A stretch of 64,000 nt of DNA, taken from positions 2,170,001-2,234,000 of the forward strand of contig NZ_JACHMJ010000001.1 of assembly GCF_014204935.1 (NCBI RefSeq). The letters run 5' to 3'. Numbering within the stretch: position 1 is the first letter of the stretch; each line of letters starts with the position of its first letter. Positions 1 to 64,000 of this stretch are shown piece by piece. A program made the position numbers and the translations under genes. Source of the stretch: Conyzicola lurida. GTDB taxonomy: Bacteria; Actinomycetota; Actinomycetes; Actinomycetales; Microbacteriaceae. A model generated the notes under the pieces. It was not told where the DNA came from. It saw only the letters and a list, made by a program, of their open reading frames with translations, and searched no databases.

Positions 1-498
1 CTGCGAGTAGGGGGCGCTGAGCGAGATCGCGAGCGTGCCCGCGGCGTCGTCGGCGGTGAAGGTCGGGGTGCCGGAGCCGAAGGCCTGGTTCTTCCAGGTC
101 AGGGCGCCCGAGTCCTCGAGGCCGACGAGGTACTCGAACGACGCGGCGACGACGCTCGGGGTGATGGCGGTTCCGTCGGCGCAGGTCGCGTCGTCACGGA
201 TGGAGAACGTGTACTCGGAGGCGGAGACGGCTTCCCAGTCGGTAGCGAGGCCGCCGATGTAGCCCTCGGTCTCCCCCTGGCGCAGCAGCGTGTCGAAGCC
301 GAGGCGGGCGACGGTGACGTCGGAGCTCGCGGAGGCCTTCGCGGGGTCGAACGTGGCCGGGGCGTACCAGAGCTCGGCGTTAATCGTGTCGGTGGTTCCC
401 GCAGCCGCTTCCGGCGCGCTGCTTCCGGCACAGGCGCTGAGCGAGAGGCTCGCGACGGCCGCCAGCGCGACGCCGGCGATCAGACTTTTCCTAACCAT
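1..498 (-). CDS. Peptide/solute ABC transporter substrate-binding lipoprotein (family 5), C-terminus beyond window
   Basis: The 166 visible codons give a lipoprotein signal (MVRKSL, hydrophobic core, LSAC lipobox with the Cys near residue 23) followed by the N-terminal lobe of a family-5 solute-binding protein. Family marks are AELWYAPATFDPAKA, GFDTLLRQGE, the DWEAVSASEYTFSIRDDATCADGT stretch in which the substrate is described as entering a prescribed slot, and ITPSVVAASFEYLV. It would capture a peptide or other small nitrogenous solute outside the membrane for an ABC importer whose other genes lie left of the window. The gene runs off the edge in frame. Its upstream region carries three copies of the island operator, so it probably belongs to the same regulon. 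The substrate cannot be told. Confidence 0.9.
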   Translation of the reverse strand, partial: MVRKSLIAGVALAAVASLSLSACAGSSAPEAAAGTTDTINAELWYAPATFDPAKASASSDVTVARLGFDTLLRQGETEGYIGGLATDWEAVSASEYTFSIRDDATCADGTAITPSVVAASFEYLVGLEDSGALTWKNQAFGSGTPTFTADDAAGTLAISLSAPYSQ

Positions 499-587
499 GG
501 TGCTGTCCTCCAAGAGAGTGATGGTGCTTCGGGTGCAAAGGCTGCGGTGGGATGCCGCGGCTCGACGTCACATCGCCGGCCGGAGCA

Positions 588-640
588 ACTTGGATCCAAT
601 GTAGACCAATACGCATCCAATTATGTTTCCGTTGGATTAC
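588..640. promoter_or_regulatory. Operator cluster upstream of the binding-protein gene
   Basis: The stretch holds a 10-bp palindrome TTGGATCCAA (590-599), then ATCCAA (615-620) and TTGGAT (632-637) in inverted orientation 11 bases apart. The same words recur upstream of other units of this island, so I read them as binding sites of the local GntR regulator; that link is inferred. Confidence 0.6.
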
Positions 641-2022
641 AAGTGACGGGGAATCCCCACTGACCCCTCTGCCACCCAGACGGCGCGGCCTCCCACCTCG
701 GTGCGCAGCACGCGCGCGGCGGCGAATTCGGACGCGGAACAGAGAAGCGGGTCGACGTCGATCAGCACCCAGTCGGCGAGGAAGCCCGCGCGCAGCATTC
801 CGCGGCGGTCGTCCGCGAACGAGGCATGCGCCGCTCCCCGCGTGTAGGCGGCGACGGCCTCGGGCACGGTGATTCCCTCGTCGGGGCCGACCGGTTCGTC
901 GAGCCCGCGCATCCGCCGGTCGACCGCGACGGGCACGACCTGCCGCGGGTCGAACGGGAAGTACGGGGCGTCGGACCCCATCGCCACCACGGCTCCCGCG
1001 TCGAGCCAGGCGCGCATCGGGTTGACGGACTGTACCCGGTCGCCGAGACGTTTCGCCAGCCCCGCCGCGTTGTTCCAGGCGATGGACGGCTGCAGGGAGG
1101 CCACGACGCCGAGGCGGGCCGCACGCTCCATGCTGGCGACGCTCGGTTCGAGGTAGGCGTGGATGAGCTGGCAGCGCAACGGCCCGAGCGAGTCGGGAGC
1201 GCCGGCCGCCTCGAGACCGTCGAGCACCTGCTCGACCGCCCGGCTGCCGACCGCGTGCACGCCGAGGCCCCAGCCGCGTGAGATGCAGGCGGCGGCGAGT
1301 CGTGCGAACTCGTCGGCGGAGAGGCGCTGGACACCGTGGTCGTCGCCCGACCACGGGCGTTCGAGCAACGCCTGCCCTTTCATCCCCTCGCCGTCGTAGT
1401 AGATCTTGACCGGGCCCAGCCGCAAGACGTCGTCGCCGGCTCCGGTCGCACCCTCGATGCCGTCGAGCACGGCCACGGCGGCGTCGATGTCGGGCACGAG
1501 TGCCGAACCGAGCTGGGGCCAGGGCATCGCGACGACGCGCAGGGTGAGCTCGCCGCGTCGGTGTGCCTCGCGGTAGCCCGCGAGTTCGTCGACCGAGACG
1601 GCGGGGTCGACGACGCCGGTGAAGCCCATGGCGTGCAGCAGCGGCTGCACGACGCGCAGCGCGGCGAGACGGTCCTCGATGCGGGGAGGCTCGTCGCCGA
1701 GCCAGTCGGGAGCGTCGGGGTCGGCGTCGCCGTCGGCGAGCATCACGGCCGAGAACTCGGCGACGCCGGCGCCCGCGGGCAGCAACTGCAGCGCTTTGAG
1801 CCCGGCGCGCTGCGCGTGCGAGTGTGCGTCGATGAAGCCGGGCAGGATGACGCCGTCGAAGTGCTCCTCGACCGTGTCGAGGAGCGCCGCCGCCCGCACC
1901 TCGTCGAGGGCACCGATCGCGGCGATGCGGCCGCCGACGACGAGCATCGCCTCGGCCTCGGGCGCGTGGTCGTCCATCGTGCGGATCGAACCGACGACGA
2001 GCCGCGCTCCCCTGTCAGACAC
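637..2022 (-). CDS. Amidohydrolase family protein (YtcJ-like, amidohydrolase 3)
   Basis: A 461-residue metal-dependent hydrolase of the amidohydrolase-3 (YtcJ-like) type. The composite domain opens with GSIRTMDD and LVVGGRIAAIGALDEV, then FIDAHSHAQRAGLKA gives the first HxH metal pair. A YYDGEGMKGQALLERP segment carries the region of the bridging ligand, HAVGSRAVEQVL and QLIHAYLEP supply later His residues, and MGSDAPYFPFDPR holds the catalytic Asp. Such enzymes hydrolyse amide-like or cyclic C-N bonds. The GTG start at 2022 overlaps the cysteine hydrolase stop by 8 bases, giving translational coupling; a longer upstream reading would run inside that gene and is not used. Confidence 0.87.
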   Translation of the reverse strand: MSDRGARLVVGSIRTMDDHAPEAEAMLVVGGRIAAIGALDEVRAAALLDTVEEHFDGVILPGFIDAHSHAQRAGLKALQLLPAGAGVAEFSAVMLADGDADPDAPDWLGDEPPRIEDRLAALRVVQPLLHAMGFTGVVDPAVSVDELAGYREAHRRGELTLRVVAMPWPQLGSALVPDIDAAVAVLDGIEGATGAGDDVLRLGPVKIYYDGEGMKGQALLERPWSGDDHGVQRLSADEFARLAAACISRGWGLGVHAVGSRAVEQVLDGLEAAGAPDSLGPLRCQLIHAYLEPSVASMERAARLGVVASLQPSIAWNNAAGLAKRLGDRVQSVNPMRAWLDAGAVVAMGSDAPYFPFDPRQVVPVAVDRRMRGLDEPVGPDEGITVPEAVAAYTRGAAHASFADDRRGMLRAGFLADWVLIDVDPLLCSASEFAAARVLRTEVGGRAVWVAEGSVGIPRHL

Positions 2023-2620
2023 CGGCGGCCTCGCGCTCGTCGAGCCACTCGTGCACGTCGCCCGCGGTGACGAGGGCATCGCGCTGCAGGTAGCCGATCG
2101 CCTCGAGGGCCGCGTCGTGCGCCCGCTCGCTGGATCCGGCGACGCAGTCGGTGAGCACCCGCACCGTGTAGTCGTGCTGGTGCGCATCGGCTGCCGTGTA
2201 GTGGATGCAGATGTCGGTGAGCCCGCCGACGAGCATGACGGTCTCCGCCTTGTACGCCTTGAGCACGATCTCGAGCTCGGTACCGAAGAAGGCCGAGTAG
2301 CGGCGCTTGCGGATGACGAACTCCTCGGGGCGCGGCTCGAGCCACGACGCGAGCTCGGTGCTCTCGTCGCCCTCGAGGCAGTGCGACCCCTCCGCCCCGT
2401 CGAGCTCGCGGCCGATGTCGACGAGGTCGCGCTTATGCACCTCCTGGATGAAGACCACCGGGATGTCGGCCTCGCGGCAGTGCGCGATCAGGTCGCGCAC
2501 GCGTGGTGCGCGCTCCGCCCGCCCGCTCATGACCGGGATTCCCGGTGTGGGGAGGGCCGACGTGCTGCCGCCCTGGATGTCGACGACGATGAGGACGGGA
2601 TTACCCGTGACGGTCAGCAT
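2015..2620 (-). CDS. Isochorismatase-family cysteine hydrolase
   Basis: A 201-residue isochorismatase-like hydrolase. LIVVDIQGG near residue 13 gives the catalytic Asp, EGSHCLEGDESTEL and VIRKRRYSAFFGTELE give the middle catalytic Lys region, and LVGGLTDICIHYTAADA places the nucleophilic Cys in the family's xDxCxxxTA context. Members act as amidases (nicotinamidase, ureidoacrylate or carbamoylsarcosine hydrolase types) on small amides. The ATG at 2620 follows a good GGAAGGA ribosome site; longer readings have none. It is coupled to the amidohydrolase behind it, so the two probably act in sequence on one compound. The substrate is not predictable. Confidence 0.88.
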   Translation of the reverse strand: MLTVTGNPVLIVVDIQGGSTSALPTPGIPVMSGRAERAPRVRDLIAHCREADIPVVFIQEVHKRDLVDIGRELDGAEGSHCLEGDESTELASWLEPRPEEFVIRKRRYSAFFGTELEIVLKAYKAETVMLVGGLTDICIHYTAADAHQHDYTVRVLTDCVAGSSERAHDAALEAIGYLQRDALVTAGDVHEWLDEREAAGV

Positions 2621-2720
2621 GGTGGTTCCTTCCGCGGATGGGACAGATCGATGGTGCTGGTCGCTCTGCACCCGCCCCGCAAGTGTCGGCGGCCCGGCGA
2701 CCGGGGGTGGGTCGCCGGTG

Positions 2721-3185
2721 TTACGGCGACGTAAACTCTGCGGCTCCGGGCTCCCGGCCCGTGCGGCGCCGCCGGAACGGCAGCAGCTCGGAGACGCCGA
2801 CGGCACCGAATGCGTCGCCGACGGCGACCCAGACGCGGGCGTCGGGCGCGTGGTCGCCGAGCAGCTCGGCACACACCCCGCACGGCTCGATGAGGTGGGT
2901 GCTGCCGCCCGGGCGCCGCAGCACGCCGACCACCGCGACGACCGGCGAACCGGCGATCACGGCGGCGCTCAGCGCGGCCGATTCGGCGCAGACCGACGCG
3001 CGGCCCGCCGACGCTTCGACGTGGAGTCCGGTGACGACCGTGCCGTCGGCCAGCCGCAGGGCGGCCGCGACCTCGTGCACGCCGACCAGGTACCGCGTGT
3101 CGAGCACGGCGAGGGCGGTGTCGAGCAGCTCGACGTCACCCTCGCTCATGCCCGCGGGCGGGCCGTCGAGCACAGGGCGGCTCAT
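2721..3185 (-). CDS. Cytidine-deaminase-like zinc hydrolase
   Basis: A 154-residue protein of the cytidine deaminase fold. The VEASAGRASVCAESAAL segment holds the zinc Cys and the proton-shuttle Glu of the CAE motif, and IEPCGVCAEL gives the two further zinc cysteines (PCxxC). Length fits the homotetrameric family. Its start overlaps the stop of the upstream amidohydrolase-like gene (ATGA), so the two are co-translated. In this setting it may deaminate a heterocyclic or modified base rather than serve pyrimidine salvage; that is an inference from context. An internal ATG 12 codons later is also possible. Confidence 0.8.
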   Translation of the reverse strand: MSRPVLDGPPAGMSEGDVELLDTALAVLDTRYLVGVHEVAAALRLADGTVVTGLHVEASAGRASVCAESAALSAAVIAGSPVVAVVGVLRRPGGSTHLIEPCGVCAELLGDHAPDARVWVAVGDAFGAVGVSELLPFRRRRTGREPGAAEFTSP

Positions 3186-3943
3186 GTCCAGCCGAGGATC
3201 CGGGCCATGTTGCCGCCCTCGACGAGTGCGCGGTCGGCCTCGTCGGGGATCGCCTTCGCGATCTTCATGCGCTCGAGGTCGAAGTCGCTGCCGGGCCACT
3301 CGGACCCGAGGAGGATCTTCTCGGCGCCCAGTCGCGCGTAGGCGCGCTTGACGTCGGACATCAGCGTGGCCGAGGTCTCGAGGTAGATGTGCGGGTTGCG
3401 CTCGGCGACGATGATCGCCTCGGGCACGTTCCACACGGCGCCCATGTGGGCGATGATCGTCGGCACGCCCGGGAAGCCCTTGGCGATCTCCTCGATCGAG
3501 AAAGGCGCGCAGAACGCGTCGTCGAGGGCATTGATCAGCACGGGCAGGCCGAGCTCGTCGCAGACCTCGAACAGCGGGTCGAGCAGGCCGTGGTCGGCCA
3601 CGTGGTAGCCGTGCATGCTCGGGTGGAGCTTGAGCCCGACGAGGCCGCCGTCGGCGAAACGCCGGATCTCGTCGACCGCGTGGTCCCACTGCGGCATTAC
3701 TTGGCCGAAGCCGAACAGGCGGTCGGGGTGCTTCTTGACGAGGTCCATCAGGAAGTCGTTCTCGATGCCCTGGGCGAGCGAGCAGACCATCGCGCGGTCC
3801 ACACCGGCGGCGTCCATCCGGTCGAGGATGCGCTTGGCGTCGAACGGCACGTAGGCCGGCGGCTTCTCCCCCGGCTTCACTCCGCTGAGGTAGTCACTGC
3901 GTCCGCGGCGGTCCTGCGTGGTGTTGTATGCGTCGATGATCAT
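3182..3943 (-). CDS. Amidohydrolase-2 family TIM-barrel protein with altered metal site
   Basis: A 253-residue protein of the amidohydrolase-2 (PF04909) type: MIIDAYNTT, GLKLHPSMHGYH (near 103-114), LPVLINAL, TIIAHMGAVWNVPEA (near 162-176), LETSATL and LLGSEWPGSD (near 211-220). The scaffold is clear, but the usual N-terminal HxH is replaced by Y-N-T (residues 6-8), and the usual His of LPVLIH is Asn. It may therefore bind one metal, bind none, or use a non-hydrolytic decarboxylase-like mechanism. It is the first gene of a unit with the deaminase-like gene, and a copy of the island operator lies 58 bases upstream. Confidence 0.85.
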   Translation of the reverse strand: MIIDAYNTTQDRRGRSDYLSGVKPGEKPPAYVPFDAKRILDRMDAAGVDRAMVCSLAQGIENDFLMDLVKKHPDRLFGFGQVMPQWDHAVDEIRRFADGGLVGLKLHPSMHGYHVADHGLLDPLFEVCDELGLPVLINALDDAFCAPFSIEEIAKGFPGVPTIIAHMGAVWNVPEAIIVAERNPHIYLETSATLMSDVKRAYARLGAEKILLGSEWPGSDFDLERMKIAKAIPDEADRALVEGGNMARILGWT

Positions 3944-4000
3944 GCCTGTGCACTCCCTCTCGCGGCGTCGGAAATCCGCAATTATTTATCCCATTCAAGC

Positions 4001-4018
4001 ATGATTGGATCCAATCGC
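4001..4018. promoter_or_regulatory. Palindromic operator upstream of the amidohydrolase-2 gene
   Basis: The palindrome GATTGGATCCAATC occupies 4003-4016, flanked by AT/GCAT that partly extend the symmetry. It matches the site at 4621-4634 base for base and lies in the 84-bp gap before the gene starting at 3943. I take it as a GntR operator. Confidence 0.65.
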
Positions 4019-4027
4019 ATAGCGCGC

Positions 4028-4567
4028 TCAGGCGATTACGGGTCCGGCGGTCATTCCGGCCATGGCGATGAGCGCCGCGAGCGACGCGAACCGGCGCACC
4101 GTCTCGACGCGGTTCGGTCGACGGCGCACGACGAGCGCGACGACGGCAGCCCCGTGCGCGGCCACCACGATTGCGGTGATGAGGATGACGGATGCCGACG
4201 TCGCCGCCCCGTGCGCGTGCGCCACGGAGCCCAGGGCCTGCGCCCGGCCGGGTCCCGCCCCGAGGAACATCACGAGTACGGCGGCGAGCAGCATACTCGC
4301 GGCGTGCAGGTCGTCCCCCGGCGACTGGGTGCCGCGCCTGCGGCGCACGCGGTCGGCGAAGGCGACTCCGATCGCACAACCCATGAGCAGCAGGGACCAG
4401 ACGGGCGCGGGCAGCATTCCGAGCGGCGGGAGATGCAGGTCGAGCATCGCCGCGAGCATCACGAGCTCGGCCACGGGCACGGCCCGACCGCCCGAGTGCC
4501 GCCGGGAGACCGCCAGCGCGAGGGAGACGGCGCCGCAGAACAGGGCGACGACGGTGAGCGCCGTCAT
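4028..4567 (-). CDS. Small polytopic membrane protein of unknown function
   Basis: A 179-residue protein with about five predicted membrane segments (TVVALFCGAVSLALAV, VAELVMLAAML, PVWSLLLMGCAIGVAF, ASMLLAAVLVMFLGA, ASVILITAIVVAAHGAAVVALVV). A His-containing segment (DLHLPPLGMLP) and a loop with HAHGAA recall DUF5134-type proteins, but this assignment is weak. The ATG at 4567 is chosen because the region above it is the operator-bearing promoter. A length near 180 and the island operator at 4619-4636 tie it to the regulon; a part in transport or metal handling is possible but unproven. Confidence 0.65.
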   Translation of the reverse strand: MTALTVVALFCGAVSLALAVSRRHSGGRAVPVAELVMLAAMLDLHLPPLGMLPAPVWSLLLMGCAIGVAFADRVRRRRGTQSPGDDLHAASMLLAAVLVMFLGAGPGRAQALGSVAHAHGAATSASVILITAIVVAAHGAAVVALVVRRRPNRVETVRRFASLAALIAMAGMTAGPVIA

Positions 4568-4616
4568 GACCGGATTTCCGCGCGGGGACGCCGTGTCGCC
4601 GCCATCCCGGAATTTC

Positions 4617-4654
4617 GCATGATTGGATCCAATCATACGCAGGACGTATCCAAC
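4617..4654. promoter_or_regulatory. 18-bp perfect operator palindrome plus a half site
   Basis: ATGATTGGATCCAATCAT (4619-4636) is a perfect 18-bp palindrome and the best copy of the island operator. A half site GTATCCAAC follows at 4646-4654. They lie between the divergent membrane-protein gene and the GntR gene, where one repressor could control both. Confidence 0.7.
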
Positions 4655-4698
4655 AAGCACCGGAACGACAGAATCCCCAGTTGCCCCTCGCGGGGAAA

Positions 4699-4726
4699 GG
4701 ATCCAATCTGTGCCAACATTGGATAC
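4699..4726. promoter_or_regulatory. Inverted operator half sites upstream of the GntR gene
   Basis: GGATCCAAT (4699-4707) and ATTGGATAC (4718-4726) face each other about 41 bases before the regulator's start, placing them where autoregulation would act. Confidence 0.6.
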
Positions 4727-4767
4727 CGGCCGATCACACGGCCCCATCCGATCAAAGGGGTTCCGAC

Positions 4768-5460
4768 ATGACCATCACCGATGGCAATGCCCTCGTCGAC
4801 GATCTCGCCGCCCGCATCCGGGCCAAGATCATGTCCGGCGAGATCCCGATCGGCGCCCCGCTGCGCCAGGCCGACCTCGCCGCGCAGTTCGGCATCAGCC
4901 GCACCCCCGTGCGCGAGGCGCTGCGCCAGCTTCAGACCGGAGGCCTCATCGAGGTCGTGCCGAACCGCGGCGCCGTCGTCCGCGTGCCTGTGCCGTGGGA
5001 GGTGCGCGAGGCCTACGAGGTGCGCGCCGAACTCGAGTCGCTCGCCGCCCGCCGCGCGGTCGACCGCCTCGACGACGCGACGATCGTGGAACTCCGGACC
5101 ATCAACACCGCGATGTACGAGCGGTCGCTGGCGATCGCCGCCGGCACCGTCCCCGAACACGACGGAACAGACAACGACCACTTCCACGGCCTGATCTACC
5201 GCGTGTCGGGTAACACGCGCCTGACCCGCATGCTCGGCGAGATCAATGACGCGTTCCCGCGCAACGTCTCCGCGCTCGTGCTCCGCGACAAGCCGCGTCA
5301 CCGCGAGGAGAACTTCCGCGAGCACGAGGCACTGCTGGAGGCCTTCGCGGCGGGCGACCACGAGCGAGCCGCCCAGCTGATGCGCGAGCACGTCCTCAGT
5401 GCCGGCGAGCACCTCGCCCAGTGGTACGAGCGCCGCTCGTCGACGGTGTTCACGGGCTGA
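4768..5460 (+). CDS. GntR-family (FadR/FCD subfamily) transcriptional regulator
   Basis: A 230-residue regulator. Residues about 8-75 form the winged helix (IRAKIMSGEIPIGAPLRQ, then ISRTPVREALRQLQ as recognition helix, then GLIEVVPNRGAVV). The rest is the helical FCD effector domain with candidate metal ligands in TDNDHFHGLIY, KPRHREENFREHEALL and the closing HVLSAGEHL. The ATG at 4768 has AAAGGGG seven bases upstream. FCD members are usually repressors of catabolic operons released by an organic acid or pathway intermediate. Its own promoter and the neighbouring units carry the TTGGATaC operator, so this is the likely island regulator. Confidence 0.92.
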   Translation: MTITDGNALVDDLAARIRAKIMSGEIPIGAPLRQADLAAQFGISRTPVREALRQLQTGGLIEVVPNRGAVVRVPVPWEVREAYEVRAELESLAARRAVDRLDDATIVELRTINTAMYERSLAIAAGTVPEHDGTDNDHFHGLIYRVSGNTRLTRMLGEINDAFPRNVSALVLRDKPRHREENFREHEALLEAFAAGDHERAAQLMREHVLSAGEHLAQWYERRSSTVFTG

Positions 5461-5469
5461 CGTTCTCGC

Positions 5470-5514
5470 GGGTTGAACCTGCCGAAACCCGGGGTGGGGT
5501 TTCGACAGACTCAA
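5470..5514. repeat. Palindromic GAGCCTGTCGAA-type repeat / terminator between convergent genes
   Basis: Imperfect arms (GGGTTGAACCTGCCGAAACC against GGGGTTTCGACAGACTCAA) form a hairpin around GGGGT between gntR and the amidase, which end towards each other. It is a diverged member of the dispersed palindrome seen at 33042, 47924 and 48496, and could terminate both transcripts. Confidence 0.7.
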
Positions 5515-5521
5515 TTCGCTT

Positions 5522-6937
5522 CTACCCGAACGACGGCGCCTTCGCGATCCAGCCCGTGGCCTCCTCGATCGCGCGTGTGACCGCGAGCAGCTGCGTCTCG
5601 CGGCCGTGCCGCCCGACCATCTGGACGCCGACCGGCAGCCCGCCGGCCGTGAAACCGGCCGCGGTGACCACCACGGGATGCGCGGTCAGCGTGAGCCGGT
5701 TCGCAAGCATCTGCCAGGTGAAGTACCGGTCGAATCTCGTGCCGTCGACGGTGTCGACCCACTCCAGCGACGCGTCCGGAGCCGCGACGGGGGTCGCGGG
5801 CAGCACCAGCACGTCGTACCGCTCGAGCAGTGCTTCGGTGTCGCGGAACGCGCGCGTGCGGCGCTCGTAGGCGTCGGCGAGCTGGGTGGCGGTCATCGCG
5901 CGACCCTGCTCGACGTTGCGGACGTAGTCCGGCCGGAAACCCGTGACTCCCACGTCGACCGCGTGACGTCCGCCGAGGAAGAACTCGAACGTCTCGATCG
6001 TCTCCCAGGCTTCGTCGGCTCCGGCGAAGTCGGGCTCGGCGTTCTCGACGACCGCTCCGAGGCCCGCGAGCTGCTGCGCGAACGCAGCGTGCACCGCGGC
6101 GACGTCGCGGTCGATGGGGAGTCCCCCGGCGTCCACGCTCCACGCGACTCGGAGTCCCGCCACCTCGACGGGCCGCGCCGGATGAGTGGGCAGCGACGAC
6201 AGCGGCCAGACGCTCTTCTCGACCGCGAGCCCCTCGAGGAACAGCGCGGCGTCGGCCGAGTCGCGGGCCATCGGACCGGTGACCCCGTGCGGGGTCCAGG
6301 CGTTGCCCGTGCGGCCGCTGGCCACGCGGCCGGGGCTCGGGCGCACGCCGACGACGTTGCAGAACGCCGCGGGGTAGCGCAGGCTGCCCCCGCTGTCCGA
6401 GCCGTCGGCGATCGGGAGCATGCGGGCGGCCAGGGCGGCGGCCGCGCCGCCGCTCGATCCGCCGGCGTGCTTCGTCGTGTCCCACGGGTTGACCGTGGTG
6501 CCGAAGACGGGGTTGAACGACAGTACGCCCTGCCCCATCTCGGGCGTGTTCGTCTTGCCGATGATCAGCGCCCCGGCCTCGCGCAGCAGGGTGGCGAGCA
6601 CACTGTCGTAGCGGGCGGGCGGAGCGTCCGCGAAGGCTGCCGACCCGTTCGTGGTGGGGAAGCCCGCGACATCCATCAGGTCTTTGACCGCCGTCGGCAG
6701 GCCGTGCAGCGGCGGCAGGGTCTCCCCCGCGGCCAGAGCCTCGGCGGTGCGCCGGTCGGCCGCCTCGGCCGCGGCGAGCGAGACCGAGTCCGGCTGCTGC
6801 GAGACGACGGCACGGAAGGCGGGATTACGCTCTTCGATGCGCTCGAGGTGGGCGCGCATCACCTCGACGGCGGACACCTCCCGCGCGGCGACCGCGCCGG
6901 CCAGTCGGACGGCGCTCCAGTCGGCGAGGTGCTCCAT
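5522..6937 (-). CDS. Amidase (amidase-signature family)
   Basis: A 471-residue amidase-signature enzyme with the Ser-cisSer-Lys triad visible: VKDLMD (Lys85), AGGSSGGAAAAL (Ser161/162) and GSDSGGSLRYPA (nucleophile Ser185). The C-terminal part (PVGVQMVGRHGRETQLLAV) is typical of stand-alone amidases rather than GatA, whose gene lies elsewhere in the window. It would hydrolyse a carboxamide to acid plus ammonia or amine. The gene is the last of a five-gene leftward operon; its ATG shares one base with the stop of the copper amine oxidase. Confidence 0.92.
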   Translation of the reverse strand: MEHLADWSAVRLAGAVAAREVSAVEVMRAHLERIEERNPAFRAVVSQQPDSVSLAAAEAADRRTAEALAAGETLPPLHGLPTAVKDLMDVAGFPTTNGSAAFADAPPARYDSVLATLLREAGALIIGKTNTPEMGQGVLSFNPVFGTTVNPWDTTKHAGGSSGGAAAALAARMLPIADGSDSGGSLRYPAAFCNVVGVRPSPGRVASGRTGNAWTPHGVTGPMARDSADAALFLEGLAVEKSVWPLSSLPTHPARPVEVAGLRVAWSVDAGGLPIDRDVAAVHAAFAQQLAGLGAVVENAEPDFAGADEAWETIETFEFFLGGRHAVDVGVTGFRPDYVRNVEQGRAMTATQLADAYERRTRAFRDTEALLERYDVLVLPATPVAAPDASLEWVDTVDGTRFDRYFTWQMLANRLTLTAHPVVVTAAGFTAGGLPVGVQMVGRHGRETQLLAVTRAIEEATGWIAKAPSFG

Positions 6938-8961
6938 CAGCGGCCGCCCTCGTGGCCGTGCTGCTGCTCGGCGTGCCCGTGACCCGCGTGGGCGTCGTGG
7001 GCGTCATGGGCAGAGTGCGCGCTGTGGTCGTGCGCCGAGTGGTCGTGTCCGGCGTCGGCGGGCATGGCGCAGTGGTCGGAGGTCGCCGACGGCGGAACGT
7101 CGAGCGAGGGATTGCGGTCGAAGAACCCGTCGGGCTCGAGGCGCAGGCGGATGCGGTCGACGGGCATGATCGGCCACTGCTCGGGGCGCGGGAAGTGGTG
7201 CACACCGAGCACGGGCCAGAGCACGAGGCGTTCGTTCTCGAGCGAACGGTTCTCGCGCTGCCACACGTGCACGCCGTCGTCTCCGAGCTCGCCCTGGTTC
7301 GGGTACTCGCCCGCGATGAAGCGCTGCTCGGGGTCGAACGCGCTGGCCCACAGGTGCTGCGCGACGAACGGGGCCTTGCGCTCCACGACGCTGCCCGGGC
7401 GGGCGAAGAGTCCGGCCGTGTTGTCGATCGCGAGGCGGTACGCCGTGCTGTCGCCGTAGCGGTTGACCGCGGACTCGCTCTCGACGCGCCAGTGCTTCGC
7501 GGTTGACGGGTCGGCCTTGCGGGCGCCGAGCGACTCCGTCGAGATCGGGGTCTCGACGGCGATGCAGGCGTTGCCCCACGGGTTCAGAGCCTCGTCGGGC
7601 TCGGGCTCGGCGTGCACCTCGACGAGGCGGTTGAGCGGTCCGTCGATGGCGGTGTCGAGGCGCACCGCGAAGTAGTGCTGGTGGGTCGGGGCCTGCACGT
7701 TCGGCGCGACGAGGCGTCCGTAACGGGGCTTCTCGCCGTCGGCGATGCCCGAGACCGACATCAGTCCGGTGAGCTTGACCTCGAGTTCGATCGAGCCGTC
7801 CTGCGACAGGGTCCAGTAGAAGCCGTAGTCGTAGTTCGCGACGGTGGCGAAGCTGGAGATGACCAGCTTGCGGCTGCGGCGCACCTCGGCGCTGCCCGTG
7901 CGGGTGTTGACGTGCTTCCAGAGGATCGAGTCGTCTTCCTCGTGGATGCAGATGCCGTTCGCGATCGTCTGCGGTTCGCCGTGGCCGTCGAGGTACTCCA
8001 CGTCGAAGTAGCGGATCTCGCCGAGGCAGTCGCAGCCGAGCTCGAGGCTCGCGGTGAGGGGGCCCGCTCCGTACTCGCCCCAGTCGAAGAAGTTCTTGCG
8101 GTAGGCCGTCGGGTCGCTGTCGAGGTACGGAACGTACATCTCGTTGACGGCGGCGCGCTGCAGGATCGGGCGCACGGTGTCGCCGTCCTTGTAGGTGAGC
8201 TCGTGGAGCACGAGTCCCTCGCGGTGGCTGAAGCCGACGACGAACGACCAGTTCTGCCAGGTGATGCGGCGGCCCTCGATGACGAAACCGGGGCCGTCGG
8301 GCTGCACGACGTCGAGCGCGGAGACCTCACGGTCGGGTCCCCAGGTGCCCGAGGTGTAGGTGCCGGTCTCGGTGGCCATCGGGATGACGCCGTGGTCTTC
8401 GATCCGGATCACCTCGAGGGTGTCGAGGTCGAGGATCGGCACGAGTCCCGCGACGGGGCGGGCGTAGCCGTTGTCCTCGGGGAATTCGCGGTACCAGACC
8501 GTGCCCCAGCTCAGGCGGCGGTCGGCGAGGTCGTCGGGCACGAATCCGGTGATCGACTCCGGGTCGACCCAGACCAGCGACGTGTCGGTGATGCCGCGCT
8601 TGGCGAGCGCCTCGACGAGCAGCGGCGATTCGCGCGCCGCCCGGGCGATCAGGCGTGCCTCGTCGCTGGAGACGCCGGGACGCCGGTGGTCGACGTCGGA
8701 CCAGACCTCGACGATGGCGTCGCTCTCGGGGCCGGCCGTCCAGCCCCGCACCTCCCAGGCCGCGTGGGCGTCGGGGTCCATCACGACGAGGCGCACGGGG
8801 CGCGCACCGCCGGGTACCAGACTCCGGGCCTTCTCCTCGTCGAGGGAGATGCCCCAGAAGCGCGGGCGGGCGCCGATGCGCTCGCTGGCCCGCACGGCGG
8901 CGACGAAGGAGGCGATCTCGGCGGAGGTGAGCGGGTCGAGGACGTGGGCGGTGGTGCTCAT
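6937..8961 (-). CDS. Copper-containing primary amine oxidase with a His-rich C-terminal tail
   Basis: A 674-residue copper/topaquinone amine oxidase: RCH2NH2 + O2 + H2O gives aldehyde, NH3 and H2O2. The topaquinone precursor is Tyr377 in TVANYDYGF, the base is Asp293 in FFDWGEYGAG, and copper ligands are His427 and His429 (THQHYF) plus one His of GVHHFPRPEQWP near 588-589. No signal peptide is seen. After the usual family end near residue 620, a tail carries 13 histidines between residues 630 and 670 (for example AHDHSAHSAHDAHDAHAGHG), perhaps for copper loading. The start overlaps the transferase-like gene by ATGA. The aldehyde product could feed the dehydrogenase at 14761. Confidence 0.95.
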   Translation of the reverse strand: MSTTAHVLDPLTSAEIASFVAAVRASERIGARPRFWGISLDEEKARSLVPGGARPVRLVVMDPDAHAAWEVRGWTAGPESDAIVEVWSDVDHRRPGVSSDEARLIARAARESPLLVEALAKRGITDTSLVWVDPESITGFVPDDLADRRLSWGTVWYREFPEDNGYARPVAGLVPILDLDTLEVIRIEDHGVIPMATETGTYTSGTWGPDREVSALDVVQPDGPGFVIEGRRITWQNWSFVVGFSHREGLVLHELTYKDGDTVRPILQRAAVNEMYVPYLDSDPTAYRKNFFDWGEYGAGPLTASLELGCDCLGEIRYFDVEYLDGHGEPQTIANGICIHEEDDSILWKHVNTRTGSAEVRRSRKLVISSFATVANYDYGFYWTLSQDGSIELEVKLTGLMSVSGIADGEKPRYGRLVAPNVQAPTHQHYFAVRLDTAIDGPLNRLVEVHAEPEPDEALNPWGNACIAVETPISTESLGARKADPSTAKHWRVESESAVNRYGDSTAYRLAIDNTAGLFARPGSVVERKAPFVAQHLWASAFDPEQRFIAGEYPNQGELGDDGVHVWQRENRSLENERLVLWPVLGVHHFPRPEQWPIMPVDRIRLRLEPDGFFDRNPSLDVPPSATSDHCAMPADAGHDHSAHDHSAHSAHDAHDAHAGHGHAEQQHGHEGGR

Positions 8962-10526
8962 GGAGTTCCTTCGGTTCGTGGTGGGTCAGGCTGCGGGAGT
9001 GCTCGGGGGGCGTCGAAGACGACGGCGCGGCCGTCGGCCCGGGGGTCGCTCGCGGAGTCGAGGCGGCCGTCGGCGTGCAGGCGCACGGCCTGCACGTGGC
9101 CGGCCTCGTCGACCAGGCCGTCGGTTGTCGCGACGGGCAGGCCGAGGGCGTGCGCCGCGGCTTCGGCCTCGGGCACGCCGGGCTCGGCGACGAGGGTCAT
9201 GACCTCGTGGCCGAGGTCGCGGGCGCCGATGACGAAGCGCGGGCGGCCGAGGGTGGTGGTCGGGTCGGCCGACGGGTCGAGCAGTTCGCGGGCGATCTGC
9301 GCGAGGATCCACGGCTGGGCGCTCCCGCCCTGGCAGCCGAGGCCGAGCACGAGGTCGTCGGTCTCGGCGATCACGGGCAGCAGCGTGTGCGGCGGCCGCA
9401 GGCCTGGGCCGACGTGGCCGGGGTGGACGGGATCGGTGCTGAACGCCGACCCGCGGTTGTGCAGCACGACGCCGGTGCCCGGGTCGAGGATGCCGGAACC
9501 GAAGAGCTGGTACACGCTCTGGATCAGCGTGACGACGGTACCGTCCGCGCCCGCGGCGGTGACCGCGACGGTGTCGCCGAGCGCCCGGCCGGCGCGCGGC
9601 AGGGAGCCGGCGTTGGCGCGGTCGCGCGGGTCGAGCATGGCGTCGACGTCGATGGTGCCGCCGCGCGGATCGCCGAGCTTCTCCTGGCGCACGAGGGCCG
9701 CGCGGTGCACGGCCTCGACGAGTTCGGCGGTGTCGGTGCCGAGTGCCTCGGGCAGGATGCCGAGCAGTACGACGCCCTGCGTGGGCGGCGGGGCCACCCA
9801 CCAGCGCACTCCGCCCTCGGTCGAGGTGACCGGTTCGACCAGCTCGGCCTCGTGCGCCGCGAAGTCGGCCTCGGTGTGCGCTCCGCCGAGTTCGCGCAGG
9901 CGGGCGGAGATCGACGCGGGGATGCGCCCGCGGTACATCGCGCCGGGGTCGGCGGCGAGTTCGGCGAGGGTCGCGGCGAGGGCGGGCTGCACGACGAGGT
10001 CGCCCTCGGCGGCGAGCACGCCGGCGGCGTCGGTGAAGACGCCGGTCATGCCCTCGTCGGCGCGGATCTCCTCCTCGCGCACGGAGATCGCGCGGGCCAG
10101 GCCGGCCGAGACGGGGAAGCCGTCGGCGGCGAGCTCGGAGGCGCGGCGCAGCGGGGACTCGAGTCCGAGCCGGCCGCCGAGCGCGTGGATGGCCTGCCAG
10201 CCCGCGACGACGCCGGGCACGGTCACGGTCTGGGCGCCCTGCCGGGGCATGCGCTCCTCGCGGGCGAGGGCTGCGACGTCGATGCCCGCGGGGGCAGCGC
10301 CGGCCGACAGCACGGCGGTGACGCCGAGTCCGGGGCGGCGCACGAGCGCCACGAGGTCCCCGCCCAGCCCGCACTGGTGCGGGTAGACGACCGCGAGCGC
10401 GGCGGCTGCCGCGAGGGCGGCGTCGATGGCGTTACCGCCGGATGCCACGGCGTCGGCCGCGGCATCCAGCGCAGCGGTATGGGGTGCGGCGACGGCGACG
10501 CGGGCCGGGTCGGTCACGACGGTCAT
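8958..10526 (-). CDS. Gamma-glutamyltransferase-family Ntn hydrolase
   Basis: A 522-residue protein of the gamma-glutamyltranspeptidase fold: AAPHTAALDAAADAVASGGN, NAIDAALAAAAAL, CGLGGDLVALV, PGVVAGW, APPPTQGVVLLGIL and YQLFGSGILDPGTGVVLHNR. The proenzyme cleavage site, usually TTH, reads GDTVAV here, with the Thr as candidate nucleophile; GDT variants occur in YwrD and oxamate amidohydrolase-type members. No signal peptide is present, so it is probably cytoplasmic, unlike classical transpeptidases. It may hydrolyse a gamma-glutamyl or other amide conjugate. It is coupled on both sides by ATGA overlaps in the amine operon. Confidence 0.87.
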   Translation of the reverse strand: MTVVTDPARVAVAAPHTAALDAAADAVASGGNAIDAALAAAAALAVVYPHQCGLGGDLVALVRRPGLGVTAVLSAGAAPAGIDVAALAREERMPRQGAQTVTVPGVVAGWQAIHALGGRLGLESPLRRASELAADGFPVSAGLARAISVREEEIRADEGMTGVFTDAAGVLAAEGDLVVQPALAATLAELAADPGAMYRGRIPASISARLRELGGAHTEADFAAHEAELVEPVTSTEGGVRWWVAPPPTQGVVLLGILPEALGTDTAELVEAVHRAALVRQEKLGDPRGGTIDVDAMLDPRDRANAGSLPRAGRALGDTVAVTAAGADGTVVTLIQSVYQLFGSGILDPGTGVVLHNRGSAFSTDPVHPGHVGPGLRPPHTLLPVIAETDDLVLGLGCQGGSAQPWILAQIARELLDPSADPTTTLGRPRFVIGARDLGHEVMTLVAEPGVPEAEAAAHALGLPVATTDGLVDEAGHVQAVRLHADGRLDSASDPRADGRAVVFDAPRALPQPDPPRTEGTP

Positions 10527-11614
10527 ACGAGGGTCTCCATCCGGGAGGGGGTGAGGAAGTCGAGGTCGGGGCGGGCGACGCCGGCGACCAGGTCGGCGAC
10601 GGCCTCGCCGATAGCGGGGCCGAACTTGAAGCCGTGTCCCGAGCAGGCCGCGGCGACCAGCACCTCGGGGGTGCCGGGCAGGGCGCCGACGACGAAGCGC
10701 TTGTCGGGCGTCATCGTGTACAGGCAGGCCACGGCGTCGCCGCCCGCGGTCTCGATGCCGGGCACAAAACGCTGCAGCAGCCCGGCCAGGTGGGAGATCT
10801 CGGCCCCGGTCGGTGCCGCGACCGGCACTTCCGGGTCCCACACCTCCCCGGCGTCGATACCGATCTTGGCACCGGATCCGCCGGCCTCCGGGAGTCCGAA
10901 GACGAGGCCCTCGGGCAGGTCGACCGAGAAGCAGCCGAGAACGGGTGGTCGGGCGACGGCCTGACCGGTGGGCACGGTGAGGGTGACGATGCGCCACACC
11001 TCGAAGAAGCCCGCGGCCTGGGGCACGAGCTGCGACGCCCACGCTCCCCCGGCCAGCACGAGCCGTCTCGTTCGGACGGAACCCGCCGACGTGCGCACGG
11101 TGACGATGCCGTCGTCGACGGTCCAGTCGAGCACGGTCTCGCCGAAGCGCAGCTCGGCACCCGCGGCGGCGGCCGCCGACTGGGCGTAGGCGAGGGCACC
11201 GGCCGCGTCGACGACTCCGGCTTCGGGGTCGTAGACGGCGCCGAAGTCGGCGGGCGGGCGCACGGACGGCACGAGGGCCGCCCACTCGTCGGAACCGGCC
11301 GGGCGGCTCTGGCCGCCCTGCAGCGCCGGTGCACCGTCGTGAGCGTAGAGCCCGCCGGTGGTTTCGACGAAGGGTTGACCCGCCGCGCGCGCCCAGCGGT
11401 CCCAGCCGAGGTAGGCGCGGTCGACGAGGTCGTTCCAGACGGGGCTGGGGTAGGCGCGCCGGATCATCCGCGTCGCGCCGTGGGACGAGCCGCGGGTGTG
11501 CCCGGGCTCGAAGCGTTCGATGCCGACGACGTCGAGACCGCGCAGGGCGAGCTCGTACACCGCGGCCGAGCCGTGGATTCCGAGGCCGAGCACCACGGCG
11601 TCGCGCACGGTCAT
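10523..11614 (-). CDS. FAD-dependent amine oxidase, monomeric sarcosine oxidase/N-methyltryptophan oxidase type
   Basis: A 363-residue DAO-family flavoenzyme. The N-terminal dinucleotide fold is VVLGLGIHGSAAVYELALRG with the acidic strand end GIERFE. GSSHGATRMIRRAY is typical of the monomeric sarcosine oxidase group, ACLYTMTPDKRFVV contains Cys297 in the place of the covalent-FAD cysteine, Lys250 (GAKIGID) matches the oxygen-activating Lys, and CSGHGFKFGPAIGE closes the flavin site. It would oxidise a secondary amine or N-methyl amino acid to an imine with H2O2 release. ATGA overlaps at both ends place it second in the operon. Confidence 0.9.
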   Translation of the reverse strand: MTVRDAVVLGLGIHGSAAVYELALRGLDVVGIERFEPGHTRGSSHGATRMIRRAYPSPVWNDLVDRAYLGWDRWARAAGQPFVETTGGLYAHDGAPALQGGQSRPAGSDEWAALVPSVRPPADFGAVYDPEAGVVDAAGALAYAQSAAAAAGAELRFGETVLDWTVDDGIVTVRTSAGSVRTRRLVLAGGAWASQLVPQAAGFFEVWRIVTLTVPTGQAVARPPVLGCFSVDLPEGLVFGLPEAGGSGAKIGIDAGEVWDPEVPVAAPTGAEISHLAGLLQRFVPGIETAGGDAVACLYTMTPDKRFVVGALPGTPEVLVAAACSGHGFKFGPAIGEAVADLVAGVARPDLDFLTPSRMETLV

Positions 11615-12855
11615 CGCGCGGTCACCTCCGCCGCGATCTCCGAGACCCGACCGAGCAGGGCATCGCGGTCCTCGTCGTCGTTGTAGACGTGGGGCGAGAC
11701 CCGCACGACACTGGCGAGTCCGCGGGCGCCGAGGTCCCACTGCGCGTGGCCGGCGGGAACGCTGATCGAGTCGACACGCGCGAGGCGCAGCGCCGCGCTG
11801 ACCTGCTTGCTCACCAGACCGTCGATCGTGAAGGTGACGATGGCCGAGGGCGACGCGACGGGGTCGGCGACAACGACGCCGTCGATGGCCGCGAGATCAT
11901 CGCGAAGACCGGCGGCGTAGCCCACGAGATGGGACTCCGTCGCTGCCATCCCCCGCTCGGCCGCCTCACGCAGGGCGACACCGAGGCCGAGGCGGGCGGC
12001 GACAGACGCCTCCCAGGTCTCGAGCTGACGAGCCGAGCCGTCCATGGTCCACTCCTCCGCGCCGGTCCACACCGAGCCTCGCACGTCGGGTGCCCAGCCG
12101 CCTAAACCGTCGAGCACACCGTTGCGCAGGTAGGCGAAACCGGTGCCGCGCGGTCCCCGCAGGAACTTGCGGCCCGTGGTCACGAGCGCGTCGCAGCCGA
12201 GGGCGAGCACGTCGATGTCGAGCTGGCCGACGGACTGCGTCGCGTCGACGACGGTGATCGCGCCGTGCTTTCGGCCGAGGGCGCAGATCGCAGCGACCGG
12301 CTCGACGAGGCCCGACGAGGTGGGGATGTGAACCGCGCTGATGACGACACGGCCGGATGCCGCGGCGAGAGCGCTCTCGAGGGCGTCGAGGTCCATCGCG
12401 CCGGTCGCGCCGTTCGGCACGACGACCAGGTCGACCCCGTCGTACCGCTTCATCGCGAGCATCCGCAGGGCCTGGCTGATGTAGCTGGACCGCGGCGCGA
12501 TGACGGTGTCGCCCGCGCCGAGGCGCAGGGAGTCGAAGACCGCGCGCAGACCGGAGGTCGCGCTGTCGAAGAAGGCGAATTCGCCGGGTGTGCCGCCGAG
12601 AAGGGCGGCGGCCGCCGTGTAGACGCCGGCGACCTCGTCGACCATGAGGTTCGCGGCCTCGTACCCGCCGCTGCGCTGTTCCAGCCGCAGGTGGCCGATC
12701 ATCGCGTCGAGCACCGCGTCGCTCATCAGGCTCGCCCCGGCGGCGTTGAAGTAGTGGCGGCCGGAGGCTCCCACGGTACGGGCGCGCTCGGCTGCGACGT
12801 CGATCGCAGCCACCGTCGGCGTGACCAGGGCATCGCCCTCGAGACCGATCGTCAT
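11611..12855 (-). CDS. PLP-dependent aminotransferase class V-fold protein
   Basis: A 414-residue fold-type I PLP enzyme of the class V (cysteine desulfurase/selenocysteine lyase-like) group. YFNAAGASLMSD forms the N-terminal signature, the cofactor is stacked by the 98-100 SAT region, VVDATQSVGQLD gives Asp204 and Gln207, and TTGRKFLRGPRGTGF gives the Schiff-base Lys230. No conserved desulfurase Cys loop is visible near the C-terminus, so a beta-lyase, epimerase-like or transaminase role is more likely than sulfur transfer. The ATG at 12855 follows GGAAGGA. It heads the five-gene leftward operon, and operator half sites lie in its promoter. Confidence 0.88.
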   Translation of the reverse strand: MTIGLEGDALVTPTVAAIDVAAERARTVGASGRHYFNAAGASLMSDAVLDAMIGHLRLEQRSGGYEAANLMVDEVAGVYTAAAALLGGTPGEFAFFDSATSGLRAVFDSLRLGAGDTVIAPRSSYISQALRMLAMKRYDGVDLVVVPNGATGAMDLDALESALAAASGRVVISAVHIPTSSGLVEPVAAICALGRKHGAITVVDATQSVGQLDIDVLALGCDALVTTGRKFLRGPRGTGFAYLRNGVLDGLGGWAPDVRGSVWTGAEEWTMDGSARQLETWEASVAARLGLGVALREAAERGMAATESHLVGYAAGLRDDLAAIDGVVVADPVASPSAIVTFTIDGLVSKQVSAALRLARVDSISVPAGHAQWDLGARGLASVVRVSPHVYNDDEDRDALLGRVSEIAAEVTAR

Positions 12856-12889
12856 GATGCGGGTCCTTCCTCGTGAGCACCCAACCCGG

Positions 12890-12936
12890 TGCATAATGGA
12901 TCCCATAGTAATCAGGTTGTATCCATTTATGCCAGC
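12890..12936. promoter_or_regulatory. Operator half sites between the amine operon and the ridA-like gene
   Basis: GCATAATGGATCCCAT (12891-12906) and GTATCCATTTATGCC (12919-12933) are inverted relatives of each other and of the island operator. They lie in the 116-bp gap between divergent starts at 12855 and 12972, so one protein could control both directions. Confidence 0.6.
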
Positions 12937-12971
12937 GCGAGATACTCTGGAGTCCTAGTACAGGGAGAAAC

Positions 12972-13475
12972 ATGGTCCACTCAGCCGAAGCCCGCGCGAT
13001 CGAACTCGGGCTGGTCATCCCCGACTACGCCAATCCCCCGTACGGCGGCCGGTACGGCAGCTCGCTCCGCGCCTTCCACCGCACGGGCGACCTGCTCGAG
13101 CTGAGCGGCATCACCCCCGAGTCCCGGGACGGCGTGATGGTGCACCCCGGCTCCGTCGGTGTCGACATCACGCTCGACCAGGCGCAAGAAGCGGCGCGGT
13201 ACACGGCGGTGAACGCCCTCGGCCTGATCCGCTACGCCCTCGGCAGCCTCGACGAGGTCGTCGCCCTCTCGCGCGGGCTCTGCTTCGTGCTCTGCCCGCC
13301 CGGATTCGAGCGGCTCAACGAGGTGTCCAACGCCGCGAGCGACCTGCTCTTCGACGTGTTCGGGCCGGATGTCGGACGGATGGGCCGCGCGTCCATCGGT
13401 GCGACCGCGCTCTCGCGCAGCGCGTGCTTCGAACTCTGGCTCAGCCTGGAGTGCCGCCCGCGCAGCGCCGCGTGA
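12972..13475 (+). CDS. RidA/YjgF-family protein (YjgF endoribonuclease-like subgroup)
   Basis: A 167-residue RidA-superfamily protein matching the longer PF14588 subgroup: AIELGLVIPDYANPPYGG, RTGDLLELSGITP, HPGSVGVDITLDQAQEAAR, ALGLIRYALGSLDEV, PGFERLNEVSNAASDLL and GRASIGATALSRSACFEL. RidA proteins of the founding group hydrolyse reactive enamine/imine intermediates made by PLP and flavin amine enzymes, which fits a neighbour of a flavin amine oxidase and a PLP enzyme. GGGAGA precedes the ATG. Its stop overlaps the MFS start (GTGA), so the two are co-translated. Confidence 0.9.
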   Translation: MVHSAEARAIELGLVIPDYANPPYGGRYGSSLRAFHRTGDLLELSGITPESRDGVMVHPGSVGVDITLDQAQEAARYTAVNALGLIRYALGSLDEVVALSRGLCFVLCPPGFERLNEVSNAASDLLFDVFGPDVGRMGRASIGATALSRSACFELWLSLECRPRSAA

Positions 13476-14698
13476 GACCGCTCGCGCAGTCCGGCACGCG
13501 GGGCCTCGCCTTCTGGACGCTCGTGCTCGCCTCCACGGCGGGCCACCTCGTCAACGGAGCGACCACCCCGGTGATCCCCCGCGTGGTGCAGGGCGAACTC
13601 GGCGCCGACCCCTCCCTCGCCGGGCTCCTGGTGTCGCTGGCCGCATTCGCGTCGATCGTCGCGATGCCGGTGGGCGGGATGCTCACCGACCGGTTCGGTC
13701 CTCGCCGCGTCATCCTCGTCGCCGCCTGTCTCGCCGCCGTCGGGCTGGCGCTCGTGCTCATGATGTTGAGCGTTCCCAGCCTCGCCGCCAGCCGGCTCGT
13801 CTACGGCGCGGGCAACGCCGCCGTCGCGACCGCGCTGACGGCGTGGGTGGTCGCCGAGGCACCGCCCGAGCAACGCGGCCGCGCTCTCAGCTTCTTCGGC
13901 CTGAGCGTCTGGGTCGGGCTCGCCCTCGGTCCCGTGCTGGGCGAGAACCTGTTCCAGTCTTTCGGCCACCGCTCCGTCTGGATGGCGGCGGTCGTGCTGC
14001 AACTGCTCGGCCTGCTGCTCGCCATGCTGGCCCGCGACGGCCGGGCGCCGCGCTGGGCGGCGGTGGAACGCCGCGCCCGCAGCACCGGCCGCGCCGGCAG
14101 CGTCCTACCCGCCGTCGCGCTCCCCGGAGCCGTCGGCCTCGTGGCGTGGGCGGCCGAGGGGTTCCTGATCGCGTTCCTCATCCCCCACCTGGTCGGCCGA
14201 GGCGTCGACGCGGAGGGGCTGCTCGGAGCGGCCAACGTGTTCACCGTCTTCGCCGCGAGCGTCATCGCCGCGCGCCTGCTGCTCGGCGGCCTACCCGACC
14301 GCCTCGGTGCGACGACGACCGCCCGCATCAGCATGGTGCTGCTCGCGGTCGGTCTCGGCGTGCTCTCGCTCTCGGGCAGCTTCCCCGTGGCGGCGCTCGG
14401 CGCCATGCTCGTCGGGTTCGGTTTCTCGCCGCTGTTCCCCGCGCTCACCCTGCTGACGACCCAGAACCTCGATCCGGGTCGGCGCGCGACGGGCGTCGGC
14501 ACGTTCTCGGCGTTCACGAGCGCCGGGTACGCGGCGGGCTCGCTCGTCGGCGGACTGCTCGTCACGCACCTCGGGTCGGGCCAGGCGCTCGGCATTCTCG
14601 CCGTGTTGCAGCTCGCCGCCATCCCGCTGCTGCGTGGAGGAAATCGCGGCGACACGGGCCGCGGCCGGTCCTACCGGGTCGAGCCGCCGCTCGTCTGA
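13472..14698 (+). CDS. MFS transporter
   Basis: A 408-residue major-facilitator protein with about 12 hydrophobic segments. GGMLTDRFGPRRV after the second segment is the A-type loop motif, and GLPDRLGATTTARI is its counterpart in the second half. It starts at GTG 13472, overlapping the RidA-like stop; the longer reading would lie inside that gene. In this island it could import the substrate or export a product, but its sequence does not tell which. Confidence 0.9.
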   Translation: MRPLAQSGTRGLAFWTLVLASTAGHLVNGATTPVIPRVVQGELGADPSLAGLLVSLAAFASIVAMPVGGMLTDRFGPRRVILVAACLAAVGLALVLMMLSVPSLAASRLVYGAGNAAVATALTAWVVAEAPPEQRGRALSFFGLSVWVGLALGPVLGENLFQSFGHRSVWMAAVVLQLLGLLLAMLARDGRAPRWAAVERRARSTGRAGSVLPAVALPGAVGLVAWAAEGFLIAFLIPHLVGRGVDAEGLLGAANVFTVFAASVIAARLLLGGLPDRLGATTTARISMVLLAVGLGVLSLSGSFPVAALGAMLVGFGFSPLFPALTLLTTQNLDPGRRATGVGTFSAFTSAGYAAGSLVGGLLVTHLGSGQALGILAVLQLAAIPLLRGGNRGDTGRGRSYRVEPPLV

Positions 14699-14720
14699 AC
14701 GGCGGCACGATCGCGTACCA

Positions 14721-14753
14721 GAGCGCCGAGAGTTCTCAGAGAGCCCGGCGCTC
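14721..14753. terminator. Bidirectional hairpin between convergent MFS and aldehyde dehydrogenase genes
   Basis: Perfect 8-bp arms GAGCGCCG (14721-14728) and CGGCGCTC (14746-14753) enclose a 17-base loop that can form a small inner stem. It sits in the 62-bp gap between two gene ends and has no clear U tract. Confidence 0.55.
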
Positions 14754-14760
14754 AGCGAGC

Positions 14761-16215
14761 TCAGAGCGCGATGACCACGCTCTTCATCTCGGTGTAGGAG
14801 CGCAGCGCTTCTTCGCCGAGGTCGCGGCCGAGCCCCGACTCGCCCACGCCGCCGAAGGACAGCGCGGGGTCGAATACGTTGTAGGTGTTCACCCAGACGG
14901 TTCCGGCGCGCAGGCGCTGGCCCATGCGGTGGGCCCGCGCGAGGTCGTTGGTCCAGACGCCGGCCGCGAGGCCGTAGCTCTGGTCGTTGGCGATGGCCAC
15001 CGCGTCGTCCTCGTCGTCGAACGGGATGATGCCGACGACCGGTCCGAAGATCTCCTCGCGGGCGATGGTCATCTCGTTCGTGACCCCGCTGAACAGCGTC
15101 GGCTCGACGTAGTAGCCGGCGCGGTCGGGCACGTTTCCGCCGACGACGACGGTCGCGCCCTCGGCCTGGCCCGTGGCGATGTAGCCGAGCACCTGCTGTC
15201 GCTGTTCCTCGGAGACGAGCGGACCGACCGTGACCCCGCCGGCGAGGCCGTCGCCGAGCGAGACCCGGCGTACGGCCGCGGCGAGGCGCTCGGTGGTCTC
15301 GGCGAGGATCGAGCGCTGCACGAGCAGGCGGCTGCCGGCGGTGCACATCTGGCCGGAGTGGCCGAAGGAGGCGCGCATCGCCGTGAGCACGGCGGCGTCG
15401 AGGTCGGCATCCTCGAAGATGATGTTCGCGCTCTTGCCGCCGAGCTCGAGGGTGAGGCGCTTGAAGTCGCCCGCCGCGGCGGTCATGACCTTGCGCCCGA
15501 TCTCGGTGCTGCCGGTGAACGAGATCTTGTCGACGCCGCGGTGGGCCGTCAGCGCGGCACCGACGCGGCCGTCGCCGGTGAGGACCTGCACGACGCCGGC
15601 GGGAACACCGGCCTCCTCGCAGATCGCGGCGAGACGCAGCATCGTGATGGGGGTCTGCTCGGCGGGCTTGACGATGACGGTGCAGCCCGCGGCCAGCGCG
15701 GGGGCGAGCTTGAAGCTCGCGGTCATGATCGGGAAGTTCCACGGCAGGATCAGCGCCGCGACGCCGACCGGCTCGGGCGTCGTGTAGACGTGGTGCTGGC
15801 CGCCGTCGATAGGCACGACCGTGCCGGTGAGGCGCGAGGGCGCTCCCGCGTAGTAGCGGAAGACCCGGGCGGCCGTCGCCGTGTCGGCGCGCGAGCGCTC
15901 GATCGGCTTGCCGTTGTCGCGGGTCTCGAGCACGGCCAGCTCTTCGAGGCGCTCCTCGATGAGGTCGGCGACCTTTCCGAGGATGCGGCTGCGGTCGTGC
16001 GGGCTCATGCCGCTCCACCGGCGGTCCTCGTGGGCGCGGCGCGCGGTGGCGACCGCTTCCTCGACGTGCGCCTCGTCGGCCTGGGGAACGCGGGTCAGCA
16101 GCTCCTCGGTGGCCGGGTCGATGATGTCGATCAGTTCCGCGCCCTCCGGGGTGATCCAGACGCCGTCGACGAGGTAGGGCTCGATCGGTGCGAGCGGGGC
16201 GAGTTGGTCTCTCAT
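14761..16215 (-). CDS. NAD(P)-dependent aldehyde dehydrogenase
   Basis: A 484-residue aldehyde dehydrogenase. LPWNFPIMTASFKLAPALA marks the cofactor domain, FTGSTEIGRKV the nucleotide loop, LELGGKSANIIFEDA the general-base Glu257, and GQMCTAGSRLLVQ the nucleophile Cys291. EEIFGPVVGIIPFDDE and SYGLAAGVWTNDL follow in the usual order. It would oxidise an aldehyde to the acid, and fits as the step after the amine oxidases. GGAGG lies four to five bases before the ATG. It is the second gene of a pair with the phosphotriesterase-family gene, 36 bases apart. Confidence 0.93.
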   Translation of the reverse strand: MRDQLAPLAPIEPYLVDGVWITPEGAELIDIIDPATEELLTRVPQADEAHVEEAVATARRAHEDRRWSGMSPHDRSRILGKVADLIEERLEELAVLETRDNGKPIERSRADTATAARVFRYYAGAPSRLTGTVVPIDGGQHHVYTTPEPVGVAALILPWNFPIMTASFKLAPALAAGCTVIVKPAEQTPITMLRLAAICEEAGVPAGVVQVLTGDGRVGAALTAHRGVDKISFTGSTEIGRKVMTAAAGDFKRLTLELGGKSANIIFEDADLDAAVLTAMRASFGHSGQMCTAGSRLLVQRSILAETTERLAAAVRRVSLGDGLAGGVTVGPLVSEEQRQQVLGYIATGQAEGATVVVGGNVPDRAGYYVEPTLFSGVTNEMTIAREEIFGPVVGIIPFDDEDDAVAIANDQSYGLAAGVWTNDLARAHRMGQRLRAGTVWVNTYNVFDPALSFGGVGESGLGRDLGEEALRSYTEMKSVVIAL

Positions 16216-16251
16216 GGGATCCTCCGGGGTGGTGGGTAGAAGCAGTCTCGA

Positions 16252-17274
16252 TCAGGCGGGCAGGTCGAGAAGCCGGGCGGGCTCCCCGACGGTCATCCGG
16301 TCGAGCGTCTCGTCGGAGACGCCGAGCAAGCGCAGGCCGGGCACGACGCGCGCGCTCAGGTGGTCGAGGCCGTGGCCGCCGAACCGGCGGAGCTGGCCCT
16401 TCGTCCACGTGCTGTGGCCGAGGACCCAGCGGATGCCGGGATCGGTGTCGAGCAGCGCGAGCAGGGCGTCGACGCGCTGCGGGTCGCTCGCGTTGCGGAT
16501 GCGCCCGACGTGCGCGCCCTCGTTGCCGAAGCACATCTCGAGCACAGCGCCGGACTGGCCGAGGTCGCGCAGGTAGGGGAGGTCGAGGAACTCGTCGACC
16601 GTGGTGAACACGATCCTCGAGGGGTCGACGCCGAGCGCCACGAGGTGGTCGACGATCTCGAGGCCGTTGCGGGCGTCGGCGGCCAGACGCACGCTGATCG
16701 CGGATCCGGTGGACACCGCGGCGCGGCCGGCGGCGGTGAGGCTGATGCGTTCCTGCTCGCCGTCGGGAGTCGAGAAGGCGCCGGTGGTCCCCATCAGGCC
16801 GAGGATCCCGGCCCGGTAGTCGGTTCCCGGCACGGCCTCCGTGAGCGCGCGCTCGAACAGCGCGGTGCGGCCGTCGACGTCGAGCGCGAGGTACCACTCG
16901 GGCAGGAGGCGCGGCAGGTACGCGCCGTAGCCCGAGACGACGTGCAGCCCGCCGCGCAGCGCGAGCGCCGGCAGCCTCGGGTGGTCGGGGCCGAAGCCGA
17001 GCGAGCTGAGGTCGACGATGGCGCCGAGGCCCGAGCGGGCGCCGATCGCGACCTCGTCGCCGAGCAGGTCGAGGTCGTCGAGACGCAGGTTGTCGGCGAG
17101 GGCGAGCTGGCTCCAGCGCAGGGCCGCCGCGAGATCGGCGGTCACCCGCCGGCCGGGATCGAGGTTCTCGACGCCCGGGCGCTGCAGGGCGCTCGCATCG
17201 GTGAGGAGGTGCTCGTGCATGGAGACCGCGCCGAGATCAACGCCCTCGACGGGCCCGAAGACGGTCTGGATCAC
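16252..17274 (-). CDS. Phosphotriesterase-family (PHP/amidohydrolase superfamily) protein, atypical metal site
   Basis: A 340-residue protein related to phosphotriesterase-like lactonases. VFGPVEGVDLGAVSMHEHLL carries the HxH pair (His20, His22), and the barrel order then follows through GILGLMGTTGAF, ISVRLAADARNGLEIVDHL, IVFTTVDEFLDLPYL and VLGHSTWTKGQL. The carboxylated Lys and the later metal His/Asp positions are not evident at their usual places (SVRL where THT is usual, TTVDE where GHLD is usual). Activity is therefore uncertain. The GTG at 17274 follows GGGAGT, and operator half sites stand upstream, so it leads the unit with the aldehyde dehydrogenase. Confidence 0.75.
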   Translation of the reverse strand: MIQTVFGPVEGVDLGAVSMHEHLLTDASALQRPGVENLDPGRRVTADLAAALRWSQLALADNLRLDDLDLLGDEVAIGARSGLGAIVDLSSLGFGPDHPRLPALALRGGLHVVSGYGAYLPRLLPEWYLALDVDGRTALFERALTEAVPGTDYRAGILGLMGTTGAFSTPDGEQERISLTAAGRAAVSTGSAISVRLAADARNGLEIVDHLVALGVDPSRIVFTTVDEFLDLPYLRDLGQSGAVLEMCFGNEGAHVGRIRNASDPQRVDALLALLDTDPGIRWVLGHSTWTKGQLRRFGGHGLDHLSARVVPGLRLLGVSDETLDRMTVGEPARLLDLPA

Positions 17275-17311
17275 TGGACTCCCATTTCCCCCACGATCAC
17301 GCGCCGCAGAT

Positions 17312-17342
17312 CGTATCCAATCTACACGTTTATGTATCCTTT
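17312..17342. promoter_or_regulatory. Tandem operator half sites upstream of the phosphotriesterase-family gene
   Basis: CGTATCCAATC (17312-17322) and TATGTATCCTTTGG (17331-17344) are direct copies of the TTGGATaC word in the complementary sense, within the 85-bp gap before the GTG at 17274. Confidence 0.55.
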
Positions 17343-17359
17343 GGCGTAGGGCGGTGCGT

Positions 17360-17872
17360 CTACCCAGCCAACGCGGAGCGCAGCACGGCGAGGTCGGCCG
17401 CGCTGTGCGCCACCAGCGTGACGGTCTCGATCGCGGCATCCCGGTTCTCGTCGGCCCACGCCCTGACGGTGTCGACTGCGACGACGGACGCCGCGGCGAG
17501 GGGATACCCGTAGACGCCGGTCGATATCGCGGGAAACGCGATCGAGCGGAATCCAGCCGCGAGATCGAGCGAGTTGCGGTAGCAGGCCGCGAGCAGCGCG
17601 GCCGCGCGTTCGGGATCGTGCGCGCTGTAGACCGGGCCCACGGTGTGCACGATCTTCGCCGCCGTGGCGATGCGGAACGCGTCGGTCATTTTCGCCTCGC
17701 CCGTCGAGGCGCCGCCCAGTGCGCGGCAGGCCTCGAGCAGTTCCGGGCCCGCGGCGCGGTGGATCGCGCCGTCCACTCCCCCGCCGCCGAGCAGGCTGGA
17801 ATTCGCCGCGTTCACGATGACGTCGCTCGGGAAGCGCGTGATGTCGGCTTGGACGGCGTCGATGGTGATCAT
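17360..17872 (-). CDS. Macro-domain protein (ADP-ribose-binding / O-acetyl-ADP-ribose deacetylase type)
   Basis: A 170-residue single macro domain. [48 protein letters not shown] and [13 protein letters not shown] are the loops that bind ADP-ribose. Members hydrolyse O-acetyl-ADP-ribose or reverse ADP-ribosylation. The gene ends just beyond the promoter of the island's last unit and may be independent of it. A Shine-Dalgarno site is not obvious before the ATG. Confidence 0.92.
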
Positions 17873-17924
17873 GCTCGATGGTCGCCCGGTTCGTCCCGCG
17901 GCGCAATCTCGCGCACGGATACAA

Positions 17925-17997
17925 GCTCATCGCTTATATCGCGATCAAATAAGTTTGAAGCTTATATTTTTCGGATAGAAGTCCTAGGCTTATTGGC
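17925..17997 (+). promoter_or_regulatory. AT-rich promoter with repeated GCTTAT words before the SatD gene
   Basis: This stretch is much more AT-rich than its surroundings and contains GCTTAT three times (near 17930, 17960 and 17988), the middle copy being part of ATAAGtttgaaGCTTAT. TAGGCT at 17985-17990 lies seven bases before the ATG, as for a leaderless -10 box. The repeats could be a binding site of SatD, which ends in a helix-turn-helix; that is a guess. Confidence 0.45.
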
Positions 17998-18636
17998 ATG
18001 GACAGCAGCCCACCCCTCACCGCCGTCATCATTGACATCTCCAAGTCGCGCTCGCACGCGGACCGCGCCGCGCTGCAACGTGAGATCGAGACGGCTTTCG
18101 GCCGGGTGAACTCCGAGGTCCCGGCGCTGCAGCCGATCGCCCCGACGGTCAGCGACGAGTTCCAGGCCGTCTACGCCGATCTCGCGCTCACCCTGCGCGC
18201 CACACTGCTGGCGCGCCTCGTCCTCCCCGAGGGCATCGAGTGCCGCTTCGGCATCGGCCGCGGCGACGTGGTCATCGTCGGCAGCGGTGTCGTCGGTGCG
18301 GTGCAGGATGGTTCTGCATGGTGGACGGCGAGAAAGGCGATCGATGAGGCGAGACAGCACCAGTACTCGAAACTCGGTTTCGTCCGCACCTGGTACAACG
18401 CCGAGTCCCCCGAGGACGCGCTCGTGAACGCCTACCTGCTCGCCCGCGACCAGATCGTCGGCGGCATGAACCCGCGTGCCCGCCGCCTGCTGCTCGGCCA
18501 GCTGCTCGGCTCTACCCAGGCGCAGCTCGCGCTCGACGAGGGCATCTCCCAGTCGGCGGTCTCGCAGAACCTGTCACGCAGCGGCGCCAACGCGATCGTC
18601 GCGGGCGCGGCCCTGATCGCGAAGGACGCCCGATGA
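17998..18636 (+). CDS. SatD family protein
   Basis: A 212-residue SatD-family protein (PF16264). AVIIDISKSRSHADRAALQ at the N-terminus, TVSDEFQAVYADLALTL, RFGIGRGDVV and GSAWWTARKAIDEAR are family words. The C-terminal STQAQLALDEGISQSAVSQN reads as a helix-turn-helix, pointing to DNA binding and perhaps autoregulation. Function in actinobacteria is not established. No ribosome site is seen, but a TAnnnT box seven bases upstream suggests a leaderless mRNA. Its stop overlaps the following membrane-protein gene (ATGA). Confidence 0.85.
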   Translation: MDSSPPLTAVIIDISKSRSHADRAALQREIETAFGRVNSEVPALQPIAPTVSDEFQAVYADLALTLRATLLARLVLPEGIECRFGIGRGDVVIVGSGVVGAVQDGSAWWTARKAIDEARQHQYSKLGFVRTWYNAESPEDALVNAYLLARDQIVGGMNPRARRLLLGQLLGSTQAQLALDEGISQSAVSQNLSRSGANAIVAGAALIAKDAR

Positions 18637-19481
18637 CCCTCCTCGCCCTGCTGCTCGGCTCCGTCGGCCTCGCCGACCTGCTCGCCCACCTCGGCACCTC
18701 CCGACGCGACCGGCTGTCCCCGCGCCGACGCTCGCCTCGGCGGCTCTGGGCACCCGCCGCCATCGGCGCCGCCGCGTTCGTCGCCGGAGCCGCGACGACC
18801 GGTGCTCCGTGGGGCTGGTGGCCCGTCGGCGCGGCGGCCGTCGCGGGCTGGCTGATCGCCACGCGCGAGACCGCGCGCAGTACCGCCGGCTACTGGGCCG
18901 CCGGGACACTCGCGGCGGCCATCGTCGCGGCGTTCGTCTGGGGCGGCGCCCTCCCGACCCCGCGCGGCCCGCTCGTCGACTGGTACGACGCGCTCCCGTA
19001 CGCGGCCCTCGCCGACATCGGGTTCACGACCTTCGCGCTCGTGGTCGGCGGCGCGTTCTTCCTCGTCGAGTCGGCGAACGTGGTCGTGCGTCTGGCGCTG
19101 CGGGGCGAACGGGACCACGGGCCCGTGGATGCCGCGGCCGCCGTCGTCCCGGCGGCCCCGAAGCGCCGCTGGTGGCAGCGGGGCGTCGCACCCGCGACAT
19201 CCACCGAACAGCCCGTCGCAGAACTCGGTGTCGTCGAACTGCGCGGAGGCCGGTTCATCGGGCCGCTCGAACGGCTGTTCCTGCTGGCGCTCGTGCTCTC
19301 CGGCCAGTTCACCGCGATCGCGGCGCTGGTCGCGGCGAAGGGCATCATCCGCTTCCCCGAGATCTCCAAGGACGCGGCGGGCGGCTCGAAGGCCGAGTAC
19401 TTCCTCGTCGGCAGCTTCGCGAGCTGGACGCTCGTGCTGCTCGTCGTGCTGCTGGTGGCGCTGGGCCCGGCACTCCCGTAG
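18633..19481 (+). CDS. Membrane protein co-translated with SatD
   Basis: A 282-residue protein with about six hydrophobic segments: a short N-terminal one, a pair around AAIGAAAFVAGAATT and AAAVAGWLIAT, then YWAAGTLAAAIVAAFVWGG, IGFTTFALVVGGAFFLV, and after a charged loop GPLERLFLLALVLSGQFTAIAALVAAKGII and the final ASWTLVLLVVLLVAL. The RFPEISKD segment near the end is reminiscent of proteins that accompany SatD elsewhere. The ATGA overlap with SatD argues that the two form one system. Function unknown. Confidence 0.8.
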   Translation: MTLLALLLGSVGLADLLAHLGTSRRDRLSPRRRSPRRLWAPAAIGAAAFVAGAATTGAPWGWWPVGAAAVAGWLIATRETARSTAGYWAAGTLAAAIVAAFVWGGALPTPRGPLVDWYDALPYAALADIGFTTFALVVGGAFFLVESANVVVRLALRGERDHGPVDAAAAVVPAAPKRRWWQRGVAPATSTEQPVAELGVVELRGGRFIGPLERLFLLALVLSGQFTAIAALVAAKGIIRFPEISKDAAGGSKAEYFLVGSFASWTLVLLVVLLVALGPALP

Positions 19482-19499
19482 GACCGCCGGGCAGCGCCG

Positions 19500-20996
19500 C
19501 TACTCTTTGGCTGCGCCGTCGATGTTCTCGGGCATGTTGATGACCGCGATCGTGCCGGTGCTGAGGTCTTCCTCCACCTGCTCGAGCGAGCGGCCGCGGG
19601 TCTCCGGAGCGCTCGTGAAGACGAAGACGAGCGACAGCACCTGGATCCCGGCGAAGACCAGGAACGTGGCGGTGATGCCGAAGCTGTCGACGACGCTCGG
19701 GAAGAACAGGCCGATCGCGAAGTTGGCGAGCCAGAGGAACAGCACCGAGACGCCGAGGCCGAAGCCGCGGAACTTCTGCGGGAAGATCTCGGCGAGCATG
19801 AGCCAGACGATCGGCGCGATCGTCGCCTGCGTGACGAACACGAAGATAACGACGAAGACGAGGATGACGGAGGCGCGGCCGATTCCCTCGGGAATCAGCA
19901 TCGACGAGAAGCCGATGAGCAGGTGGGCGATCGTGGTCCCGCCGAAGCCGGTGATCAGCAGGGTGCGGCGTCCGAACCTGCGGATAAGGCGGAATCCGAC
20001 GAGCACACCGGTGAGCGAGAGCACGCCGTTCGCGGTGTTGGCGATGAGTGCGCCGCTGGCGCTAAAGCCGGCATCGGTGAGCAGCTGGGTGCCGTAGTAC
20101 ATCACCGCGTTGATGCCGGTGAACTGCTGGGCGACCGCGAGGCCGATTCCCACGAGGAGGATGCGGCGGATCCACGGGATACGCAGGTCGCGCCATCCAC
20201 CGGTCTGTCCGTCCTGGTTGTCAGAGATCTCGCTCTCCTCGGCCATGTCGTGCACCTCGGCGAGTTCGGCGGCCGCACGCTCGGGGGTGCGCACCTGCTC
20301 GAGCACGGCGAGGGCTTCGTTCTCGCGGCCCTGGGCGATGAGCCAGCGCGGGCTCTCGGGCATACGCAGCATGCCGATGAAGAGGGCGATCGCGGGCAGT
20401 GCCGAGATCGCGAGCATCACGCGCCAGATACCCTCGACGTCGCCCCAGACGTTGCCGATGATCGCGTTGATGACGAACGCGGAGAGCTGGCCGATCACGA
20501 TCATGAGCTCGTTGCGGTTGACGATGCCGCCGCGGCGTTCGGTCGGCGCCAGTTCGGCGAGGTAGACCGGCACGGTTACGGAGGCGCCACCGACCGCGAG
20601 GCCGAGCACGAAGCGCGCGACACTGATGAACTCGAACGACGGCGCGACGACGCAGCCGATGGCGGCGACGAGGAAGATCACCGCGAGAAGAAGGATGTTG
20701 TGGCGGCGCCCGAACCGGTCGGAGAGCCGGCCGCCGAACAGTGCGCCGACCGCGGCGCCGAGCAGCAGGATGCTGGTGACGACACCCTCGGTGACCGGGG
20801 TGAGGTCGAAGTCGCGGGTGAGCGGCGCGAGGGCGCCGTTGATCACGCCGGTGTCGTAGCCGAAGAGCAGCCCGCCGAAGGTCGCGATGACGGCGACGAG
20901 GCCGAGGCGTGTGGTGTGCGGGCCCTTTCCGAGCGGCGGGAGCGCCCGGCGACGACGCGGCGGGGCGGACGTGGGAGTGTGCGGTACGGAAGACAT
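19500..20996 (-). CDS. Sugar-porter MFS transporter
   Basis: A 498-residue member of the sugar porter family (12 membrane segments). Signature words are GGLLFGYDTGVINGAL, GGRLSDRFGRRHN, PVYLAELAPTERRG, PESPRWLIAQGRENEA, AQQFTGINAVMYYGTQLL, RRFGRRTLL and the closing PETRGRSLEQVEEDL. It resembles proton-coupled inositol/xylose/galactose importers; the exact sugar is not readable. It stands alone, convergent with the SatD unit and divergent from the next MFS gene. Confidence 0.93.
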   Translation of the reverse strand: MSSVPHTPTSAPPRRRRALPPLGKGPHTTRLGLVAVIATFGGLLFGYDTGVINGALAPLTRDFDLTPVTEGVVTSILLLGAAVGALFGGRLSDRFGRRHNILLLAVIFLVAAIGCVVAPSFEFISVARFVLGLAVGGASVTVPVYLAELAPTERRGGIVNRNELMIVIGQLSAFVINAIIGNVWGDVEGIWRVMLAISALPAIALFIGMLRMPESPRWLIAQGRENEALAVLEQVRTPERAAAELAEVHDMAEESEISDNQDGQTGGWRDLRIPWIRRILLVGIGLAVAQQFTGINAVMYYGTQLLTDAGFSASGALIANTANGVLSLTGVLVGFRLIRRFGRRTLLITGFGGTTIAHLLIGFSSMLIPEGIGRASVILVFVVIFVFVTQATIAPIVWLMLAEIFPQKFRGFGLGVSVLFLWLANFAIGLFFPSVVDSFGITATFLVFAGIQVLSLVFVFTSAPETRGRSLEQVEEDLSTGTIAVINMPENIDGAAKE

Positions 20997-21213
20997 ACGT
21001 CCAATGGGTTATGGGGTCGGGGGCGATCGAGCAGCGAGCGTGCTCCAGCTGCGTTGGTGGCCATTCGGGTCTCGAAGAGTCGAGAACATCGCCAGTTTAG
21101 ACGACATTTGTCGATTAGTCCGTCGCGCATCGTCTAGCGTTGGGTCTTCACGCCCTCCCTCATCGCTGCGGTGCACGGCCCCACCCGCCCACGCATCCCC
21201 CGAATAGAGCTTC
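20997..21213. promoter_or_regulatory. Divergent intergenic region with two inverted repeats
   Basis: The 217-bp gap separates two divergent transporter genes. CTCGAagagTCGAG (21071-21084) and CGACAttTGTCG (21102-21113) are short inverted repeats that could be operators. I see no convincing -35/-10 pair and no gene. Confidence 0.35.
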
Positions 21214-22431
21214 ATGAGCGCGCCCACAACCATCCGTCTGTCGTCTGCCCTCGGGCTGGCGGCACTCACCCTCTCGACCTTCGTCGCCATCACCACCGAG
21301 CTGCTGCCGGTCGGCCTGCTGCCGCAGATGAGCCGCGAGTTCAACGTGCCCGAGTCGACCATGGGCCTCGTCGTCACCGTCTACGCCCTGGCCGTCACGA
21401 TCCTGTCGCTGCTGTTGACGACCTTCACCGCGCGCCTGCCCCGCAAGCGCCTGCTGCTGCTGACCCTCGTGGGCTACGCGGTCAGCAACCTCCTCGTCGC
21501 GCTCGCGCCGACATTCGTCGTGGTCTGCATCGGCCGCGGCATCGGCGGCGTGGCCCACGCGCTGTTCTTCTCGGTCGTTTCCGCGTACGCCACCAAGCTG
21601 GTGCCGAAGCACCTCGTGGGCCGGGCCATCGCGATCGTCTACTCCGGCACCTCGCTCGGGTTCGTCCTCGGAGTGCCGCTGGCGACCTCGGTCGGTTCCG
21701 CCGTCGGCTGGCGGGTCGCGTTCGGTGCTCTAGTCGGAATCGCCGCGCTGCTCGTGGTCGCCACCTCCGTGATGCTGCCCTCCGTGTCGGGCGAGACCGA
21801 CAGCCACAGCGCACGCTTCCGCGCCTGGCGGCGCTCCGGCCTGCTCGCGGTCGCCGTCGTGAACGTGGTGCTCTTCTTCGGGCACTACGTCGCCTACACC
21901 TATATCGCGTCGCTTCTCGCCCTCGCCGGGGTCGAGGAGCAGGCGGTCGGATCGGTGCTGCTGCTGCTCGGCGGCGCGGGGATCTTCGGGCTCGTCGGTG
22001 CCGGGCTGCTCGTCGACCGCCGACCGCGGCTCGGTCTGCTGGTGACGGTGGCCGTGATGGCACTCGGGCTCGCAGCGATCCCCCTCACCTCGGGGTCCCT
22101 CGTCGGCACGCTCATCGCCATCGGCGCCTGGTGCCTCGCCTTCGGAGCGGCCCCATCGTTCCTGGTCACCGCCGCGATCCGCACCGGTGCGGTCTCCCCC
22201 GACATCGCCGGCGCGGTCACCAACGCCACGAGCAACCTCGGCATCGCCGCCGGTGCGGTGGTCGGCGCGCAGATCTTCGCGGGCGCGGGCGTCGTCGGCC
22301 TTCCGTGGGTGGGCGCGGCACTGCTCGCGGTCTCGGTGCTGGTCGTGGTGGTCTCCGGCCAGGCGTTCACGTCGAAGCCGCACCGCGAGAACCTCGGCAC
22401 CGGCGTCATCACGCTGCCGCAGGTCGGCTGA
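21214..22431 (+). CDS. MFS transporter (DHA1-type, arabinose-efflux-like)
   Basis: A 405-residue 12-segment MFS protein of the drug:H+ antiporter-1/arabinose-efflux group: TELLPVGLLPQMSREF in the first loop, ARLPRKRLLLLTLVGYAVSNLLVAL, GIGGVAHALFFSVVSAYATKLV and GTSLGFVLGVPLATSVG. The ligand is unknown; relatives export sugars, amino acids or drugs. The ribosome site is weak. The gene is followed after 30 bases by the FUSC-type gene, so they may be co-transcribed. Confidence 0.9.
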   Translation: MSAPTTIRLSSALGLAALTLSTFVAITTELLPVGLLPQMSREFNVPESTMGLVVTVYALAVTILSLLLTTFTARLPRKRLLLLTLVGYAVSNLLVALAPTFVVVCIGRGIGGVAHALFFSVVSAYATKLVPKHLVGRAIAIVYSGTSLGFVLGVPLATSVGSAVGWRVAFGALVGIAALLVVATSVMLPSVSGETDSHSARFRAWRRSGLLAVAVVNVVLFFGHYVAYTYIASLLALAGVEEQAVGSVLLLLGGAGIFGLVGAGLLVDRRPRLGLLVTVAVMALGLAAIPLTSGSLVGTLIAIGAWCLAFGAAPSFLVTAAIRTGAVSPDIAGAVTNATSNLGIAAGAVVGAQIFAGAGVVGLPWVGAALLAVSVLVVVVSGQAFTSKPHRENLGTGVITLPQVG

Positions 22432-22461
22432 CTCGCAGGCGCCGTCGTCGAGACTGGAGGG

Positions 22462-23604
22462 ATGCCCTCCCCCGTACGACTCGCCCGTCTGCCGTGGAAG
22501 GCGTGGATCACCGACGCGCGCTTGCTGCTCGCCGGAAAGACCGCCCTCGCCGTCGGGATTGCCTGGCTCATCGCCCCGCTCGTGCCGGGCGTCGCCGACG
22601 ACTACCCGTACTACGCGCCGCTCGGCGCGCTGATCAGCATGAGTCCGACGCTGATGAGCTCGGTGAAGATGGGCCTGCAAACGCTCGCCTCGCTCGCCAT
22701 CGGTATCGTGCTCGCCGGCGCGGTCATCGTCCTCGCGTCGCCGAACGTGCTGACGATCTCGCTCGTCGTCGGCATCGGCGCGCTGGTGGCCGGCAGCCGC
22801 TGGCTCAAGGACGGCGGCGAGTACGTGCCGGTCGCGGCCCTGTTCGTGCTGATCATCGGGGGTCCGGACGCCGACGCCTACTCGCTCGGCTACATCGTGC
22901 AGATGAGCGTGGGCATCGCCGTGGGGCTCGTCGTCAACCTGGCGGTCTTCCCGCCATTGCGGGTGTCGGCGGCGATGCTGCGCATCGGCGAGTTCCGCGG
23001 CATGCTGGCGACCCACCTCGACGAGATGGCGCACGCGCTGGCCGAGGAGTGGCCGCCCCAGCACGAGGAGTGGGCGACCCGCAGCGAGGCCTTGCGCAGC
23101 ACCGCCGACGACGTGCGGTCCGCCCTCGGCGAGGCGGACGAGAGCCGCAAGGGCAACCCGCGGGCCCGGCTGCACCGCCGCGACCTGACCCACGACTACT
23201 CCGACCTCTTCGATCTCGAGACCATCACCTTCCACGTGCGCGACCTCACCGACCTGATCGCGGCGTCGATCTGGCAACGCTCGTTCGCGGCCGAGCTTCC
23301 CGAGGCGTTGCGGGCGCCGTTGGGCGAACTACTGGAGGCGCTCGGCGCAGTGCTCGTCGCCCGCAACACCGGCGGCGACGCGGCGGAAGCCATGGCAGCC
23401 GCCGAGGCCGCCCTCCAGTCCGTGCTCGACTGCATGGACGAGCAGCGCGACGTCGCGCCCTCGTCTCTCAGCACCACCGCCGCGGTCGCGATGACCGCGC
23501 GCCGCATGCTCGCGATCATGGCCGAACGGCCGAACGGGTCGTCGGCGCTCCCGCCCGCGGGGGCTAGACCGCGAAGGTCTGTAGCGCCACAATCGTGGTC
23601 ATGA
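22462..23604 (+). CDS. FUSC-family inner membrane protein (aromatic-acid exporter-like)
   Basis: A 380-residue protein with one half-set of FUSC-type membrane segments: YAPLGALISMSPTLMSSVKMG, LASLAIGIVLAGAVIVLA, VLTISLVVGIGALVAG and LGYIVQMSVGIAVGLVVNLAVFP, followed by a long cytoplasmic helical region. This matches actinobacterial FUSC/DUF2955-like proteins related to aromatic carboxylate exporters. GGAGGG lies only one base before the ATG, which is unusually close. The stop overlaps the ATG of the next gene (ATGA), tying it to the STAND-type ATPase. Confidence 0.82.
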   Translation: MPSPVRLARLPWKAWITDARLLLAGKTALAVGIAWLIAPLVPGVADDYPYYAPLGALISMSPTLMSSVKMGLQTLASLAIGIVLAGAVIVLASPNVLTISLVVGIGALVAGSRWLKDGGEYVPVAALFVLIIGGPDADAYSLGYIVQMSVGIAVGLVVNLAVFPPLRVSAAMLRIGEFRGMLATHLDEMAHALAEEWPPQHEEWATRSEALRSTADDVRSALGEADESRKGNPRARLHRRDLTHDYSDLFDLETITFHVRDLTDLIAASIWQRSFAAELPEALRAPLGELLEALGAVLVARNTGGDAAEAMAAAEAALQSVLDCMDEQRDVAPSSLSTTAAVAMTARRMLAIMAERPNGSSALPPAGARPRRSVAPQSWS

Positions 23605-26186
23605 AAATCACCCCGGGTGGTATTCGTACGCCCGACCAACGACTCCGGGTCTTCGTCAGCTCGACACTCCGCGAACTCGCGCCCGAACGCGCCGCCGCAC
23701 GCACCGCCATCGAACGGCTCCACCTCGCCCCCGTGATGTTCGAGCTCGGCGCCCGCCCGCACCCGCCACGGCAGCTCTACCGCGCCTACCTCGACCAGAG
23801 CGACGTCTTCGTCGGCATCTACGGTTCGAACTACGGCTGGGTGGCACCCGACGAGACGGTGTCCGGCCTCGAAGACGAGTACAACCTCGCCCCCGACCTG
23901 CCGCGGCTGATCTACATCACCCAGAGCGCCGCCGCCCGCGAGCCGCGGCTGACGGAACTGCTCGACCGCATCCGCGACGACGACCGGGCCTCGTTCAAGT
24001 ACTTCGCGACCCCGCAGGAACTCCGCCGGCTGCTCGAGGCCGATCTGGCCACCCTGCTCGCCGAGCGCTTCGACCTCAGCCGCACCGAACCCACGACCGA
24101 CACCGTGCCGGTGACCCTCGAGCCCACGATGCCGCCCACGCCGGTTCCCCTCACCGAGCTCATCGGACGCGAGACCGAGATCCATGCCGTCGAGGCCCTG
24201 CTGAGTGCGGAGGCGGTGCGGCTCGTCTCCCTCATCGGCCCGGGCGGCATCGGCAAGAGCCGGCTGGCCATCGATCTCACCAACCGGGCCAAAAACAGGG
24301 GCGAGGATGCCGCCTTCGTCGATCTCACCCCGGTGAACGACGCGTCGCTCGTGCCGAACGTCGTCGCCGAGGCGCTCGGGGTGCTCGACACGGGCGACCG
24401 GCCCATCGCCGAGAAACTCACCGCCGCCCTGCGCGAGCGCCGCGTGCTCATCGTGCTCGACAACTTCGAGCAGGTGCTCGCCGCGGCTCCCGGCCTCACC
24501 GCGCTGCTCTCGGCGGCGCCCGCGGTGAAGCTGCTCGTGACGAGCCGCACGATCCTCCGCGTCTCCGGCGAACACGCGGTCGAGGTCGGCCCCCTCGCCG
24601 TGCCCGACGCGACCCGGGCGGGCGATCCGGCGCGGGTCGCCTCTGTCGCTCTGTTCGTCGAGCGGGCACGCGCCGTCAAACCCGACTTCGACGTCACGCC
24701 CGCCACCCTCGAGGCGATCGCGGCCATCTGCGTGGCCCTCGACGGCCTGCCGCTCGCCCTCGAGCTCGCGGCCGCCCGCAGCCGCATGCTCACGCCCGCG
24801 GCGATCCTCGCGCGGCTCGACCGACGGCTGACGCTGCTCGCCGGCGGCGCCCGCGATCTGCCGGCGCGGCAGCAGACGCTGCGCAAGACCATCGAGTGGA
24901 GCACCCAGCTGCTCGGCCCGCACGAGAAGAAGCTGCTCACCCTGCTCGGGGTCTTCGCCGGCTCGTTCTCGCTCGAGGCGGTCGAGTTCGTGGCGGACGC
25001 GTCATCCGACCCCGATCTCGAGCCCCTCTTCGCCCTGGGTAATCTCGTCGACAACAGTCTGGTCCGGGAGGAAGACCGTGGCGGCCGGCCCTACTACTCG
25101 ATGCTCACGACGCTGCGCGAGTACGCACTCGAGCAGCTCGAGGTCGCCGGCGAGCTCGAGGCGACCCGGGGGTGGCACGCGCGGTACTTCGTCGAGCTGG
25201 CGCGATCGCTCGAGCCGTCCCTGCGCGACGGCGGCCAACGCGAGGCGATCGCGCTGCTGAACAACGACCGTGACGACCTGCGGTCGGTCGCCCGCTTCCT
25301 CCTCGACACCCGGGACTACGCCACGATCGCGGAGTTCGCGTGGGCGCTCCTGGTCTACTGGTGGCTGGGCGGACTGCTCGGCGAGGTCCGCGCCTGGATG
25401 GACGAGGTGCTCGTGCTCGGCCACGAACTGGACGACCGGACGAGGGCCCGCGCCCAGTACTTCAGCCAGTCGATCACGCTCTGGAAGGACCCGGACGACC
25501 GGGTGGTTCCCGGGCTGACCGAGAGCGCCGAGCTGTTCGGCCGGGTCGGCGACCGGTCGGGCGAGGGGCTCGCCCATCTCTCCCTCTCGCTGGCGGCGAT
25601 CGCGCACCGTCCGCCCGACGCGGAGCGGGCGGAAGCCAGTCTCGACCGCAGCATCGACCTGTTGCGCGCTGCGGGAGACGGTTGGGGCGAGGCCATGGCG
25701 CTGCTGACCCGCGGCCGGCTGGCGCTCGTGCAGCGGTCCGTGCACCGCGCCGTGGAGTGTTTCGAGCAGAGCCTCGCCCTGGCCCGTACGCAGGGCGAGG
25801 ACATGGGCATCGCCGCCGCCCTCCAGCACCGCGGCTGGGCCCTGCTCGTGCTGGGCCACACCGCCGACGCGAAGGCGTCGTTCGAGGAGAGCCTCGCCAC
25901 CTCCGCCCGGCTCGGGCACGCGGAGGGCGTCGCCTACGGGCTCGAGGGTCTGACCGCGATCGCCGCGGCGGAGGGGCGGGCCGAGCGCGCCGGACGGCTG
26001 CTGCGCGCCTCGGAGTCACTACGCCGGCAGACCGGTCTCGGTGACGCGGCGAGCTTCTCGTTCCACAAGCACTACCTCGCGCCGATCCTCGCCGGCGACG
26101 GGGCCGAAGAACTCGAACGGGCGCGCACGGACGGCAGCGACCTGTCGATCGACGAGGCGGTGGACTTCGCGCTGCAGCACACCTAG
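23601..26186 (+). CDS. DUF4062-STAND ATPase with C-terminal helical (TPR-like) repeats
   Basis: An 861-residue signalling-type protein. Residues about 15-100 are DUF4062 (RVFVSSTLRELAPERAAART, YLDQSDVFVGIYGSNYGW, GLEDEYNLA). Residues about 183-480 are an NB-ARC/AP-ATPase: Walker A GPGGIGKS (213-220), Walker B VLIVLDNFEQV (282-292), a sensor in LLVTSRTILRV and GLPLALELAAAR. Residues about 560-840 are helical repeats. This is the layout of STAND switches, which sense a ligand with the repeats and signal through the N-terminal domain; relatives serve as regulators or in defence. The ATG at 23601 is preferred because of the ATGA overlap with the FUSC gene. Confidence 0.88.
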   Translation: MKITPGGIRTPDQRLRVFVSSTLRELAPERAAARTAIERLHLAPVMFELGARPHPPRQLYRAYLDQSDVFVGIYGSNYGWVAPDETVSGLEDEYNLAPDLPRLIYITQSAAAREPRLTELLDRIRDDDRASFKYFATPQELRRLLEADLATLLAERFDLSRTEPTTDTVPVTLEPTMPPTPVPLTELIGRETEIHAVEALLSAEAVRLVSLIGPGGIGKSRLAIDLTNRAKNRGEDAAFVDLTPVNDASLVPNVVAEALGVLDTGDRPIAEKLTAALRERRVLIVLDNFEQVLAAAPGLTALLSAAPAVKLLVTSRTILRVSGEHAVEVGPLAVPDATRAGDPARVASVALFVERARAVKPDFDVTPATLEAIAAICVALDGLPLALELAAARSRMLTPAAILARLDRRLTLLAGGARDLPARQQTLRKTIEWSTQLLGPHEKKLLTLLGVFAGSFSLEAVEFVADASSDPDLEPLFALGNLVDNSLVREEDRGGRPYYSMLTTLREYALEQLEVAGELEATRGWHARYFVELARSLEPSLRDGGQREAIALLNNDRDDLRSVARFLLDTRDYATIAEFAWALLVYWWLGGLLGEVRAWMDEVLVLGHELDDRTRARAQYFSQSITLWKDPDDRVVPGLTESAELFGRVGDRSGEGLAHLSLSLAAIAHRPPDAERAEASLDRSIDLLRAAGDGWGEAMALLTRGRLALVQRSVHRAVECFEQSLALARTQGEDMGIAAALQHRGWALLVLGHTADAKASFEESLATSARLGHAEGVAYGLEGLTAIAAAEGRAERAGRLLRASESLRRQTGLGDAASFSFHKHYLAPILAGDGAEELERARTDGSDLSIDEAVDFALQHT

Positions 26187-26974
26187 CCGGCGGTCGCCCG
26201 CTCCAGCACGAGAGGCCGCACCGTGGCGTCGTCGACGGTGCCGACCAACGCGTGGATCACGTTGCCGACCAGGATGTCCGCGGCATCCGCCTGACCGTTC
26301 CTGATCCGCCGTACGAGGTGCACGCGTTTCGCGACCTCTCTGTCGACCTCGACCAGCACTGACCGGTCGAAGGCGGCCGGATCGTCGGCGAGGAGGCGCG
26401 TGAGTGCGGCGCGGCGGGCGACGCGCTTGCGTTCGTTTCGCGCGTTGCGGACGGCCGTGCGCGCGAGCCTCGCACGGTCGGCGACCGTGGTCCGGTATTC
26501 GCGCACACCGACGACCACGGCGAGTCCGACGGCGACAACGGCGGCCACGGAGTAGATCGTCGCGACAGCCGTCGGAGCGCCGTGCACCAGCACTGCGCCG
26601 GCCCCGGCAGCGCCCACGACCAGCGCGGCGACGGCCAGGCGCCAGGTCGGCGACCAGGCGAGATCGAAGACCACCATCACCGAGCGTGTGAACGCCGAGT
26701 GCCGCACGGGCACCAGCAACGGGCGGATCGGCGTACCCATGTTCACGGAGATCGGCGCGCGGCTGGTCGCGACGTCGGTCGATCTCTCGACCAGGACCCA
26801 CCCGAAAACCGCCTGGCTGGATGTCGCGGGCAGCCCGAGCGTGACGATCGCGAGTAGCACGGTGAGAAGTACGGTCGCGGTGACGCCGTCGAGCGCGTCG
26901 GTGACGGCTTCGTCGGCCGTCGTCGCGTCCGGGACGACGATCCAGAACACGGTCAACGCCCAGATCGCGGCCAC
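26183..26974 (-). CDS. Membrane protein of unknown function, possibly 5'-truncated
   Basis: A 263-residue protein: an N-terminal hydrophobic part (AAIWALTVFWIVV), TATVLLTVLLAIVTLGL, then WRLAVAALVVGAAGAGAVLV and IYSVAAVVAVGLAVVVGV, and a long charged C-terminal part rich in Arg. The GTG at 26974 has no ribosome site. In the same frame, just upstream of a TAA at 26993-26995, the sequence would continue the first membrane segment (TLIALSV, and before the stop GYLGFAIG), so the true start may have been lost. The end overlaps the convergent STAND gene stop by 3 bases. Confidence 0.6.
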   Translation of the reverse strand: MAAIWALTVFWIVVPDATTADEAVTDALDGVTATVLLTVLLAIVTLGLPATSSQAVFGWVLVERSTDVATSRAPISVNMGTPIRPLLVPVRHSAFTRSVMVVFDLAWSPTWRLAVAALVVGAAGAGAVLVHGAPTAVATIYSVAAVVAVGLAVVVGVREYRTTVADRARLARTAVRNARNERKRVARRAALTRLLADDPAAFDRSVLVEVDREVAKRVHLVRRIRNGQADAADILVGNVIHALVGTVDDATVRPLVLERATAG

Positions 26975-27037
26975 GCTGAGGGCGATCAGCGTTTAGCCGA
27001 TGGCGAATCCGAGATAGCCGACCGAACGCCAGGCCGT

Positions 27038-27070
27038 GAACGTGCGGAGGGCGGAGTCCCCCGCACGTTC
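27038..27070 (-). terminator. Hairpin downstream of gatB
   Basis: Perfect 10-bp arms GAACGTGCGG (27038-27047) and CCGCACGTTC (27061-27070) enclose a 13-base loop that can extend the stem by three G-C pairs. It follows the gatB stop by 24 bases and is the probable end of the gatCAB transcript. Confidence 0.7.
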
Positions 27071-27093
27071 GCGAGGAGCTCCGCCCGGTGACA

Positions 27094-28611
27094 CTACTGC
27101 TGCTGCGCTCGTTCGAGCACGAGTTCACGCACGCGTGCGGCATCCGCCGTGCCCCGCATGGCCTTCATGACCGCGCCGATCACGGCGCCGGCGGCCTGCA
27201 CCTTGCCGTCGCGGATCTTCGCGAGCACGTCGGGCTGGGCCGCGAGTGCCTCGTCGATCGCGGCGATGAGGGGGCCGTCGTCCGAGACGACGACGAGTCC
27301 ACGCGCGGTGGTGACCTCGCCGGGCGAACCCTCGCCGGCGACGACGCCCTCGAGCACCTGGCGGGCGAGACGGTCGGTGAGTTCGCCGTTCTCGATCATC
27401 GCGATCAGCTCGGAGACGTGCAGCGGCGAGACGAGCGACGACGCGTCCACGCCGGCCTGGTTGGCGACGCGGGCGATTTCGCCGGTCCACCACTTGCGGG
27501 CCTGGGCGGGAGCGGCGCCGGCGGCGACGGTCTCCTCCACCTCGACCAGCAGGCCGGAGTTCAGCACGTCCTGGAACTCGAGGTCGGTGAAGCCCCACGC
27601 GTCTTTGAGACGGCGGCGGCGCACCGCGGGTGCCTCGGGCAGCGCGGCGCGCAGCTCCTCGATCAGCTCGATGCTCGGCTGCACGGGCAGCAGGTCGGGC
27701 TCCGGGAAGTAGCGGTAGTCGTCGGCGTCGCTCTTCGGACGGCCGGCGCTCGTGACGCCGGTGTCCTCGTGCCAGTGACGCGTCTCCTGCGTGATGGTGC
27801 CCCCCTTCGCGAGGATGGCCGCCTGACGCTGGATTTCGTAGCGGATGGCGCGCTCGACGCTGCGCAGCGAGTTGACGTTCTTCGTCTCGGTGCGGGTGCC
27901 GAGCTTGCCGGAACCGCGCGGCGTCAGCGAGATGTTCGCGTCGCAGCGCAGGTTGCCACGCTCCATCTTCGCCTCGGAGATGCCGAGCGCGGTCGCGATG
28001 TCGCGGATCGTCGACACGTACGCCTTGGCGAGCTCGGGGGCGTCGCCCTCCGCGCCGTAGATGATGTTCGTGACGATCTCGACGAGCGGCACACCGGCGC
28101 GGTTGTAGTCGACGAGCGAGTACTCTGCACCCTGGATGCGGCCGGTGGAACCGCCGACGTGCGTCAGCTTGCCGGCATCCTCTTCCATGTGGGCGCGTTC
28201 GATCGACACCTGGAAGACGCGGCCGTTGGGCAGCTCGACCTCGACGTTGCCGTCGTGGGCGATGGGCTCGTCCGACTGGCTGATCTGGTAGTTCTTCGCC
28301 AGGTCGGGGTAGAAGTAGTTCTTGCGGGCGAAGCGGCTGGATGGCGCGATCTCGCAGCCGAGCGCGAGGCCGAGGCTGATCGCGAACTTCACCGCCTGCT
28401 CGTTGACCACCGGCAGGCTGCCCGGCAGACCGAGGTCGACGGGGGTGATCTGCGTGTTGGGCTCGGCGCCCTGGTTCTCGGAGTTCGCCGGGTTGGGCGC
28501 GTCCGAGAACATCTTGGTCTTCGTGTTGAGCTCGATGTGTACCTCGAAGCCGAGCACCGGCTCAAACAGCTCGAGCGCCTTGTCGAAGTCCATCAGTTCT
28601 GCCTTGGCCAT
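27094..28611 (-). CDS. gatB: Aspartyl/glutamyl-tRNA(Asn/Gln) amidotransferase subunit B
   Basis: A 505-residue GatB. The catalytic kinase-like domain shows [71 protein letters not shown] and [13 protein letters not shown]; the C-terminal GatB/Yqey domain ends in [19 protein letters not shown]. It phosphorylates misacylated Glu-tRNA(Gln) or Asp-tRNA(Asn) and uses ammonia from GatA. The ATG at 28611 shares one base with the gatA stop. Order gatC-gatA-gatB in one transcript is usual in actinobacteria. Confidence 0.97.
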
Positions 28612-30140
28612 CAGACGGCTCCTTCTGTTGCTGCGCGCTGTGCGAGGTCGGGGATCTGGCTGATCAGCGTGTGACCCCACTTCTCCTCGAGCAGGCGCTC
28701 GAGGGTGGCGCCGACCTCGTAGAGGCGGGCGTCGGCGCGGGCGGGCGCCATGATCTGGATTCCGACGGGCAGGTTGTCCTCCGGCGCGAGGCCGATCGGC
28801 AGGCTCATGCCGGGGATCCCGGCGAGGTTCGCGGGGATCGTGGTGACGTCGTTGAGGTACATCGCGAGCGGGTCGTCGATCTTCTCGCCGATCTTGAACG
28901 CGGTGGTCGGGGCCGACGGGCTGACGAGCACGTCGACCTTGTCGAAGGCTGCGGCGAAGTCGCTCTGGATGAGAGTGCGAACCTTCTGCGCGCTGCCGTA
29001 GTAGGCGTCGTAGTAGCCGGCGCTGAGAGCGTAGGTGCCGAGGATGACGCGGCGCTTGACCTCCGGACCGAAGCCCGCCTCGCGGGTGGCGGCCATGACG
29101 TCTTCGACCGTCCCTCCCCCCACAGGGTTCACACGCAGCCCGAATCGCACAGAGTCGAACTTCGCGAGGTTGCTGGAGGCCTCCGCGGGCAGAATCAGGT
29201 AGTAGGCGGCGACCGCGTACTCGAAGTTGGGTGCATCCACCTCGACGATCTCGGCGCCGGCTGCCGCGAGCAGCTCCAAGCTCTCGTGGAAGCGCTGTGT
29301 CACACCGTGCTGGAAGCCGGGAGCGTCGAGCTGCTTGACGACGCCGACACGGAGTCCCTTGAGGCTCTCGGCTTTCTGCCCGGAGAGCGCGGCTGCCGTG
29401 AAGCTGGGCCAGACATCGGTCAGGGAGGTGGAGTCACGCGGGTCATGTCCGCCGATGACGTCGTGAAGCAGAGCTGCGTCGAGCACCGTGCGCGAAACGG
29501 GGCCGACCTGGTCGAGCGAGGAGGCCAGGGCGATTGCCCCGTAGCGGGAGACCCCGCCGTAGGTGGGCTTGACGCCGACCGAACCGGTGACGGCCGCGGG
29601 CTGGCGGATGGAACCACCGGTGTCGGAGCCGAGCGCGAGAGGCGCCTCGAAGGCGGCGACGGCCGCTGCCGAGCCACCGCCCGAGCCGCCGGGGATACGG
29701 TCGAGGTCCCACGGGTTGTGCGTGGGGCCGTAAGCCGAGTGCTCGGTGGTCGAGCCCATGGCGAACTCGTCCATGTTCGTCTTACCGAGCGGGATCAGGT
29801 TGGCGGCGCGGAGGCGCGCGACCACCGTGGCGTCGTACGGCGGAACCCAGCCCTCGAGGATCTTGGAACCGGCGGTCGACGGCATGTCGATCGTGCAGAG
29901 CACGTCTTTGATGGCGACGGGCACTCCGGCGAGCGGGCCGAGCTTCTCGCCGGCGGCGCGCTTGGCATCGACGGCGGCCGCGGTCGCGAGGGCGTCGGCG
30001 GAGACGTGGAGGAACGCGTGCACGTCGCCGTCGACGGCGGCGATGCGGTCGAGGTGTGCCTGCGTGGCCTCGACGCTGGTGATGTCGCCCGAGGCGAGCT
30101 TGTCGGCGAGCGCCGCGGCGCTGAGCGTGGTGATCGTCAT
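28611..30140 (-). CDS. gatA: Aspartyl/glutamyl-tRNA(Asn/Gln) amidotransferase subunit A
   Basis: A 509-residue GatA, the glutaminase that feeds ammonia to GatB. The amidase triad is in VAIKDVLCT (Lys), [21 protein letters not shown] (cis-Ser) and [14 protein letters not shown] (nucleophile Ser). GATs-specific words include [31 protein letters not shown] and [14 protein letters not shown]. The gene lies two bases after gatC and one base overlaps gatB. Confidence 0.97.
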
Positions 30141-30142
30141 GG

Positions 30143-30442
30143 TTACTGTTCTTCTCCCAGGATTGCGGAGACCTTGAAGCGGGCACCATCGTGTTCGGGG
30201 GCTCCGGCGAGCGCCTGCGCCGCCGTGAGGGTCTCGCCGGCCACGTCGGGTCGGAAGACGTTGACCAGCGGGATCGGGTGGCTCGTCATGGGGACGTCGG
30301 GGGTGGCGACTTCGCTCACCTTGGCGACATTGTCGAGGATCGCGCCGAGCTCGCCCGAGAGCGTCTCGATCTCTTCGGGGGTCAGCGCGATTCTCGAGAG
30401 GTTCGCGAGGTGCGAGACGACGTCGGTCGTGATTTCAGACAT
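30143..30442 (-). CDS. gatC: Aspartyl/glutamyl-tRNA(Asn/Gln) amidotransferase subunit C
   Basis: A 99-residue GatC, the belt that holds GatA and GatB together. [20 protein letters not shown] and [20 protein letters not shown] form the two helices, and [15 protein letters not shown] is the C-terminal family word. The ATG at 30442 has GGAG five bases upstream; the longer reading has no site. It is the first gene of gatCAB. Confidence 0.95.
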
Positions 30443-30590
30443 GGGACTCCGTGGTGTCGCTATAGAGGGATACCCCATCTTAACCGGTGCGCGTCGTACC
30501 TTCCGGGTGAGGGCGATGGCGGGCGACGCGCCTACGCTGCCCCCAACGTTCCGGCTCCGCCGTGCGTCGTAGAGGGTAGGAGGCAATTCC

Positions 30591-31427
30591 ATGCGCACAC
30601 GATTCGCTCTCGTCGCGGTGATCGCGCTCGCACTCGCCGGGTGCGCGAGCTCGCCGGAGGTCACGACCCCGGGCTTTCCCGTCGCGGACGACCTCGACGG
30701 ATCGTGGCGGCTGACCTCCGGCACCGACACGACCGGCGCCTTCGACCTCGGCGACACCGAGATCACCCTCGAGCTCGACGACCGCACCGCCTCGGGCAAC
30801 GCGGGCTGCAACAGCTACACCGGGGAGTTCGGTGTCACCGTCGACGGCGGCATCTCGTTCGGTCCGTTCGCGTCCACCAAGATGGCCTGCTCCCCCGACA
30901 GTGTGATGGACCTCGAGAGCCGCTACCTGGCCGGCCTCGAGGCCGTCGACACCGCGACGCTCGAAATCGACGGATTCACCCTGAGCCTGAACGACGACGT
31001 GCTCGAGCTCGTGTTCGCCGAAGTCGACGACAAGGGCGACGACGAGAGCGACGGCGCGGGCGCGGGCGACGTTGACGAGGCGGCGCTCGTCGGCACCACC
31101 TGGTCGCTCGAGTCGATCGGCGGCACCGAGGCCGCGGTCGTCGTCGACGGCGAGGCCTCGCTCGTCTTCGGAGACGACGGCTCGATCCACGGGTCCGCGG
31201 GATGCCGCGGCTTCGAGGGCGACTACGTCGACCGCCCCAGCGGCTCGATCTCGATCACCCGGATAGAGATCGACGCGGCAGACTGCCCGGAGAGCATCGG
31301 CACCCAGGAGACCCTCGTGTTCGACGTGATCGGCGAGGGATTCACCGCGACAATCGCGGACAACCGGCTTACCCTGTCGAAGGACGGCAGTTCGATCTCG
31401 CTCGTCTACCGGCCCCTGGAGGACTGA
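30591..31427 (+). CDS. Two-domain META lipoprotein (HslJ-like)
   Basis: A 278-residue lipoprotein: signal MRTRFALVAVIALALAGC with Cys18 as the lipid anchor, then two META domains (PF03724). The first has GSWRLTSGTDTTGAF, SGNAGCNSYTGEF and FGPFASTKMAC; the second has GTTWSLESIGG, GSAGCRGFEGDY and an Asp/Cys-containing region. A Gly/Asp-rich linker (DDKGDDESDGAGAGD) joins them. META proteins of this kind occur in cell envelopes and are linked to stress or novobiocin resistance in E. coli. AGGAGG lies seven bases before the ATG. A one-domain paralogue follows four bases later. Confidence 0.9.
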   Translation: MRTRFALVAVIALALAGCASSPEVTTPGFPVADDLDGSWRLTSGTDTTGAFDLGDTEITLELDDRTASGNAGCNSYTGEFGVTVDGGISFGPFASTKMACSPDSVMDLESRYLAGLEAVDTATLEIDGFTLSLNDDVLELVFAEVDDKGDDESDGAGAGDVDEAALVGTTWSLESIGGTEAAVVVDGEASLVFGDDGSIHGSAGCRGFEGDYVDRPSGSISITRIEIDAADCPESIGTQETLVFDVIGEGFTATIADNRLTLSKDGSSISLVYRPLED

Positions 31428-31431
31428 TCAC

Positions 31432-31905
31432 GTGAGACTCGCCCGCACCGCCGTCCTCGTCACGGCACTCGCCCTGCTCACGGGCTGTGCCTCGTCCACG
31501 GGCGGAACCGACGACACGATCCCGCCCCTCGACGAAACGGAGACCGCCGTGACCGACCTCTCGGGAGACTGGCTGCTCGTCAAGGGCACCGACGCCCAGG
31601 GCTCCATGGCCCTCGACCTCGTCTCCATCACCCTCGCGATCCAGCAGGACGGCACCGTCTCCGGCCAGGCTCCGTGCAACTCGTACACCGGCGCGCTAGA
31701 GCAGGACGCGTCATCCGTCACCTTCGGCCCCCTCGCCTCGACGCTCATGGCCTGCGTCGACGACACGAAGACGGCACTCGAGACCCGGTACCTCGCGGCC
31801 CTCGAGTCGGTCGCGTCGGCGCGGCTCGGCGGCGAGATCCTCGACCTCAGCGGCGACGGTGTGAGCCTGCGCTACGAGCTGACGCCGAAGAAGTCGACGC
31901 AGTAG
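31432..31905 (+). CDS. Single-domain META lipoprotein, paralogue of the preceding gene
   Basis: A 157-residue lipoprotein with signal MRLARTAVLVTALALLTGC (Cys19) and one META domain: LSGDWLLVKGTDAQGSMAL, SGQAPCNSYTGAL and FGPLASTLMAC. Closely resembles the first domain of the upstream gene, so it is a tandem duplicate; the spacing of four bases implies co-transcription. GTG start after GGAGGA. A palindrome half-element begins three bases after its stop. Confidence 0.87.
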   Translation: MRLARTAVLVTALALLTGCASSTGGTDDTIPPLDETETAVTDLSGDWLLVKGTDAQGSMALDLVSITLAIQQDGTVSGQAPCNSYTGALEQDASSVTFGPLASTLMACVDDTKTALETRYLAALESVASARLGGEILDLSGDGVSLRYELTPKKSTQ

Positions 31906-31907
31906 CG

Positions 31908-31930
31908 GTCCCTGAGCCTGTCGAAGGGCG
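31908..31930. repeat. Half copy of the GAGCCTGTCGAA repeat
   Basis: GTCCCTGAGCCTGTCGAAGGG matches the left arm of the palindrome at 48496-48540 but has no partner arm nearby. It starts two bases after the META gene stop. Confidence 0.75.
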
Positions 31931-31968
31931 TAACGCGCCCGAAACCGGCGCGGAGTAGTTTGGGCGCC

Positions 31969-33009
31969 ATGACATTCCACGTTCCCGCCGTCGATATCAC
32001 CGCCTGGGTCACCGACGGCACCGCCGAAGAGAAAGCCGCGGTCGCCGCCGCGATCGACACCGCCTGCCGCGAGGTCGGGTTCATCCAGATCCTCGGACAC
32101 GGCATCCCGACGAGCGTGACCGACGGGCTCGCGAGCGCGATGGACGACTTCTTCGCCCAGGACCTCGACACCAAGAAGCGCAGCATCGCGCCCAAGGGCA
32201 CCAACCGAGGGTACACGCCCCCGAAGGCCGAGTCCCTCAGCCTCAGTCTCGGCGTCGAGAGCGCCACCCGCATGAACGACTTCTTCGAGGCGTTCAACGT
32301 CGGGCTGGCGACGTCCGACTTCCCGGGCGTCGAGCTGGACCCGATGGAGTACGCCGAGAATGTGTGGCCGGATGTCGCGGGCTACAAGGAGCGCATCGAC
32401 GCGTACTTCTCCGAGGCCGGCCGCGTCGCCACGACGCTCACCGACATCTTCGCCGCCGCGCTCGACCTGCCCGACGGCTTCTTCGACGCGTACACCGACC
32501 ATTCCATCGACGTGCTGCGCATGAACAACTACGCCCTGCCGCCCGGAACCGTCGACCTCGACGGCGACCTCATCGGCATGAGCGAGCACACCGACTTCGG
32601 CATCGTCACCGTGCTCTGGGCCGACCAGGTGAAGGGCCTGCAGGTGCTCGGCAGCGACGGTTCGTGGAACGACGTGAGCCCCGCCGACGACGCCCTGCTC
32701 GTCAACCTCGGCGACCTCACCTCGCGCTGGACCAACGAGCGCTGGATGTCGACCCTCCACCGCGTCAAGCCGCCGATCGTCGACGGCACGATCAACCGCC
32801 GCCGCAGTGCCGCCTACTTCCACGACGGCAACGCGGACGCCACGATCGCGGCGATCCCCTCGACGGTCGAGCCGGGCACCGAGGCGCTGTACCCGCCCAT
32901 CACGGTGAGCGCGCACATCCAGGCCAAACTCGCCGGTTCGCGCGCCGGCAAGATCAACACGAGCGCGACGCGCGAGGCCGCGCGCGTCCTCGCCGCGAAC
33001 GGTGGTTGA
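31969..33009 (+). CDS. 2-oxoglutarate/Fe(II)-dependent dioxygenase of the isopenicillin N synthase family
   Basis: A 346-residue enzyme of the IPNS/2OG oxygenase family. The N-terminal DIOX_N part has ACREVGFIQILGHGI. The iron facial triad is His207-Asp209 (SEHTDFGIVTVL) and His264 (STLHRVKPP); the 2OG-binding RxS is Arg278-Ser280 (RRRSAAYF). It would hydroxylate, cyclise or otherwise oxidise a small molecule. The substrate is not predictable. The ATG at 31969 is preferred to a TTG nine bases upstream. Its stop codon lies inside a palindromic repeat. Confidence 0.92.
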   Translation: MTFHVPAVDITAWVTDGTAEEKAAVAAAIDTACREVGFIQILGHGIPTSVTDGLASAMDDFFAQDLDTKKRSIAPKGTNRGYTPPKAESLSLSLGVESATRMNDFFEAFNVGLATSDFPGVELDPMEYAENVWPDVAGYKERIDAYFSEAGRVATTLTDIFAAALDLPDGFFDAYTDHSIDVLRMNNYALPPGTVDLDGDLIGMSEHTDFGIVTVLWADQVKGLQVLGSDGSWNDVSPADDALLVNLGDLTSRWTNERWMSTLHRVKPPIVDGTINRRRSAAYFHDGNADATIAAIPSTVEPGTEALYPPITVSAHIQAKLAGSRAGKINTSATREAARVLAANGG

Positions 33010-33038
33010 GTAGGCCGTCCACGGCCGTATCGAAACCC
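33004..33038. repeat. Hairpin repeat GGTTGAGTA-GGCCGT-ACGGCC-TATCGAAACC
   Basis: The core GGCCGTccACGGCC (33013-33026) is flanked by GGTTGAG and CGAAACC, words shared with the neighbouring palindrome. It covers the stop codon of the oxygenase gene (33007-33009). I regard it as a variant of the same repeat family. Confidence 0.6.
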
Positions 33039-33041
33039 CCA

Positions 33042-33096
33042 GCGGGTTGAGCGTGTCGAAACCCAGACTCCTCGGGTTTCGACAGGCTCAACCCGC
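33042..33096. repeat. 23-bp-arm palindromic repeat between convergent genes
   Basis: Arms at 33042-33064 and 33074-33096 match at 22 of 23 positions and carry GGGTTGAGCcTGTCGAAACCC. The right arm contains the stop codon of the phospholipase-family gene (33088-33090), so the element contributes to its C-terminus. It could terminate both convergent genes. Confidence 0.85.
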
Positions 33097-34815
33097 GCCC
33101 GACCCGAAGATGCCCGTGCCCCGCTTCATCAGCAGGTCGTAGGCCTCCCGGTACGTCGACGGCACGGTGTCGCCGGGCTGCCCGTACTTGGCGATCAGCA
33201 TGCCGACGAGTCCCACTCCGGGAGGGCTGAGCGGACGGTCCTCCTGCCCTGCCGGGATGTGCACGCCGGCCTCGGGGTTCGGCGGCACGTACTGCGGCGT
33301 GGTCGTCGGCCAGGTCGACGGGTCGCGCGGAGTCGTCAGCGTGATCGCGACGTCGAGCGTCGGGGCCCCGTCGTCACGCGCGGTCAGGGGGTCGAGACCG
33401 TACAGGGCCGAGAGCGTGGCGATGACCGAGCCGTGGTGCATCGGGTCGTTCACGATCTGCCCCTTGGCCGTGTACGCGGAGATCGCGATCGCCGGCACGC
33501 GCACCCCGAGGCGGTCGAAGCCGAAGCCCATCTCCGTGTCCGCGCGTTCCTCCGGCGGCGTGCCGGCGGGCGGCGGCACGTGGTCGTAGGTGCCGCCGTG
33601 CTCGTCGAAGGTGACGAGCAGCATGGTGTTGCCGGCGTTCGACCCCTCCGGCGTCGAGCTGGCGCGGATGTCGCTGTAGATCGAGCTCAGCAGCGCTTCC
33701 CCGGCCCGCACGTCGGACACCGCTCCCCCGGCGATGACCGTGCCGTCGACATCCGTCTCGGTAAATACGCCGACAGGCGGGTGCATGTCGTTGTGGTCGT
33801 AGATCATCCGCGGCTCGATGAACGAGTACGCGGGAAGGGTGCCCGTCGCCACATCCTCGCGGAACTGCTGCATCGTGCGGAAGTTCGTGGCGAAGAACGG
33901 CTCGAGGCTCGGCGCGTGGATGAACCCCGTCATCGAGACGATCTGACGGTCGTCGTAGTACACGGCCCAGCTGATGCCCGCGTCCTGCAGCCGGTTGAAG
34001 ATCGTGGGGGCGGCATTCTTGGCGTCGAACCACTTGTGGTACCCGCCGTTGCCGCTGTTCGTCACGTACCCGTGCGAGGTCGACGCGTGGAAGAACGACC
34101 GGTTGCAGAATGTCTGCGAGGGCACCGCGCAGTGCCACGAGTCGAACACCGCGAAGTTCTTGGCGAGGGTGGAGAACACCGGCAGCATGCCCGGGTCGAA
34201 CGCGCCCATGATCACGCCGTACTCGGCAGCGGTCGGCTCCTTTCCGCCGTGGTCGCCGAGGAAGTTGTCCACGTAGTCCTGCAGGAACCCCTCCATGGTG
34301 GGCGCCGAGGCGTCGGCCGGGGCGTTGAAGGGTGCCTCCATCGCGGCGGCTTTACGTCCCCGGTTCGCCGCCGGATCGACCGTGCCGAACAGCTGGGTGT
34401 TGACGTGCGGGTACTCCTCGCCGGGATCCGGCTGCGGGCTGGAGAAGACCGTGTCGGTGGGGCCGGTGTAGGTGTGCGTCGGCACTTCCTCCCCGGACGA
34501 CAGCCGGTTGCTGTGGCCGGCGCCGAGACCCTCGAATGTCGCGCCATCCGGCACTTCGTCGTCGGCATAGAGGTAGCCGAAAATGTTGTCGAACGACCGG
34601 TTCTCGAACATGACCACGACGAGGTGGTCGAAGCCGGGTCCGGCGGCCCGAGGCGGCACGGTCGTCGTCGGTTGCGGGGCGGGTCGCTCGCCGTCCTGCT
34701 GCGAGAGCGCGAAGGCGGCGGCTGCCGCGGCCGCCGCACCGGCCGCTCCGATGCCGGCGGCCCGCAGGAACGTGCGGCGACTCGGTTGATTCCCGTCTGG
34801 CTCCCGATCCGACAC
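33088..34815 (-). CDS. Tat-exported phosphoesterase (phospholipase C / acid phosphatase AcpA family)
   Basis: A 575-residue secreted phosphoesterase (PF04185). The Tat signal is SRRTFLRAAG followed by an Ala-rich core. FDHLVVVMFENRSFDNIFGY near residue 62 is the family's metal/nucleophile block, FDSWHCAVPSQTFCNRSFF and YDHNDMHPPVG are further family words, and FDEHGGTYDHVPPP supplies late metal His/Asp/Glu residues. It would cleave phosphodiester or phosphomonoester substrates outside the cell, for example phospholipids or organic phosphate. Convergent with the oxygenase gene. A C-terminal segment with KYGQPGDT is of unknown role. Confidence 0.92.
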   Translation of the reverse strand: MSDREPDGNQPSRRTFLRAAGIGAAGAAAAAAAAFALSQQDGERPAPQPTTTVPPRAAGPGFDHLVVVMFENRSFDNIFGYLYADDEVPDGATFEGLGAGHSNRLSSGEEVPTHTYTGPTDTVFSSPQPDPGEEYPHVNTQLFGTVDPAANRGRKAAAMEAPFNAPADASAPTMEGFLQDYVDNFLGDHGGKEPTAAEYGVIMGAFDPGMLPVFSTLAKNFAVFDSWHCAVPSQTFCNRSFFHASTSHGYVTNSGNGGYHKWFDAKNAAPTIFNRLQDAGISWAVYYDDRQIVSMTGFIHAPSLEPFFATNFRTMQQFREDVATGTLPAYSFIEPRMIYDHNDMHPPVGVFTETDVDGTVIAGGAVSDVRAGEALLSSIYSDIRASSTPEGSNAGNTMLLVTFDEHGGTYDHVPPPAGTPPEERADTEMGFGFDRLGVRVPAIAISAYTAKGQIVNDPMHHGSVIATLSALYGLDPLTARDDGAPTLDVAITLTTPRDPSTWPTTTPQYVPPNPEAGVHIPAGQEDRPLSPPGVGLVGMLIAKYGQPGDTVPSTYREAYDLLMKRGTGIFGSGAG

Positions 34816-34859
34816 AGCGACCTCCGCTGCCCATCTTTCAGCACCGGAGCCCGCGTGCG

Positions 34860-35213
34860 CTACAGCGCGTAGACCACCACGGTGATCGTCACGAGTACCG
34901 CGAGGTGGACGGCCCCGAACACGAGCGTGCGCCAGCCCGGTCTGTCCTCACGGAGCGCCGCGAGCATCGGCCAGGCGAACACCGATCCGGCCGTTCCCAC
35001 CGCGACGATCGCGACGGGCAAGAGCCAGAGCAGCGGCGACACCGTGCCCCACGGTGCGACCTCCCGGGCGACGGCCAGCACGACGACCGCGTCGAGGCCG
35101 CCGAACACGAGATCGAGGCGGCTTTTGGCCGCGAACACCTTGCCCGTCGAGAAGGCGGACGCCGCGAACATGCCGGTGAACGCGAGGGTCAGGAAAATCC
35201 AGACGAATTCCAT
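34860..35213 (-). CDS. Small four-helix membrane protein
   Basis: A 117-residue protein with about four membrane segments (FVWIFLTLAFTGMFAASAF, LDLVFGGLDAVVVLAVA, VSPLLWLLPVAIVAVGTAG, WRTLVFGAVHLAVLVTITVVVYAL). No family is recognised. Its ATG shares one base with the stop of the serine hydrolase gene, so the two and the regulator upstream form one operon. Whether it helps resistance, transport or hydrolase function is unknown. Confidence 0.75.
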   Translation of the reverse strand: MEFVWIFLTLAFTGMFAASAFSTGKVFAAKSRLDLVFGGLDAVVVLAVAREVAPWGTVSPLLWLLPVAIVAVGTAGSVFAWPMLAALREDRPGWRTLVFGAVHLAVLVTITVVVYAL

Positions 35214-36271
35214 CAGTCCTCCTCCATCAGCGCGAAGCCGAGTTCGTCCACCGACGCGGCCGTGTTGTTCAGTACCACGACGGCGCGGCCCGTATCGCGG
35301 TCGAAGCCGACCCAGCTCGCGAATCCGCCGGTCATGCCGTTGTGCCAGGTGACGCCGTCGGTCGTGTGCCAGGCGTAGCCGATCTCACTGCCCTCGCCGG
35401 CCGGCGCGACGGGCTCCGTCGCCTCGACCCCCGGCGCCGTTTCATCGAGGTTCGCCCGCGCGTACACCGCCATGTCGGCGAGGGTCGACCGCACGCTGCC
35501 CGCCGGGGCATCGGCGCCCAGTGTCCACGCGTCGCTCTCGCGCCCGGAGGCCGTGTATCCGGTCGCCGCGTCGTCGGACAGGTCGTCGGTCGACGTCGGC
35601 GCGAACGTGTCGTCCATGCCGAGCGGTTCGAAGACACGCTCCCGCGCCAGCGTCGGGTAGTCGTTGTTGGCCGCGACGGCCAAAGCCTGGCCGAGCAGTG
35701 CGAACCCGAAATTGGAGTACAGGTATTCCTTCTCGCCGAGGTCGGCATCCCGCGCGCCCGCCACGAGCTCGTCGACGGTCGCCCCGTAGGGGTCGCTCGC
35801 GGTGTACTGGGTGACCAACGTCGACACGAATTCCGCCGGACCGAAGGCGAGGCGGGGCAGCCCGCTCGACTGCGTCGCGAGCTCGGCGAGAGTGATGGAT
35901 GCCGCGGGGCTCGAGCCCAGCTCGAGCAGGTCGCCGAGCGGCGTGTCTGCCGCCACCTCTCCCCTGTCGATCGCGTCGGCGAGCAGTGCCGCGGTGATGG
36001 TCTTGGTGACGGACCCGATCTCGTATTCCGTGGTGTTCGTCGCCCCGAAGTGTGCCTCGCGCACGTCGTCCCCGTCGATCACGGCGACACTCACCCGGTC
36101 GCGCACTCCCGGCAGTTCGGCGAGCCGGTCGCTCACCTCTGCCACGAGCGCCGCGTCGCCGCTCGTCTCCGTGGACAGGGTCGGCGGCCGCGGGATCGCG
36201 GCGGCGCCGAGGCCGAATACGGCGACGGCCGCGATGACGGCCACGATGGTGGTCTTGGTGGAACGCTTCAC
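35213..36271 (-). CDS. Serine hydrolase of the beta-lactamase class C / DD-peptidase family
   Basis: A 352-residue serine hydrolase with an N-terminal signal or anchor (TTIVAVIAAVAVFGLGAAAI). The active site reads IGSVTKTITAALL (SxxK), YLYSNFGFALLGQA (YxN) and WHNGMTGGFASWVG (HxG). It faces the cell exterior. It may be a beta-lactamase, an esterase, or a DD-peptidase. The GTG at 36271 overlaps the regulator's stop (GTGA), which implies that the regulator controls it. Longer readings lie inside the regulator gene and are not used. Confidence 0.9.
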   Translation of the reverse strand: MKRSTKTTIVAVIAAVAVFGLGAAAIPRPPTLSTETSGDAALVAEVSDRLAELPGVRDRVSVAVIDGDDVREAHFGATNTTEYEIGSVTKTITAALLADAIDRGEVAADTPLGDLLELGSSPAASITLAELATQSSGLPRLAFGPAEFVSTLVTQYTASDPYGATVDELVAGARDADLGEKEYLYSNFGFALLGQALAVAANNDYPTLARERVFEPLGMDDTFAPTSTDDLSDDAATGYTASGRESDAWTLGADAPAGSVRSTLADMAVYARANLDETAPGVEATEPVAPAGEGSEIGYAWHTTDGVTWHNGMTGGFASWVGFDRDTGRAVVVLNNTAASVDELGFALMEED

Positions 36272-36783
36272 ATGGTCCTCCGTGCTGCGGACAGGATGAC
36301 GAGCAGGGGCACGACCCGCTCGGGTGGGATCGAGTAGTGGCCGCGGCCAGCCTGGTGCAGCCAGCTCTGGGCGACGAGCTGGTTGAGGTGGTGGTACAGC
36401 TGCCCGGTCGTCCCCATGCCCTCGCCTGCCGACAGCTCGGCGACCGTGGTCGCGCCGTTGATGACGGCCTGCAGCAGGGCGAGACGTACCGGGTTGCCGA
36501 GCGATGCGATGCTCGCCGAGAGCAGCGTCCAGTCGGACTCGAGGACCGCGTCGACGGGGAATCCGACCTGCCACTCGACCGGGCCCGCCGCGACGCGGAC
36601 GGCACCGGCGAATACAACCGCGCCCGGGTCGCCGATGCGCTGCCTGATGCCGTTGAGAATCCAGAGCGGGTCGTCGGTGCTCGACACGGGGTCGGGTGCG
36701 ACGGTGGCGGCCCGCCCCTCGAGCGCGTCGACCCGAGCGGTGAGCTCGGCCAGTAGGCGGCGCAGTTCCGAATCGGATTCCAT
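36268..36783 (-). CDS. ArsR-like winged-helix transcriptional regulator
   Basis: A 171-residue regulator. After a short coiled start (LRRLLAELTARVDALEG) the DNA-binding part is LLSASIASLGNPVRLALLQAV, GATTVAELSAGEGMGTTGQL, YHHLNQLVAQSWL and HYSIPPERVVPLLVIL, the ArsR/helix-turn-helix-12 layout. It is the first gene of an operon with the serine hydrolase and the small membrane protein, so it probably controls them and itself. The ATG at 36783 has GGAGAA directly adjoining and a good promoter upstream, suggesting a leaderless or near-leaderless mRNA. Confidence 0.82.
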   Translation of the reverse strand: MESDSELRRLLAELTARVDALEGRAATVAPDPVSSTDDPLWILNGIRQRIGDPGAVVFAGAVRVAAGPVEWQVGFPVDAVLESDWTLLSASIASLGNPVRLALLQAVINGATTVAELSAGEGMGTTGQLYHHLNQLVAQSWLHQAGRGHYSIPPERVVPLLVILSAARRTM

Positions 36784-36790
36784 TTCTCCA

Positions 36791-36819
36791 TTATTACGGA
36801 AAAGCGTCGTGGTGGGCAA
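36791..36819 (-). promoter_or_regulatory. Promoter of the regulator-serine hydrolase operon
   Basis: -35 TTGCCC (36814-36819) and -10 TAATAA (36791-36796) on the minus strand are separated by 17 bases; the ATG is seven bases further on. Confidence 0.65.
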
Positions 36820-36850
36820 GGACGGGGTGTACCGCCGCACGTCACGGTCG

Positions 36851-36856
36851 TACAGT
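36851..36856 (+). promoter_or_regulatory. Leaderless-type -10 box of the VOC gene
   Basis: TACAGT lies six bases before the ATG at 36863, with no Shine-Dalgarno sequence between. The -35 region (TGTACC near 36828) is weak. Confidence 0.45.
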
Positions 36857-36862
36857 GCTGGC

Positions 36863-37252
36863 ATGAACGCGCATCTCTTCGGATACGTCAGCTACCGCGA
36901 CGCCGCAGCGGCACTCGACTGGCTCTCCGCCTGCGGCTTCACCGTCGTGCGGCGCATCGACGCGGCAGGCGGCCGGGTGCTGCACGCGGAAGTGCGGCTC
37001 GGCCAGGCGGTCGTCATGGTGTCGAGCAACGACGACGACTTCGACGACACGGTGCTCGTCGAGCGCCCGTCGGGGCACGGGCTCTACCTCATGGTCGACG
37101 ACGTCGACCGGTTGTTCGCGCGCGCCGTCGCCGCGGGGGCCACACCGGTCATCGAACCGGAGGACACCGAGTGGACCACCCGTCGCGCCGAAGTGCGCGA
37201 CCCGGAGGGCAATGTCTGGTCCTACGGCAGCTACGAACCCGGCCAGATCTAA
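36863..37252 (+). CDS. VOC-family (glyoxalase/bleomycin-resistance fold) protein
   Basis: A 129-residue protein of the vicinal oxygen chelate fold: GYVSYRDAAAALDWLSACGF starts the first module, GLYLMVDDVDRLFARAVAAGA the second, and EVRDPEGNVWSYGSYEP ends it with the usual metal Glu region (DPEGNxW). The N-terminal metal His of many glyoxalases is replaced here (SYRD), so it may be a binding or resistance protein rather than a lyase. Divergent from the ArsR-like operon. Confidence 0.87.
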   Translation: MNAHLFGYVSYRDAAAALDWLSACGFTVVRRIDAAGGRVLHAEVRLGQAVVMVSSNDDDFDDTVLVERPSGHGLYLMVDDVDRLFARAVAAGATPVIEPEDTEWTTRRAEVRDPEGNVWSYGSYEPGQI

Positions 37253-37359
37253 GTCAGCCGGCCCTGCGCCGACCAGACCCGAGCCGACTCAACACCGGCG
37301 ACACCGTTATGCCTCGCCGAGGTGGCATAGCGAAACGGTGGATGCCGCTCGGCGGCGGG

Positions 37360-39810
<2,451 letters not shown>

Positions 39811-39975
39811 CGTTCGGCCGCCGACACCGGTTCGAGCTTGCTTTCGCCGAGAACTCCGCGTGAGCGGTCCCGGGTCGGACCGTGTGTGTGGTTGCTTACG
39901 CGAGGATTCCTTTCTTCGATGCGGGGTCCCGGGTACAGTGGGCGCCACACACGGCCTCCAGCGACGGGAAGCACC

Positions 39976-40554
39976 ATGACCATCACCCCTGCTCCTCCCT
40001 CGCGGCATCCGGGCGCGGCCGCCGCCGCGTCGCTCGCCGTCCTGGTCGTCGCCTTCGTGCTCTCGGTGCTCGACGGAGTCGTCGGCGTCGTGTACACGCA
40101 GGGCCAGACCCTGGAGTCGCTCGACGGCTTCGACTACGCGCTACCCGCGCTCGGCTGGGCGGTGCCCTACGCACTGTGGCAGCTCGTACCGCTGACGGCC
40201 GGTGTGTTCCTGTCGTTCTGGCTCATCCTGCCGATCCGGCCGCGGCACCGGGTGGGCCAGGTCGTCCTGCGCGCCTTCGTCGCCCTGGTGATCGGGGTCG
40301 TGGTCGCCGGCATCGTCGCGGCCGCGCGTCTGCTCGCGACCGATCTTCCCGTGAACCCGTCGTCGGGAGACGGCCGGTACTACGTGCTCGTGGTCGGCAC
40401 TCTCGCGCACTCGGCGTGGCAGGTGTTCTCCGACACGCTGGGTCTCGTGGTCGCGGCAGGCCTGGCGATGTGGGGCTGGCTGCACACGCGGCCGGCCTAC
40501 GGTCCGCTGCGGCGCAGCGCCGACGAAACCGTGTCGGTCGACGCCGAGGTCTAG
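39976..40554 (+). CDS. Hypothetical membrane protein
   Basis: A 192-residue protein with four membrane segments (AAAASLAVLVVAFVLSVLDG, YALPALGWAVPYALWQLVPL with GVFLSFWLILP, VVLRAFVALVIGVVVAGIV and VFSDTLGLVVAAGLAMWGW). No family is recognised. GGGAAG lies eight bases before the ATG. It ends convergently on mnmA with a 3-base overlap of the stops. Confidence 0.75.
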   Translation: MTITPAPPSRHPGAAAAASLAVLVVAFVLSVLDGVVGVVYTQGQTLESLDGFDYALPALGWAVPYALWQLVPLTAGVFLSFWLILPIRPRHRVGQVVLRAFVALVIGVVVAGIVAAARLLATDLPVNPSSGDGRYYVLVVGTLAHSAWQVFSDTLGLVVAAGLAMWGWLHTRPAYGPLRRSADETVSVDAEV

Positions 40555-41687
40555 GCGGGAACGGGAACGGCGCTCACCGTGCGGGCGATCGTGCACTGTC
40601 CGAGCACGCGCGTGCCGACGTAGACGACCGCGGTCTGGCCGGGCGAGACGCCGTTGATCGGCTCCACGGGACGGATGACCATCTCGCCGTCCTCGACCGA
40701 GACCACGGCCGCGACGGGGTCGGCGTGAGCGCGGATCTGCACCTCGCACTCGAACGGCAGGATCGCGCCATCCTCGCCCACGGTGGAAATGCCGGACTCG
40801 ACGGGGCCGAGACCCGCCCAGGAGAACTTGGTGCCGGCCAGCTCCGAGAGGTCGAGCGCCTCTTTCGGGCCGACGACGACGGTGTTGGTCTTCGGCTGCA
40901 CCTCGAGCACGAAGCGCGGCATGCCGTCGTCGGACGGGTAGCCGATCGAGAGGCCCTTGCGCTGTCCGATGGTGAAGGCGAGAGCGCCCTGGTGGGTGCC
41001 CAGCACCTTGCCCGAGCGGTCGAGGATGTCGCCCTGTTCGGCGCCGACCTTCTCGGCGAGCCAACCGCGGGTGTTGCCGTCGGGGATGAAGCAGATGTCG
41101 TGGGAGTCGGGCTTGTTCGCGACGCTGAACCCGCGGGCGGCGGCTTCGGCGCGCACCTCGGCCTTCGACGGCGTCGAGCCGAGCGGGAAGAGCGAGTGCT
41201 CGAGCTGGTCGGCGGTGAGCACGCCGAGCACGTAGGACTGGTCCTTTGCCCAGGTCGCGGCGCGGTGCAGCTCGGCGTTGCCGTCCGCGTCGCGGCGCAC
41301 GTCGGCGTAGTGGCCCGTGGCGACCGCGTCGAAGCCGAGCGCGAGCGCCTTCTCGAGCAGCGCCGAGAACTTGATGCGCTCGTTGCAGCGCATGCACGGG
41401 TTGGGGGTGCGGCCGGCGGCGTACTCGTCGATGAAGTCTTCGACCACGTCCAGCTTGAAGCGCTCGGAGAAGTCCCAGACGTAGTAGGGGATGCCGATGA
41501 TGTTCGCGGCGCGCTGCGCGTCCATGGAGTCTTCGATGGTGCAGCAGCCTCGGGCCCCGGTGCGCAGGGTCCCCGGCATCCGGCTCAGCGCCAGGTGGAC
41601 CCCGACGACTTCGTGCCCCGCTTCGACGGCGCGTGCCGCGGCTACCGCCGAGTCCACGCCGCCGCTCATTGCCGCTACAACCTTCAT
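40551..41687 (-). CDS. mnmA: tRNA-specific 2-thiouridylase MnmA
   Basis: A 378-residue MnmA that thiolates U34 of tRNA(Lys/Glu/Gln). The PP-loop is VVAAMSGGVDSAVAAARAV, the first catalytic Cys is in TPNPCMRCNERIKF, the second in SHDICFIPDGN, and FTIGQRKGL, YVGTRVLGQCTI belong to the tRNA-binding and beta-barrel parts. The sulfur would come from a cysteine desulfurase such as the one encoded at 44624. The ATG at 41687 is used because TACACT lies seven bases before it. Confidence 0.97.
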   Translation of the reverse strand: MKVVAAMSGGVDSAVAAARAVEAGHEVVGVHLALSRMPGTLRTGARGCCTIEDSMDAQRAANIIGIPYYVWDFSERFKLDVVEDFIDEYAAGRTPNPCMRCNERIKFSALLEKALALGFDAVATGHYADVRRDADGNAELHRAATWAKDQSYVLGVLTADQLEHSLFPLGSTPSKAEVRAEAAARGFSVANKPDSHDICFIPDGNTRGWLAEKVGAEQGDILDRSGKVLGTHQGALAFTIGQRKGLSIGYPSDDGMPRFVLEVQPKTNTVVVGPKEALDLSELAGTKFSWAGLGPVESGISTVGEDGAILPFECEVQIRAHADPVAAVVSVEDGEMVIRPVEPINGVSPGQTAVVYVGTRVLGQCTIARTVSAVPVPA

Positions 41688-41694
41688 GGGGTCA

Positions 41695-41700
41695 AGTGTA
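41695..41700 (-). promoter_or_regulatory. Leaderless-type -10 box of mnmA
   Basis: TACACT on the minus strand is separated from the ATG at 41687 by seven bases, with no ribosome site between. Confidence 0.5.
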
Positions 41701-41736
41701 CGCGGGGCCGCCTGGACGGCGCCGGAGCGAGCATGA

Positions 41737-41769
41737 CGATGGCGCGGAGCCATAGGCCCCGCGCCATCG
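41737..41769 (-). terminator. Hairpin downstream of carD
   Basis: Perfect 11-bp arms CGATGGCGCGG (41737-41747) and CCGCGCCATCG (41759-41769) with an 11-base loop. It lies 11 bases after the carD stop on the minus strand. Confidence 0.7.
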
Positions 41770-41779
41770 CTGTGGTTCG

Positions 41780-42307
41780 TTACGCTGCGCTGTCGGCGTC
41801 CGGAACCTCGGGGAGGTCGGGGCGCGAGGTGGAGAGCACGACGTCGAGAACGGCGGATGCCTCCTCGTCGGTCGACTTCTGCGCGAGTGCGAGCTCGGAG
41901 ACCAGGACCTGGCGGGCCTTGAGCAGCATGTTCTTCTCGCCGGCCGAGACGCCGCGGTCCTGCTCACGACGCCAGAGGTCGCGCACGACCTCGCCGACGC
42001 GGTAGACGCTGCCCGACGCCATCTTCTCCTGGTTGGACTTGTAACGACGCGACCAGTTGCCCGGCTCCTCGACGAACGGCTCGCGCAGTACCTCGAACAC
42101 CGCCTCGACTCCGGCGTCGTCGATGATGTCGCGGACGCCCACGAGCTCGGCGTTTTCGATCGGCAGCTTGATCGTCAGGGCGTTGGCGTGAACCTTGAGC
42201 GTCATGAACTGCTTCTCGACACCCTTCACCGTCACCGTGGAAACCTCGGTGATCGTGACCGCGCCGTGATGCGGGTAAACAAGGGTCTCCCCCACGATGA
42301 ATTCCAT
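41780..42307 (-). CDS. carD: CarD-like transcriptional regulator
   Basis: A 175-residue CarD. FIVGETLVYPHHGAVTITEV begins the RNA-polymerase-interacting domain, followed by FMTLKVHANALTIKLPIEN and GVRDIIDDAGVEAV, and the helical DNA-binding C-terminus NWSRRYKSNQEKMASGSVYR through GEKNMLLKARQVLVSEL. CarD stabilises open complexes at many actinobacterial promoters, including rRNA. The acidic tail after LDVVLSTSRPDLPEV is short. AGAGGAAA lies upstream of the ATG. A terminator hairpin follows. Confidence 0.95.
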   Translation of the reverse strand: MEFIVGETLVYPHHGAVTITEVSTVTVKGVEKQFMTLKVHANALTIKLPIENAELVGVRDIIDDAGVEAVFEVLREPFVEEPGNWSRRYKSNQEKMASGSVYRVGEVVRDLWRREQDRGVSAGEKNMLLKARQVLVSELALAQKSTDEEASAVLDVVLSTSRPDLPEVPDADSAA

Positions 42308-42355
42308 TGCGAATTTCCTCTGTTCTGTCGGTGTTCTGTCGTTGCGAAAGTCTGG

Positions 42356-42937
42356 TCAGGCGCGCGGCTCGAGCGCCCACACGGGCAGGAAGCCCACGAG
42401 TTGCTCGACGAGTTCGTCGTCCGAGATGTCGAGGCGTCCGCGCATCCACGCGGAGATCGACGTGAGTGCGCCGCCGGCCACGTAGGTGGTGAGCAGCTCG
42501 GGGTCGATGTTCTCCGGCACGTCCGCGGCCGTGAAGACGGACTGGAGCAGCCGCGTCGAGTAGGCCTCGACGACGTCGTCGAACGCGGTGCGGGTGAGCG
42601 GCAGCTCGAGCACGCTGGAGTAGAGCGGATAGTGCTCGAGGATGTGCCCGATGAGCCGGGTGTAGCCGGCGCGGGCGGCGAGCGATCCCGAGACGTTCTC
42701 GTCGGCCGCCTCGGTTCCGATGCCGGCGAACTGCGCGCGCAGGAACGCGGTGGAGAGTTCGTCGAGGCTGCCGAAGTGCGCGTAGAACGAGCTGCGGCTG
42801 ATCTGCGCCGTGCGCACGATGTCGCTGACAGATGCCACACGGTCCGAAATCAGGGAGCGGACCGCTTCGAATATGGCCTGGCGGGTCTTTTCCGCCCGTG
42901 GATCCGCTGTCGCTCTGTCGTGCTCCACCGGATTCAT
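42356..42937 (-). CDS. TetR-family transcriptional regulator
   Basis: A 193-residue regulator with the N-terminal helix-turn-helix AIFEAVRSLISDR, ASVSDIVRTAQISRSSFYAHF and SLDELSTAFL, then a helical ligand domain. It is divergent from a small TPR gene across a 63-bp gap that holds a near-perfect 24-bp palindrome overlapping its own promoter, so autorepression is likely. The ligand and further targets are unknown. TAGACT lies seven bases before the ATG, fitting a leaderless mRNA. Confidence 0.9.
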   Translation of the reverse strand: MNPVEHDRATADPRAEKTRQAIFEAVRSLISDRVASVSDIVRTAQISRSSFYAHFGSLDELSTAFLRAQFAGIGTEAADENVSGSLAARAGYTRLIGHILEHYPLYSSVLELPLTRTAFDDVVEAYSTRLLQSVFTAADVPENIDPELLTTYVAGGALTSISAWMRGRLDISDDELVEQLVGFLPVWALEPRA

Positions 42938-42944
42938 CGTCCCT

Positions 42945-42977
42945 AGTCTACCACTTCTCGGACAGTTGTCCGAGAAG
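42945..42977. promoter_or_regulatory. TetR operator palindrome and promoter between divergent genes
   Basis: CTTCTCGGACA (42954-42964) and TGTCCGAGAAG (42967-42977) are perfect 11-bp arms around two bases. The minus-strand -10 TAGACT (42945-42950) adjoins the palindrome, so a bound TetR would block transcription. A TetR site is inferred from position and symmetry. Confidence 0.75.
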
Positions 42978-43000
42978 CCCGTTTCGGCGACACTACTTCT

Positions 43001-43516
43001 ATGCCCGAACCCCTCTCCCCCGAGCTCGAAGCCGCCGTCGCGGAAGGCTACGCGAACCGCGAACGTGCGAACATGGCGCCCACCGTGGCCTACTTCACGG
43101 CGCTGCTCGCGGAGCATCCGGACAACCCGTGGCTGCTCTACGAGGTCGGCGGCGCGCACGACACCGCGGGCGACGAGGCCGAAGCGCGCGACTACTACGA
43201 GCGGGCGTTGGCGGGCGGCATCGACGGCGACGCCCGGCGGCGCTGCCTGCTGCAGTACGGCAGCACGCTGCGCAATCTCGGCCTGCACGACGAGTCGGTC
43301 GACGCCCTGCAGCGGGCACGCGACGAGTTCCCGGATTCCGATTCGGTGCGGGTGTTCCTCGCACTCTCGCTGCACGCTGCCTCGCGCAGCGACGCGGCCG
43401 TGGCCGAGCTGCTCGAGCTCGCGGCCGACGGCATCCGCACGCCCGAGGTCGAGCGCTACACGGCGGCGATCCGTGGCAACGCCGCCTACCTCCGTGCCCT
43501 CGCCGAAGGGCGCTGA
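43001..43516 (+). CDS. Tetratricopeptide-repeat protein
   Basis: A 171-residue protein made of TPR-like helix pairs: [68 protein letters not shown] and ADAVAELLEL-type repeats. No signal peptide. Similar small TPR proteins are common in actinobacteria, including next to TetR genes, but their role is unclear. It may be controlled by the adjacent TetR operator. Confidence 0.85.
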   Translation: MPEPLSPELEAAVAEGYANRERANMAPTVAYFTALLAEHPDNPWLLYEVGGAHDTAGDEAEARDYYERALAGGIDGDARRRCLLQYGSTLRNLGLHDESVDALQRARDEFPDSDSVRVFLALSLHAASRSDAAVAELLELAADGIRTPEVERYTAAIRGNAAYLRALAEGR

Positions 43517-43636
43517 CAACTCGCTGACGCTGTTGTGCCGTATCGCCGGTCGGAGCTAGCGTTGATCGCGGCGTCGTCCCCTGCCCCCGGATCGCGTCCA
43601 GTTGCGATTCCGCGCAACCATGATCGGGGAGAACCC

Positions 43637-44617
43637 ATGTCCACTCGTCGCACACGCGTGCTCGCGCGCGCCATCCTGCCGCTCGTCGCCGCTGTCGCCT
43701 TCGCGTCCCTCACCGTTCCCGCCGCGCACGCGGCCGACGTCGTCACGGTGCGCGATTCGGCGGGGCTCGCCCGCGCATTGAAAGCCGCCCGCGCCGGCCA
43801 GACGATCTCGCTCGCCGCCGGTCGGTACTCGGGCGAATTCGTCGCCGCCGCGTCGGGCACCGCGTCGGCGCCCGTCACCCTGACCGGCCCCCGCACGGCC
43901 GTGCTCACCACGGGCTCGACCGGCTCGGGGTACGCCCTCCACATCACGGGCGACCGGTGGCGGGTGGTCGGCTTTTCCGTCCGCACCGCGGAGAAGGGCA
44001 TCGTGCTCGACGGTTCCGTCGGCACGGTGCTGAACAGTCTGGACGTTGGGTCGATCGGGCACGAGGGCGTACACTTCCGCGCGAACAGCAGCGACGGCAT
44101 CCTCGCCAACTCGCTCGTGCACGATACCGGTCTGACGAAGCCCCAGTTCGGCGAGGGCGTCTACATTGGCAGCGCCCAGAGCAACTGGTCGGGCGTGACG
44201 GGATCGGCCACGACGCCCGACCGGTCCGACCGGGTAACCGTGCGCAACAACGTGATCTCGAACACACCCGCCGAAGGTGTCGATGCCAAGGAGGGAACGA
44301 CGGCCGGCACGATCTCCAGCAACCGTTTCGTGCGCACCGGCTTTTCCGGTGCCAACTCGGCCGACTCCGCGATCGACCTCAAGGGCAACGCCTATTCGGT
44401 CTCCGGCAACCTCGTCTCGGGCACGAAGCTCGACGCGATCCAGGTGCACACGGTGCTGGCCGGCTGGGGCAACCGCGCCCGTATCGCCGGGAACGGCGTG
44501 GGCAACGGAGTGCCGGGGTACGAGGTGCGGGTACAGGCGACGAGTGTGGGCACCGTGGTCGCCTGCGAGCCGAGCGCGGCCGGCGCGGGCCTCACCAACG
44601 CGCGCTGCGTGCCGTAG
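43637..44617 (+). CDS. Secreted right-handed beta-helix protein
   Basis: A 326-residue exported protein: signal peptide with Arg-rich n-region, hydrophobic LPLVAAVAFASLTV and likely cleavage at AHA-AD near residue 31. The body has repeated beta-helix rungs (AGQTISLAAGRYSGEF, GDRWRVVGFSVRTAEKGIVL, NSLDVGSIGHEGVHF, SDGILANSLVHDTGL, NNVISNTPAEGVDAKEG) as in parallel beta-helix (pectate-lyase-like) proteins. Catalytic residues are not obvious, so it may bind or degrade a polysaccharide. GGGGAG lies before the ATG at 43637; a longer reading lacks this site. Confidence 0.85.
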   Translation: MSTRRTRVLARAILPLVAAVAFASLTVPAAHAADVVTVRDSAGLARALKAARAGQTISLAAGRYSGEFVAAASGTASAPVTLTGPRTAVLTTGSTGSGYALHITGDRWRVVGFSVRTAEKGIVLDGSVGTVLNSLDVGSIGHEGVHFRANSSDGILANSLVHDTGLTKPQFGEGVYIGSAQSNWSGVTGSATTPDRSDRVTVRNNVISNTPAEGVDAKEGTTAGTISSNRFVRTGFSGANSADSAIDLKGNAYSVSGNLVSGTKLDAIQVHTVLAGWGNRARIAGNGVGNGVPGYEVRVQATSVGTVVACEPSAAGAGLTNARCVP

Positions 44618-44623
44618 CGGGCG

Positions 44624-45835
44624 TCAGCGCCCGAACGTCGGCTGCTTCTCCGCGAGGCCGGCACGCGATGCGCGGGCGACCGCCGCGGGCAGCGCTTCGA
44701 CCAGTGCGTCGATCTCCGCTTCGGTGGTGTGCGTGCCGAGGGTCATCCGCAGGGCTCCGCGCGCATCGGCCTCGCTGAGCCCCATACCGGTGAGCACGTG
44801 GGATGCCTCGGGCACTCCGGCCTGGCAGGCAGATCCGGTCGAGACCGAGAAGCCCGCGACATCCAGCAGGAAAAGCAGCGAGTCGCCCTCGCAACCGGGG
44901 AACGTGAAGTGCGCGTTGCCGGGCAGCCTCCCCTCGACGGTCGGGTCGCCGCGCAGGACCGCGCTCGGCACGGCCTCGCGCACACCCGCGACGAGACGGT
45001 CGCGCAACGAACGCAGCCGGGTCGCGTGTTCCTCGAGCCCCGCGGTGGCCTGGCTCGCGGCGAGTCCGAAGGCGACGGCACCTGCGACGTCCTGCGTGCC
45101 GGAGCGGGCGCGCTGCTGGTTGCCGCCGTGCAGCAGCGGCACGACCGTGGCGCTGCGGGCGATCACGAGCGCGCCGATGCCGACGGGTCCGCCGATCTTG
45201 TGCGCGGAGATCGAGAGCGCGGCGACGCGGAGCGCGTGGAAGTCGATAGGCACGTAGCCGTAGCCGGCGATGGCGTCGACGTGCACGGGAACGCCGTGGG
45301 CCGCGGCGAGCGCCGCGATCTCGGCGACCGGCTGCAGGGTTCCGACCTCGTTGTTGGCGCTGAGCACGGTGACGAGCGCGACGTCGTCGTCGAGGGCGGC
45401 CTCGAGAGCGGCGAGGTCGACGCGGCCGAACTCGTCGATACGGATCCACTCGACGACCGCGCCCTCGTGCTTCTCGAGCCACTCGACGGCGTCGACGGTG
45501 GCGTGGTGTTCGCCGTGCGGCACGAGGATGCGGGGCCGCGGCAGAGCGGTCTCTGAGCCTGTCGAAGGGCCTGTCGAAGCGTTCCGCGCCCACCACAGCC
45601 CCTTGATGCCGAGGTTCACCGCTTCGGTGCCGCCGCCGGTGAAGGTGACCTCCACCGAGTCGGCGCCGACGGAATCGGCGACCCGCTCCCGGGCTTCCTC
45701 GAGCATGCGCTTGGCGTTCTGGCCCTGGCTGTGGATCGACGCGGGATTGCCGACCACGGCGAGCGCCGACGCGTAGGCAGCGATGACGTCGGGCGGCATC
45801 GGCGACGTCGCCGCGTGATCCAGGTAGATGGGCAT
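44624..45835 (-). CDS. Cysteine desulfurase (NifS/IscS type)
   Basis: A 403-residue class V PLP enzyme. IYLDHAATSPMPPDV opens it, FTGGGTEAVNLGIKG, PHGEHHATVDAVEW (His111), VLSANNEVGTLQPV, HVDAIAGYGY, ISAHKIGGPVGIGAL (PLP-Lys213) and STGSACQAGVPEASHV (catalytic Cys337) follow in order. It would deliver persulfide sulfur to MnmA or Fe-S assembly. Between GLWWAR and PRPRILVP a stretch (about residues 85-97) is encoded by a copy of the dispersed palindromic repeat, an insert not needed by the fold. Divergent from glgX with a 39-bp gap. Confidence 0.94.
   Translation of the reverse strand: MPIYLDHAATSPMPPDVIAAYASALAVVGNPASIHSQGQNAKRMLEEARERVADSVGADSVEVTFTGGGTEAVNLGIKGLWWARNASTGPSTGSETALPRPRILVPHGEHHATVDAVEWLEKHEGAVVEWIRIDEFGRVDLAALEAALDDDVALVTVLSANNEVGTLQPVAEIAALAAAHGVPVHVDAIAGYGYVPIDFHALRVAALSISAHKIGGPVGIGALVIARSATVVPLLHGGNQQRARSGTQDVAGAVAFGLAASQATAGLEEHATRLRSLRDRLVAGVREAVPSAVLRGDPTVEGRLPGNAHFTFPGCEGDSLLFLLDVAGFSVSTGSACQAGVPEASHVLTGMGLSEADARGALRMTLGTHTTEAEIDALVEALPAAVARASRAGLAEKQPTFGR
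45553..45579. repeat. GAGCCTGTCGAA repeat inside the cysteine desulfurase gene
   Basis: CTGAGCCTGTCGAAGGG is followed directly by a second CCTGTCGAAG, giving a partial tandem copy of the dispersed element. It keeps the reading frame and encodes part of a Ser/Thr-rich insert. Confidence 0.8.
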
Positions 45836-45861
45836 GTAACAAGCATGACTCACACCGGTCC

Positions 45862-45867
45862 TAGTGT
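45862..45867 (+). promoter_or_regulatory. Leaderless-type -10 box of glgX
   Basis: TAGTGT, seven bases before the ATG at 45875, with no ribosome site. The -35 region is not clear. Confidence 0.5.
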
Positions 45868-45874
45868 GGGACGC

Positions 45875-47914
45875 ATGTCTACCGATTCCGCACCACGACC
45901 GCTGGGCGTCCGTGCCACCGCGACCGGGGGCGAGCTGCGCGTCTGGTCGGCGAACGCCACGGCGATGGAGCTGTGCCTGTACGACGAGAAGGACGCGAAC
46001 TGGCTGGTCTCGGCCGTACCGATGGTGCGCGACGACGACGACGTGTGGACCGCCGAGTCCCCCGCGCTCGTCGCCGGCGCCCGCTATTCCGTGCGCGCCT
46101 CCGGCCCGAAGGGGCCCACCCACCACTTCGACCCGACGCTCGACCTCATCGACCCGTACGCGCGCGGCCTCGCCCGCACCAACGCGGGCGAATGGCGGTC
46201 GTACGTGCAGGACGACGCTTTCGATTGGGAGGGTGTGACGAAGCCCGGCATCCCGATGGACCACACGGTGCTGTACGAGGCCCACGTGAAGGGGCTCAGC
46301 AAGCTCAACCCCGACGTGCCCGAAGAGCTGCGCGGCACCTACGCCGGACTCGGCGACCCGGCGACCATCCGCTACCTGAAAGACCTCGGCATCACCTCGG
46401 TCGAGCTCCTCCCGATCCACCAGTCGGTGAGCGAGCAGCGGCTGATCAAGCAGGGGCTCACCAATTACTGGGGCTACAACACCCTCAACTTCTTCACCCC
46501 GCACGCCGAGTACGCCACCAAGGAAGCGCAGACCGGCGGCACCGGCGCCGTGCTGCGCGAGGTGAAGACCATGGTGAAGAACCTGCACGCGGCCGGCATC
46601 GAGGTGATCCTCGACGTGGTCTACAACCACACCGCCGAGGAGGGACCCACCGGCCCCACCACGAGCCTGCGCGGCATCGACAACGAGTCGTACTACCGGC
46701 AGAACAGCCAGGGCCACTACATCGACGTCACCGGGTGCGGCAACACCGTCGACTTCGCCATCCCGGCGGCGCAGCAGCTCGTGCTCGACTCGCTCAGGTA
46801 CTGGGCCAACGAGGTGCAGGTCGACGGCTTCCGGTTCGACCTGGCCGTCACGCTCGGGCGCGACGAGAACGTCGAGTTCGACGCCCGGCACCCGCTGCTC
46901 GCCGCGATCGTCGAGGACCCCGCGCTGGCCGGCGTGAAGATGATCGCCGAGCCGTGGGACGTGGGGATGGGCGGCTGGCAGGTCGGCCGGTTCCCCGCCG
47001 GCTGGTCGGAGTGGAACGACGGCTACCGCGACCGCATGCGCGACTTCTGGCTCACCGACATCGGCGCGGCCCGCGCCAACGGCCTCGCCCCCAACGGGAT
47101 CGGCTCGCTCGCGCGTCGGCTCGCGGGGTCTGCCCACGTCTTCCCGCAGAACCGCGGGCCCATGGCATCCGTCAATTTCATCACCGCCCACGACGGTTTC
47201 ACGATGGCCGACCTGACGGCGTACTACACGAAGCACAACCTCGGCAACGGCGAGAGGAACCGCGACGGCACGGGCAACAACCACTCGTTCAATCACGGCA
47301 TCGAGGGTCCGACCGACGACGCGACGATCCTCGCGGCGCGCTGCAAGGCGATCCGCAACCTGATGGGCACGCTCGTCCTGAGCGCCGGCATCCCGATGAT
47401 CACGGCGGGCGACGAGTTCGGCCGCAGCCAGCGGGGCAACAACAACGCCTACTGCCACGACAGCGAGCTGACCTGGCTCTCCTGGCAGCGCGAGGACTGG
47501 CAGCGCGACCTGCAGGAGGTCTCGACCCTGCTGCTGCGCCTGCGTCGCGAGAACCCGGCGCTGCGCCCGGTGCGGTTCGGGCGCTTCGGCGAGACCGTGC
47601 CGAGCGCCACCCAGATGGACTGGTACAACAAAGAGGGCCTCTCGATGTCGGAGGACGACTGGGACTCCCCCGCCGAGCGCACGCTGCAGTACCTCGCCGC
47701 GTCGACGCCCGAGTTCGAGGACTTCAACCGCATCCTGCTGATCGTGCACGGCCTCGAGGACGCGATCACCGTGACACTGCCCGAGCACGAGGGCGTCACC
47801 GGCTACACGCTGCTCTGGGACTCGTCGCTCACCACGAAGCCCGTCGGCGAGCACGTGCCCGGCAGCGAGCTCACGGTGGCCGGCACGTCGATGCAGCTGT
47901 TCCGCGCGCACTGA
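45875..47914 (+). CDS. glgX: Glycogen debranching enzyme GlgX
   Basis: A 679-residue GH13 debranching enzyme. An N-terminal CBM48 part (LRVWSANATAMELCLYDEKD) is followed by the barrel: LYEAHVKGLSKLNPDVP, YWGYNTLNFFTPHAEYA, ILDVVYNHTAEE, the nucleophile in GFRFDLAVTLGRD, the acid in IAEPWDVGMGGWQVG and FITAHDGFTMADLTAY. It removes alpha-1,6 branches from glycogen limit dextrins left by GlgP. The ATG at 45875 is chosen because of the leaderless-type box. Confidence 0.97.
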   Translation: MSTDSAPRPLGVRATATGGELRVWSANATAMELCLYDEKDANWLVSAVPMVRDDDDVWTAESPALVAGARYSVRASGPKGPTHHFDPTLDLIDPYARGLARTNAGEWRSYVQDDAFDWEGVTKPGIPMDHTVLYEAHVKGLSKLNPDVPEELRGTYAGLGDPATIRYLKDLGITSVELLPIHQSVSEQRLIKQGLTNYWGYNTLNFFTPHAEYATKEAQTGGTGAVLREVKTMVKNLHAAGIEVILDVVYNHTAEEGPTGPTTSLRGIDNESYYRQNSQGHYIDVTGCGNTVDFAIPAAQQLVLDSLRYWANEVQVDGFRFDLAVTLGRDENVEFDARHPLLAAIVEDPALAGVKMIAEPWDVGMGGWQVGRFPAGWSEWNDGYRDRMRDFWLTDIGAARANGLAPNGIGSLARRLAGSAHVFPQNRGPMASVNFITAHDGFTMADLTAYYTKHNLGNGERNRDGTGNNHSFNHGIEGPTDDATILAARCKAIRNLMGTLVLSAGIPMITAGDEFGRSQRGNNNAYCHDSELTWLSWQREDWQRDLQEVSTLLLRLRRENPALRPVRFGRFGETVPSATQMDWYNKEGLSMSEDDWDSPAERTLQYLAASTPEFEDFNRILLIVHGLEDAITVTLPEHEGVTGYTLLWDSSLTTKPVGEHVPGSELTVAGTSMQLFRAH

Positions 47915-47923
47915 GCACCCTCG

Positions 47924-47977
47924 GCGGATTGAGCCTGTCGAAATCCCAGCTTCCGGGTTTCGACACGCTCGACCCGC
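47924..47977. repeat. Palindromic GAGCCTGTCGAA repeat downstream of glgX
   Basis: Arms 47924-47946 (GCGGATTGAGCCTGTCGAAA...) and 47955-47977 (GGGTTTCGACACGCTCGACC) pair with a few mismatches. It begins ten bases after the glgX stop, where it could act as terminator, and ends 19 bases before ybaK. Confidence 0.8.
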
Positions 47978-47996
47978 GACCGGCAGAATAAGCCCC

Positions 47997-48491
47997 ATGT
48001 CGAAACGCACGGATGCCGCAGCCGGGACCCCCGCGACCCTCGCCCTCACCGCGGCGGGAATCCGGTTCCTCCCCCACGCCTACGACCACGACCCGGGCAC
48101 CACGAACTACGGCATCGAGGCCGCGACCGCGCTGGGACTCGACCCCGAGCAGGTGTTCAAGACGCTGCTCGCCGACGTCGACGGCGCGCTCGTCGTCGCG
48201 ATCGTGCCGGTGACCGGCAAGCTCGACCTGCGCGCGCTCGCCCGGGAGGTGGGCGGCAAGAAGGCAGTGATGGCCGATCCCGCGGTCGCGCAGCGCAAGA
48301 CCGGGTACATCGTCGGCGGCATCAGCCCGATCGGCCAGAAGAACCCGCACACCACGGTGCTCGACGAGACCGCGGAACTCTACCCCTCGATCTTCGTCTC
48401 CGGCGGACGTCGCGGATTCGACATCGAACTCGCCCCCGCCGACCTGCTGGCCATCACGAACGGCACGACGGCCGCGATCGCCCGGGAGTGA
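47997..48491 (+). CDS. ybaK: Cys-tRNA(Pro)/Cys-tRNA(Cys) deacylase YbaK
   Basis: A 164-residue YbaK/EbsC-family trans-editing protein. LTAAGIRFLPHAYDHDP, YGIEAATALGLDPEQVFKTL, VPVTGKLDLRALAREVGGKK, MADPAVAQRKTGYIVGGISP and VSGGRRGFDIELAPADL follow the family pattern. It hydrolyses Cys-tRNA(Pro) or related mischarged tRNAs. No ribosome site is seen before the ATG. A palindromic element starts five bases after its stop. Confidence 0.93.
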   Translation: MSKRTDAAAGTPATLALTAAGIRFLPHAYDHDPGTTNYGIEAATALGLDPEQVFKTLLADVDGALVVAIVPVTGKLDLRALAREVGGKKAVMADPAVAQRKTGYIVGGISPIGQKNPHTTVLDETAELYPSIFVSGGRRGFDIELAPADLLAITNGTTAAIARE

Positions 48492-48495
48492 GCCC

Positions 48496-48540
48496 GTCCC
48501 TGAGCCTGTCGACGGGCGACCCTTCGACAGGCTCAGGGAC
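48496..48540. repeat. Palindromic GAGCCTGTCGAA repeat between ybaK and glgP ends
   Basis: Arms GTCCCTGAGCCTGTCGACGGG (48496-48516) and its near reverse complement (48520-48540) match at 20 of 21 positions. It fills the gap between two convergent genes and could serve as bidirectional terminator. Confidence 0.85.
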
Positions 48541-48548
48541 CGTGCGTG

Positions 48549-51101
48549 CTACACCGCGACGGCGATGAGCCCCATCTCGGCGGCAGAGGCGAGCAATGGA
48601 TGCCGCGGCACCACGCGCACGTTGTAGCCGAAGCTGCCCGCCCGGCCCAGCGGCACGGTACCGGCGAATGTCGATACCCCGTTTGCCGCGCCCGTGAGTT
48701 CGAGCGACTCCTGGTGCGTGTCGGCGAGACGGTCGCCCTCGCGGGCGCGTCCGTAGACCACCTCGACGGTGACGTCGTCCGCGGTCAGGCCGCCCAGCTC
48801 GACTTGCGCACGCACGTGCAGGGTGTCGCCCACCTGCGGCACGGCATCCACCCCGCCGGATTCGACATGGGTCACGTGCACGGCGGGCCACTCCGCCTCG
48901 ACCTTGGACTTCCAGAGCGAGAGCTCGCGGGCGGGCTGGTACGTCCCGGCCGAAATCGTCTCCTCGGCGGTCGCGGCGGGGATGTACAGCCGCTCGACGT
49001 ACTCGCGCACCATGCGGTCGGCGGAGAGCGCGGGGGTCAGCGTCGAGAGCGTGTGCCGGATCGACTGCACCCAGCGGTGCGGCACGCCGTCGTCGCCGCG
49101 GTCGTAGAACCGCGGGGCGATCTGGTGCTCGATCAGGTCGTACATGCTGTCGGCCTCGAGCTTGTCGCGTTCCGCACCGTCGCCCGCGGAGTCGGCGGAC
49201 GGGATCGCCCAGCCGTTCTCCTCGTCGTAGTACTCCGCCCACCAGCCGTCGAGGATCGACAGGTTGAGCGAGCCGTTGAGCGCCGCCTTCATGCCGGAGG
49301 TGCCGCAGGCCTCGAGCGGCCGCAGCGGGTTGTTGAGCCAGACGTCGGTGCCCGGGTAGAGGAGCTTGGCCATGGCGATGTCGTAGTTCGGCAGGAAGAC
49401 GATGCGCTCGCGCACGTCGATCTCGGACGCGAACTCGACCAGGCGCTGGATGAGGCGCTTGCCCTCGTCGTCGGCCGGGTGCGACTTTCCGGCGATCACG
49501 ATCTGGATCGGACGCTCGGGGTGCAGCAGCAGGGAGCGCAGCCGCTCCTCGTCGTGCAGCATCAGGGTGAGGCGCTTGTAGGTGGGCACGCGGCGCGCGA
49601 AGCCGATGGTGAGGATGTTCGGGTCGAGCAGCGACGAGTACCACGACGGGTCGCCCACGCCGGGGTTCTGCTCGCTCCACGCGTCGCCCACGCGGCGGCG
49701 GGCGTCGGTGACGAGCTGCTGGCGCATCGCATTGCGCGCCTGCCAGAGCTCGCCGTCCGAGACGTGCTCGCTCGTCCAGTCGGCGTCGAACGCGTTGCCG
49801 GCGCCGAACTTGGCCGTGGCCAGGTCGGTGAGGATCGGGTCGGTCCAGCTGGGCGCGTGTACGCCGTTGGTGACAGAGGTGATCGGCACGTCGTCCTCGT
49901 CGAATCCCGGCCAGAGTGCGCCGAACATGCCGCGCGAGACGTGCCCGTGCAGCTTCGAGACGCCGTTGGCACGCTGCCCGAGGCGCAGGCCCATGACGGC
50001 CATGTTGAATGTGCCGGTGACGCCGCCGTCGTAGTCCTCCGCGCCGAGGGCGAGCACGTCGGCGACATCGACGCCCGGCAGCAGCTCGGTCGAGAAATAC
50101 CGCTCGATGAGCGTGGATTCGAACCGGTCGATTCCCGCGGGCACCGGGGTGTGGGTCGTGAAGACCGTGCCGGCGCGCACCACCTGCAGTGCCTCGGTGA
50201 ACGACAGCCCGTCGCCGATGAGGTCGCTGATGCGTTCGAGGCCGAGGAAGCCCGCGTGCCCCTCGTTGGTGTGGAAGACGAGCGGTTCGGCGGTGCCGGT
50301 CAGCTCGGTGAACACACCGATGGCGCGCACCCCGCCGATGCCGAGCAGCAGTTCCTGCAGCAGGCGGTGCTCGCCGCCGCCGCCGTACAGCCGGTCGGTG
50401 ACCGAGCGCAGCTCGTCGTCGTTCTCGGGAACGTCCGTGTCGAGCAGAAGTAGCGTGACGCGGCCGACCTTGACCCGCCAGATGCGCGCGGCGAGCGCGC
50501 GCCCGTCGGGTAGGGCGAGGGTGATCATCGCTGCCCGGCCGTCGGGGTGGCGCAGCACGCTGAGCGGCAGGCCGTCGGGGTCGAGCACGGGGTAGGTCTC
50601 CTGCTGCCAGCCCTCGCGCGAGATGGCCTGGCGGAAGTAGCCCGAGCGGTAGAAGAGTCCGACGGCGATGATCGGCACGCCGAGGTCGGACGCGCTCTTC
50701 AGGTGGTCGCCGGCGAGGATGCCGAGACCGCCCGAGTACTGCGGCAGCGCCGCGGCGATGCCGTATTCCGGCGAGAAGTAGGCGATCGAGGCGGGGGCGT
50801 CGGCCAGGGTCTGGTACCAGCGCGGCTCGGAGAGGTAGGTGTGCAGCTCGTCGCGCAGCGCGTCGGTGCGGGCGACGAAGTCGTCGTCGGCGGCGAGCTC
50901 GTCGAGCCGCTCCGGCTCGACCGCTCCGAGCAGGCCGATCGGGTCGTGCCCGCTCGCCTCCCAGCCGTCGGGCGAGATGGACGCGAACAGCTGTTTGGTC
51001 GGCTCGTGCCACGACCAACGCAGATTGCTGGACAACTCCTCCAGACCGCTCAGTGCCTCGGGAAGTACGGTGCGGACGGTAAACCTACGGATGGCTTTCA
51101 C
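48549..51101 (-). CDS. glgP: Alpha-glucan (glycogen) phosphorylase
   Basis: An 850-residue GT35 phosphorylase of the DUF3417-bearing alpha-glucan type. The N-terminal LSGLEELSSNLRWSWHEPT is the DUF3417 start; IAYFSPEYGIAAALPQYSGGLGILAGDH, VFTTHTPVPAGIDRF, VTNGVHAPSW, FARRVPTYKRLTLML and VIAGKSHPADDEG follow; the PLP-Lys is in ACGTSGMKAALNGSLN. It releases glucose-1-phosphate from alpha-1,4-glucans. TAGGGT lies seven bases before GTG 51101, so I use that start; GTG 51110 is an alternative. Confidence 0.95.
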   Translation of the reverse strand: MKAIRRFTVRTVLPEALSGLEELSSNLRWSWHEPTKQLFASISPDGWEASGHDPIGLLGAVEPERLDELAADDDFVARTDALRDELHTYLSEPRWYQTLADAPASIAYFSPEYGIAAALPQYSGGLGILAGDHLKSASDLGVPIIAVGLFYRSGYFRQAISREGWQQETYPVLDPDGLPLSVLRHPDGRAAMITLALPDGRALAARIWRVKVGRVTLLLLDTDVPENDDELRSVTDRLYGGGGEHRLLQELLLGIGGVRAIGVFTELTGTAEPLVFHTNEGHAGFLGLERISDLIGDGLSFTEALQVVRAGTVFTTHTPVPAGIDRFESTLIERYFSTELLPGVDVADVLALGAEDYDGGVTGTFNMAVMGLRLGQRANGVSKLHGHVSRGMFGALWPGFDEDDVPITSVTNGVHAPSWTDPILTDLATAKFGAGNAFDADWTSEHVSDGELWQARNAMRQQLVTDARRRVGDAWSEQNPGVGDPSWYSSLLDPNILTIGFARRVPTYKRLTLMLHDEERLRSLLLHPERPIQIVIAGKSHPADDEGKRLIQRLVEFASEIDVRERIVFLPNYDIAMAKLLYPGTDVWLNNPLRPLEACGTSGMKAALNGSLNLSILDGWWAEYYDEENGWAIPSADSAGDGAERDKLEADSMYDLIEHQIAPRFYDRGDDGVPHRWVQSIRHTLSTLTPALSADRMVREYVERLYIPAATAEETISAGTYQPARELSLWKSKVEAEWPAVHVTHVESGGVDAVPQVGDTLHVRAQVELGGLTADDVTVEVVYGRAREGDRLADTHQESLELTGAANGVSTFAGTVPLGRAGSFGYNVRVVPRHPLLASAAEMGLIAVAV

Positions 51102-51108
51102 CCGACCC

Positions 51109-51114
51109 ACCCTA
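51109..51114 (-). promoter_or_regulatory. Leaderless-type -10 box of glgP
   Basis: TAGGGT on the minus strand, seven bases before GTG 51101; it overlaps GTG 51110, arguing against that start. Confidence 0.5.
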
Positions 51115-51141
51115 GAACATCGGGGTGGCCGATCGAGTGAA

Positions 51142-51786
51142 CTATCGGCGAATCCGCCACCTCCTGTGGCGGGCTACGGCGGCCGACCCGAACAGGTACG
51201 CCGCGTAGGCGAACAGTCCGCCCGCGGCGACGGGGACGAGGATGCCGCGGCTCTCCCCCGAGAGGGCGTTGTTGACCCAGCCGAGCTGCGGGATCGCGTA
51301 CCAGAGCGTGCCCTTCACCTGCACCTCGCGCACCGGTTCCGGGTCGGCGTCGGAGTTGTTGTCGCCCTTGGTGGTGAACGTGGTCTCGCCGTCGGTGCTG
51401 ATGGTGCGGGTGATCACGCGGTGGGAGATCACCGCGGGGCTGCCCGAGGCGATCTGGTAGGTGAGCACGTCGCCGACCCGGATCTCGTCGACCGGGGTGG
51501 GCTTGGTGACGATGAGGGTCCCGGCCGGGTACTTCGGCGCCATCGAGCTCGTCAGCACCGTGAGCGCGGTACCCCCGACGGCGAGCGGCAGCACGATCAC
51601 CAGGGCGGCGAGGGCGACGACGATGACGAGCACCGCGGCGCTGACGGCCACACCGAGGTACTGCACGAGGGTCTTCTCGGCGGGTGCGCGACGTTCGTGG
51701 CGTGCGCCTCCCGCGTGCACGGCGGCGCGTCCGTCGAGCGGCAGCCGTCCGGACGCGGGCGCGACCGCTGTGCTGTGGCGGCTCAC
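51142..51786 (-). CDS. sipW: SipW-type signal peptidase I
   Basis: A 214-residue S26B signal peptidase. After an Arg/Ala-rich N-terminus, a membrane segment (VAVSAAVLVIVVALAALVIV) leads to VLTSSMAPKYPAGTLIVTK with nucleophile Ser81, then VGDVLTYQI, ISHRVITRT with His122 in place of the Lys of bacterial types, and TKGDNNSDADPEPV with Asp142. A second membrane segment lies at the C-terminus. This is the ER/SipW type, which in Bacillus processes TasA and TapA. GTG 51786 overlaps the upstream stop (GTGA). It is last in an operon with the small secreted proteins that are its likely clients. Confidence 0.93.
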   Translation of the reverse strand: MSRHSTAVAPASGRLPLDGRAAVHAGGARHERRAPAEKTLVQYLGVAVSAAVLVIVVALAALVIVLPLAVGGTALTVLTSSMAPKYPAGTLIVTKPTPVDEIRVGDVLTYQIASGSPAVISHRVITRTISTDGETTFTTKGDNNSDADPEPVREVQVKGTLWYAIPQLGWVNNALSGESRGILVPVAAGGLFAYAAYLFGSAAVARHRRWRIRR

Positions 51787-52514
51787 GGCCGGTCCTCCGT
51801 TCGACGGCGACGGCGACGGCCCGCGACGACGAACAGCGAGCCTGCGGCGAGGGCGGATGCCGCGACAGCGAGGGTCGGATAGACGAGGGCCGCGCCGGTG
51901 TACGCGATGATCCCGCTCGCCGGCGCCGCGGGCGCGAACCCGGCGATCACCGTGGGGTCGATCGGACAGCCGTTGGCGGCGACCGGGACACCCGGGTCGG
52001 CGAGCGCGATCGCGAGGTCGAAGTTGGCGACGGCGTGCTCGGCCTCGTCCATGCGCAGCGTGGGCGACACCGACACGACGAGCGTGACGGGCAGCGCCTG
52101 CCCCGTCTCGAGCACACGCACCGGCACGACGGCGTCGCACGGCGCCAGCGCGGCGATCGGCGTGGCGGGAAGGCCGTCCCCCGCGTCATCCTGCCCCTGC
52201 ACTGTCAGAGCGCCGGCGAACAGCGAGTCCTCGGTCGAGGCGTTGGAGATGGCGACCATGGCGACCGTCGGCTCGGCACGGGTCGACCGCACGAGCAGGC
52301 TCGACTCGAGCGAGTCTCCGGGTACGACCAGGAAGCCGGCCGGGAACAGCGACGTCGGGGCGGTCGGCGACCAGGTCGCGCCTCCGTCGGTGCTGAACTC
52401 GACGTCCGCGTCGATCCCGGCGGCGGATGACGTCGTGACCGCGAGGACGGGGGGAACCGCGGCCACGACTAGTGCGGCGATAACCAGTGCGGCACGCCAG
52501 TCTCGGGGGCGCAC
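51783..52514 (-). CDS. Secreted surface protein with sortase-like C-terminal tail, SipW operon
   Basis: A 243-residue exported protein. The N-terminal segment WRAALVIAALVVAAVPPVLAV is a signal or anchor; the body is Thr/Val/Ala-rich (FSTDGGATWSPTAPTSLFPA, DSLESSLLVRSTRAEPTVAM). The C-terminus has IIAYTGAALVYPTLAVAASA, a hydrophobic run and RRRRRR, the arrangement of a sortase sorting signal with a non-canonical LAxTG-like pentapeptide. GTG 52514 shares one base with the TAG of the upstream gene. It may tie a surface structure to the cell wall; the role is inferred from layout and neighbours. Confidence 0.75.
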   Translation of the reverse strand: MRPRDWRAALVIAALVVAAVPPVLAVTTSSAAGIDADVEFSTDGGATWSPTAPTSLFPAGFLVVPGDSLESSLLVRSTRAEPTVAMVAISNASTEDSLFAGALTVQGQDDAGDGLPATPIAALAPCDAVVPVRVLETGQALPVTLVVSVSPTLRMDEAEHAVANFDLAIALADPGVPVAANGCPIDPTVIAGFAPAAPASGIIAYTGAALVYPTLAVAASALAAGSLFVVAGRRRRRRTEDRP

Positions 52515-53611
52515 TAGGGCACCTCGGTGAAGTTGAAGTGCTGGGAGTTGTAGACCGTCGTCCCCGGGGTCGCGTTCGTGCCGCAGGCCGTGACGGTGAA
52601 CCCGGTGACGTCGGTCGACGACGGCATGTTCAGGCACAGCGTGGCGCCGAGGTTCGACGGGTTCTTGAGCACCAGTCGGAAGTCGCCGGCAGTGCCGTGG
52701 GCGACCACCATCCACTGCTGGTTGTTCGAGGCGGCGACGTCGCCGAGGGTCACCGGCTGCAGCGAGACGGCGGTGCCGATGACGTTGTTGTTCGCCGCGA
52801 CGACCGGCCCGCTCGTCGTGCCCGCGCCGATGTAGATGCGGTAGTACGCGGTGGCGCCGACCTGGGCGAACCGGAAGGACTGGTTGCTCGTCGTCGACAG
52901 CGCCTTGCACGGGTAGAGGATCAACGTCGTGCCGGTCGCCACGCCGCCGCCGTTGGAGTCCATGCACTTGTCGCTCAGCGCGTGCACGACCTGGTACCAG
53001 TTGAAAGCCGTGACCTGCGTGAAGGATGCCGCGGCCGACGCCGTCCAGCTGGTGCCGACGGTCCCGGTGACGGTGACGGTCGGGCTCGTGGTGCCGGTGG
53101 TCGTGTACGTGCCCGCGCTCGTCGTCCGCATGCAGAGAGTGAGCGTCGCTCCCGCGGCAGCGGACGCGGCATCCGACGGCATCGCGGGCGGGGCCGCGAG
53201 GGTGCCGGACGTCGCGTTCGCGGCGACCGCGGTGGCGGCCGCGCAGGTGGTCCCCGCCGCCTTCCACACCTGGAGCGTGATCTGGCCGTTGAGGGTCGCG
53301 TCGCCGCCCGACGAGGTGATCCCGTACGCCAGCGGCGTCGTGCCGGTGTTCGCGACGGTGACGAGCACGGTGTCGGTGAGCGCGGACGCGGTGACGCCGG
53401 GCAGGCCGGGCTTGTAGGTCGCCGCGAGGCCGGAGATACCGGAGCTGGTGAGCGCGGTGCTCGCGGCAGTGACGCTCGCCGACTTGGCGGTGGTGCCGGT
53501 CCAGGCGGCGAAGCTCGCGGTCGATCCGATGCCGACGACGAGCACGACGGCGGCGATGACCGCGGAAGCCCGGAGGCCCGGGATGCGGGAGAGGCCGCGC
53601 TCGCGGGTCAC
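52514..53611 (-). CDS. SipW-type secreted protein with C-terminal ricin-like beta-trefoil domain
   Basis: A 365-residue exported protein. The signal IAAVVLVVGIGSTASFAAWTG has the G-x-x-FAxW look of SipW/camelysin-type precursors. Residues about 30-215 are a Thr/Ala/Val-rich beta domain. From about 215 the sequence reads as a ricin-type lectin: FNWYQVVHALSDKCMDSNGG, GTTLILYPCKALST, NQSFRFAQVG, NNQQWMVVAHGTAGDFRLVL and ATLCLNMPS. It may bind carbohydrate in the envelope or matrix. GTG 53611 overlaps the preceding stop (GTGA), so it is translationally coupled within the SipW operon. Confidence 0.8.
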   Translation of the reverse strand: MTRERGLSRIPGLRASAVIAAVVLVVGIGSTASFAAWTGTTAKSASVTAASTALTSSGISGLAATYKPGLPGVTASALTDTVLVTVANTGTTPLAYGITSSGGDATLNGQITLQVWKAAGTTCAAATAVAANATSGTLAAPPAMPSDAASAAAGATLTLCMRTTSAGTYTTTGTTSPTVTVTGTVGTSWTASAAASFTQVTAFNWYQVVHALSDKCMDSNGGGVATGTTLILYPCKALSTTSNQSFRFAQVGATAYYRIYIGAGTTSGPVVAANNNVIGTAVSLQPVTLGDVAASNNQQWMVVAHGTAGDFRLVLKNPSNLGATLCLNMPSSTDVTGFTVTACGTNATPGTTVYNSQHFNFTEVP

Positions 53612-54174
53612 GGCTGCGTCCCCGTGAGAGCGACGGAGAGGGACGAGGTGACGCCCTGCGCCGAGCTCGGCGCGGTCGTGGGCATGGCCACGCTCAGGCA
53701 CATCGTGCTGGACGCCTGCGCGGCGAGGGTGAGGCCGAGCGATCCGGACGCGAACGCGGGGGCCGCGCTCGCGCAGGTGCCGCGGGCGACGGTGGCGGTG
53801 AGGCCGTTGGCGGCGGTGGGGCCCGCGATCGAGTCGACGCTGAGGGCCAGGCTCGTGCTGCCCGTGTTGGTCACGGTGAACTCGGCCGTCTTCGTGATGC
53901 CGGGGTAGAGGGCGGTCATGCTGATCGCGTCCCCGTTCACTGCGAGAGTGGCCGTGCCGGCCGAGATGGTGGTGGAGGTCTCGCCGGTCGCGCTGACCAG
54001 GGCGATCGACTGGCTCGAGCTCAGAAAGGCGTAGGTACCGCCGACGGCCGAGAGTGAGAGCACCAGCGCGATCGCGGCGACGAGGGTCGCCGTGATCATG
54101 CGCGGGATGGAAAAACGCCCGGCGGAGGAGAACGACGGTGCCTCAGCGCGGTGGGCTGCTCTGGCGCGTGGCAT
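53608..54174 (-). CDS. Small SipW-type secreted protein (TasA/camelysin-like)
   Basis: A 188-residue exported protein. After an N-terminal charged stretch, the signal segment IPRMITATLVAAIALVLSLS ends in VGGTYAFLSSSQ, the family-like G-G-T-x-A-x turn found in SipW substrates. The mature part is a beta-rich Ser/Thr/Ala domain (SATGETSTTISAGTATLAV, GITKTAEFTVTNTGSTSLAL, CASAAPAFASG, MCLSVAMPTTAP) that would fold as a small beta-sandwich. Two cysteines may form a disulfide. It follows the main secreted protein after a strong hairpin and is coupled to the ricin-domain gene. Confidence 0.75.
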   Translation of the reverse strand: MPRARAAHRAEAPSFSSAGRFSIPRMITATLVAAIALVLSLSAVGGTYAFLSSSQSIALVSATGETSTTISAGTATLAVNGDAISMTALYPGITKTAEFTVTNTGSTSLALSVDSIAGPTAANGLTATVARGTCASAAPAFASGSLGLTLAAQASSTMCLSVAMPTTAPSSAQGVTSSLSVALTGTQP

Positions 54175-54219
54175 GTCGTTCGGTGTCCTTTACCGGGAGG
54201 GGAAGTCGGGGAGGGAGTG

Positions 54220-54256
54220 GCGGGCGCGACGAGACGGGGGGAATCGTCGCGCCCGC
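54220..54256 (-). terminator. Strong intercistronic hairpin in the SipW operon
   Basis: Perfect 13-bp arms GCGGGCGCGACGA (54220-54232) and TCGTCGCGCCCGC (54244-54256) with an 11-base loop. It lies between the stop of the first gene (54263) and the start of the second (54174). It may stop part of the transcripts or stabilise the first gene's mRNA. Confidence 0.75.
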
Positions 54257-54262
54257 GGGTCG

Positions 54263-54862
54263 TTACTGCTGGTTGAGGGTGACGGCGAGACCGCTGAGGT
54301 TCACCGAGCCGAGCTTCGTGTTGTTCTCGAAGCCGGCCGTGGTCGATTTCGGGAAGTTGATCACGACGGTGAGGGTGACGTCGCGCGAGGTGACCCCGGC
54401 GGCGCCTGCCGTGACGTTGTAGGTTCCGGCGACGCTTCCGGCGCTGATGCCGGTTCCGGTGGCGGAGATCGACGCGGTCGAGGTGAGGTAGCTGGCCAGC
54501 GCGGTGTTCGCGGCGGTCGCGGGAGTGACGGCCGCGATCGATCCGGGGGTCAGAGCGAGGGTCGCGACGAGGTTGTTACCCGTGGCGTTGATCTTCACGG
54601 TCTTCGTGTAGGTGAAGCGGTCGCCCGGCGAGGCTACGAAGCTGGCGATCGCGGGCACGGTGGTCGCGGTGCCCGTGCCGTCCTTCTGCACGGTCCAGAC
54701 GCCGTCCGAGGGCGTCGCGTCGACGACGGACAGGTTTCCGGCGACGATCGTGCCGCCGGTGATGCCCACCGAGTCGTTCCAGTAGGCGAAGGTTCCGGCG
54801 CCACCCATGAGCAGGGCTGCTCCGACGGCGGTAGCAACGGCACCCTTGACAAGCTTGTTCAT
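54263..54862 (-). CDS. Alternate-type signal peptide protein, likely main secreted subunit of the SipW locus
   Basis: A 199-residue exported protein beginning MNKLVKGAVATAVGAALLMG, then GAGTFAYWNDS, the so-called alternate-type signal peptide seen in actinobacterial proteins next to SipW. The body is a beta-rich domain rich in Thr, Ala, Ser and Asn (GGTIVAGNLSVVDATPSDGV, DRFTYTKTVKINATGNN, LTVVINFPKSTTAGFENN). It resembles TasA/camelysin subunits in layout and in precursor type. The ATG at 54862 has AAGGA seven bases upstream, better than the ATG at 54877. It heads the operon and is followed by a strong hairpin, which points to high expression. Confidence 0.8.
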   Translation of the reverse strand: MNKLVKGAVATAVGAALLMGGAGTFAYWNDSVGITGGTIVAGNLSVVDATPSDGVWTVQKDGTGTATTVPAIASFVASPGDRFTYTKTVKINATGNNLVATLALTPGSIAAVTPATAANTALASYLTSTASISATGTGISAGSVAGTYNVTAGAAGVTSRDVTLTVVINFPKSTTAGFENNTKLGSVNLSGLAVTLNQQ

Positions 54863-55115
54863 TTTTCGTTCCTTCATCTGAGCATCCGCGGGATGAGTGT
54901 GGTCGCAGCAATAGGAGGCGCTCGGGGAGCGCCGTCAGATTCGCGGCCTGAAGGCCCGGTTTCCTGACACATCTGTCTGATGTGAAAGAGATTCGGTGTA
55001 TTTCGGTAAACGGTTTGGTGTTTTATTGAAAAAGTTTCACCCCCTTTTCGGGGGGGCATTCACGGGTGGAAACGCGGCGGGGCTGGAGCCCCAGCCGCGT
55101 CCGCCTCCGTCGCGA
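54863..55115 (-). promoter_or_regulatory. Leader and promoter region of the SipW operon
   Basis: A 253-bp gap without a gene. Near the start lie GGCGCTCggggAGCGCC (about 54915-54931) and CACATCtgtctGATGTG (54968-54984), both able to form hairpins in a leader RNA. An AT-rich block at 54985-55036 probably holds the promoter. CCCCCttttcGGGGG near 55040-55054 could end the transcript of the gene at 55116. None matches a riboswitch known to me. Confidence 0.4.
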
Positions 55116-55538
55116 TCAGTCGCGGCTGACGGCGACCGTCATCTCGTCGTCGTTGATGACGACGGTGGCGCCGAGGGCGTCGGCGGCCCCGACCGGGATC
55201 GGCAGCGTCGTCCAGGTCGAGCCGCCGTCGTAGCTCCGGATTCGGCCCAGCGGAGCGCCCAGCGGACCGGAGATCGTGAGGTCGACCGTCGACGACGGGG
55301 AGATGTCGCCGTCGACCGCGTCGAGGACGGCGCCGACGACCCGCTGTCCGCCGTACTCGGCGTCGTAGCGGGTCTCCCAGGAGACGGTGACGTCCGTCAC
55401 CGTGCGCGACACCGTGGCGGCGTTCGCGACGTTCTGCTCGGTGACTTCCATCACGTTGAGCGTGGCGGCGAGCGCGCCCAGTGCGGCGAGCGCCGCGGTG
55501 GCCGCCGCGAACGCGAGGGTCTGTTTGCGGGTTGGCAT
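55116..55538 (-). CDS. Small secreted or membrane-anchored protein near the SipW locus
   Basis: A 140-residue exported protein: a signal or anchor RKQTLAFAAATAALAALGAL is followed by a beta-rich domain (NVANAATVSRTVTDVTVSWE, STVDLTISGPLGAPLG, RSYDGGSTWTTLPIPVG). DGGSTW words also occur in the second gene from the end of the SipW operon, so it may belong to the same surface system though its own transcription unit seems separate. GAGGAAG lies before the ATG. No family is recognised with confidence. Confidence 0.65.
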   Translation of the reverse strand: MPTRKQTLAFAAATAALAALGALAATLNVMEVTEQNVANAATVSRTVTDVTVSWETRYDAEYGGQRVVGAVLDAVDGDISPSSTVDLTISGPLGAPLGRIRSYDGGSTWTTLPIPVGAADALGATVVINDDEMTVAVSRD

Positions 55539-55859
55539 GGTCTTCCTCGTGGTTTTGTACGAATACCGCAACCAGACCGGTACCTCGCGGCGTCGGTCTC
55601 GCCATCCTTGGCGTTCTCACACGTTGCAAACCAGGCGCGGTTTCGGGGCCGCGCCGTACTGTCGAAGACCAAGCCACCCCGGGCGACAATGCTAGGCATC
55701 TCCCGAAATCACTACAAAGTTCTTCGTTTAAATGACCATATTGCATCTCTATGCAAAATCATCGTCCCAAAAGTGGGGGTACATACCAAGTCCCCCACAG
55801 CGCTGACAAGGCTGGGAGTCGAGACCCGGACGCACACCTAAAGGGGTTACTGTCGCAGT
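55539..55859. promoter_or_regulatory. Divergent intergenic region with several inverted repeats
   Basis: The 321-bp gap holds no gene. GGCGCGG-N8-CCGCGCC (55634-55655), TTGCATctctATGCAA (55741-55756) and GTGGGGG-N12-CCCCCAC (55773-55798) are inverted repeats with perfect arms. The first lies nearer the 55116 gene; the last two lie in front of glgE and could be operators or leader hairpins. An AT-rich stretch (55725-55745) is the likely promoter zone. Confidence 0.5.
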
Positions 55860-60077
<4,218 letters not shown>

Positions 60078-60088
<11 letters not shown>

Positions 60089-60497
60089 GGGCCGCCGGAT
60101 ACCGCTTGGCCCACGCCTTCGGGCGCTCGAAACGCAGCAGGAACTGCGGGCGTGGGGCAGGCGGTGTCTTCCATCCGCGGAACAGATAACCGGTGACGGG
60201 ATGACGCAGGTCATAGCCCGGCGCATCCGAATACGTGGTGTACCCGGCGACCAGTTCGCGCTGCAACACACGCCCCGCCTTCTGCGCCAGGGCGATCGCG
60301 CAGAGCGTCAACACGATCGGCAGCGCGAGAACGGTCAGCCACTCGACGCCGGCCGGCAGCACGCCGACGGCGTACTCGAACACCAGCGCCGCGAGGAACA
60401 CCGCGATGGCGATCCAGCGCACCACGCCGCTGCGTGCGCGCCAGACACCCGCGCTCGTGCCGGGCAGAAGAGCTGGGTCGCGTTCAGGTTTCGGCAC
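60078..60497 (-). CDS. Small membrane protein of unknown function
   Basis: A 139-residue protein with two membrane segments (WIAIAVFLAALVFEYAVGVL and WLTVLALPIVLTLCAIALAQ) and a C-terminal soluble part (LVAGYTTYSDAPGYDLRHPV, TGYLFRGWKTPPAPRPQFLL). The end overlaps the glgB stop by 11 bases on the other strand. GTG start at 60497 with TATTCT six bases upstream, again leaderless in style. No family is recognised. Confidence 0.7.
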
Positions 60498-60523
60498 GAC
60501 CCCAGAATAACGGCGGTCGGCCG

Positions 60524-61432
60524 CTAGTACAGCAGTGCGGTCAGCCGGCGACGCGCCGCGATCACGCGCGGGTCGTCGATTCCGACGACCTCGAAGTGCT
60601 CGAGCAGGCGCGTGCGCACGGCGTTCTTGCCGTCGGCGTCGAGCGTCGGGAACAGCTCGAGCAGGCGCAGGAAGGCGTCTTCGGCGTGACCGCCGGAGAT
60701 GTCGAGGTCGGCCACGGCGAGCTGGGCGTCGACGTCGGTCGGAGCGGCGGCCGCGGCCGAACGGATGTCCGCGGCGGTCGTGCCGTCGAGGCGGGAGAGC
60801 AGGGACACCTGGGCGAGCCCGGCGACCGCGAGGGCGTCGCGGGGGTTCTGGGTGATCGCGAGCTGGTACTCGGCGATCGCGGTGACGTAGTCGCCGGCCG
60901 CGATGGCGTCGTACGCCTCTTGGTGGTGCGGGGGCAGCGGCTCTTCGACGGGCTCGGCCTCGGCCGCGTCGCCCTCGGTGACGGGCACCGTTCCGGTGAC
61001 GTTCTGCTGCTTGGCGACCTCGAGCACCTGGTCGAGCACGGCGCGGATCTCCTCGGGCGAGGGCAGGCCGACGAACAGCTGCAGCGGGCGGCCGGCGATG
61101 ACCGCGGCGACGGTGGGCACCTCGGTGACCTGGAACGCCTGCACGAGCTGCGGGTTCTTGGTGCCGTCGACGGTCGCGAGCACCATGCGTCCGCCGAATT
61201 CGGCGACGAGCGACCCGAGGGCCGGCTCGAGACCCTGACCGTAGAACTCGACCAGCACCGGCACGGAGTTGGACAGTTCGAGGATGCTCGTGAACGTGGC
61301 ATCCGTCGCCTCGGTGACCAGCGACGACGCGCCGCCGGCCGGGGCGGCCGGACGCGCGGGGGCCGGGTTCACGAGCGACGAGAGGTCGACCGCGCCGCGG
61401 AGACTGGCTGCAGATGGGGGAAGGTTGGTCAC
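60524..61432 (-). CDS. YbbN-like thioredoxin-fold/TPR co-chaperone lacking the CxxC site
   Basis: A 302-residue protein: a thioredoxin fold (about 40-145) followed by TPR-like helices (about 165-300). NSVPVLVEFYGQGLEPALGS is at the place of the active site but has no Cys pair, as in YbbN/CnoX-type proteins that act as holdases. MVLATVDGTKNPQLVQAFQVTEVPTVAAV carries the cis-Pro. DALAVAGLAQVSLLSRL and EDAFLRLLELFPTLD belong to the helical part. GTG 61432 overlaps the upstream membrane-protein stop (GTGA). Confidence 0.88.
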   Translation of the reverse strand: MTNLPPSAASLRGAVDLSSLVNPAPARPAAPAGGASSLVTEATDATFTSILELSNSVPVLVEFYGQGLEPALGSLVAEFGGRMVLATVDGTKNPQLVQAFQVTEVPTVAAVIAGRPLQLFVGLPSPEEIRAVLDQVLEVAKQQNVTGTVPVTEGDAAEAEPVEEPLPPHHQEAYDAIAAGDYVTAIAEYQLAITQNPRDALAVAGLAQVSLLSRLDGTTAADIRSAAAAAPTDVDAQLAVADLDISGGHAEDAFLRLLELFPTLDADGKNAVRTRLLEHFEVVGIDDPRVIAARRRLTALLY

Positions 61433-63195
61433 GGGAGCTCCGATGCGGCGATGGGGTTCTGGGCATAGCCGAGCAGGGTGATGGTCCCGCCCTGCTCGAC
61501 CGACGGGACGAAGAACAAGAGCTGGAATCCGTAGGTGACGGCGAAGCCCTTGCCGCTGTCGGCCTTTCCGACGACGGCCTTGGTCGCGCCCTTCGGCTTC
61601 ACGGTGGCTCCGGCCTCGACGACCTTGGCGGTGGTGATCTCGTTGACGTTCACCGAGACGATGGCGCCGGAGTCGTTGGTCGAGAGGGCGACAACGGGTC
61701 CGGTTGCCGGGGTGGTCGTCCAGTCGAGAGTGGATGTCGCTTCCAACGCCCCGCGCTCACGCAACTTGAACGGCACTCCGTAGGCCTCTTGCACGGTGTC
61801 GGTCGCGTTGTCGAACAACGGGTACGAGGCGCTCGCGTCGGCGCTCAGGAGCACGTCGGCGTAGTCGGCCGCGATCTCACCCGGCGCGATGGTGAGCAGC
61901 GGGGAGTCGGAGCGGAAGCGGGTCGCGCCGACAGAGGCGGGGGCGACATCCGGGGTGACGACTCCGGGCTGGAGCCGCATGACGTACTGCGCCTTGTAGT
62001 TCGAGCGCGGATCGTCCTGGATGAGCGTTACCGCGACGGGCGCGAGCGCCTGGCCGTTCGCGTCGGTGCCGCTGTCGGAGATGACGGCGAACACCGCCCG
62101 GGGCCAGCCGTCGCTCTGCTGCGGGAGGGTGACCTCGATCGGCCCCGAAGGGATGGCGGGGATCGCGGGGACCGTGGCGTCGGCGGTGCGCGCCGTGTAG
62201 TTGAAGGTGCGCGCCTCGAGGGCCGGACCGGCGAGGCGGGTGCCCGCGAGCTCGATGTCGAGCGCGGCATCCGCGGCCGTGGTGACCTCGGAGAGGTCGG
62301 CGACGATGCGCTTGGCCTGCTCCTCGGTGACGGCGGGCGGGCTGAACTGCTCGGCCTCCTCGGCGTCGGCCAGCGGGTCGGCGGTCGCGGACGGTTCGAC
62401 GACCGTCTGACGGCCGGCCCAGAAGTCGGCGCTGCAGCCGCTGAGCGCGAGCCCGGTGATCAAAAGCGCGGGGATGATCGCGACGCGCGCCGAGCGACGG
62501 CCCTTGGCGTTGGCCTCGAGCTCCCTCGGCTTCGACTTGATCGGCTTGTAGCGCGGCTGCTTCGGGAGCTTCGGCATCTTCTGCGACTTGCGGCGCGGGC
62601 CGCGGCCCTTGCGGATGTGCGCGATCGCCCAGAAGAGAAGGAGAAGGCCGACGAGCAGCAGCACGCCCCCGGCGACCACGAAGGTGTTCGCCCATGGTGT
62701 GGTGTTGTCGACCGGCCACGTGACGCTGATCTCGGCCGGCGCCGGCTGCACGCCGTCGGTCACGACGAGCAGGGAGATGTCCTCGGGCACGTTGACGGTG
62801 AACGAGCTGGTGTTGCTGTAGCTCGCGAGCCAGAGGTCGGAGTCGACCGGGGTCGGAACCTCGGTCTCGGTGCCCTCGACCAGGGTGCTGGTGAGGCCGG
62901 CTGTCTCGGCGTCGTAGGTGACGTCGTTGTAGCTCGCCTCCCCGACCCAGGCCAGCACGTCGGTGGTGCGGCCGTACGCGGCGAAGTTGCCGTCGGAGTC
63001 GCTCAACTGCACGAACTGGCTGCGCGGGTTCGCATTGAGCGCTTCCCCGCTGATCACCGTGACGGGAGCGTCGGTGGTGATGCTCGTCGCGGCGGTGACC
63101 TCGTCGGGCGCCGCCAGAATGGTCTTCTGAGCGATGCCGAGGCCGATAAGCAGGGCCGCGACAACAAAACTGACAATGGCGAGAACAAATCGCAC
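61429..63195 (-). CDS. Two-part membrane/envelope protein with an internal lipobox-like segment
   Basis: A 588-residue protein. Residues 1-24 are a membrane anchor (RFVLAIVSFVVAALLIGLGI), then an exported-looking domain to about 160, a second membrane segment (TFVVAGGVLLLVGLLLLFWA) and a basic cytoplasmic linker rich in Lys/Arg/Pro. A third hydrophobic segment (VAIIPALLITGLALSGCSA) looks like a lipoprotein signal within the protein, followed by a long domain to the C-terminus. It looks like a fusion of a membrane protein and a lipoprotein; similar proteins (DUF8094-like) occur in Microbacteriaceae. GTG start after AAAGGAG. Function unknown. Confidence 0.8.
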   Translation of the reverse strand: MRFVLAIVSFVVAALLIGLGIAQKTILAAPDEVTAATSITTDAPVTVISGEALNANPRSQFVQLSDSDGNFAAYGRTTDVLAWVGEASYNDVTYDAETAGLTSTLVEGTETEVPTPVDSDLWLASYSNTSSFTVNVPEDISLLVVTDGVQPAPAEISVTWPVDNTTPWANTFVVAGGVLLLVGLLLLFWAIAHIRKGRGPRRKSQKMPKLPKQPRYKPIKSKPRELEANAKGRRSARVAIIPALLITGLALSGCSADFWAGRQTVVEPSATADPLADAEEAEQFSPPAVTEEQAKRIVADLSEVTTAADAALDIELAGTRLAGPALEARTFNYTARTADATVPAIPAIPSGPIEVTLPQQSDGWPRAVFAVISDSGTDANGQALAPVAVTLIQDDPRSNYKAQYVMRLQPGVVTPDVAPASVGATRFRSDSPLLTIAPGEIAADYADVLLSADASASYPLFDNATDTVQEAYGVPFKLRERGALEATSTLDWTTTPATGPVVALSTNDSGAIVSVNVNEITTAKVVEAGATVKPKGATKAVVGKADSGKGFAVTYGFQLLFFVPSVEQGGTITLLGYAQNPIAASELP

Positions 63196-63478
63196 GGGAT
63201 TACTCCTTTCGTGTCGCCCCAGCCAGACAAATCACGTGGCATCCTCACCCACTAGGCGGGTGCTCGCACTCGGGGGCGAGGGAGGATTTCCTGGAACCGG
63301 TGTCCGGGATGGCAACAGCAAAGACGATCAAGATTACCTGATGGGCGGCCCTTCGGCCTAACCACCGCTCTGAGAGTTAACTGGCAAGGCGGTGGGCGTC
63401 GGCCGTAACCGTGAACGAAGCTCGGGCACCCTGACCACTAAACTCGTGTCGTCCGGTTAATCGACAAGGAGCATTTTC
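63196..63478. promoter_or_regulatory. Divergent intergenic region before the DivIVA-like gene
   Basis: A 283-bp gap without a gene. CACCCactaggCGGGTG (about 63247-63263) is a small inverted repeat. TAAACT (63439-63444) could be a -10 box for the rightward gene, whose GTG has AAGGAG seven bases before it. Confidence 0.4.
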
Positions 63479-64000
63479 GTGGCTGCTGACGACACAGACT
63501 TCGGTACGGAGATGCGTGGATACCGCAAAGAAGCGGTAGACAAAGCAATCCAAGACCTCCGGCGCGAGCTGATCAAAGCGAACGCCGACAGGGCCGAAGC
63601 CACCAAAGAGATCAAGCGTCTCGCGGCGGTGGCGGAAGACCTGCAGGCCGAGCTGGACGAGACCGGTACACCCACCTACAGCGGACTCGGCACCAAGCTC
63701 GAGAACACCCTGCGGGTCGCGGAGGAGCAGTCGACCCGGCTCATCAGCCAGGCGGACATCGACGCGGAGAAGCTGCGCAGCAGCGTCAACAACGAGATCC
63801 AGAAGCTGTCGGCGGACGCGCGCGAGACCGCCGACCGCCTGGTCTCCGACGCCACAGCACAGTCGAACCAGCTGCTCGACAGCTCGCGGTCCGAGGCCGA
63901 GCACGTGCTGGGCCGCGCGAAGACCGAGGCCGAGACGCTCATCAACGACGCGGTGCGCGAAGCCGCGTCGATCCGCGGCGCCGTCGCGACCGAGGCCGCC
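63479..64000 (+). CDS. DivIVA-like long coiled-coil protein, cut by the window edge
   Basis: The first 174 codons of a coiled-coil protein. TDFGTEMRGYRKEAVDKAIQ at the start matches the DivIVA N-terminal motif (RGY-x-x-x-x-VD). The rest is an almost unbroken coiled coil of heptads rich in Ala, Glu, Arg and Lys (EIKRLAAVAEDLQAELDE, AEEQSTRLISQADIDAEKL, AEHVLGRAKTEAETL). Such proteins organise poles or septa in actinobacteria (Wag31, Scy, FilP types). GTG start at 63479 after AAGGAG. The end lies beyond the window. Confidence 0.85.
   Translation, partial: MAADDTDFGTEMRGYRKEAVDKAIQDLRRELIKANADRAEATKEIKRLAAVAEDLQAELDETGTPTYSGLGTKLENTLRVAEEQSTRLISQADIDAEKLRSSVNNEIQKLSADARETADRLVSDATAQSNQLLDSSRSEAEHVLGRAKTEAETLINDAVREAASIRGAVATEAA

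Follow-up and report, generated by a model that had tools for sequence, protein, structure and literature searches.

Tandem palindromes 21 bp apart mark a candidate GntR/FCD catabolic regulon in Conyzicola lurida and related Actinobacteria

We analyzed a 64,000-nucleotide stretch of the Conyzicola lurida genome (contig NZ_JACHMJ010000001.1, positions 2,170,001 to 2,234,000), referred to here as the window, which carries the following genes at its left end.

1..498, minus strand: ABC-type substrate-binding protein, 5′ part; the remainder and the permease and ATPase genes lie left of the window (locus L015)
637..2022, minus: amidohydrolase family 3 (PF07969, 1.1e-49)
2015..2620, minus: isochorismatase-family hydrolase, biuret amidohydrolase/RutB-like, under the family cut-offs
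2721..3185, minus: cytidine-deaminase-like protein (profile searches)
3182..3943, minus: amidohydrolase-2 (PF04909, 1.7e-30)
4028..4567, minus: DUF5134-like membrane protein (under the gathering score)
4768..5460, plus: GntR regulator with an FCD domain, candidate operator binder (Pfam GntR 8.1e-19, FCD 3.7e-23; 10-ortholog alignment)
5522..6937, minus: amidase (PF01425, 7.8e-84)
6937..8961, minus: copper amine oxidase (closest solved relative, phenylethylamine oxidase)
8958..10526, minus: gamma-glutamyltranspeptidase-family Ntn hydrolase (start assigned by reading; searched as 8958-10439 or shorter)
10523..11614, minus: FAD-dependent amine oxidase, N-methyltryptophan/sarcosine oxidase-like, slightly under the cut-off
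11611..12855, minus: class-V PLP enzyme, EgtE/SufS-like, under the family cut-offs
12972..13475, plus: RidA/YjgF-like protein (under the gathering score)
13424..14698, plus: MFS transporter (start uncertain)
14761..16215, minus: aldehyde dehydrogenase (profile searches)
16252..17274, minus: phosphotriesterase-like hydrolase (start by reading)

The first-pass annotation had joined roughly 16 genes over 17 kb in one regulon. Its account is supported for the part inside the window but missed the left part, where a further operator lies 9 kb away, and the operator set forms one block of about 26 kb and 22-23 genes. An NCBIfam scan of 20 cluster proteins, which left out the binding protein and the amidase and amidohydrolase of L015, placed above cut-off, among the matches listed, only a broad primary-amine oxidase subfamily. 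For this reason the kynurenine, ergothioneine, pyrimidine and biuret pathways, each suggested by the enzyme families, were not adopted.

The product of gntR has an N-terminal GntR-type winged helix-turn-helix (HTH; PF00392, residues 11-71) and a C-terminal FCD domain (PF07729, residues 81-209), both above cut-off. Because the HTH starts at residue 11, the protein has no NanR-like N-terminal extension. FCD metal sites are built from conserved Asp/Asn and His residues, and in an alignment of 10 gntR orthologs H140, H186 and H208 are invariant and N136 nearly so. The local FCD domain thus keeps the usual Asn/His pattern and may bind metal. None of the named FCD regulator families (PhnR, CsiR, NanR, GlcC, LldR) was reached in NCBIfam; the best match, phnR_burk, scored 104.9 bits where the cut-off is 271.5.

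Seven operators were recognized in the block, and their sites are given below in window positions unless stated otherwise.

Left of the window: TTGGATACAA at contig position 2160958 (L015 10957/10978, 21 bp), before the cyclase/amidase operon
O2, 589..642: strong site 589-600, weaker sites 610-621 and 631-642 in 21-bp steps, the third scoring just 7/12; before the minus-strand binding-protein/Dpp-type ABC operon
O3, 3983..4015: strong palindrome 4004-4015, weak site 3983-3994, 21 bp; before amidohydrolase-2
O4, 4622..4654: strong palindrome 4622-4633, second site 4643-4654, 21 bp; between the DUF5134-like gene and gntR
O5, 4696..4729: 4696-4707 and 4718-4729, 22 bp, the sole such pair; directly before gntR
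O6, 12895..12927: 12895-12906 and 12916-12927, 21 bp; mid-gap between the divergent PLP-enzyme operon and ridA
O7, 17310..17342: 17310-17321 and 17331-17342, 21 bp; before the phosphotriesterase-like and aldehyde dehydrogenase genes

A recurring word in these gaps had been noticed at first reading, and the word or a close variant was found at every place where it had been reported, although the gap 12890-12936 holds variants only (AATGGATCCCAT and GTTGTATCCATT). The copy at 4619-4636, ATGATTGGATCCAATCAT, is a perfect 18-bp palindrome as described, and its core is the strong site of O4. In the window, TTGGATNC gave 11 strand matches at 8 places (shuffled controls: mean 2.2, maximum 6), all inside the gaps already named, which bears out the impression that no copies lie outside them. 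ATTGGATCCAAT with up to two mismatches gave 6 matches (shuffles: mean 0.33, maximum 2). No 12-mer with at least 10 matches was found in window positions 22001-64000 or in L016, which lies a further 20 kb upstream.

Across the 3.64-Mb genome, exact TTGGATCCAA was found at 3 places, each within the cluster. Allowing one mismatch adds 11 for a total of 14, compared with 12 for a reversed control pattern. One of the 11 is the TTGGATACAA site left of the window; the 10 others score 9-10 out of 12, and none has a 21-bp partner scoring above 5. Exact and paired forms are therefore particular to the cluster, and single one-mismatch forms are not. Searches with looser forms placed 12 of 20 rows elsewhere in the genome (3 for the reversed control) and, in a second search, 13 of 21 rows (2 for the control). 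The 11 places behind those 13 rows reach at most 16 of 24 on the pair rule, for which the threshold was 18 of 24, and 10 of them lie inside open frames of at least 341 aa. For exact and paired sites only, then, the scan speaks against a random density of the word in the genome. The fourth base of the half-site (TTGG/CCAA) is G in 88% and T in 10% of 115 nonredundant strong sites, and the weak sites vary strongly in sequence.

The operators are tandem palindromes in which ATTGGATCCAAT is accompanied by a weaker copy, with centers exactly 21 bp apart in six of the seven operators of our genome; the pair before gntR (4696/4718) departs from this with 22 bp. A partner scoring at least 8 lies at 21 bp in 6 of 7 operators, where the background for such a 12-mer is 42 in 61,989. 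This geometry had been overlooked in the earlier reading. In relatives, we counted spacings in 25 loci chosen from 68 at about one per genus (Herbiconiux entered twice, as L043 and L078) and found 34 pairs at 21 bp, with no more than 3 at each of the other spacings between 13 and 70. Of the 51 strong sites in this set, 19 had no partner scoring at least 8 at 21 bp. When all 68 loci and our own were pooled, a score of at least 8 was reached at 21 bp by 68 of 232 strong-site flanks, compared with 12 at 16 bp and at most 6 at the other spacings tested, and the relatives' loci held almost no partners at 20 or 22 bp. A lower peak at 42 bp suggests triple arrays that keep the same phase. We interpret two minor peaks, at 16 and 26 bp, as probable register echoes offset by 5 from 21, since the palindrome partly matches itself when shifted by that amount. 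Because the pairs were selected on the consensus, their logo is biased, whereas the spacing counts favor no spacing. A fixed spacing of whole helical turns is the geometry of a tandem two-dimer operator, and it describes the arrangement of sites rather than bound dimers.

Among 299 genomes, a strict pair was present in 9 of the 10 with gntR, our own included, and in 4 of the 289 without it, each of these four having one pair (p = 1.5e-13, uncorrected for shared ancestry; the 2x2 table treats G006 and G236, which have 40%-identity paralogs, as genomes without gntR). With a looser pattern, pairs were found in G195 and in all three gntR genomes outside the sample, as opposed to 1 of 15 related genomes without gntR. 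The paired operator occurs in 65 of 67 orthologous loci, a count that, like the profile showing the peaks at 16, 26 and 42 bp, excludes L096 (27% identity). These 67 loci hold 161 operator clusters, none of which lies inside a match to a cluster protein; 112 stand within 350 bp before the start of such a match (median 64.5 bp), and 49 precede no cluster-protein homolog. A pair within 350 bp before gntR itself was found in just 38 of the 67 loci at the threshold used.

Pairs also accompany cluster genes located at a distance from gntR. In G045 they stand upstream of the cyclase gene about 36 kb away and of the PLP-enzyme gene 93 kb away; in G171 a pair is upstream of the cyclase gene on another contig than gntR, for which assembly breaks may partly account; and in G143 a pair precedes the binding-protein gene about 900 kb from gntR, behind amidohydrolase-2 and deaminase genes. 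Of the 8 other gntR genomes, 7 retain the O6 pair upstream of the PLP-enzyme gene, and in G191 that gene has no pair directly upstream. Together, the co-occurrence, the orthologous loci and the pairs at remote genes lend sequence-level support to the earlier suggestion that the local GntR protein is the candidate binder.

We considered that the word might be a promoter element or a dispersed intergenic repeat instead of an operator. One operator, before the cyclase gene, does overlap a sigma-70-like hexamer pair, the -35 of which shows no obvious conservation in relatives, but no sigma-70-like match was found in a scan of 480-4800, which holds four of the seven operators. In our genome, moreover, exact and paired forms occur only within the cluster, and 14 of 15 related genomes without gntR lack the paired form. 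We regard this explanation as highly improbable. It is also improbable, if less so, that some other regulator binds the word and that gntR is a mere co-inherited member of the cluster. Among the 299 genomes, the PLP enzyme is found in 9 of the 10 with gntR and in just one without it, there at 40% identity, so gene and cluster are inherited together and co-occurrence alone cannot separate them; however, three loci with gntR and few or no recognized cluster enzymes (L057, L085 and L092) keep a pair within 160 bp before gntR, while G240, which lacks gntR, has a PLP-enzyme homolog with no upstream pair. The word also matches FadR-subfamily operators in size and symmetry (PMC4494728). We conclude that the word is very probably the target of the regulator encoded in the cluster.

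An alternative that we consider unlikely, though less so than the two above, accepts the tandem operators as real and has the dimers bind independently, with the weak copy only raising local occupancy and no contact between dimers. The strong variability of the weak sites, the 19 unpartnered strong sites and the lack of an extension such as that of NanR would all agree with it. Independent binding needs no sharp spacing, yet there is almost nothing at 20 or 22 bp, and the in-phase triple arrays suggested by the 42-bp peak also stand against it. The explanation that we think likely is that a GntR/FCD repressor controls an amine/amide catabolic regulon by placing two dimers on one face of the DNA. 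Each operator comprises a near-perfect ATTGGATCCAAT and a weaker palindrome with centers 21 bp, or two helical turns, apart, so that the dimers could sit side by side, the first anchored by the strong site and the second filling the weak site with its help. Bound dimers would repress the promoters and be released by a metabolite of the pathway; the customary Asn/His metal-site pattern retained in the FCD domain makes a carboxylate the probable inducer. The predicted regulon includes the Dpp-type ABC transporter, amidohydrolases, amidases, the isochorismatase-type hydrolase, the copper amine oxidase, the GGT-family hydrolase, the FAD amine oxidase, the PLP enzyme, the aldehyde dehydrogenase, the phosphotriesterase-like enzyme and gntR itself, which together may take up and break down a compound bearing an amide or amine group. 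The operator would then be a marker of the genes of one catabolic pathway in dozens of Actinobacteria, distant genes included, and therefore the pathway and its inducer could be found by a simple scan.

A literature search on GntR/FCD tandem operators, the word, FadR motifs, the enzyme set and two-operator cooperativity, with subscription papers and supplements largely out of reach, returned no description of this regulon among the papers listed. The closest solved sequence to the local GntR is PDB 7xp0/7xp1, a "Probable transcriptional regulator" (E = 2.2e-26), which is a distant relative whose likeness is one of sequence. The system shares with the FadR subfamily, as presented in the available text of Suvorova et al. 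2015 (PMC4494728), a GntR winged HTH with FCD, palindromic operators, double sites centered in divergons and weaker boxes beside the palindromes. Double sites with constant spacing near the middle of a divergon were read there as co-operative, and O6 fits that reading. The half-sites here are TTGG/CCAA and lack the GT/AC of the published common consensus TKGT/ACMA, from which NanR and BioR also depart. At most promoters of our cluster a full second palindrome lies 21 bp away, whereas the extra boxes of that study are half-sites 7-12 nt from the center, and neither "21 bp" nor "tandem" appears in its main text. HypR of Streptomyces coelicolor is likewise a FadR-subfamily repressor, as predicted here, of an actinobacterial catabolic regulon, and its footprint covers a -10 region; its motif is CTNTGC(A/C)ATGTCAC, however, and the accessible part of PMC6608401 does not describe tandem palindromes. 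Escherichia coli NanR, on (GGTATA)3, is a GntR-type repressor that places several dimers cooperatively on one operator, as may happen here, but according to the available text of PMC8012715 it reads direct repeats of GGTATA and owes its cooperativity to a 32-residue N-terminal extension. Our palindromic units in 21-bp steps and an HTH beginning at residue 11 differ from this operator type. We tentatively suggest, as a possibility somewhat short of an even chance, an undescribed FCD regulator that is without the NanR extension, binds exclusively as a stacked pair of dimers on one DNA face over an obligatory 21-bp tandem of GGATCC-cored palindromes and commands a patchily inherited actinobacterial amide/amine pathway, its operator following genes that leave the cluster. 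A fixed two-turn tandem with a GG/CC core would offer a clean test of how FCD regulators recognize DNA and cooperate without the extension of NanR.

The first-pass annotation had described one shared word before the starts of several catabolic units and had noticed no copies elsewhere. The word or a close variant was present at each of those sites, and in the window TTGGATNC gave 11 strand matches at eight places, all within the named gaps, compared with a mean of 2.2 and a maximum of 6 in the shuffled window. When the genome was scanned (3.64 Mb, a single contig, with the window at bases 2170001-2234000), exact TTGGATCCAA occurred at three places, all within the cluster, confirming that the exact word is confined to it. 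Allowing one mismatch added 11 places, and the resulting 14 were similar in number to the 12 for a reversed control. One of the 11 was TTGGATACAA at 2160958, 9 kb left of the window; the remaining 10 scored 9-10 matches of 12 each, with a best partner at 21 bp of at most 5.

Alignment of the sites revealed that in six of seven operators a second, weaker palindrome lies 21 bp, centre to centre, from the strong one.

Operator pairs from the site alignment (L015 is the sequence left of the window that holds the left part of the cluster)
L015 10957/10978 (window -9043/-9022): pair, 21 bp
Window 589/610: pair, 21 bp, with a poorer third site at 631
Window 4004/3983: pair, 21 bp
Window 4622/4643: pair, 21 bp
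Window 4696/4718: seventh pair, 22 bp, before gntR
Window 12895/12916: pair, 21 bp
Window 17310/17331: pair, 21 bp

The pair nearest gntR (window 4696-4729) is the only one spaced at 22 bp; its left half is poor, and it may be a weaker operator for autoregulation. Some operators (window 589-642 and the related loci L135 and L136) look like three sites in a row, each 21 bp from the next. Across 62 kb of neighbouring sequence that excludes the cluster, 42 of 61,989 single 12-mers scored at least 8. The pair pattern gave four exact rows genome-wide, all within the cluster; one mismatch added 17 rows, of which four belonged to the cluster and 13 to 11 places outside it, compared with two rows for the reversed control. 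Because these 11 places had pair scores of at most 16 of 24 and 10 of them lay inside open frames of at least 341 aa, we saw no distant operator in this genome at a threshold of 18 of 24 with up to one mismatch.

The same spacing recurred among relatives of the GntR protein, for which one scan yielded 68 loci. In a subset of 25, about one per genus, 34 pairs with both 12-mers scoring at least 9 were found at spacing 21 versus 0-3 at each other spacing from 13 to 70, and shuffled sequence gave about 0.003 per spacing. A partner scoring at least 8 at exactly 21 bp accompanied 32 of the 51 strong sites and was missing from 19. Under a looser rule, 67 loci gave 174 pairs at 21, spread over 65 of them, followed by 46 at 16, 21 at 42, 19 at 34 and 17 at 26; we read the 42-bp peak as triple arrays in phase and the 16- and 26-bp peaks as echoes. 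Of the 161 merged operator clusters in these loci, none fell inside a cluster-protein match; 112 lay no more than 350 bp ahead of a cluster-protein homolog (median 64.5 bp) and 49 did not. At the same threshold an operator cluster preceded gntR in 38 of 67 loci. In a logo of 115 nonredundant pairs, which were selected on the consensus, the strong site reads ATTGGATCCAAT and the weak site approximately nTnGGATCCAnn.

A gntR ortholog of at least 67% identity was present in 10 of 299 family genomes, own included, leaving out two further relatives at 40% identity, and in 4 of 394 genomes of a class-wide sample, own included. The strict pair pattern occurred in 13 genomes, comprising 9/10 with gntR and 4/289 without (p = 1.5e-13, uncorrected for ancestry); no cluster gene was found near the pairs of the four exceptions within their 3-kb loci. 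All five same-genus genomes, two of them less than 85% complete, lacked both gntR and the pair. With a looser pattern, pairs were found in the three further gntR genomes of the class-wide sample, in G195 (negative with the strict pattern), and in 1 of 15 genomes without gntR. Pairs also marked genes far from the regulator: strict pairs stood directly upstream of a cyclase gene that lies about 36 kb away from gntR in G045, of a cyclase gene on a different contig in G171 and, in G143, of a binding-protein gene at a distance of about 900 kb. Among the 299 genomes, the PLP-enzyme gene was found in nine of the ten with gntR and in gntR-less G240 (40% identity), where no pair lay upstream. Seven of the eight gntR genomes other than our own had a pair upstream of this gene, among them G045, in which 93 kb separate the gene from gntR; in the exception, G191, the gene is second in a row after an aldehyde dehydrogenase, and the pair is upstream of the latter (locus L042). 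Because the cluster (window 1-17342 and L015 10957-20000) is patchy, with gntR in 10/299 family and 0/5 same-genus genomes, and the GntR protein is 83% identical to that of Promicromonospora versus 62-65% for Microbacterium copies among the matches listed, the distribution suggests spread of the cluster by horizontal transfer.

Operon limits were set by reading gaps and overlaps.

Units with an operator upstream
L015: cyclase (kynurenine-formamidase-like) and amidase
L015, 0.4 kb beyond cyclase/amidase: alpha/beta hydrolase, perhaps in the same operator unit
L015 and window 1-498: binding protein, Dpp-type permeases and ATPases, amidohydrolase
Window: amidohydrolase-2, cytidine-deaminase-like, isochorismatase-like and amidohydrolase-3 genes
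Window: DUF5134-like membrane protein
Window, 4768-5460 (+): gntR
One operon: PLP enzyme, FAD amine oxidase, GGT-family hydrolase, copper amine oxidase, amidase
Window: ridA and MFS transporter
Window: phosphotriesterase-like enzyme and aldehyde dehydrogenase

The commonest companions of gntR in 67 loci (matches at 1e-8, which may include paralogs) were aldehyde dehydrogenase (53), copper amine oxidase (52), FAD oxidase (52) and the PLP enzyme (50), so amine oxidation looks like the core of the pathway. The nearest relative of the copper amine oxidase is phenylethylamine oxidase. By reading, no signal peptide is evident at the start of the GGT-family protein (window 8958-10526), whose nearest relatives are of the 2nlz/2i3o type; it may therefore act as a cytosolic amidohydrolase and not as a true transpeptidase. 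A single 573-aa reading frame at L015 16121-17842 fuses a DppC/NikC-type ABC permease to a DppD/NikD-type ATPase. A macro-domain gene (window 17360-17872) and a SatD-like gene (17998-18636) adjoin the right end of the regulon and lack an operator of their own.

The regulator has a GntR wHTH (residues 11-71) and an FCD domain (81-209), with no named equivalog match above cut-off. Across 10 orthologs N136, H140, H186 and H208 vary little or not at all; they fit what we take to be the FCD metal-site pattern, and this conservation points to a carboxylate-type inducer. Two turns of B-DNA span 21 bp, and thus two dimers would share one DNA face. A strong and a weak palindrome at a constant distance are a usual mark of cooperative binding, and we propose that two dimers bind the pair in this way. 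Constant double-site spacing is likewise interpreted as cooperative in PMC4494728. The pair at 12895/12916 is central in the 116-bp gap between the divergent PLP-enzyme and ridA operons, a position that would suit a single pair serving the two. Based on family habit and one promoter-like match overlapping an operator, the regulator would repress the promoters of the cluster operons, and induction would release repression. That match lies before the cyclase, with its -10 (TACAAT) within the strong site; its -35 is not obviously kept in relatives, and no comparable match was found in window 480-4800. The earlier proposal of one regulon under the local GntR/FCD protein is supported and enlarged by these sequence comparisons, with binding, cooperativity, repression and induction as its proposed steps. 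Published FadR-subfamily operators have TKGT/ACMA in common (PMC4494728), whereas the T conserved there is mostly G here.
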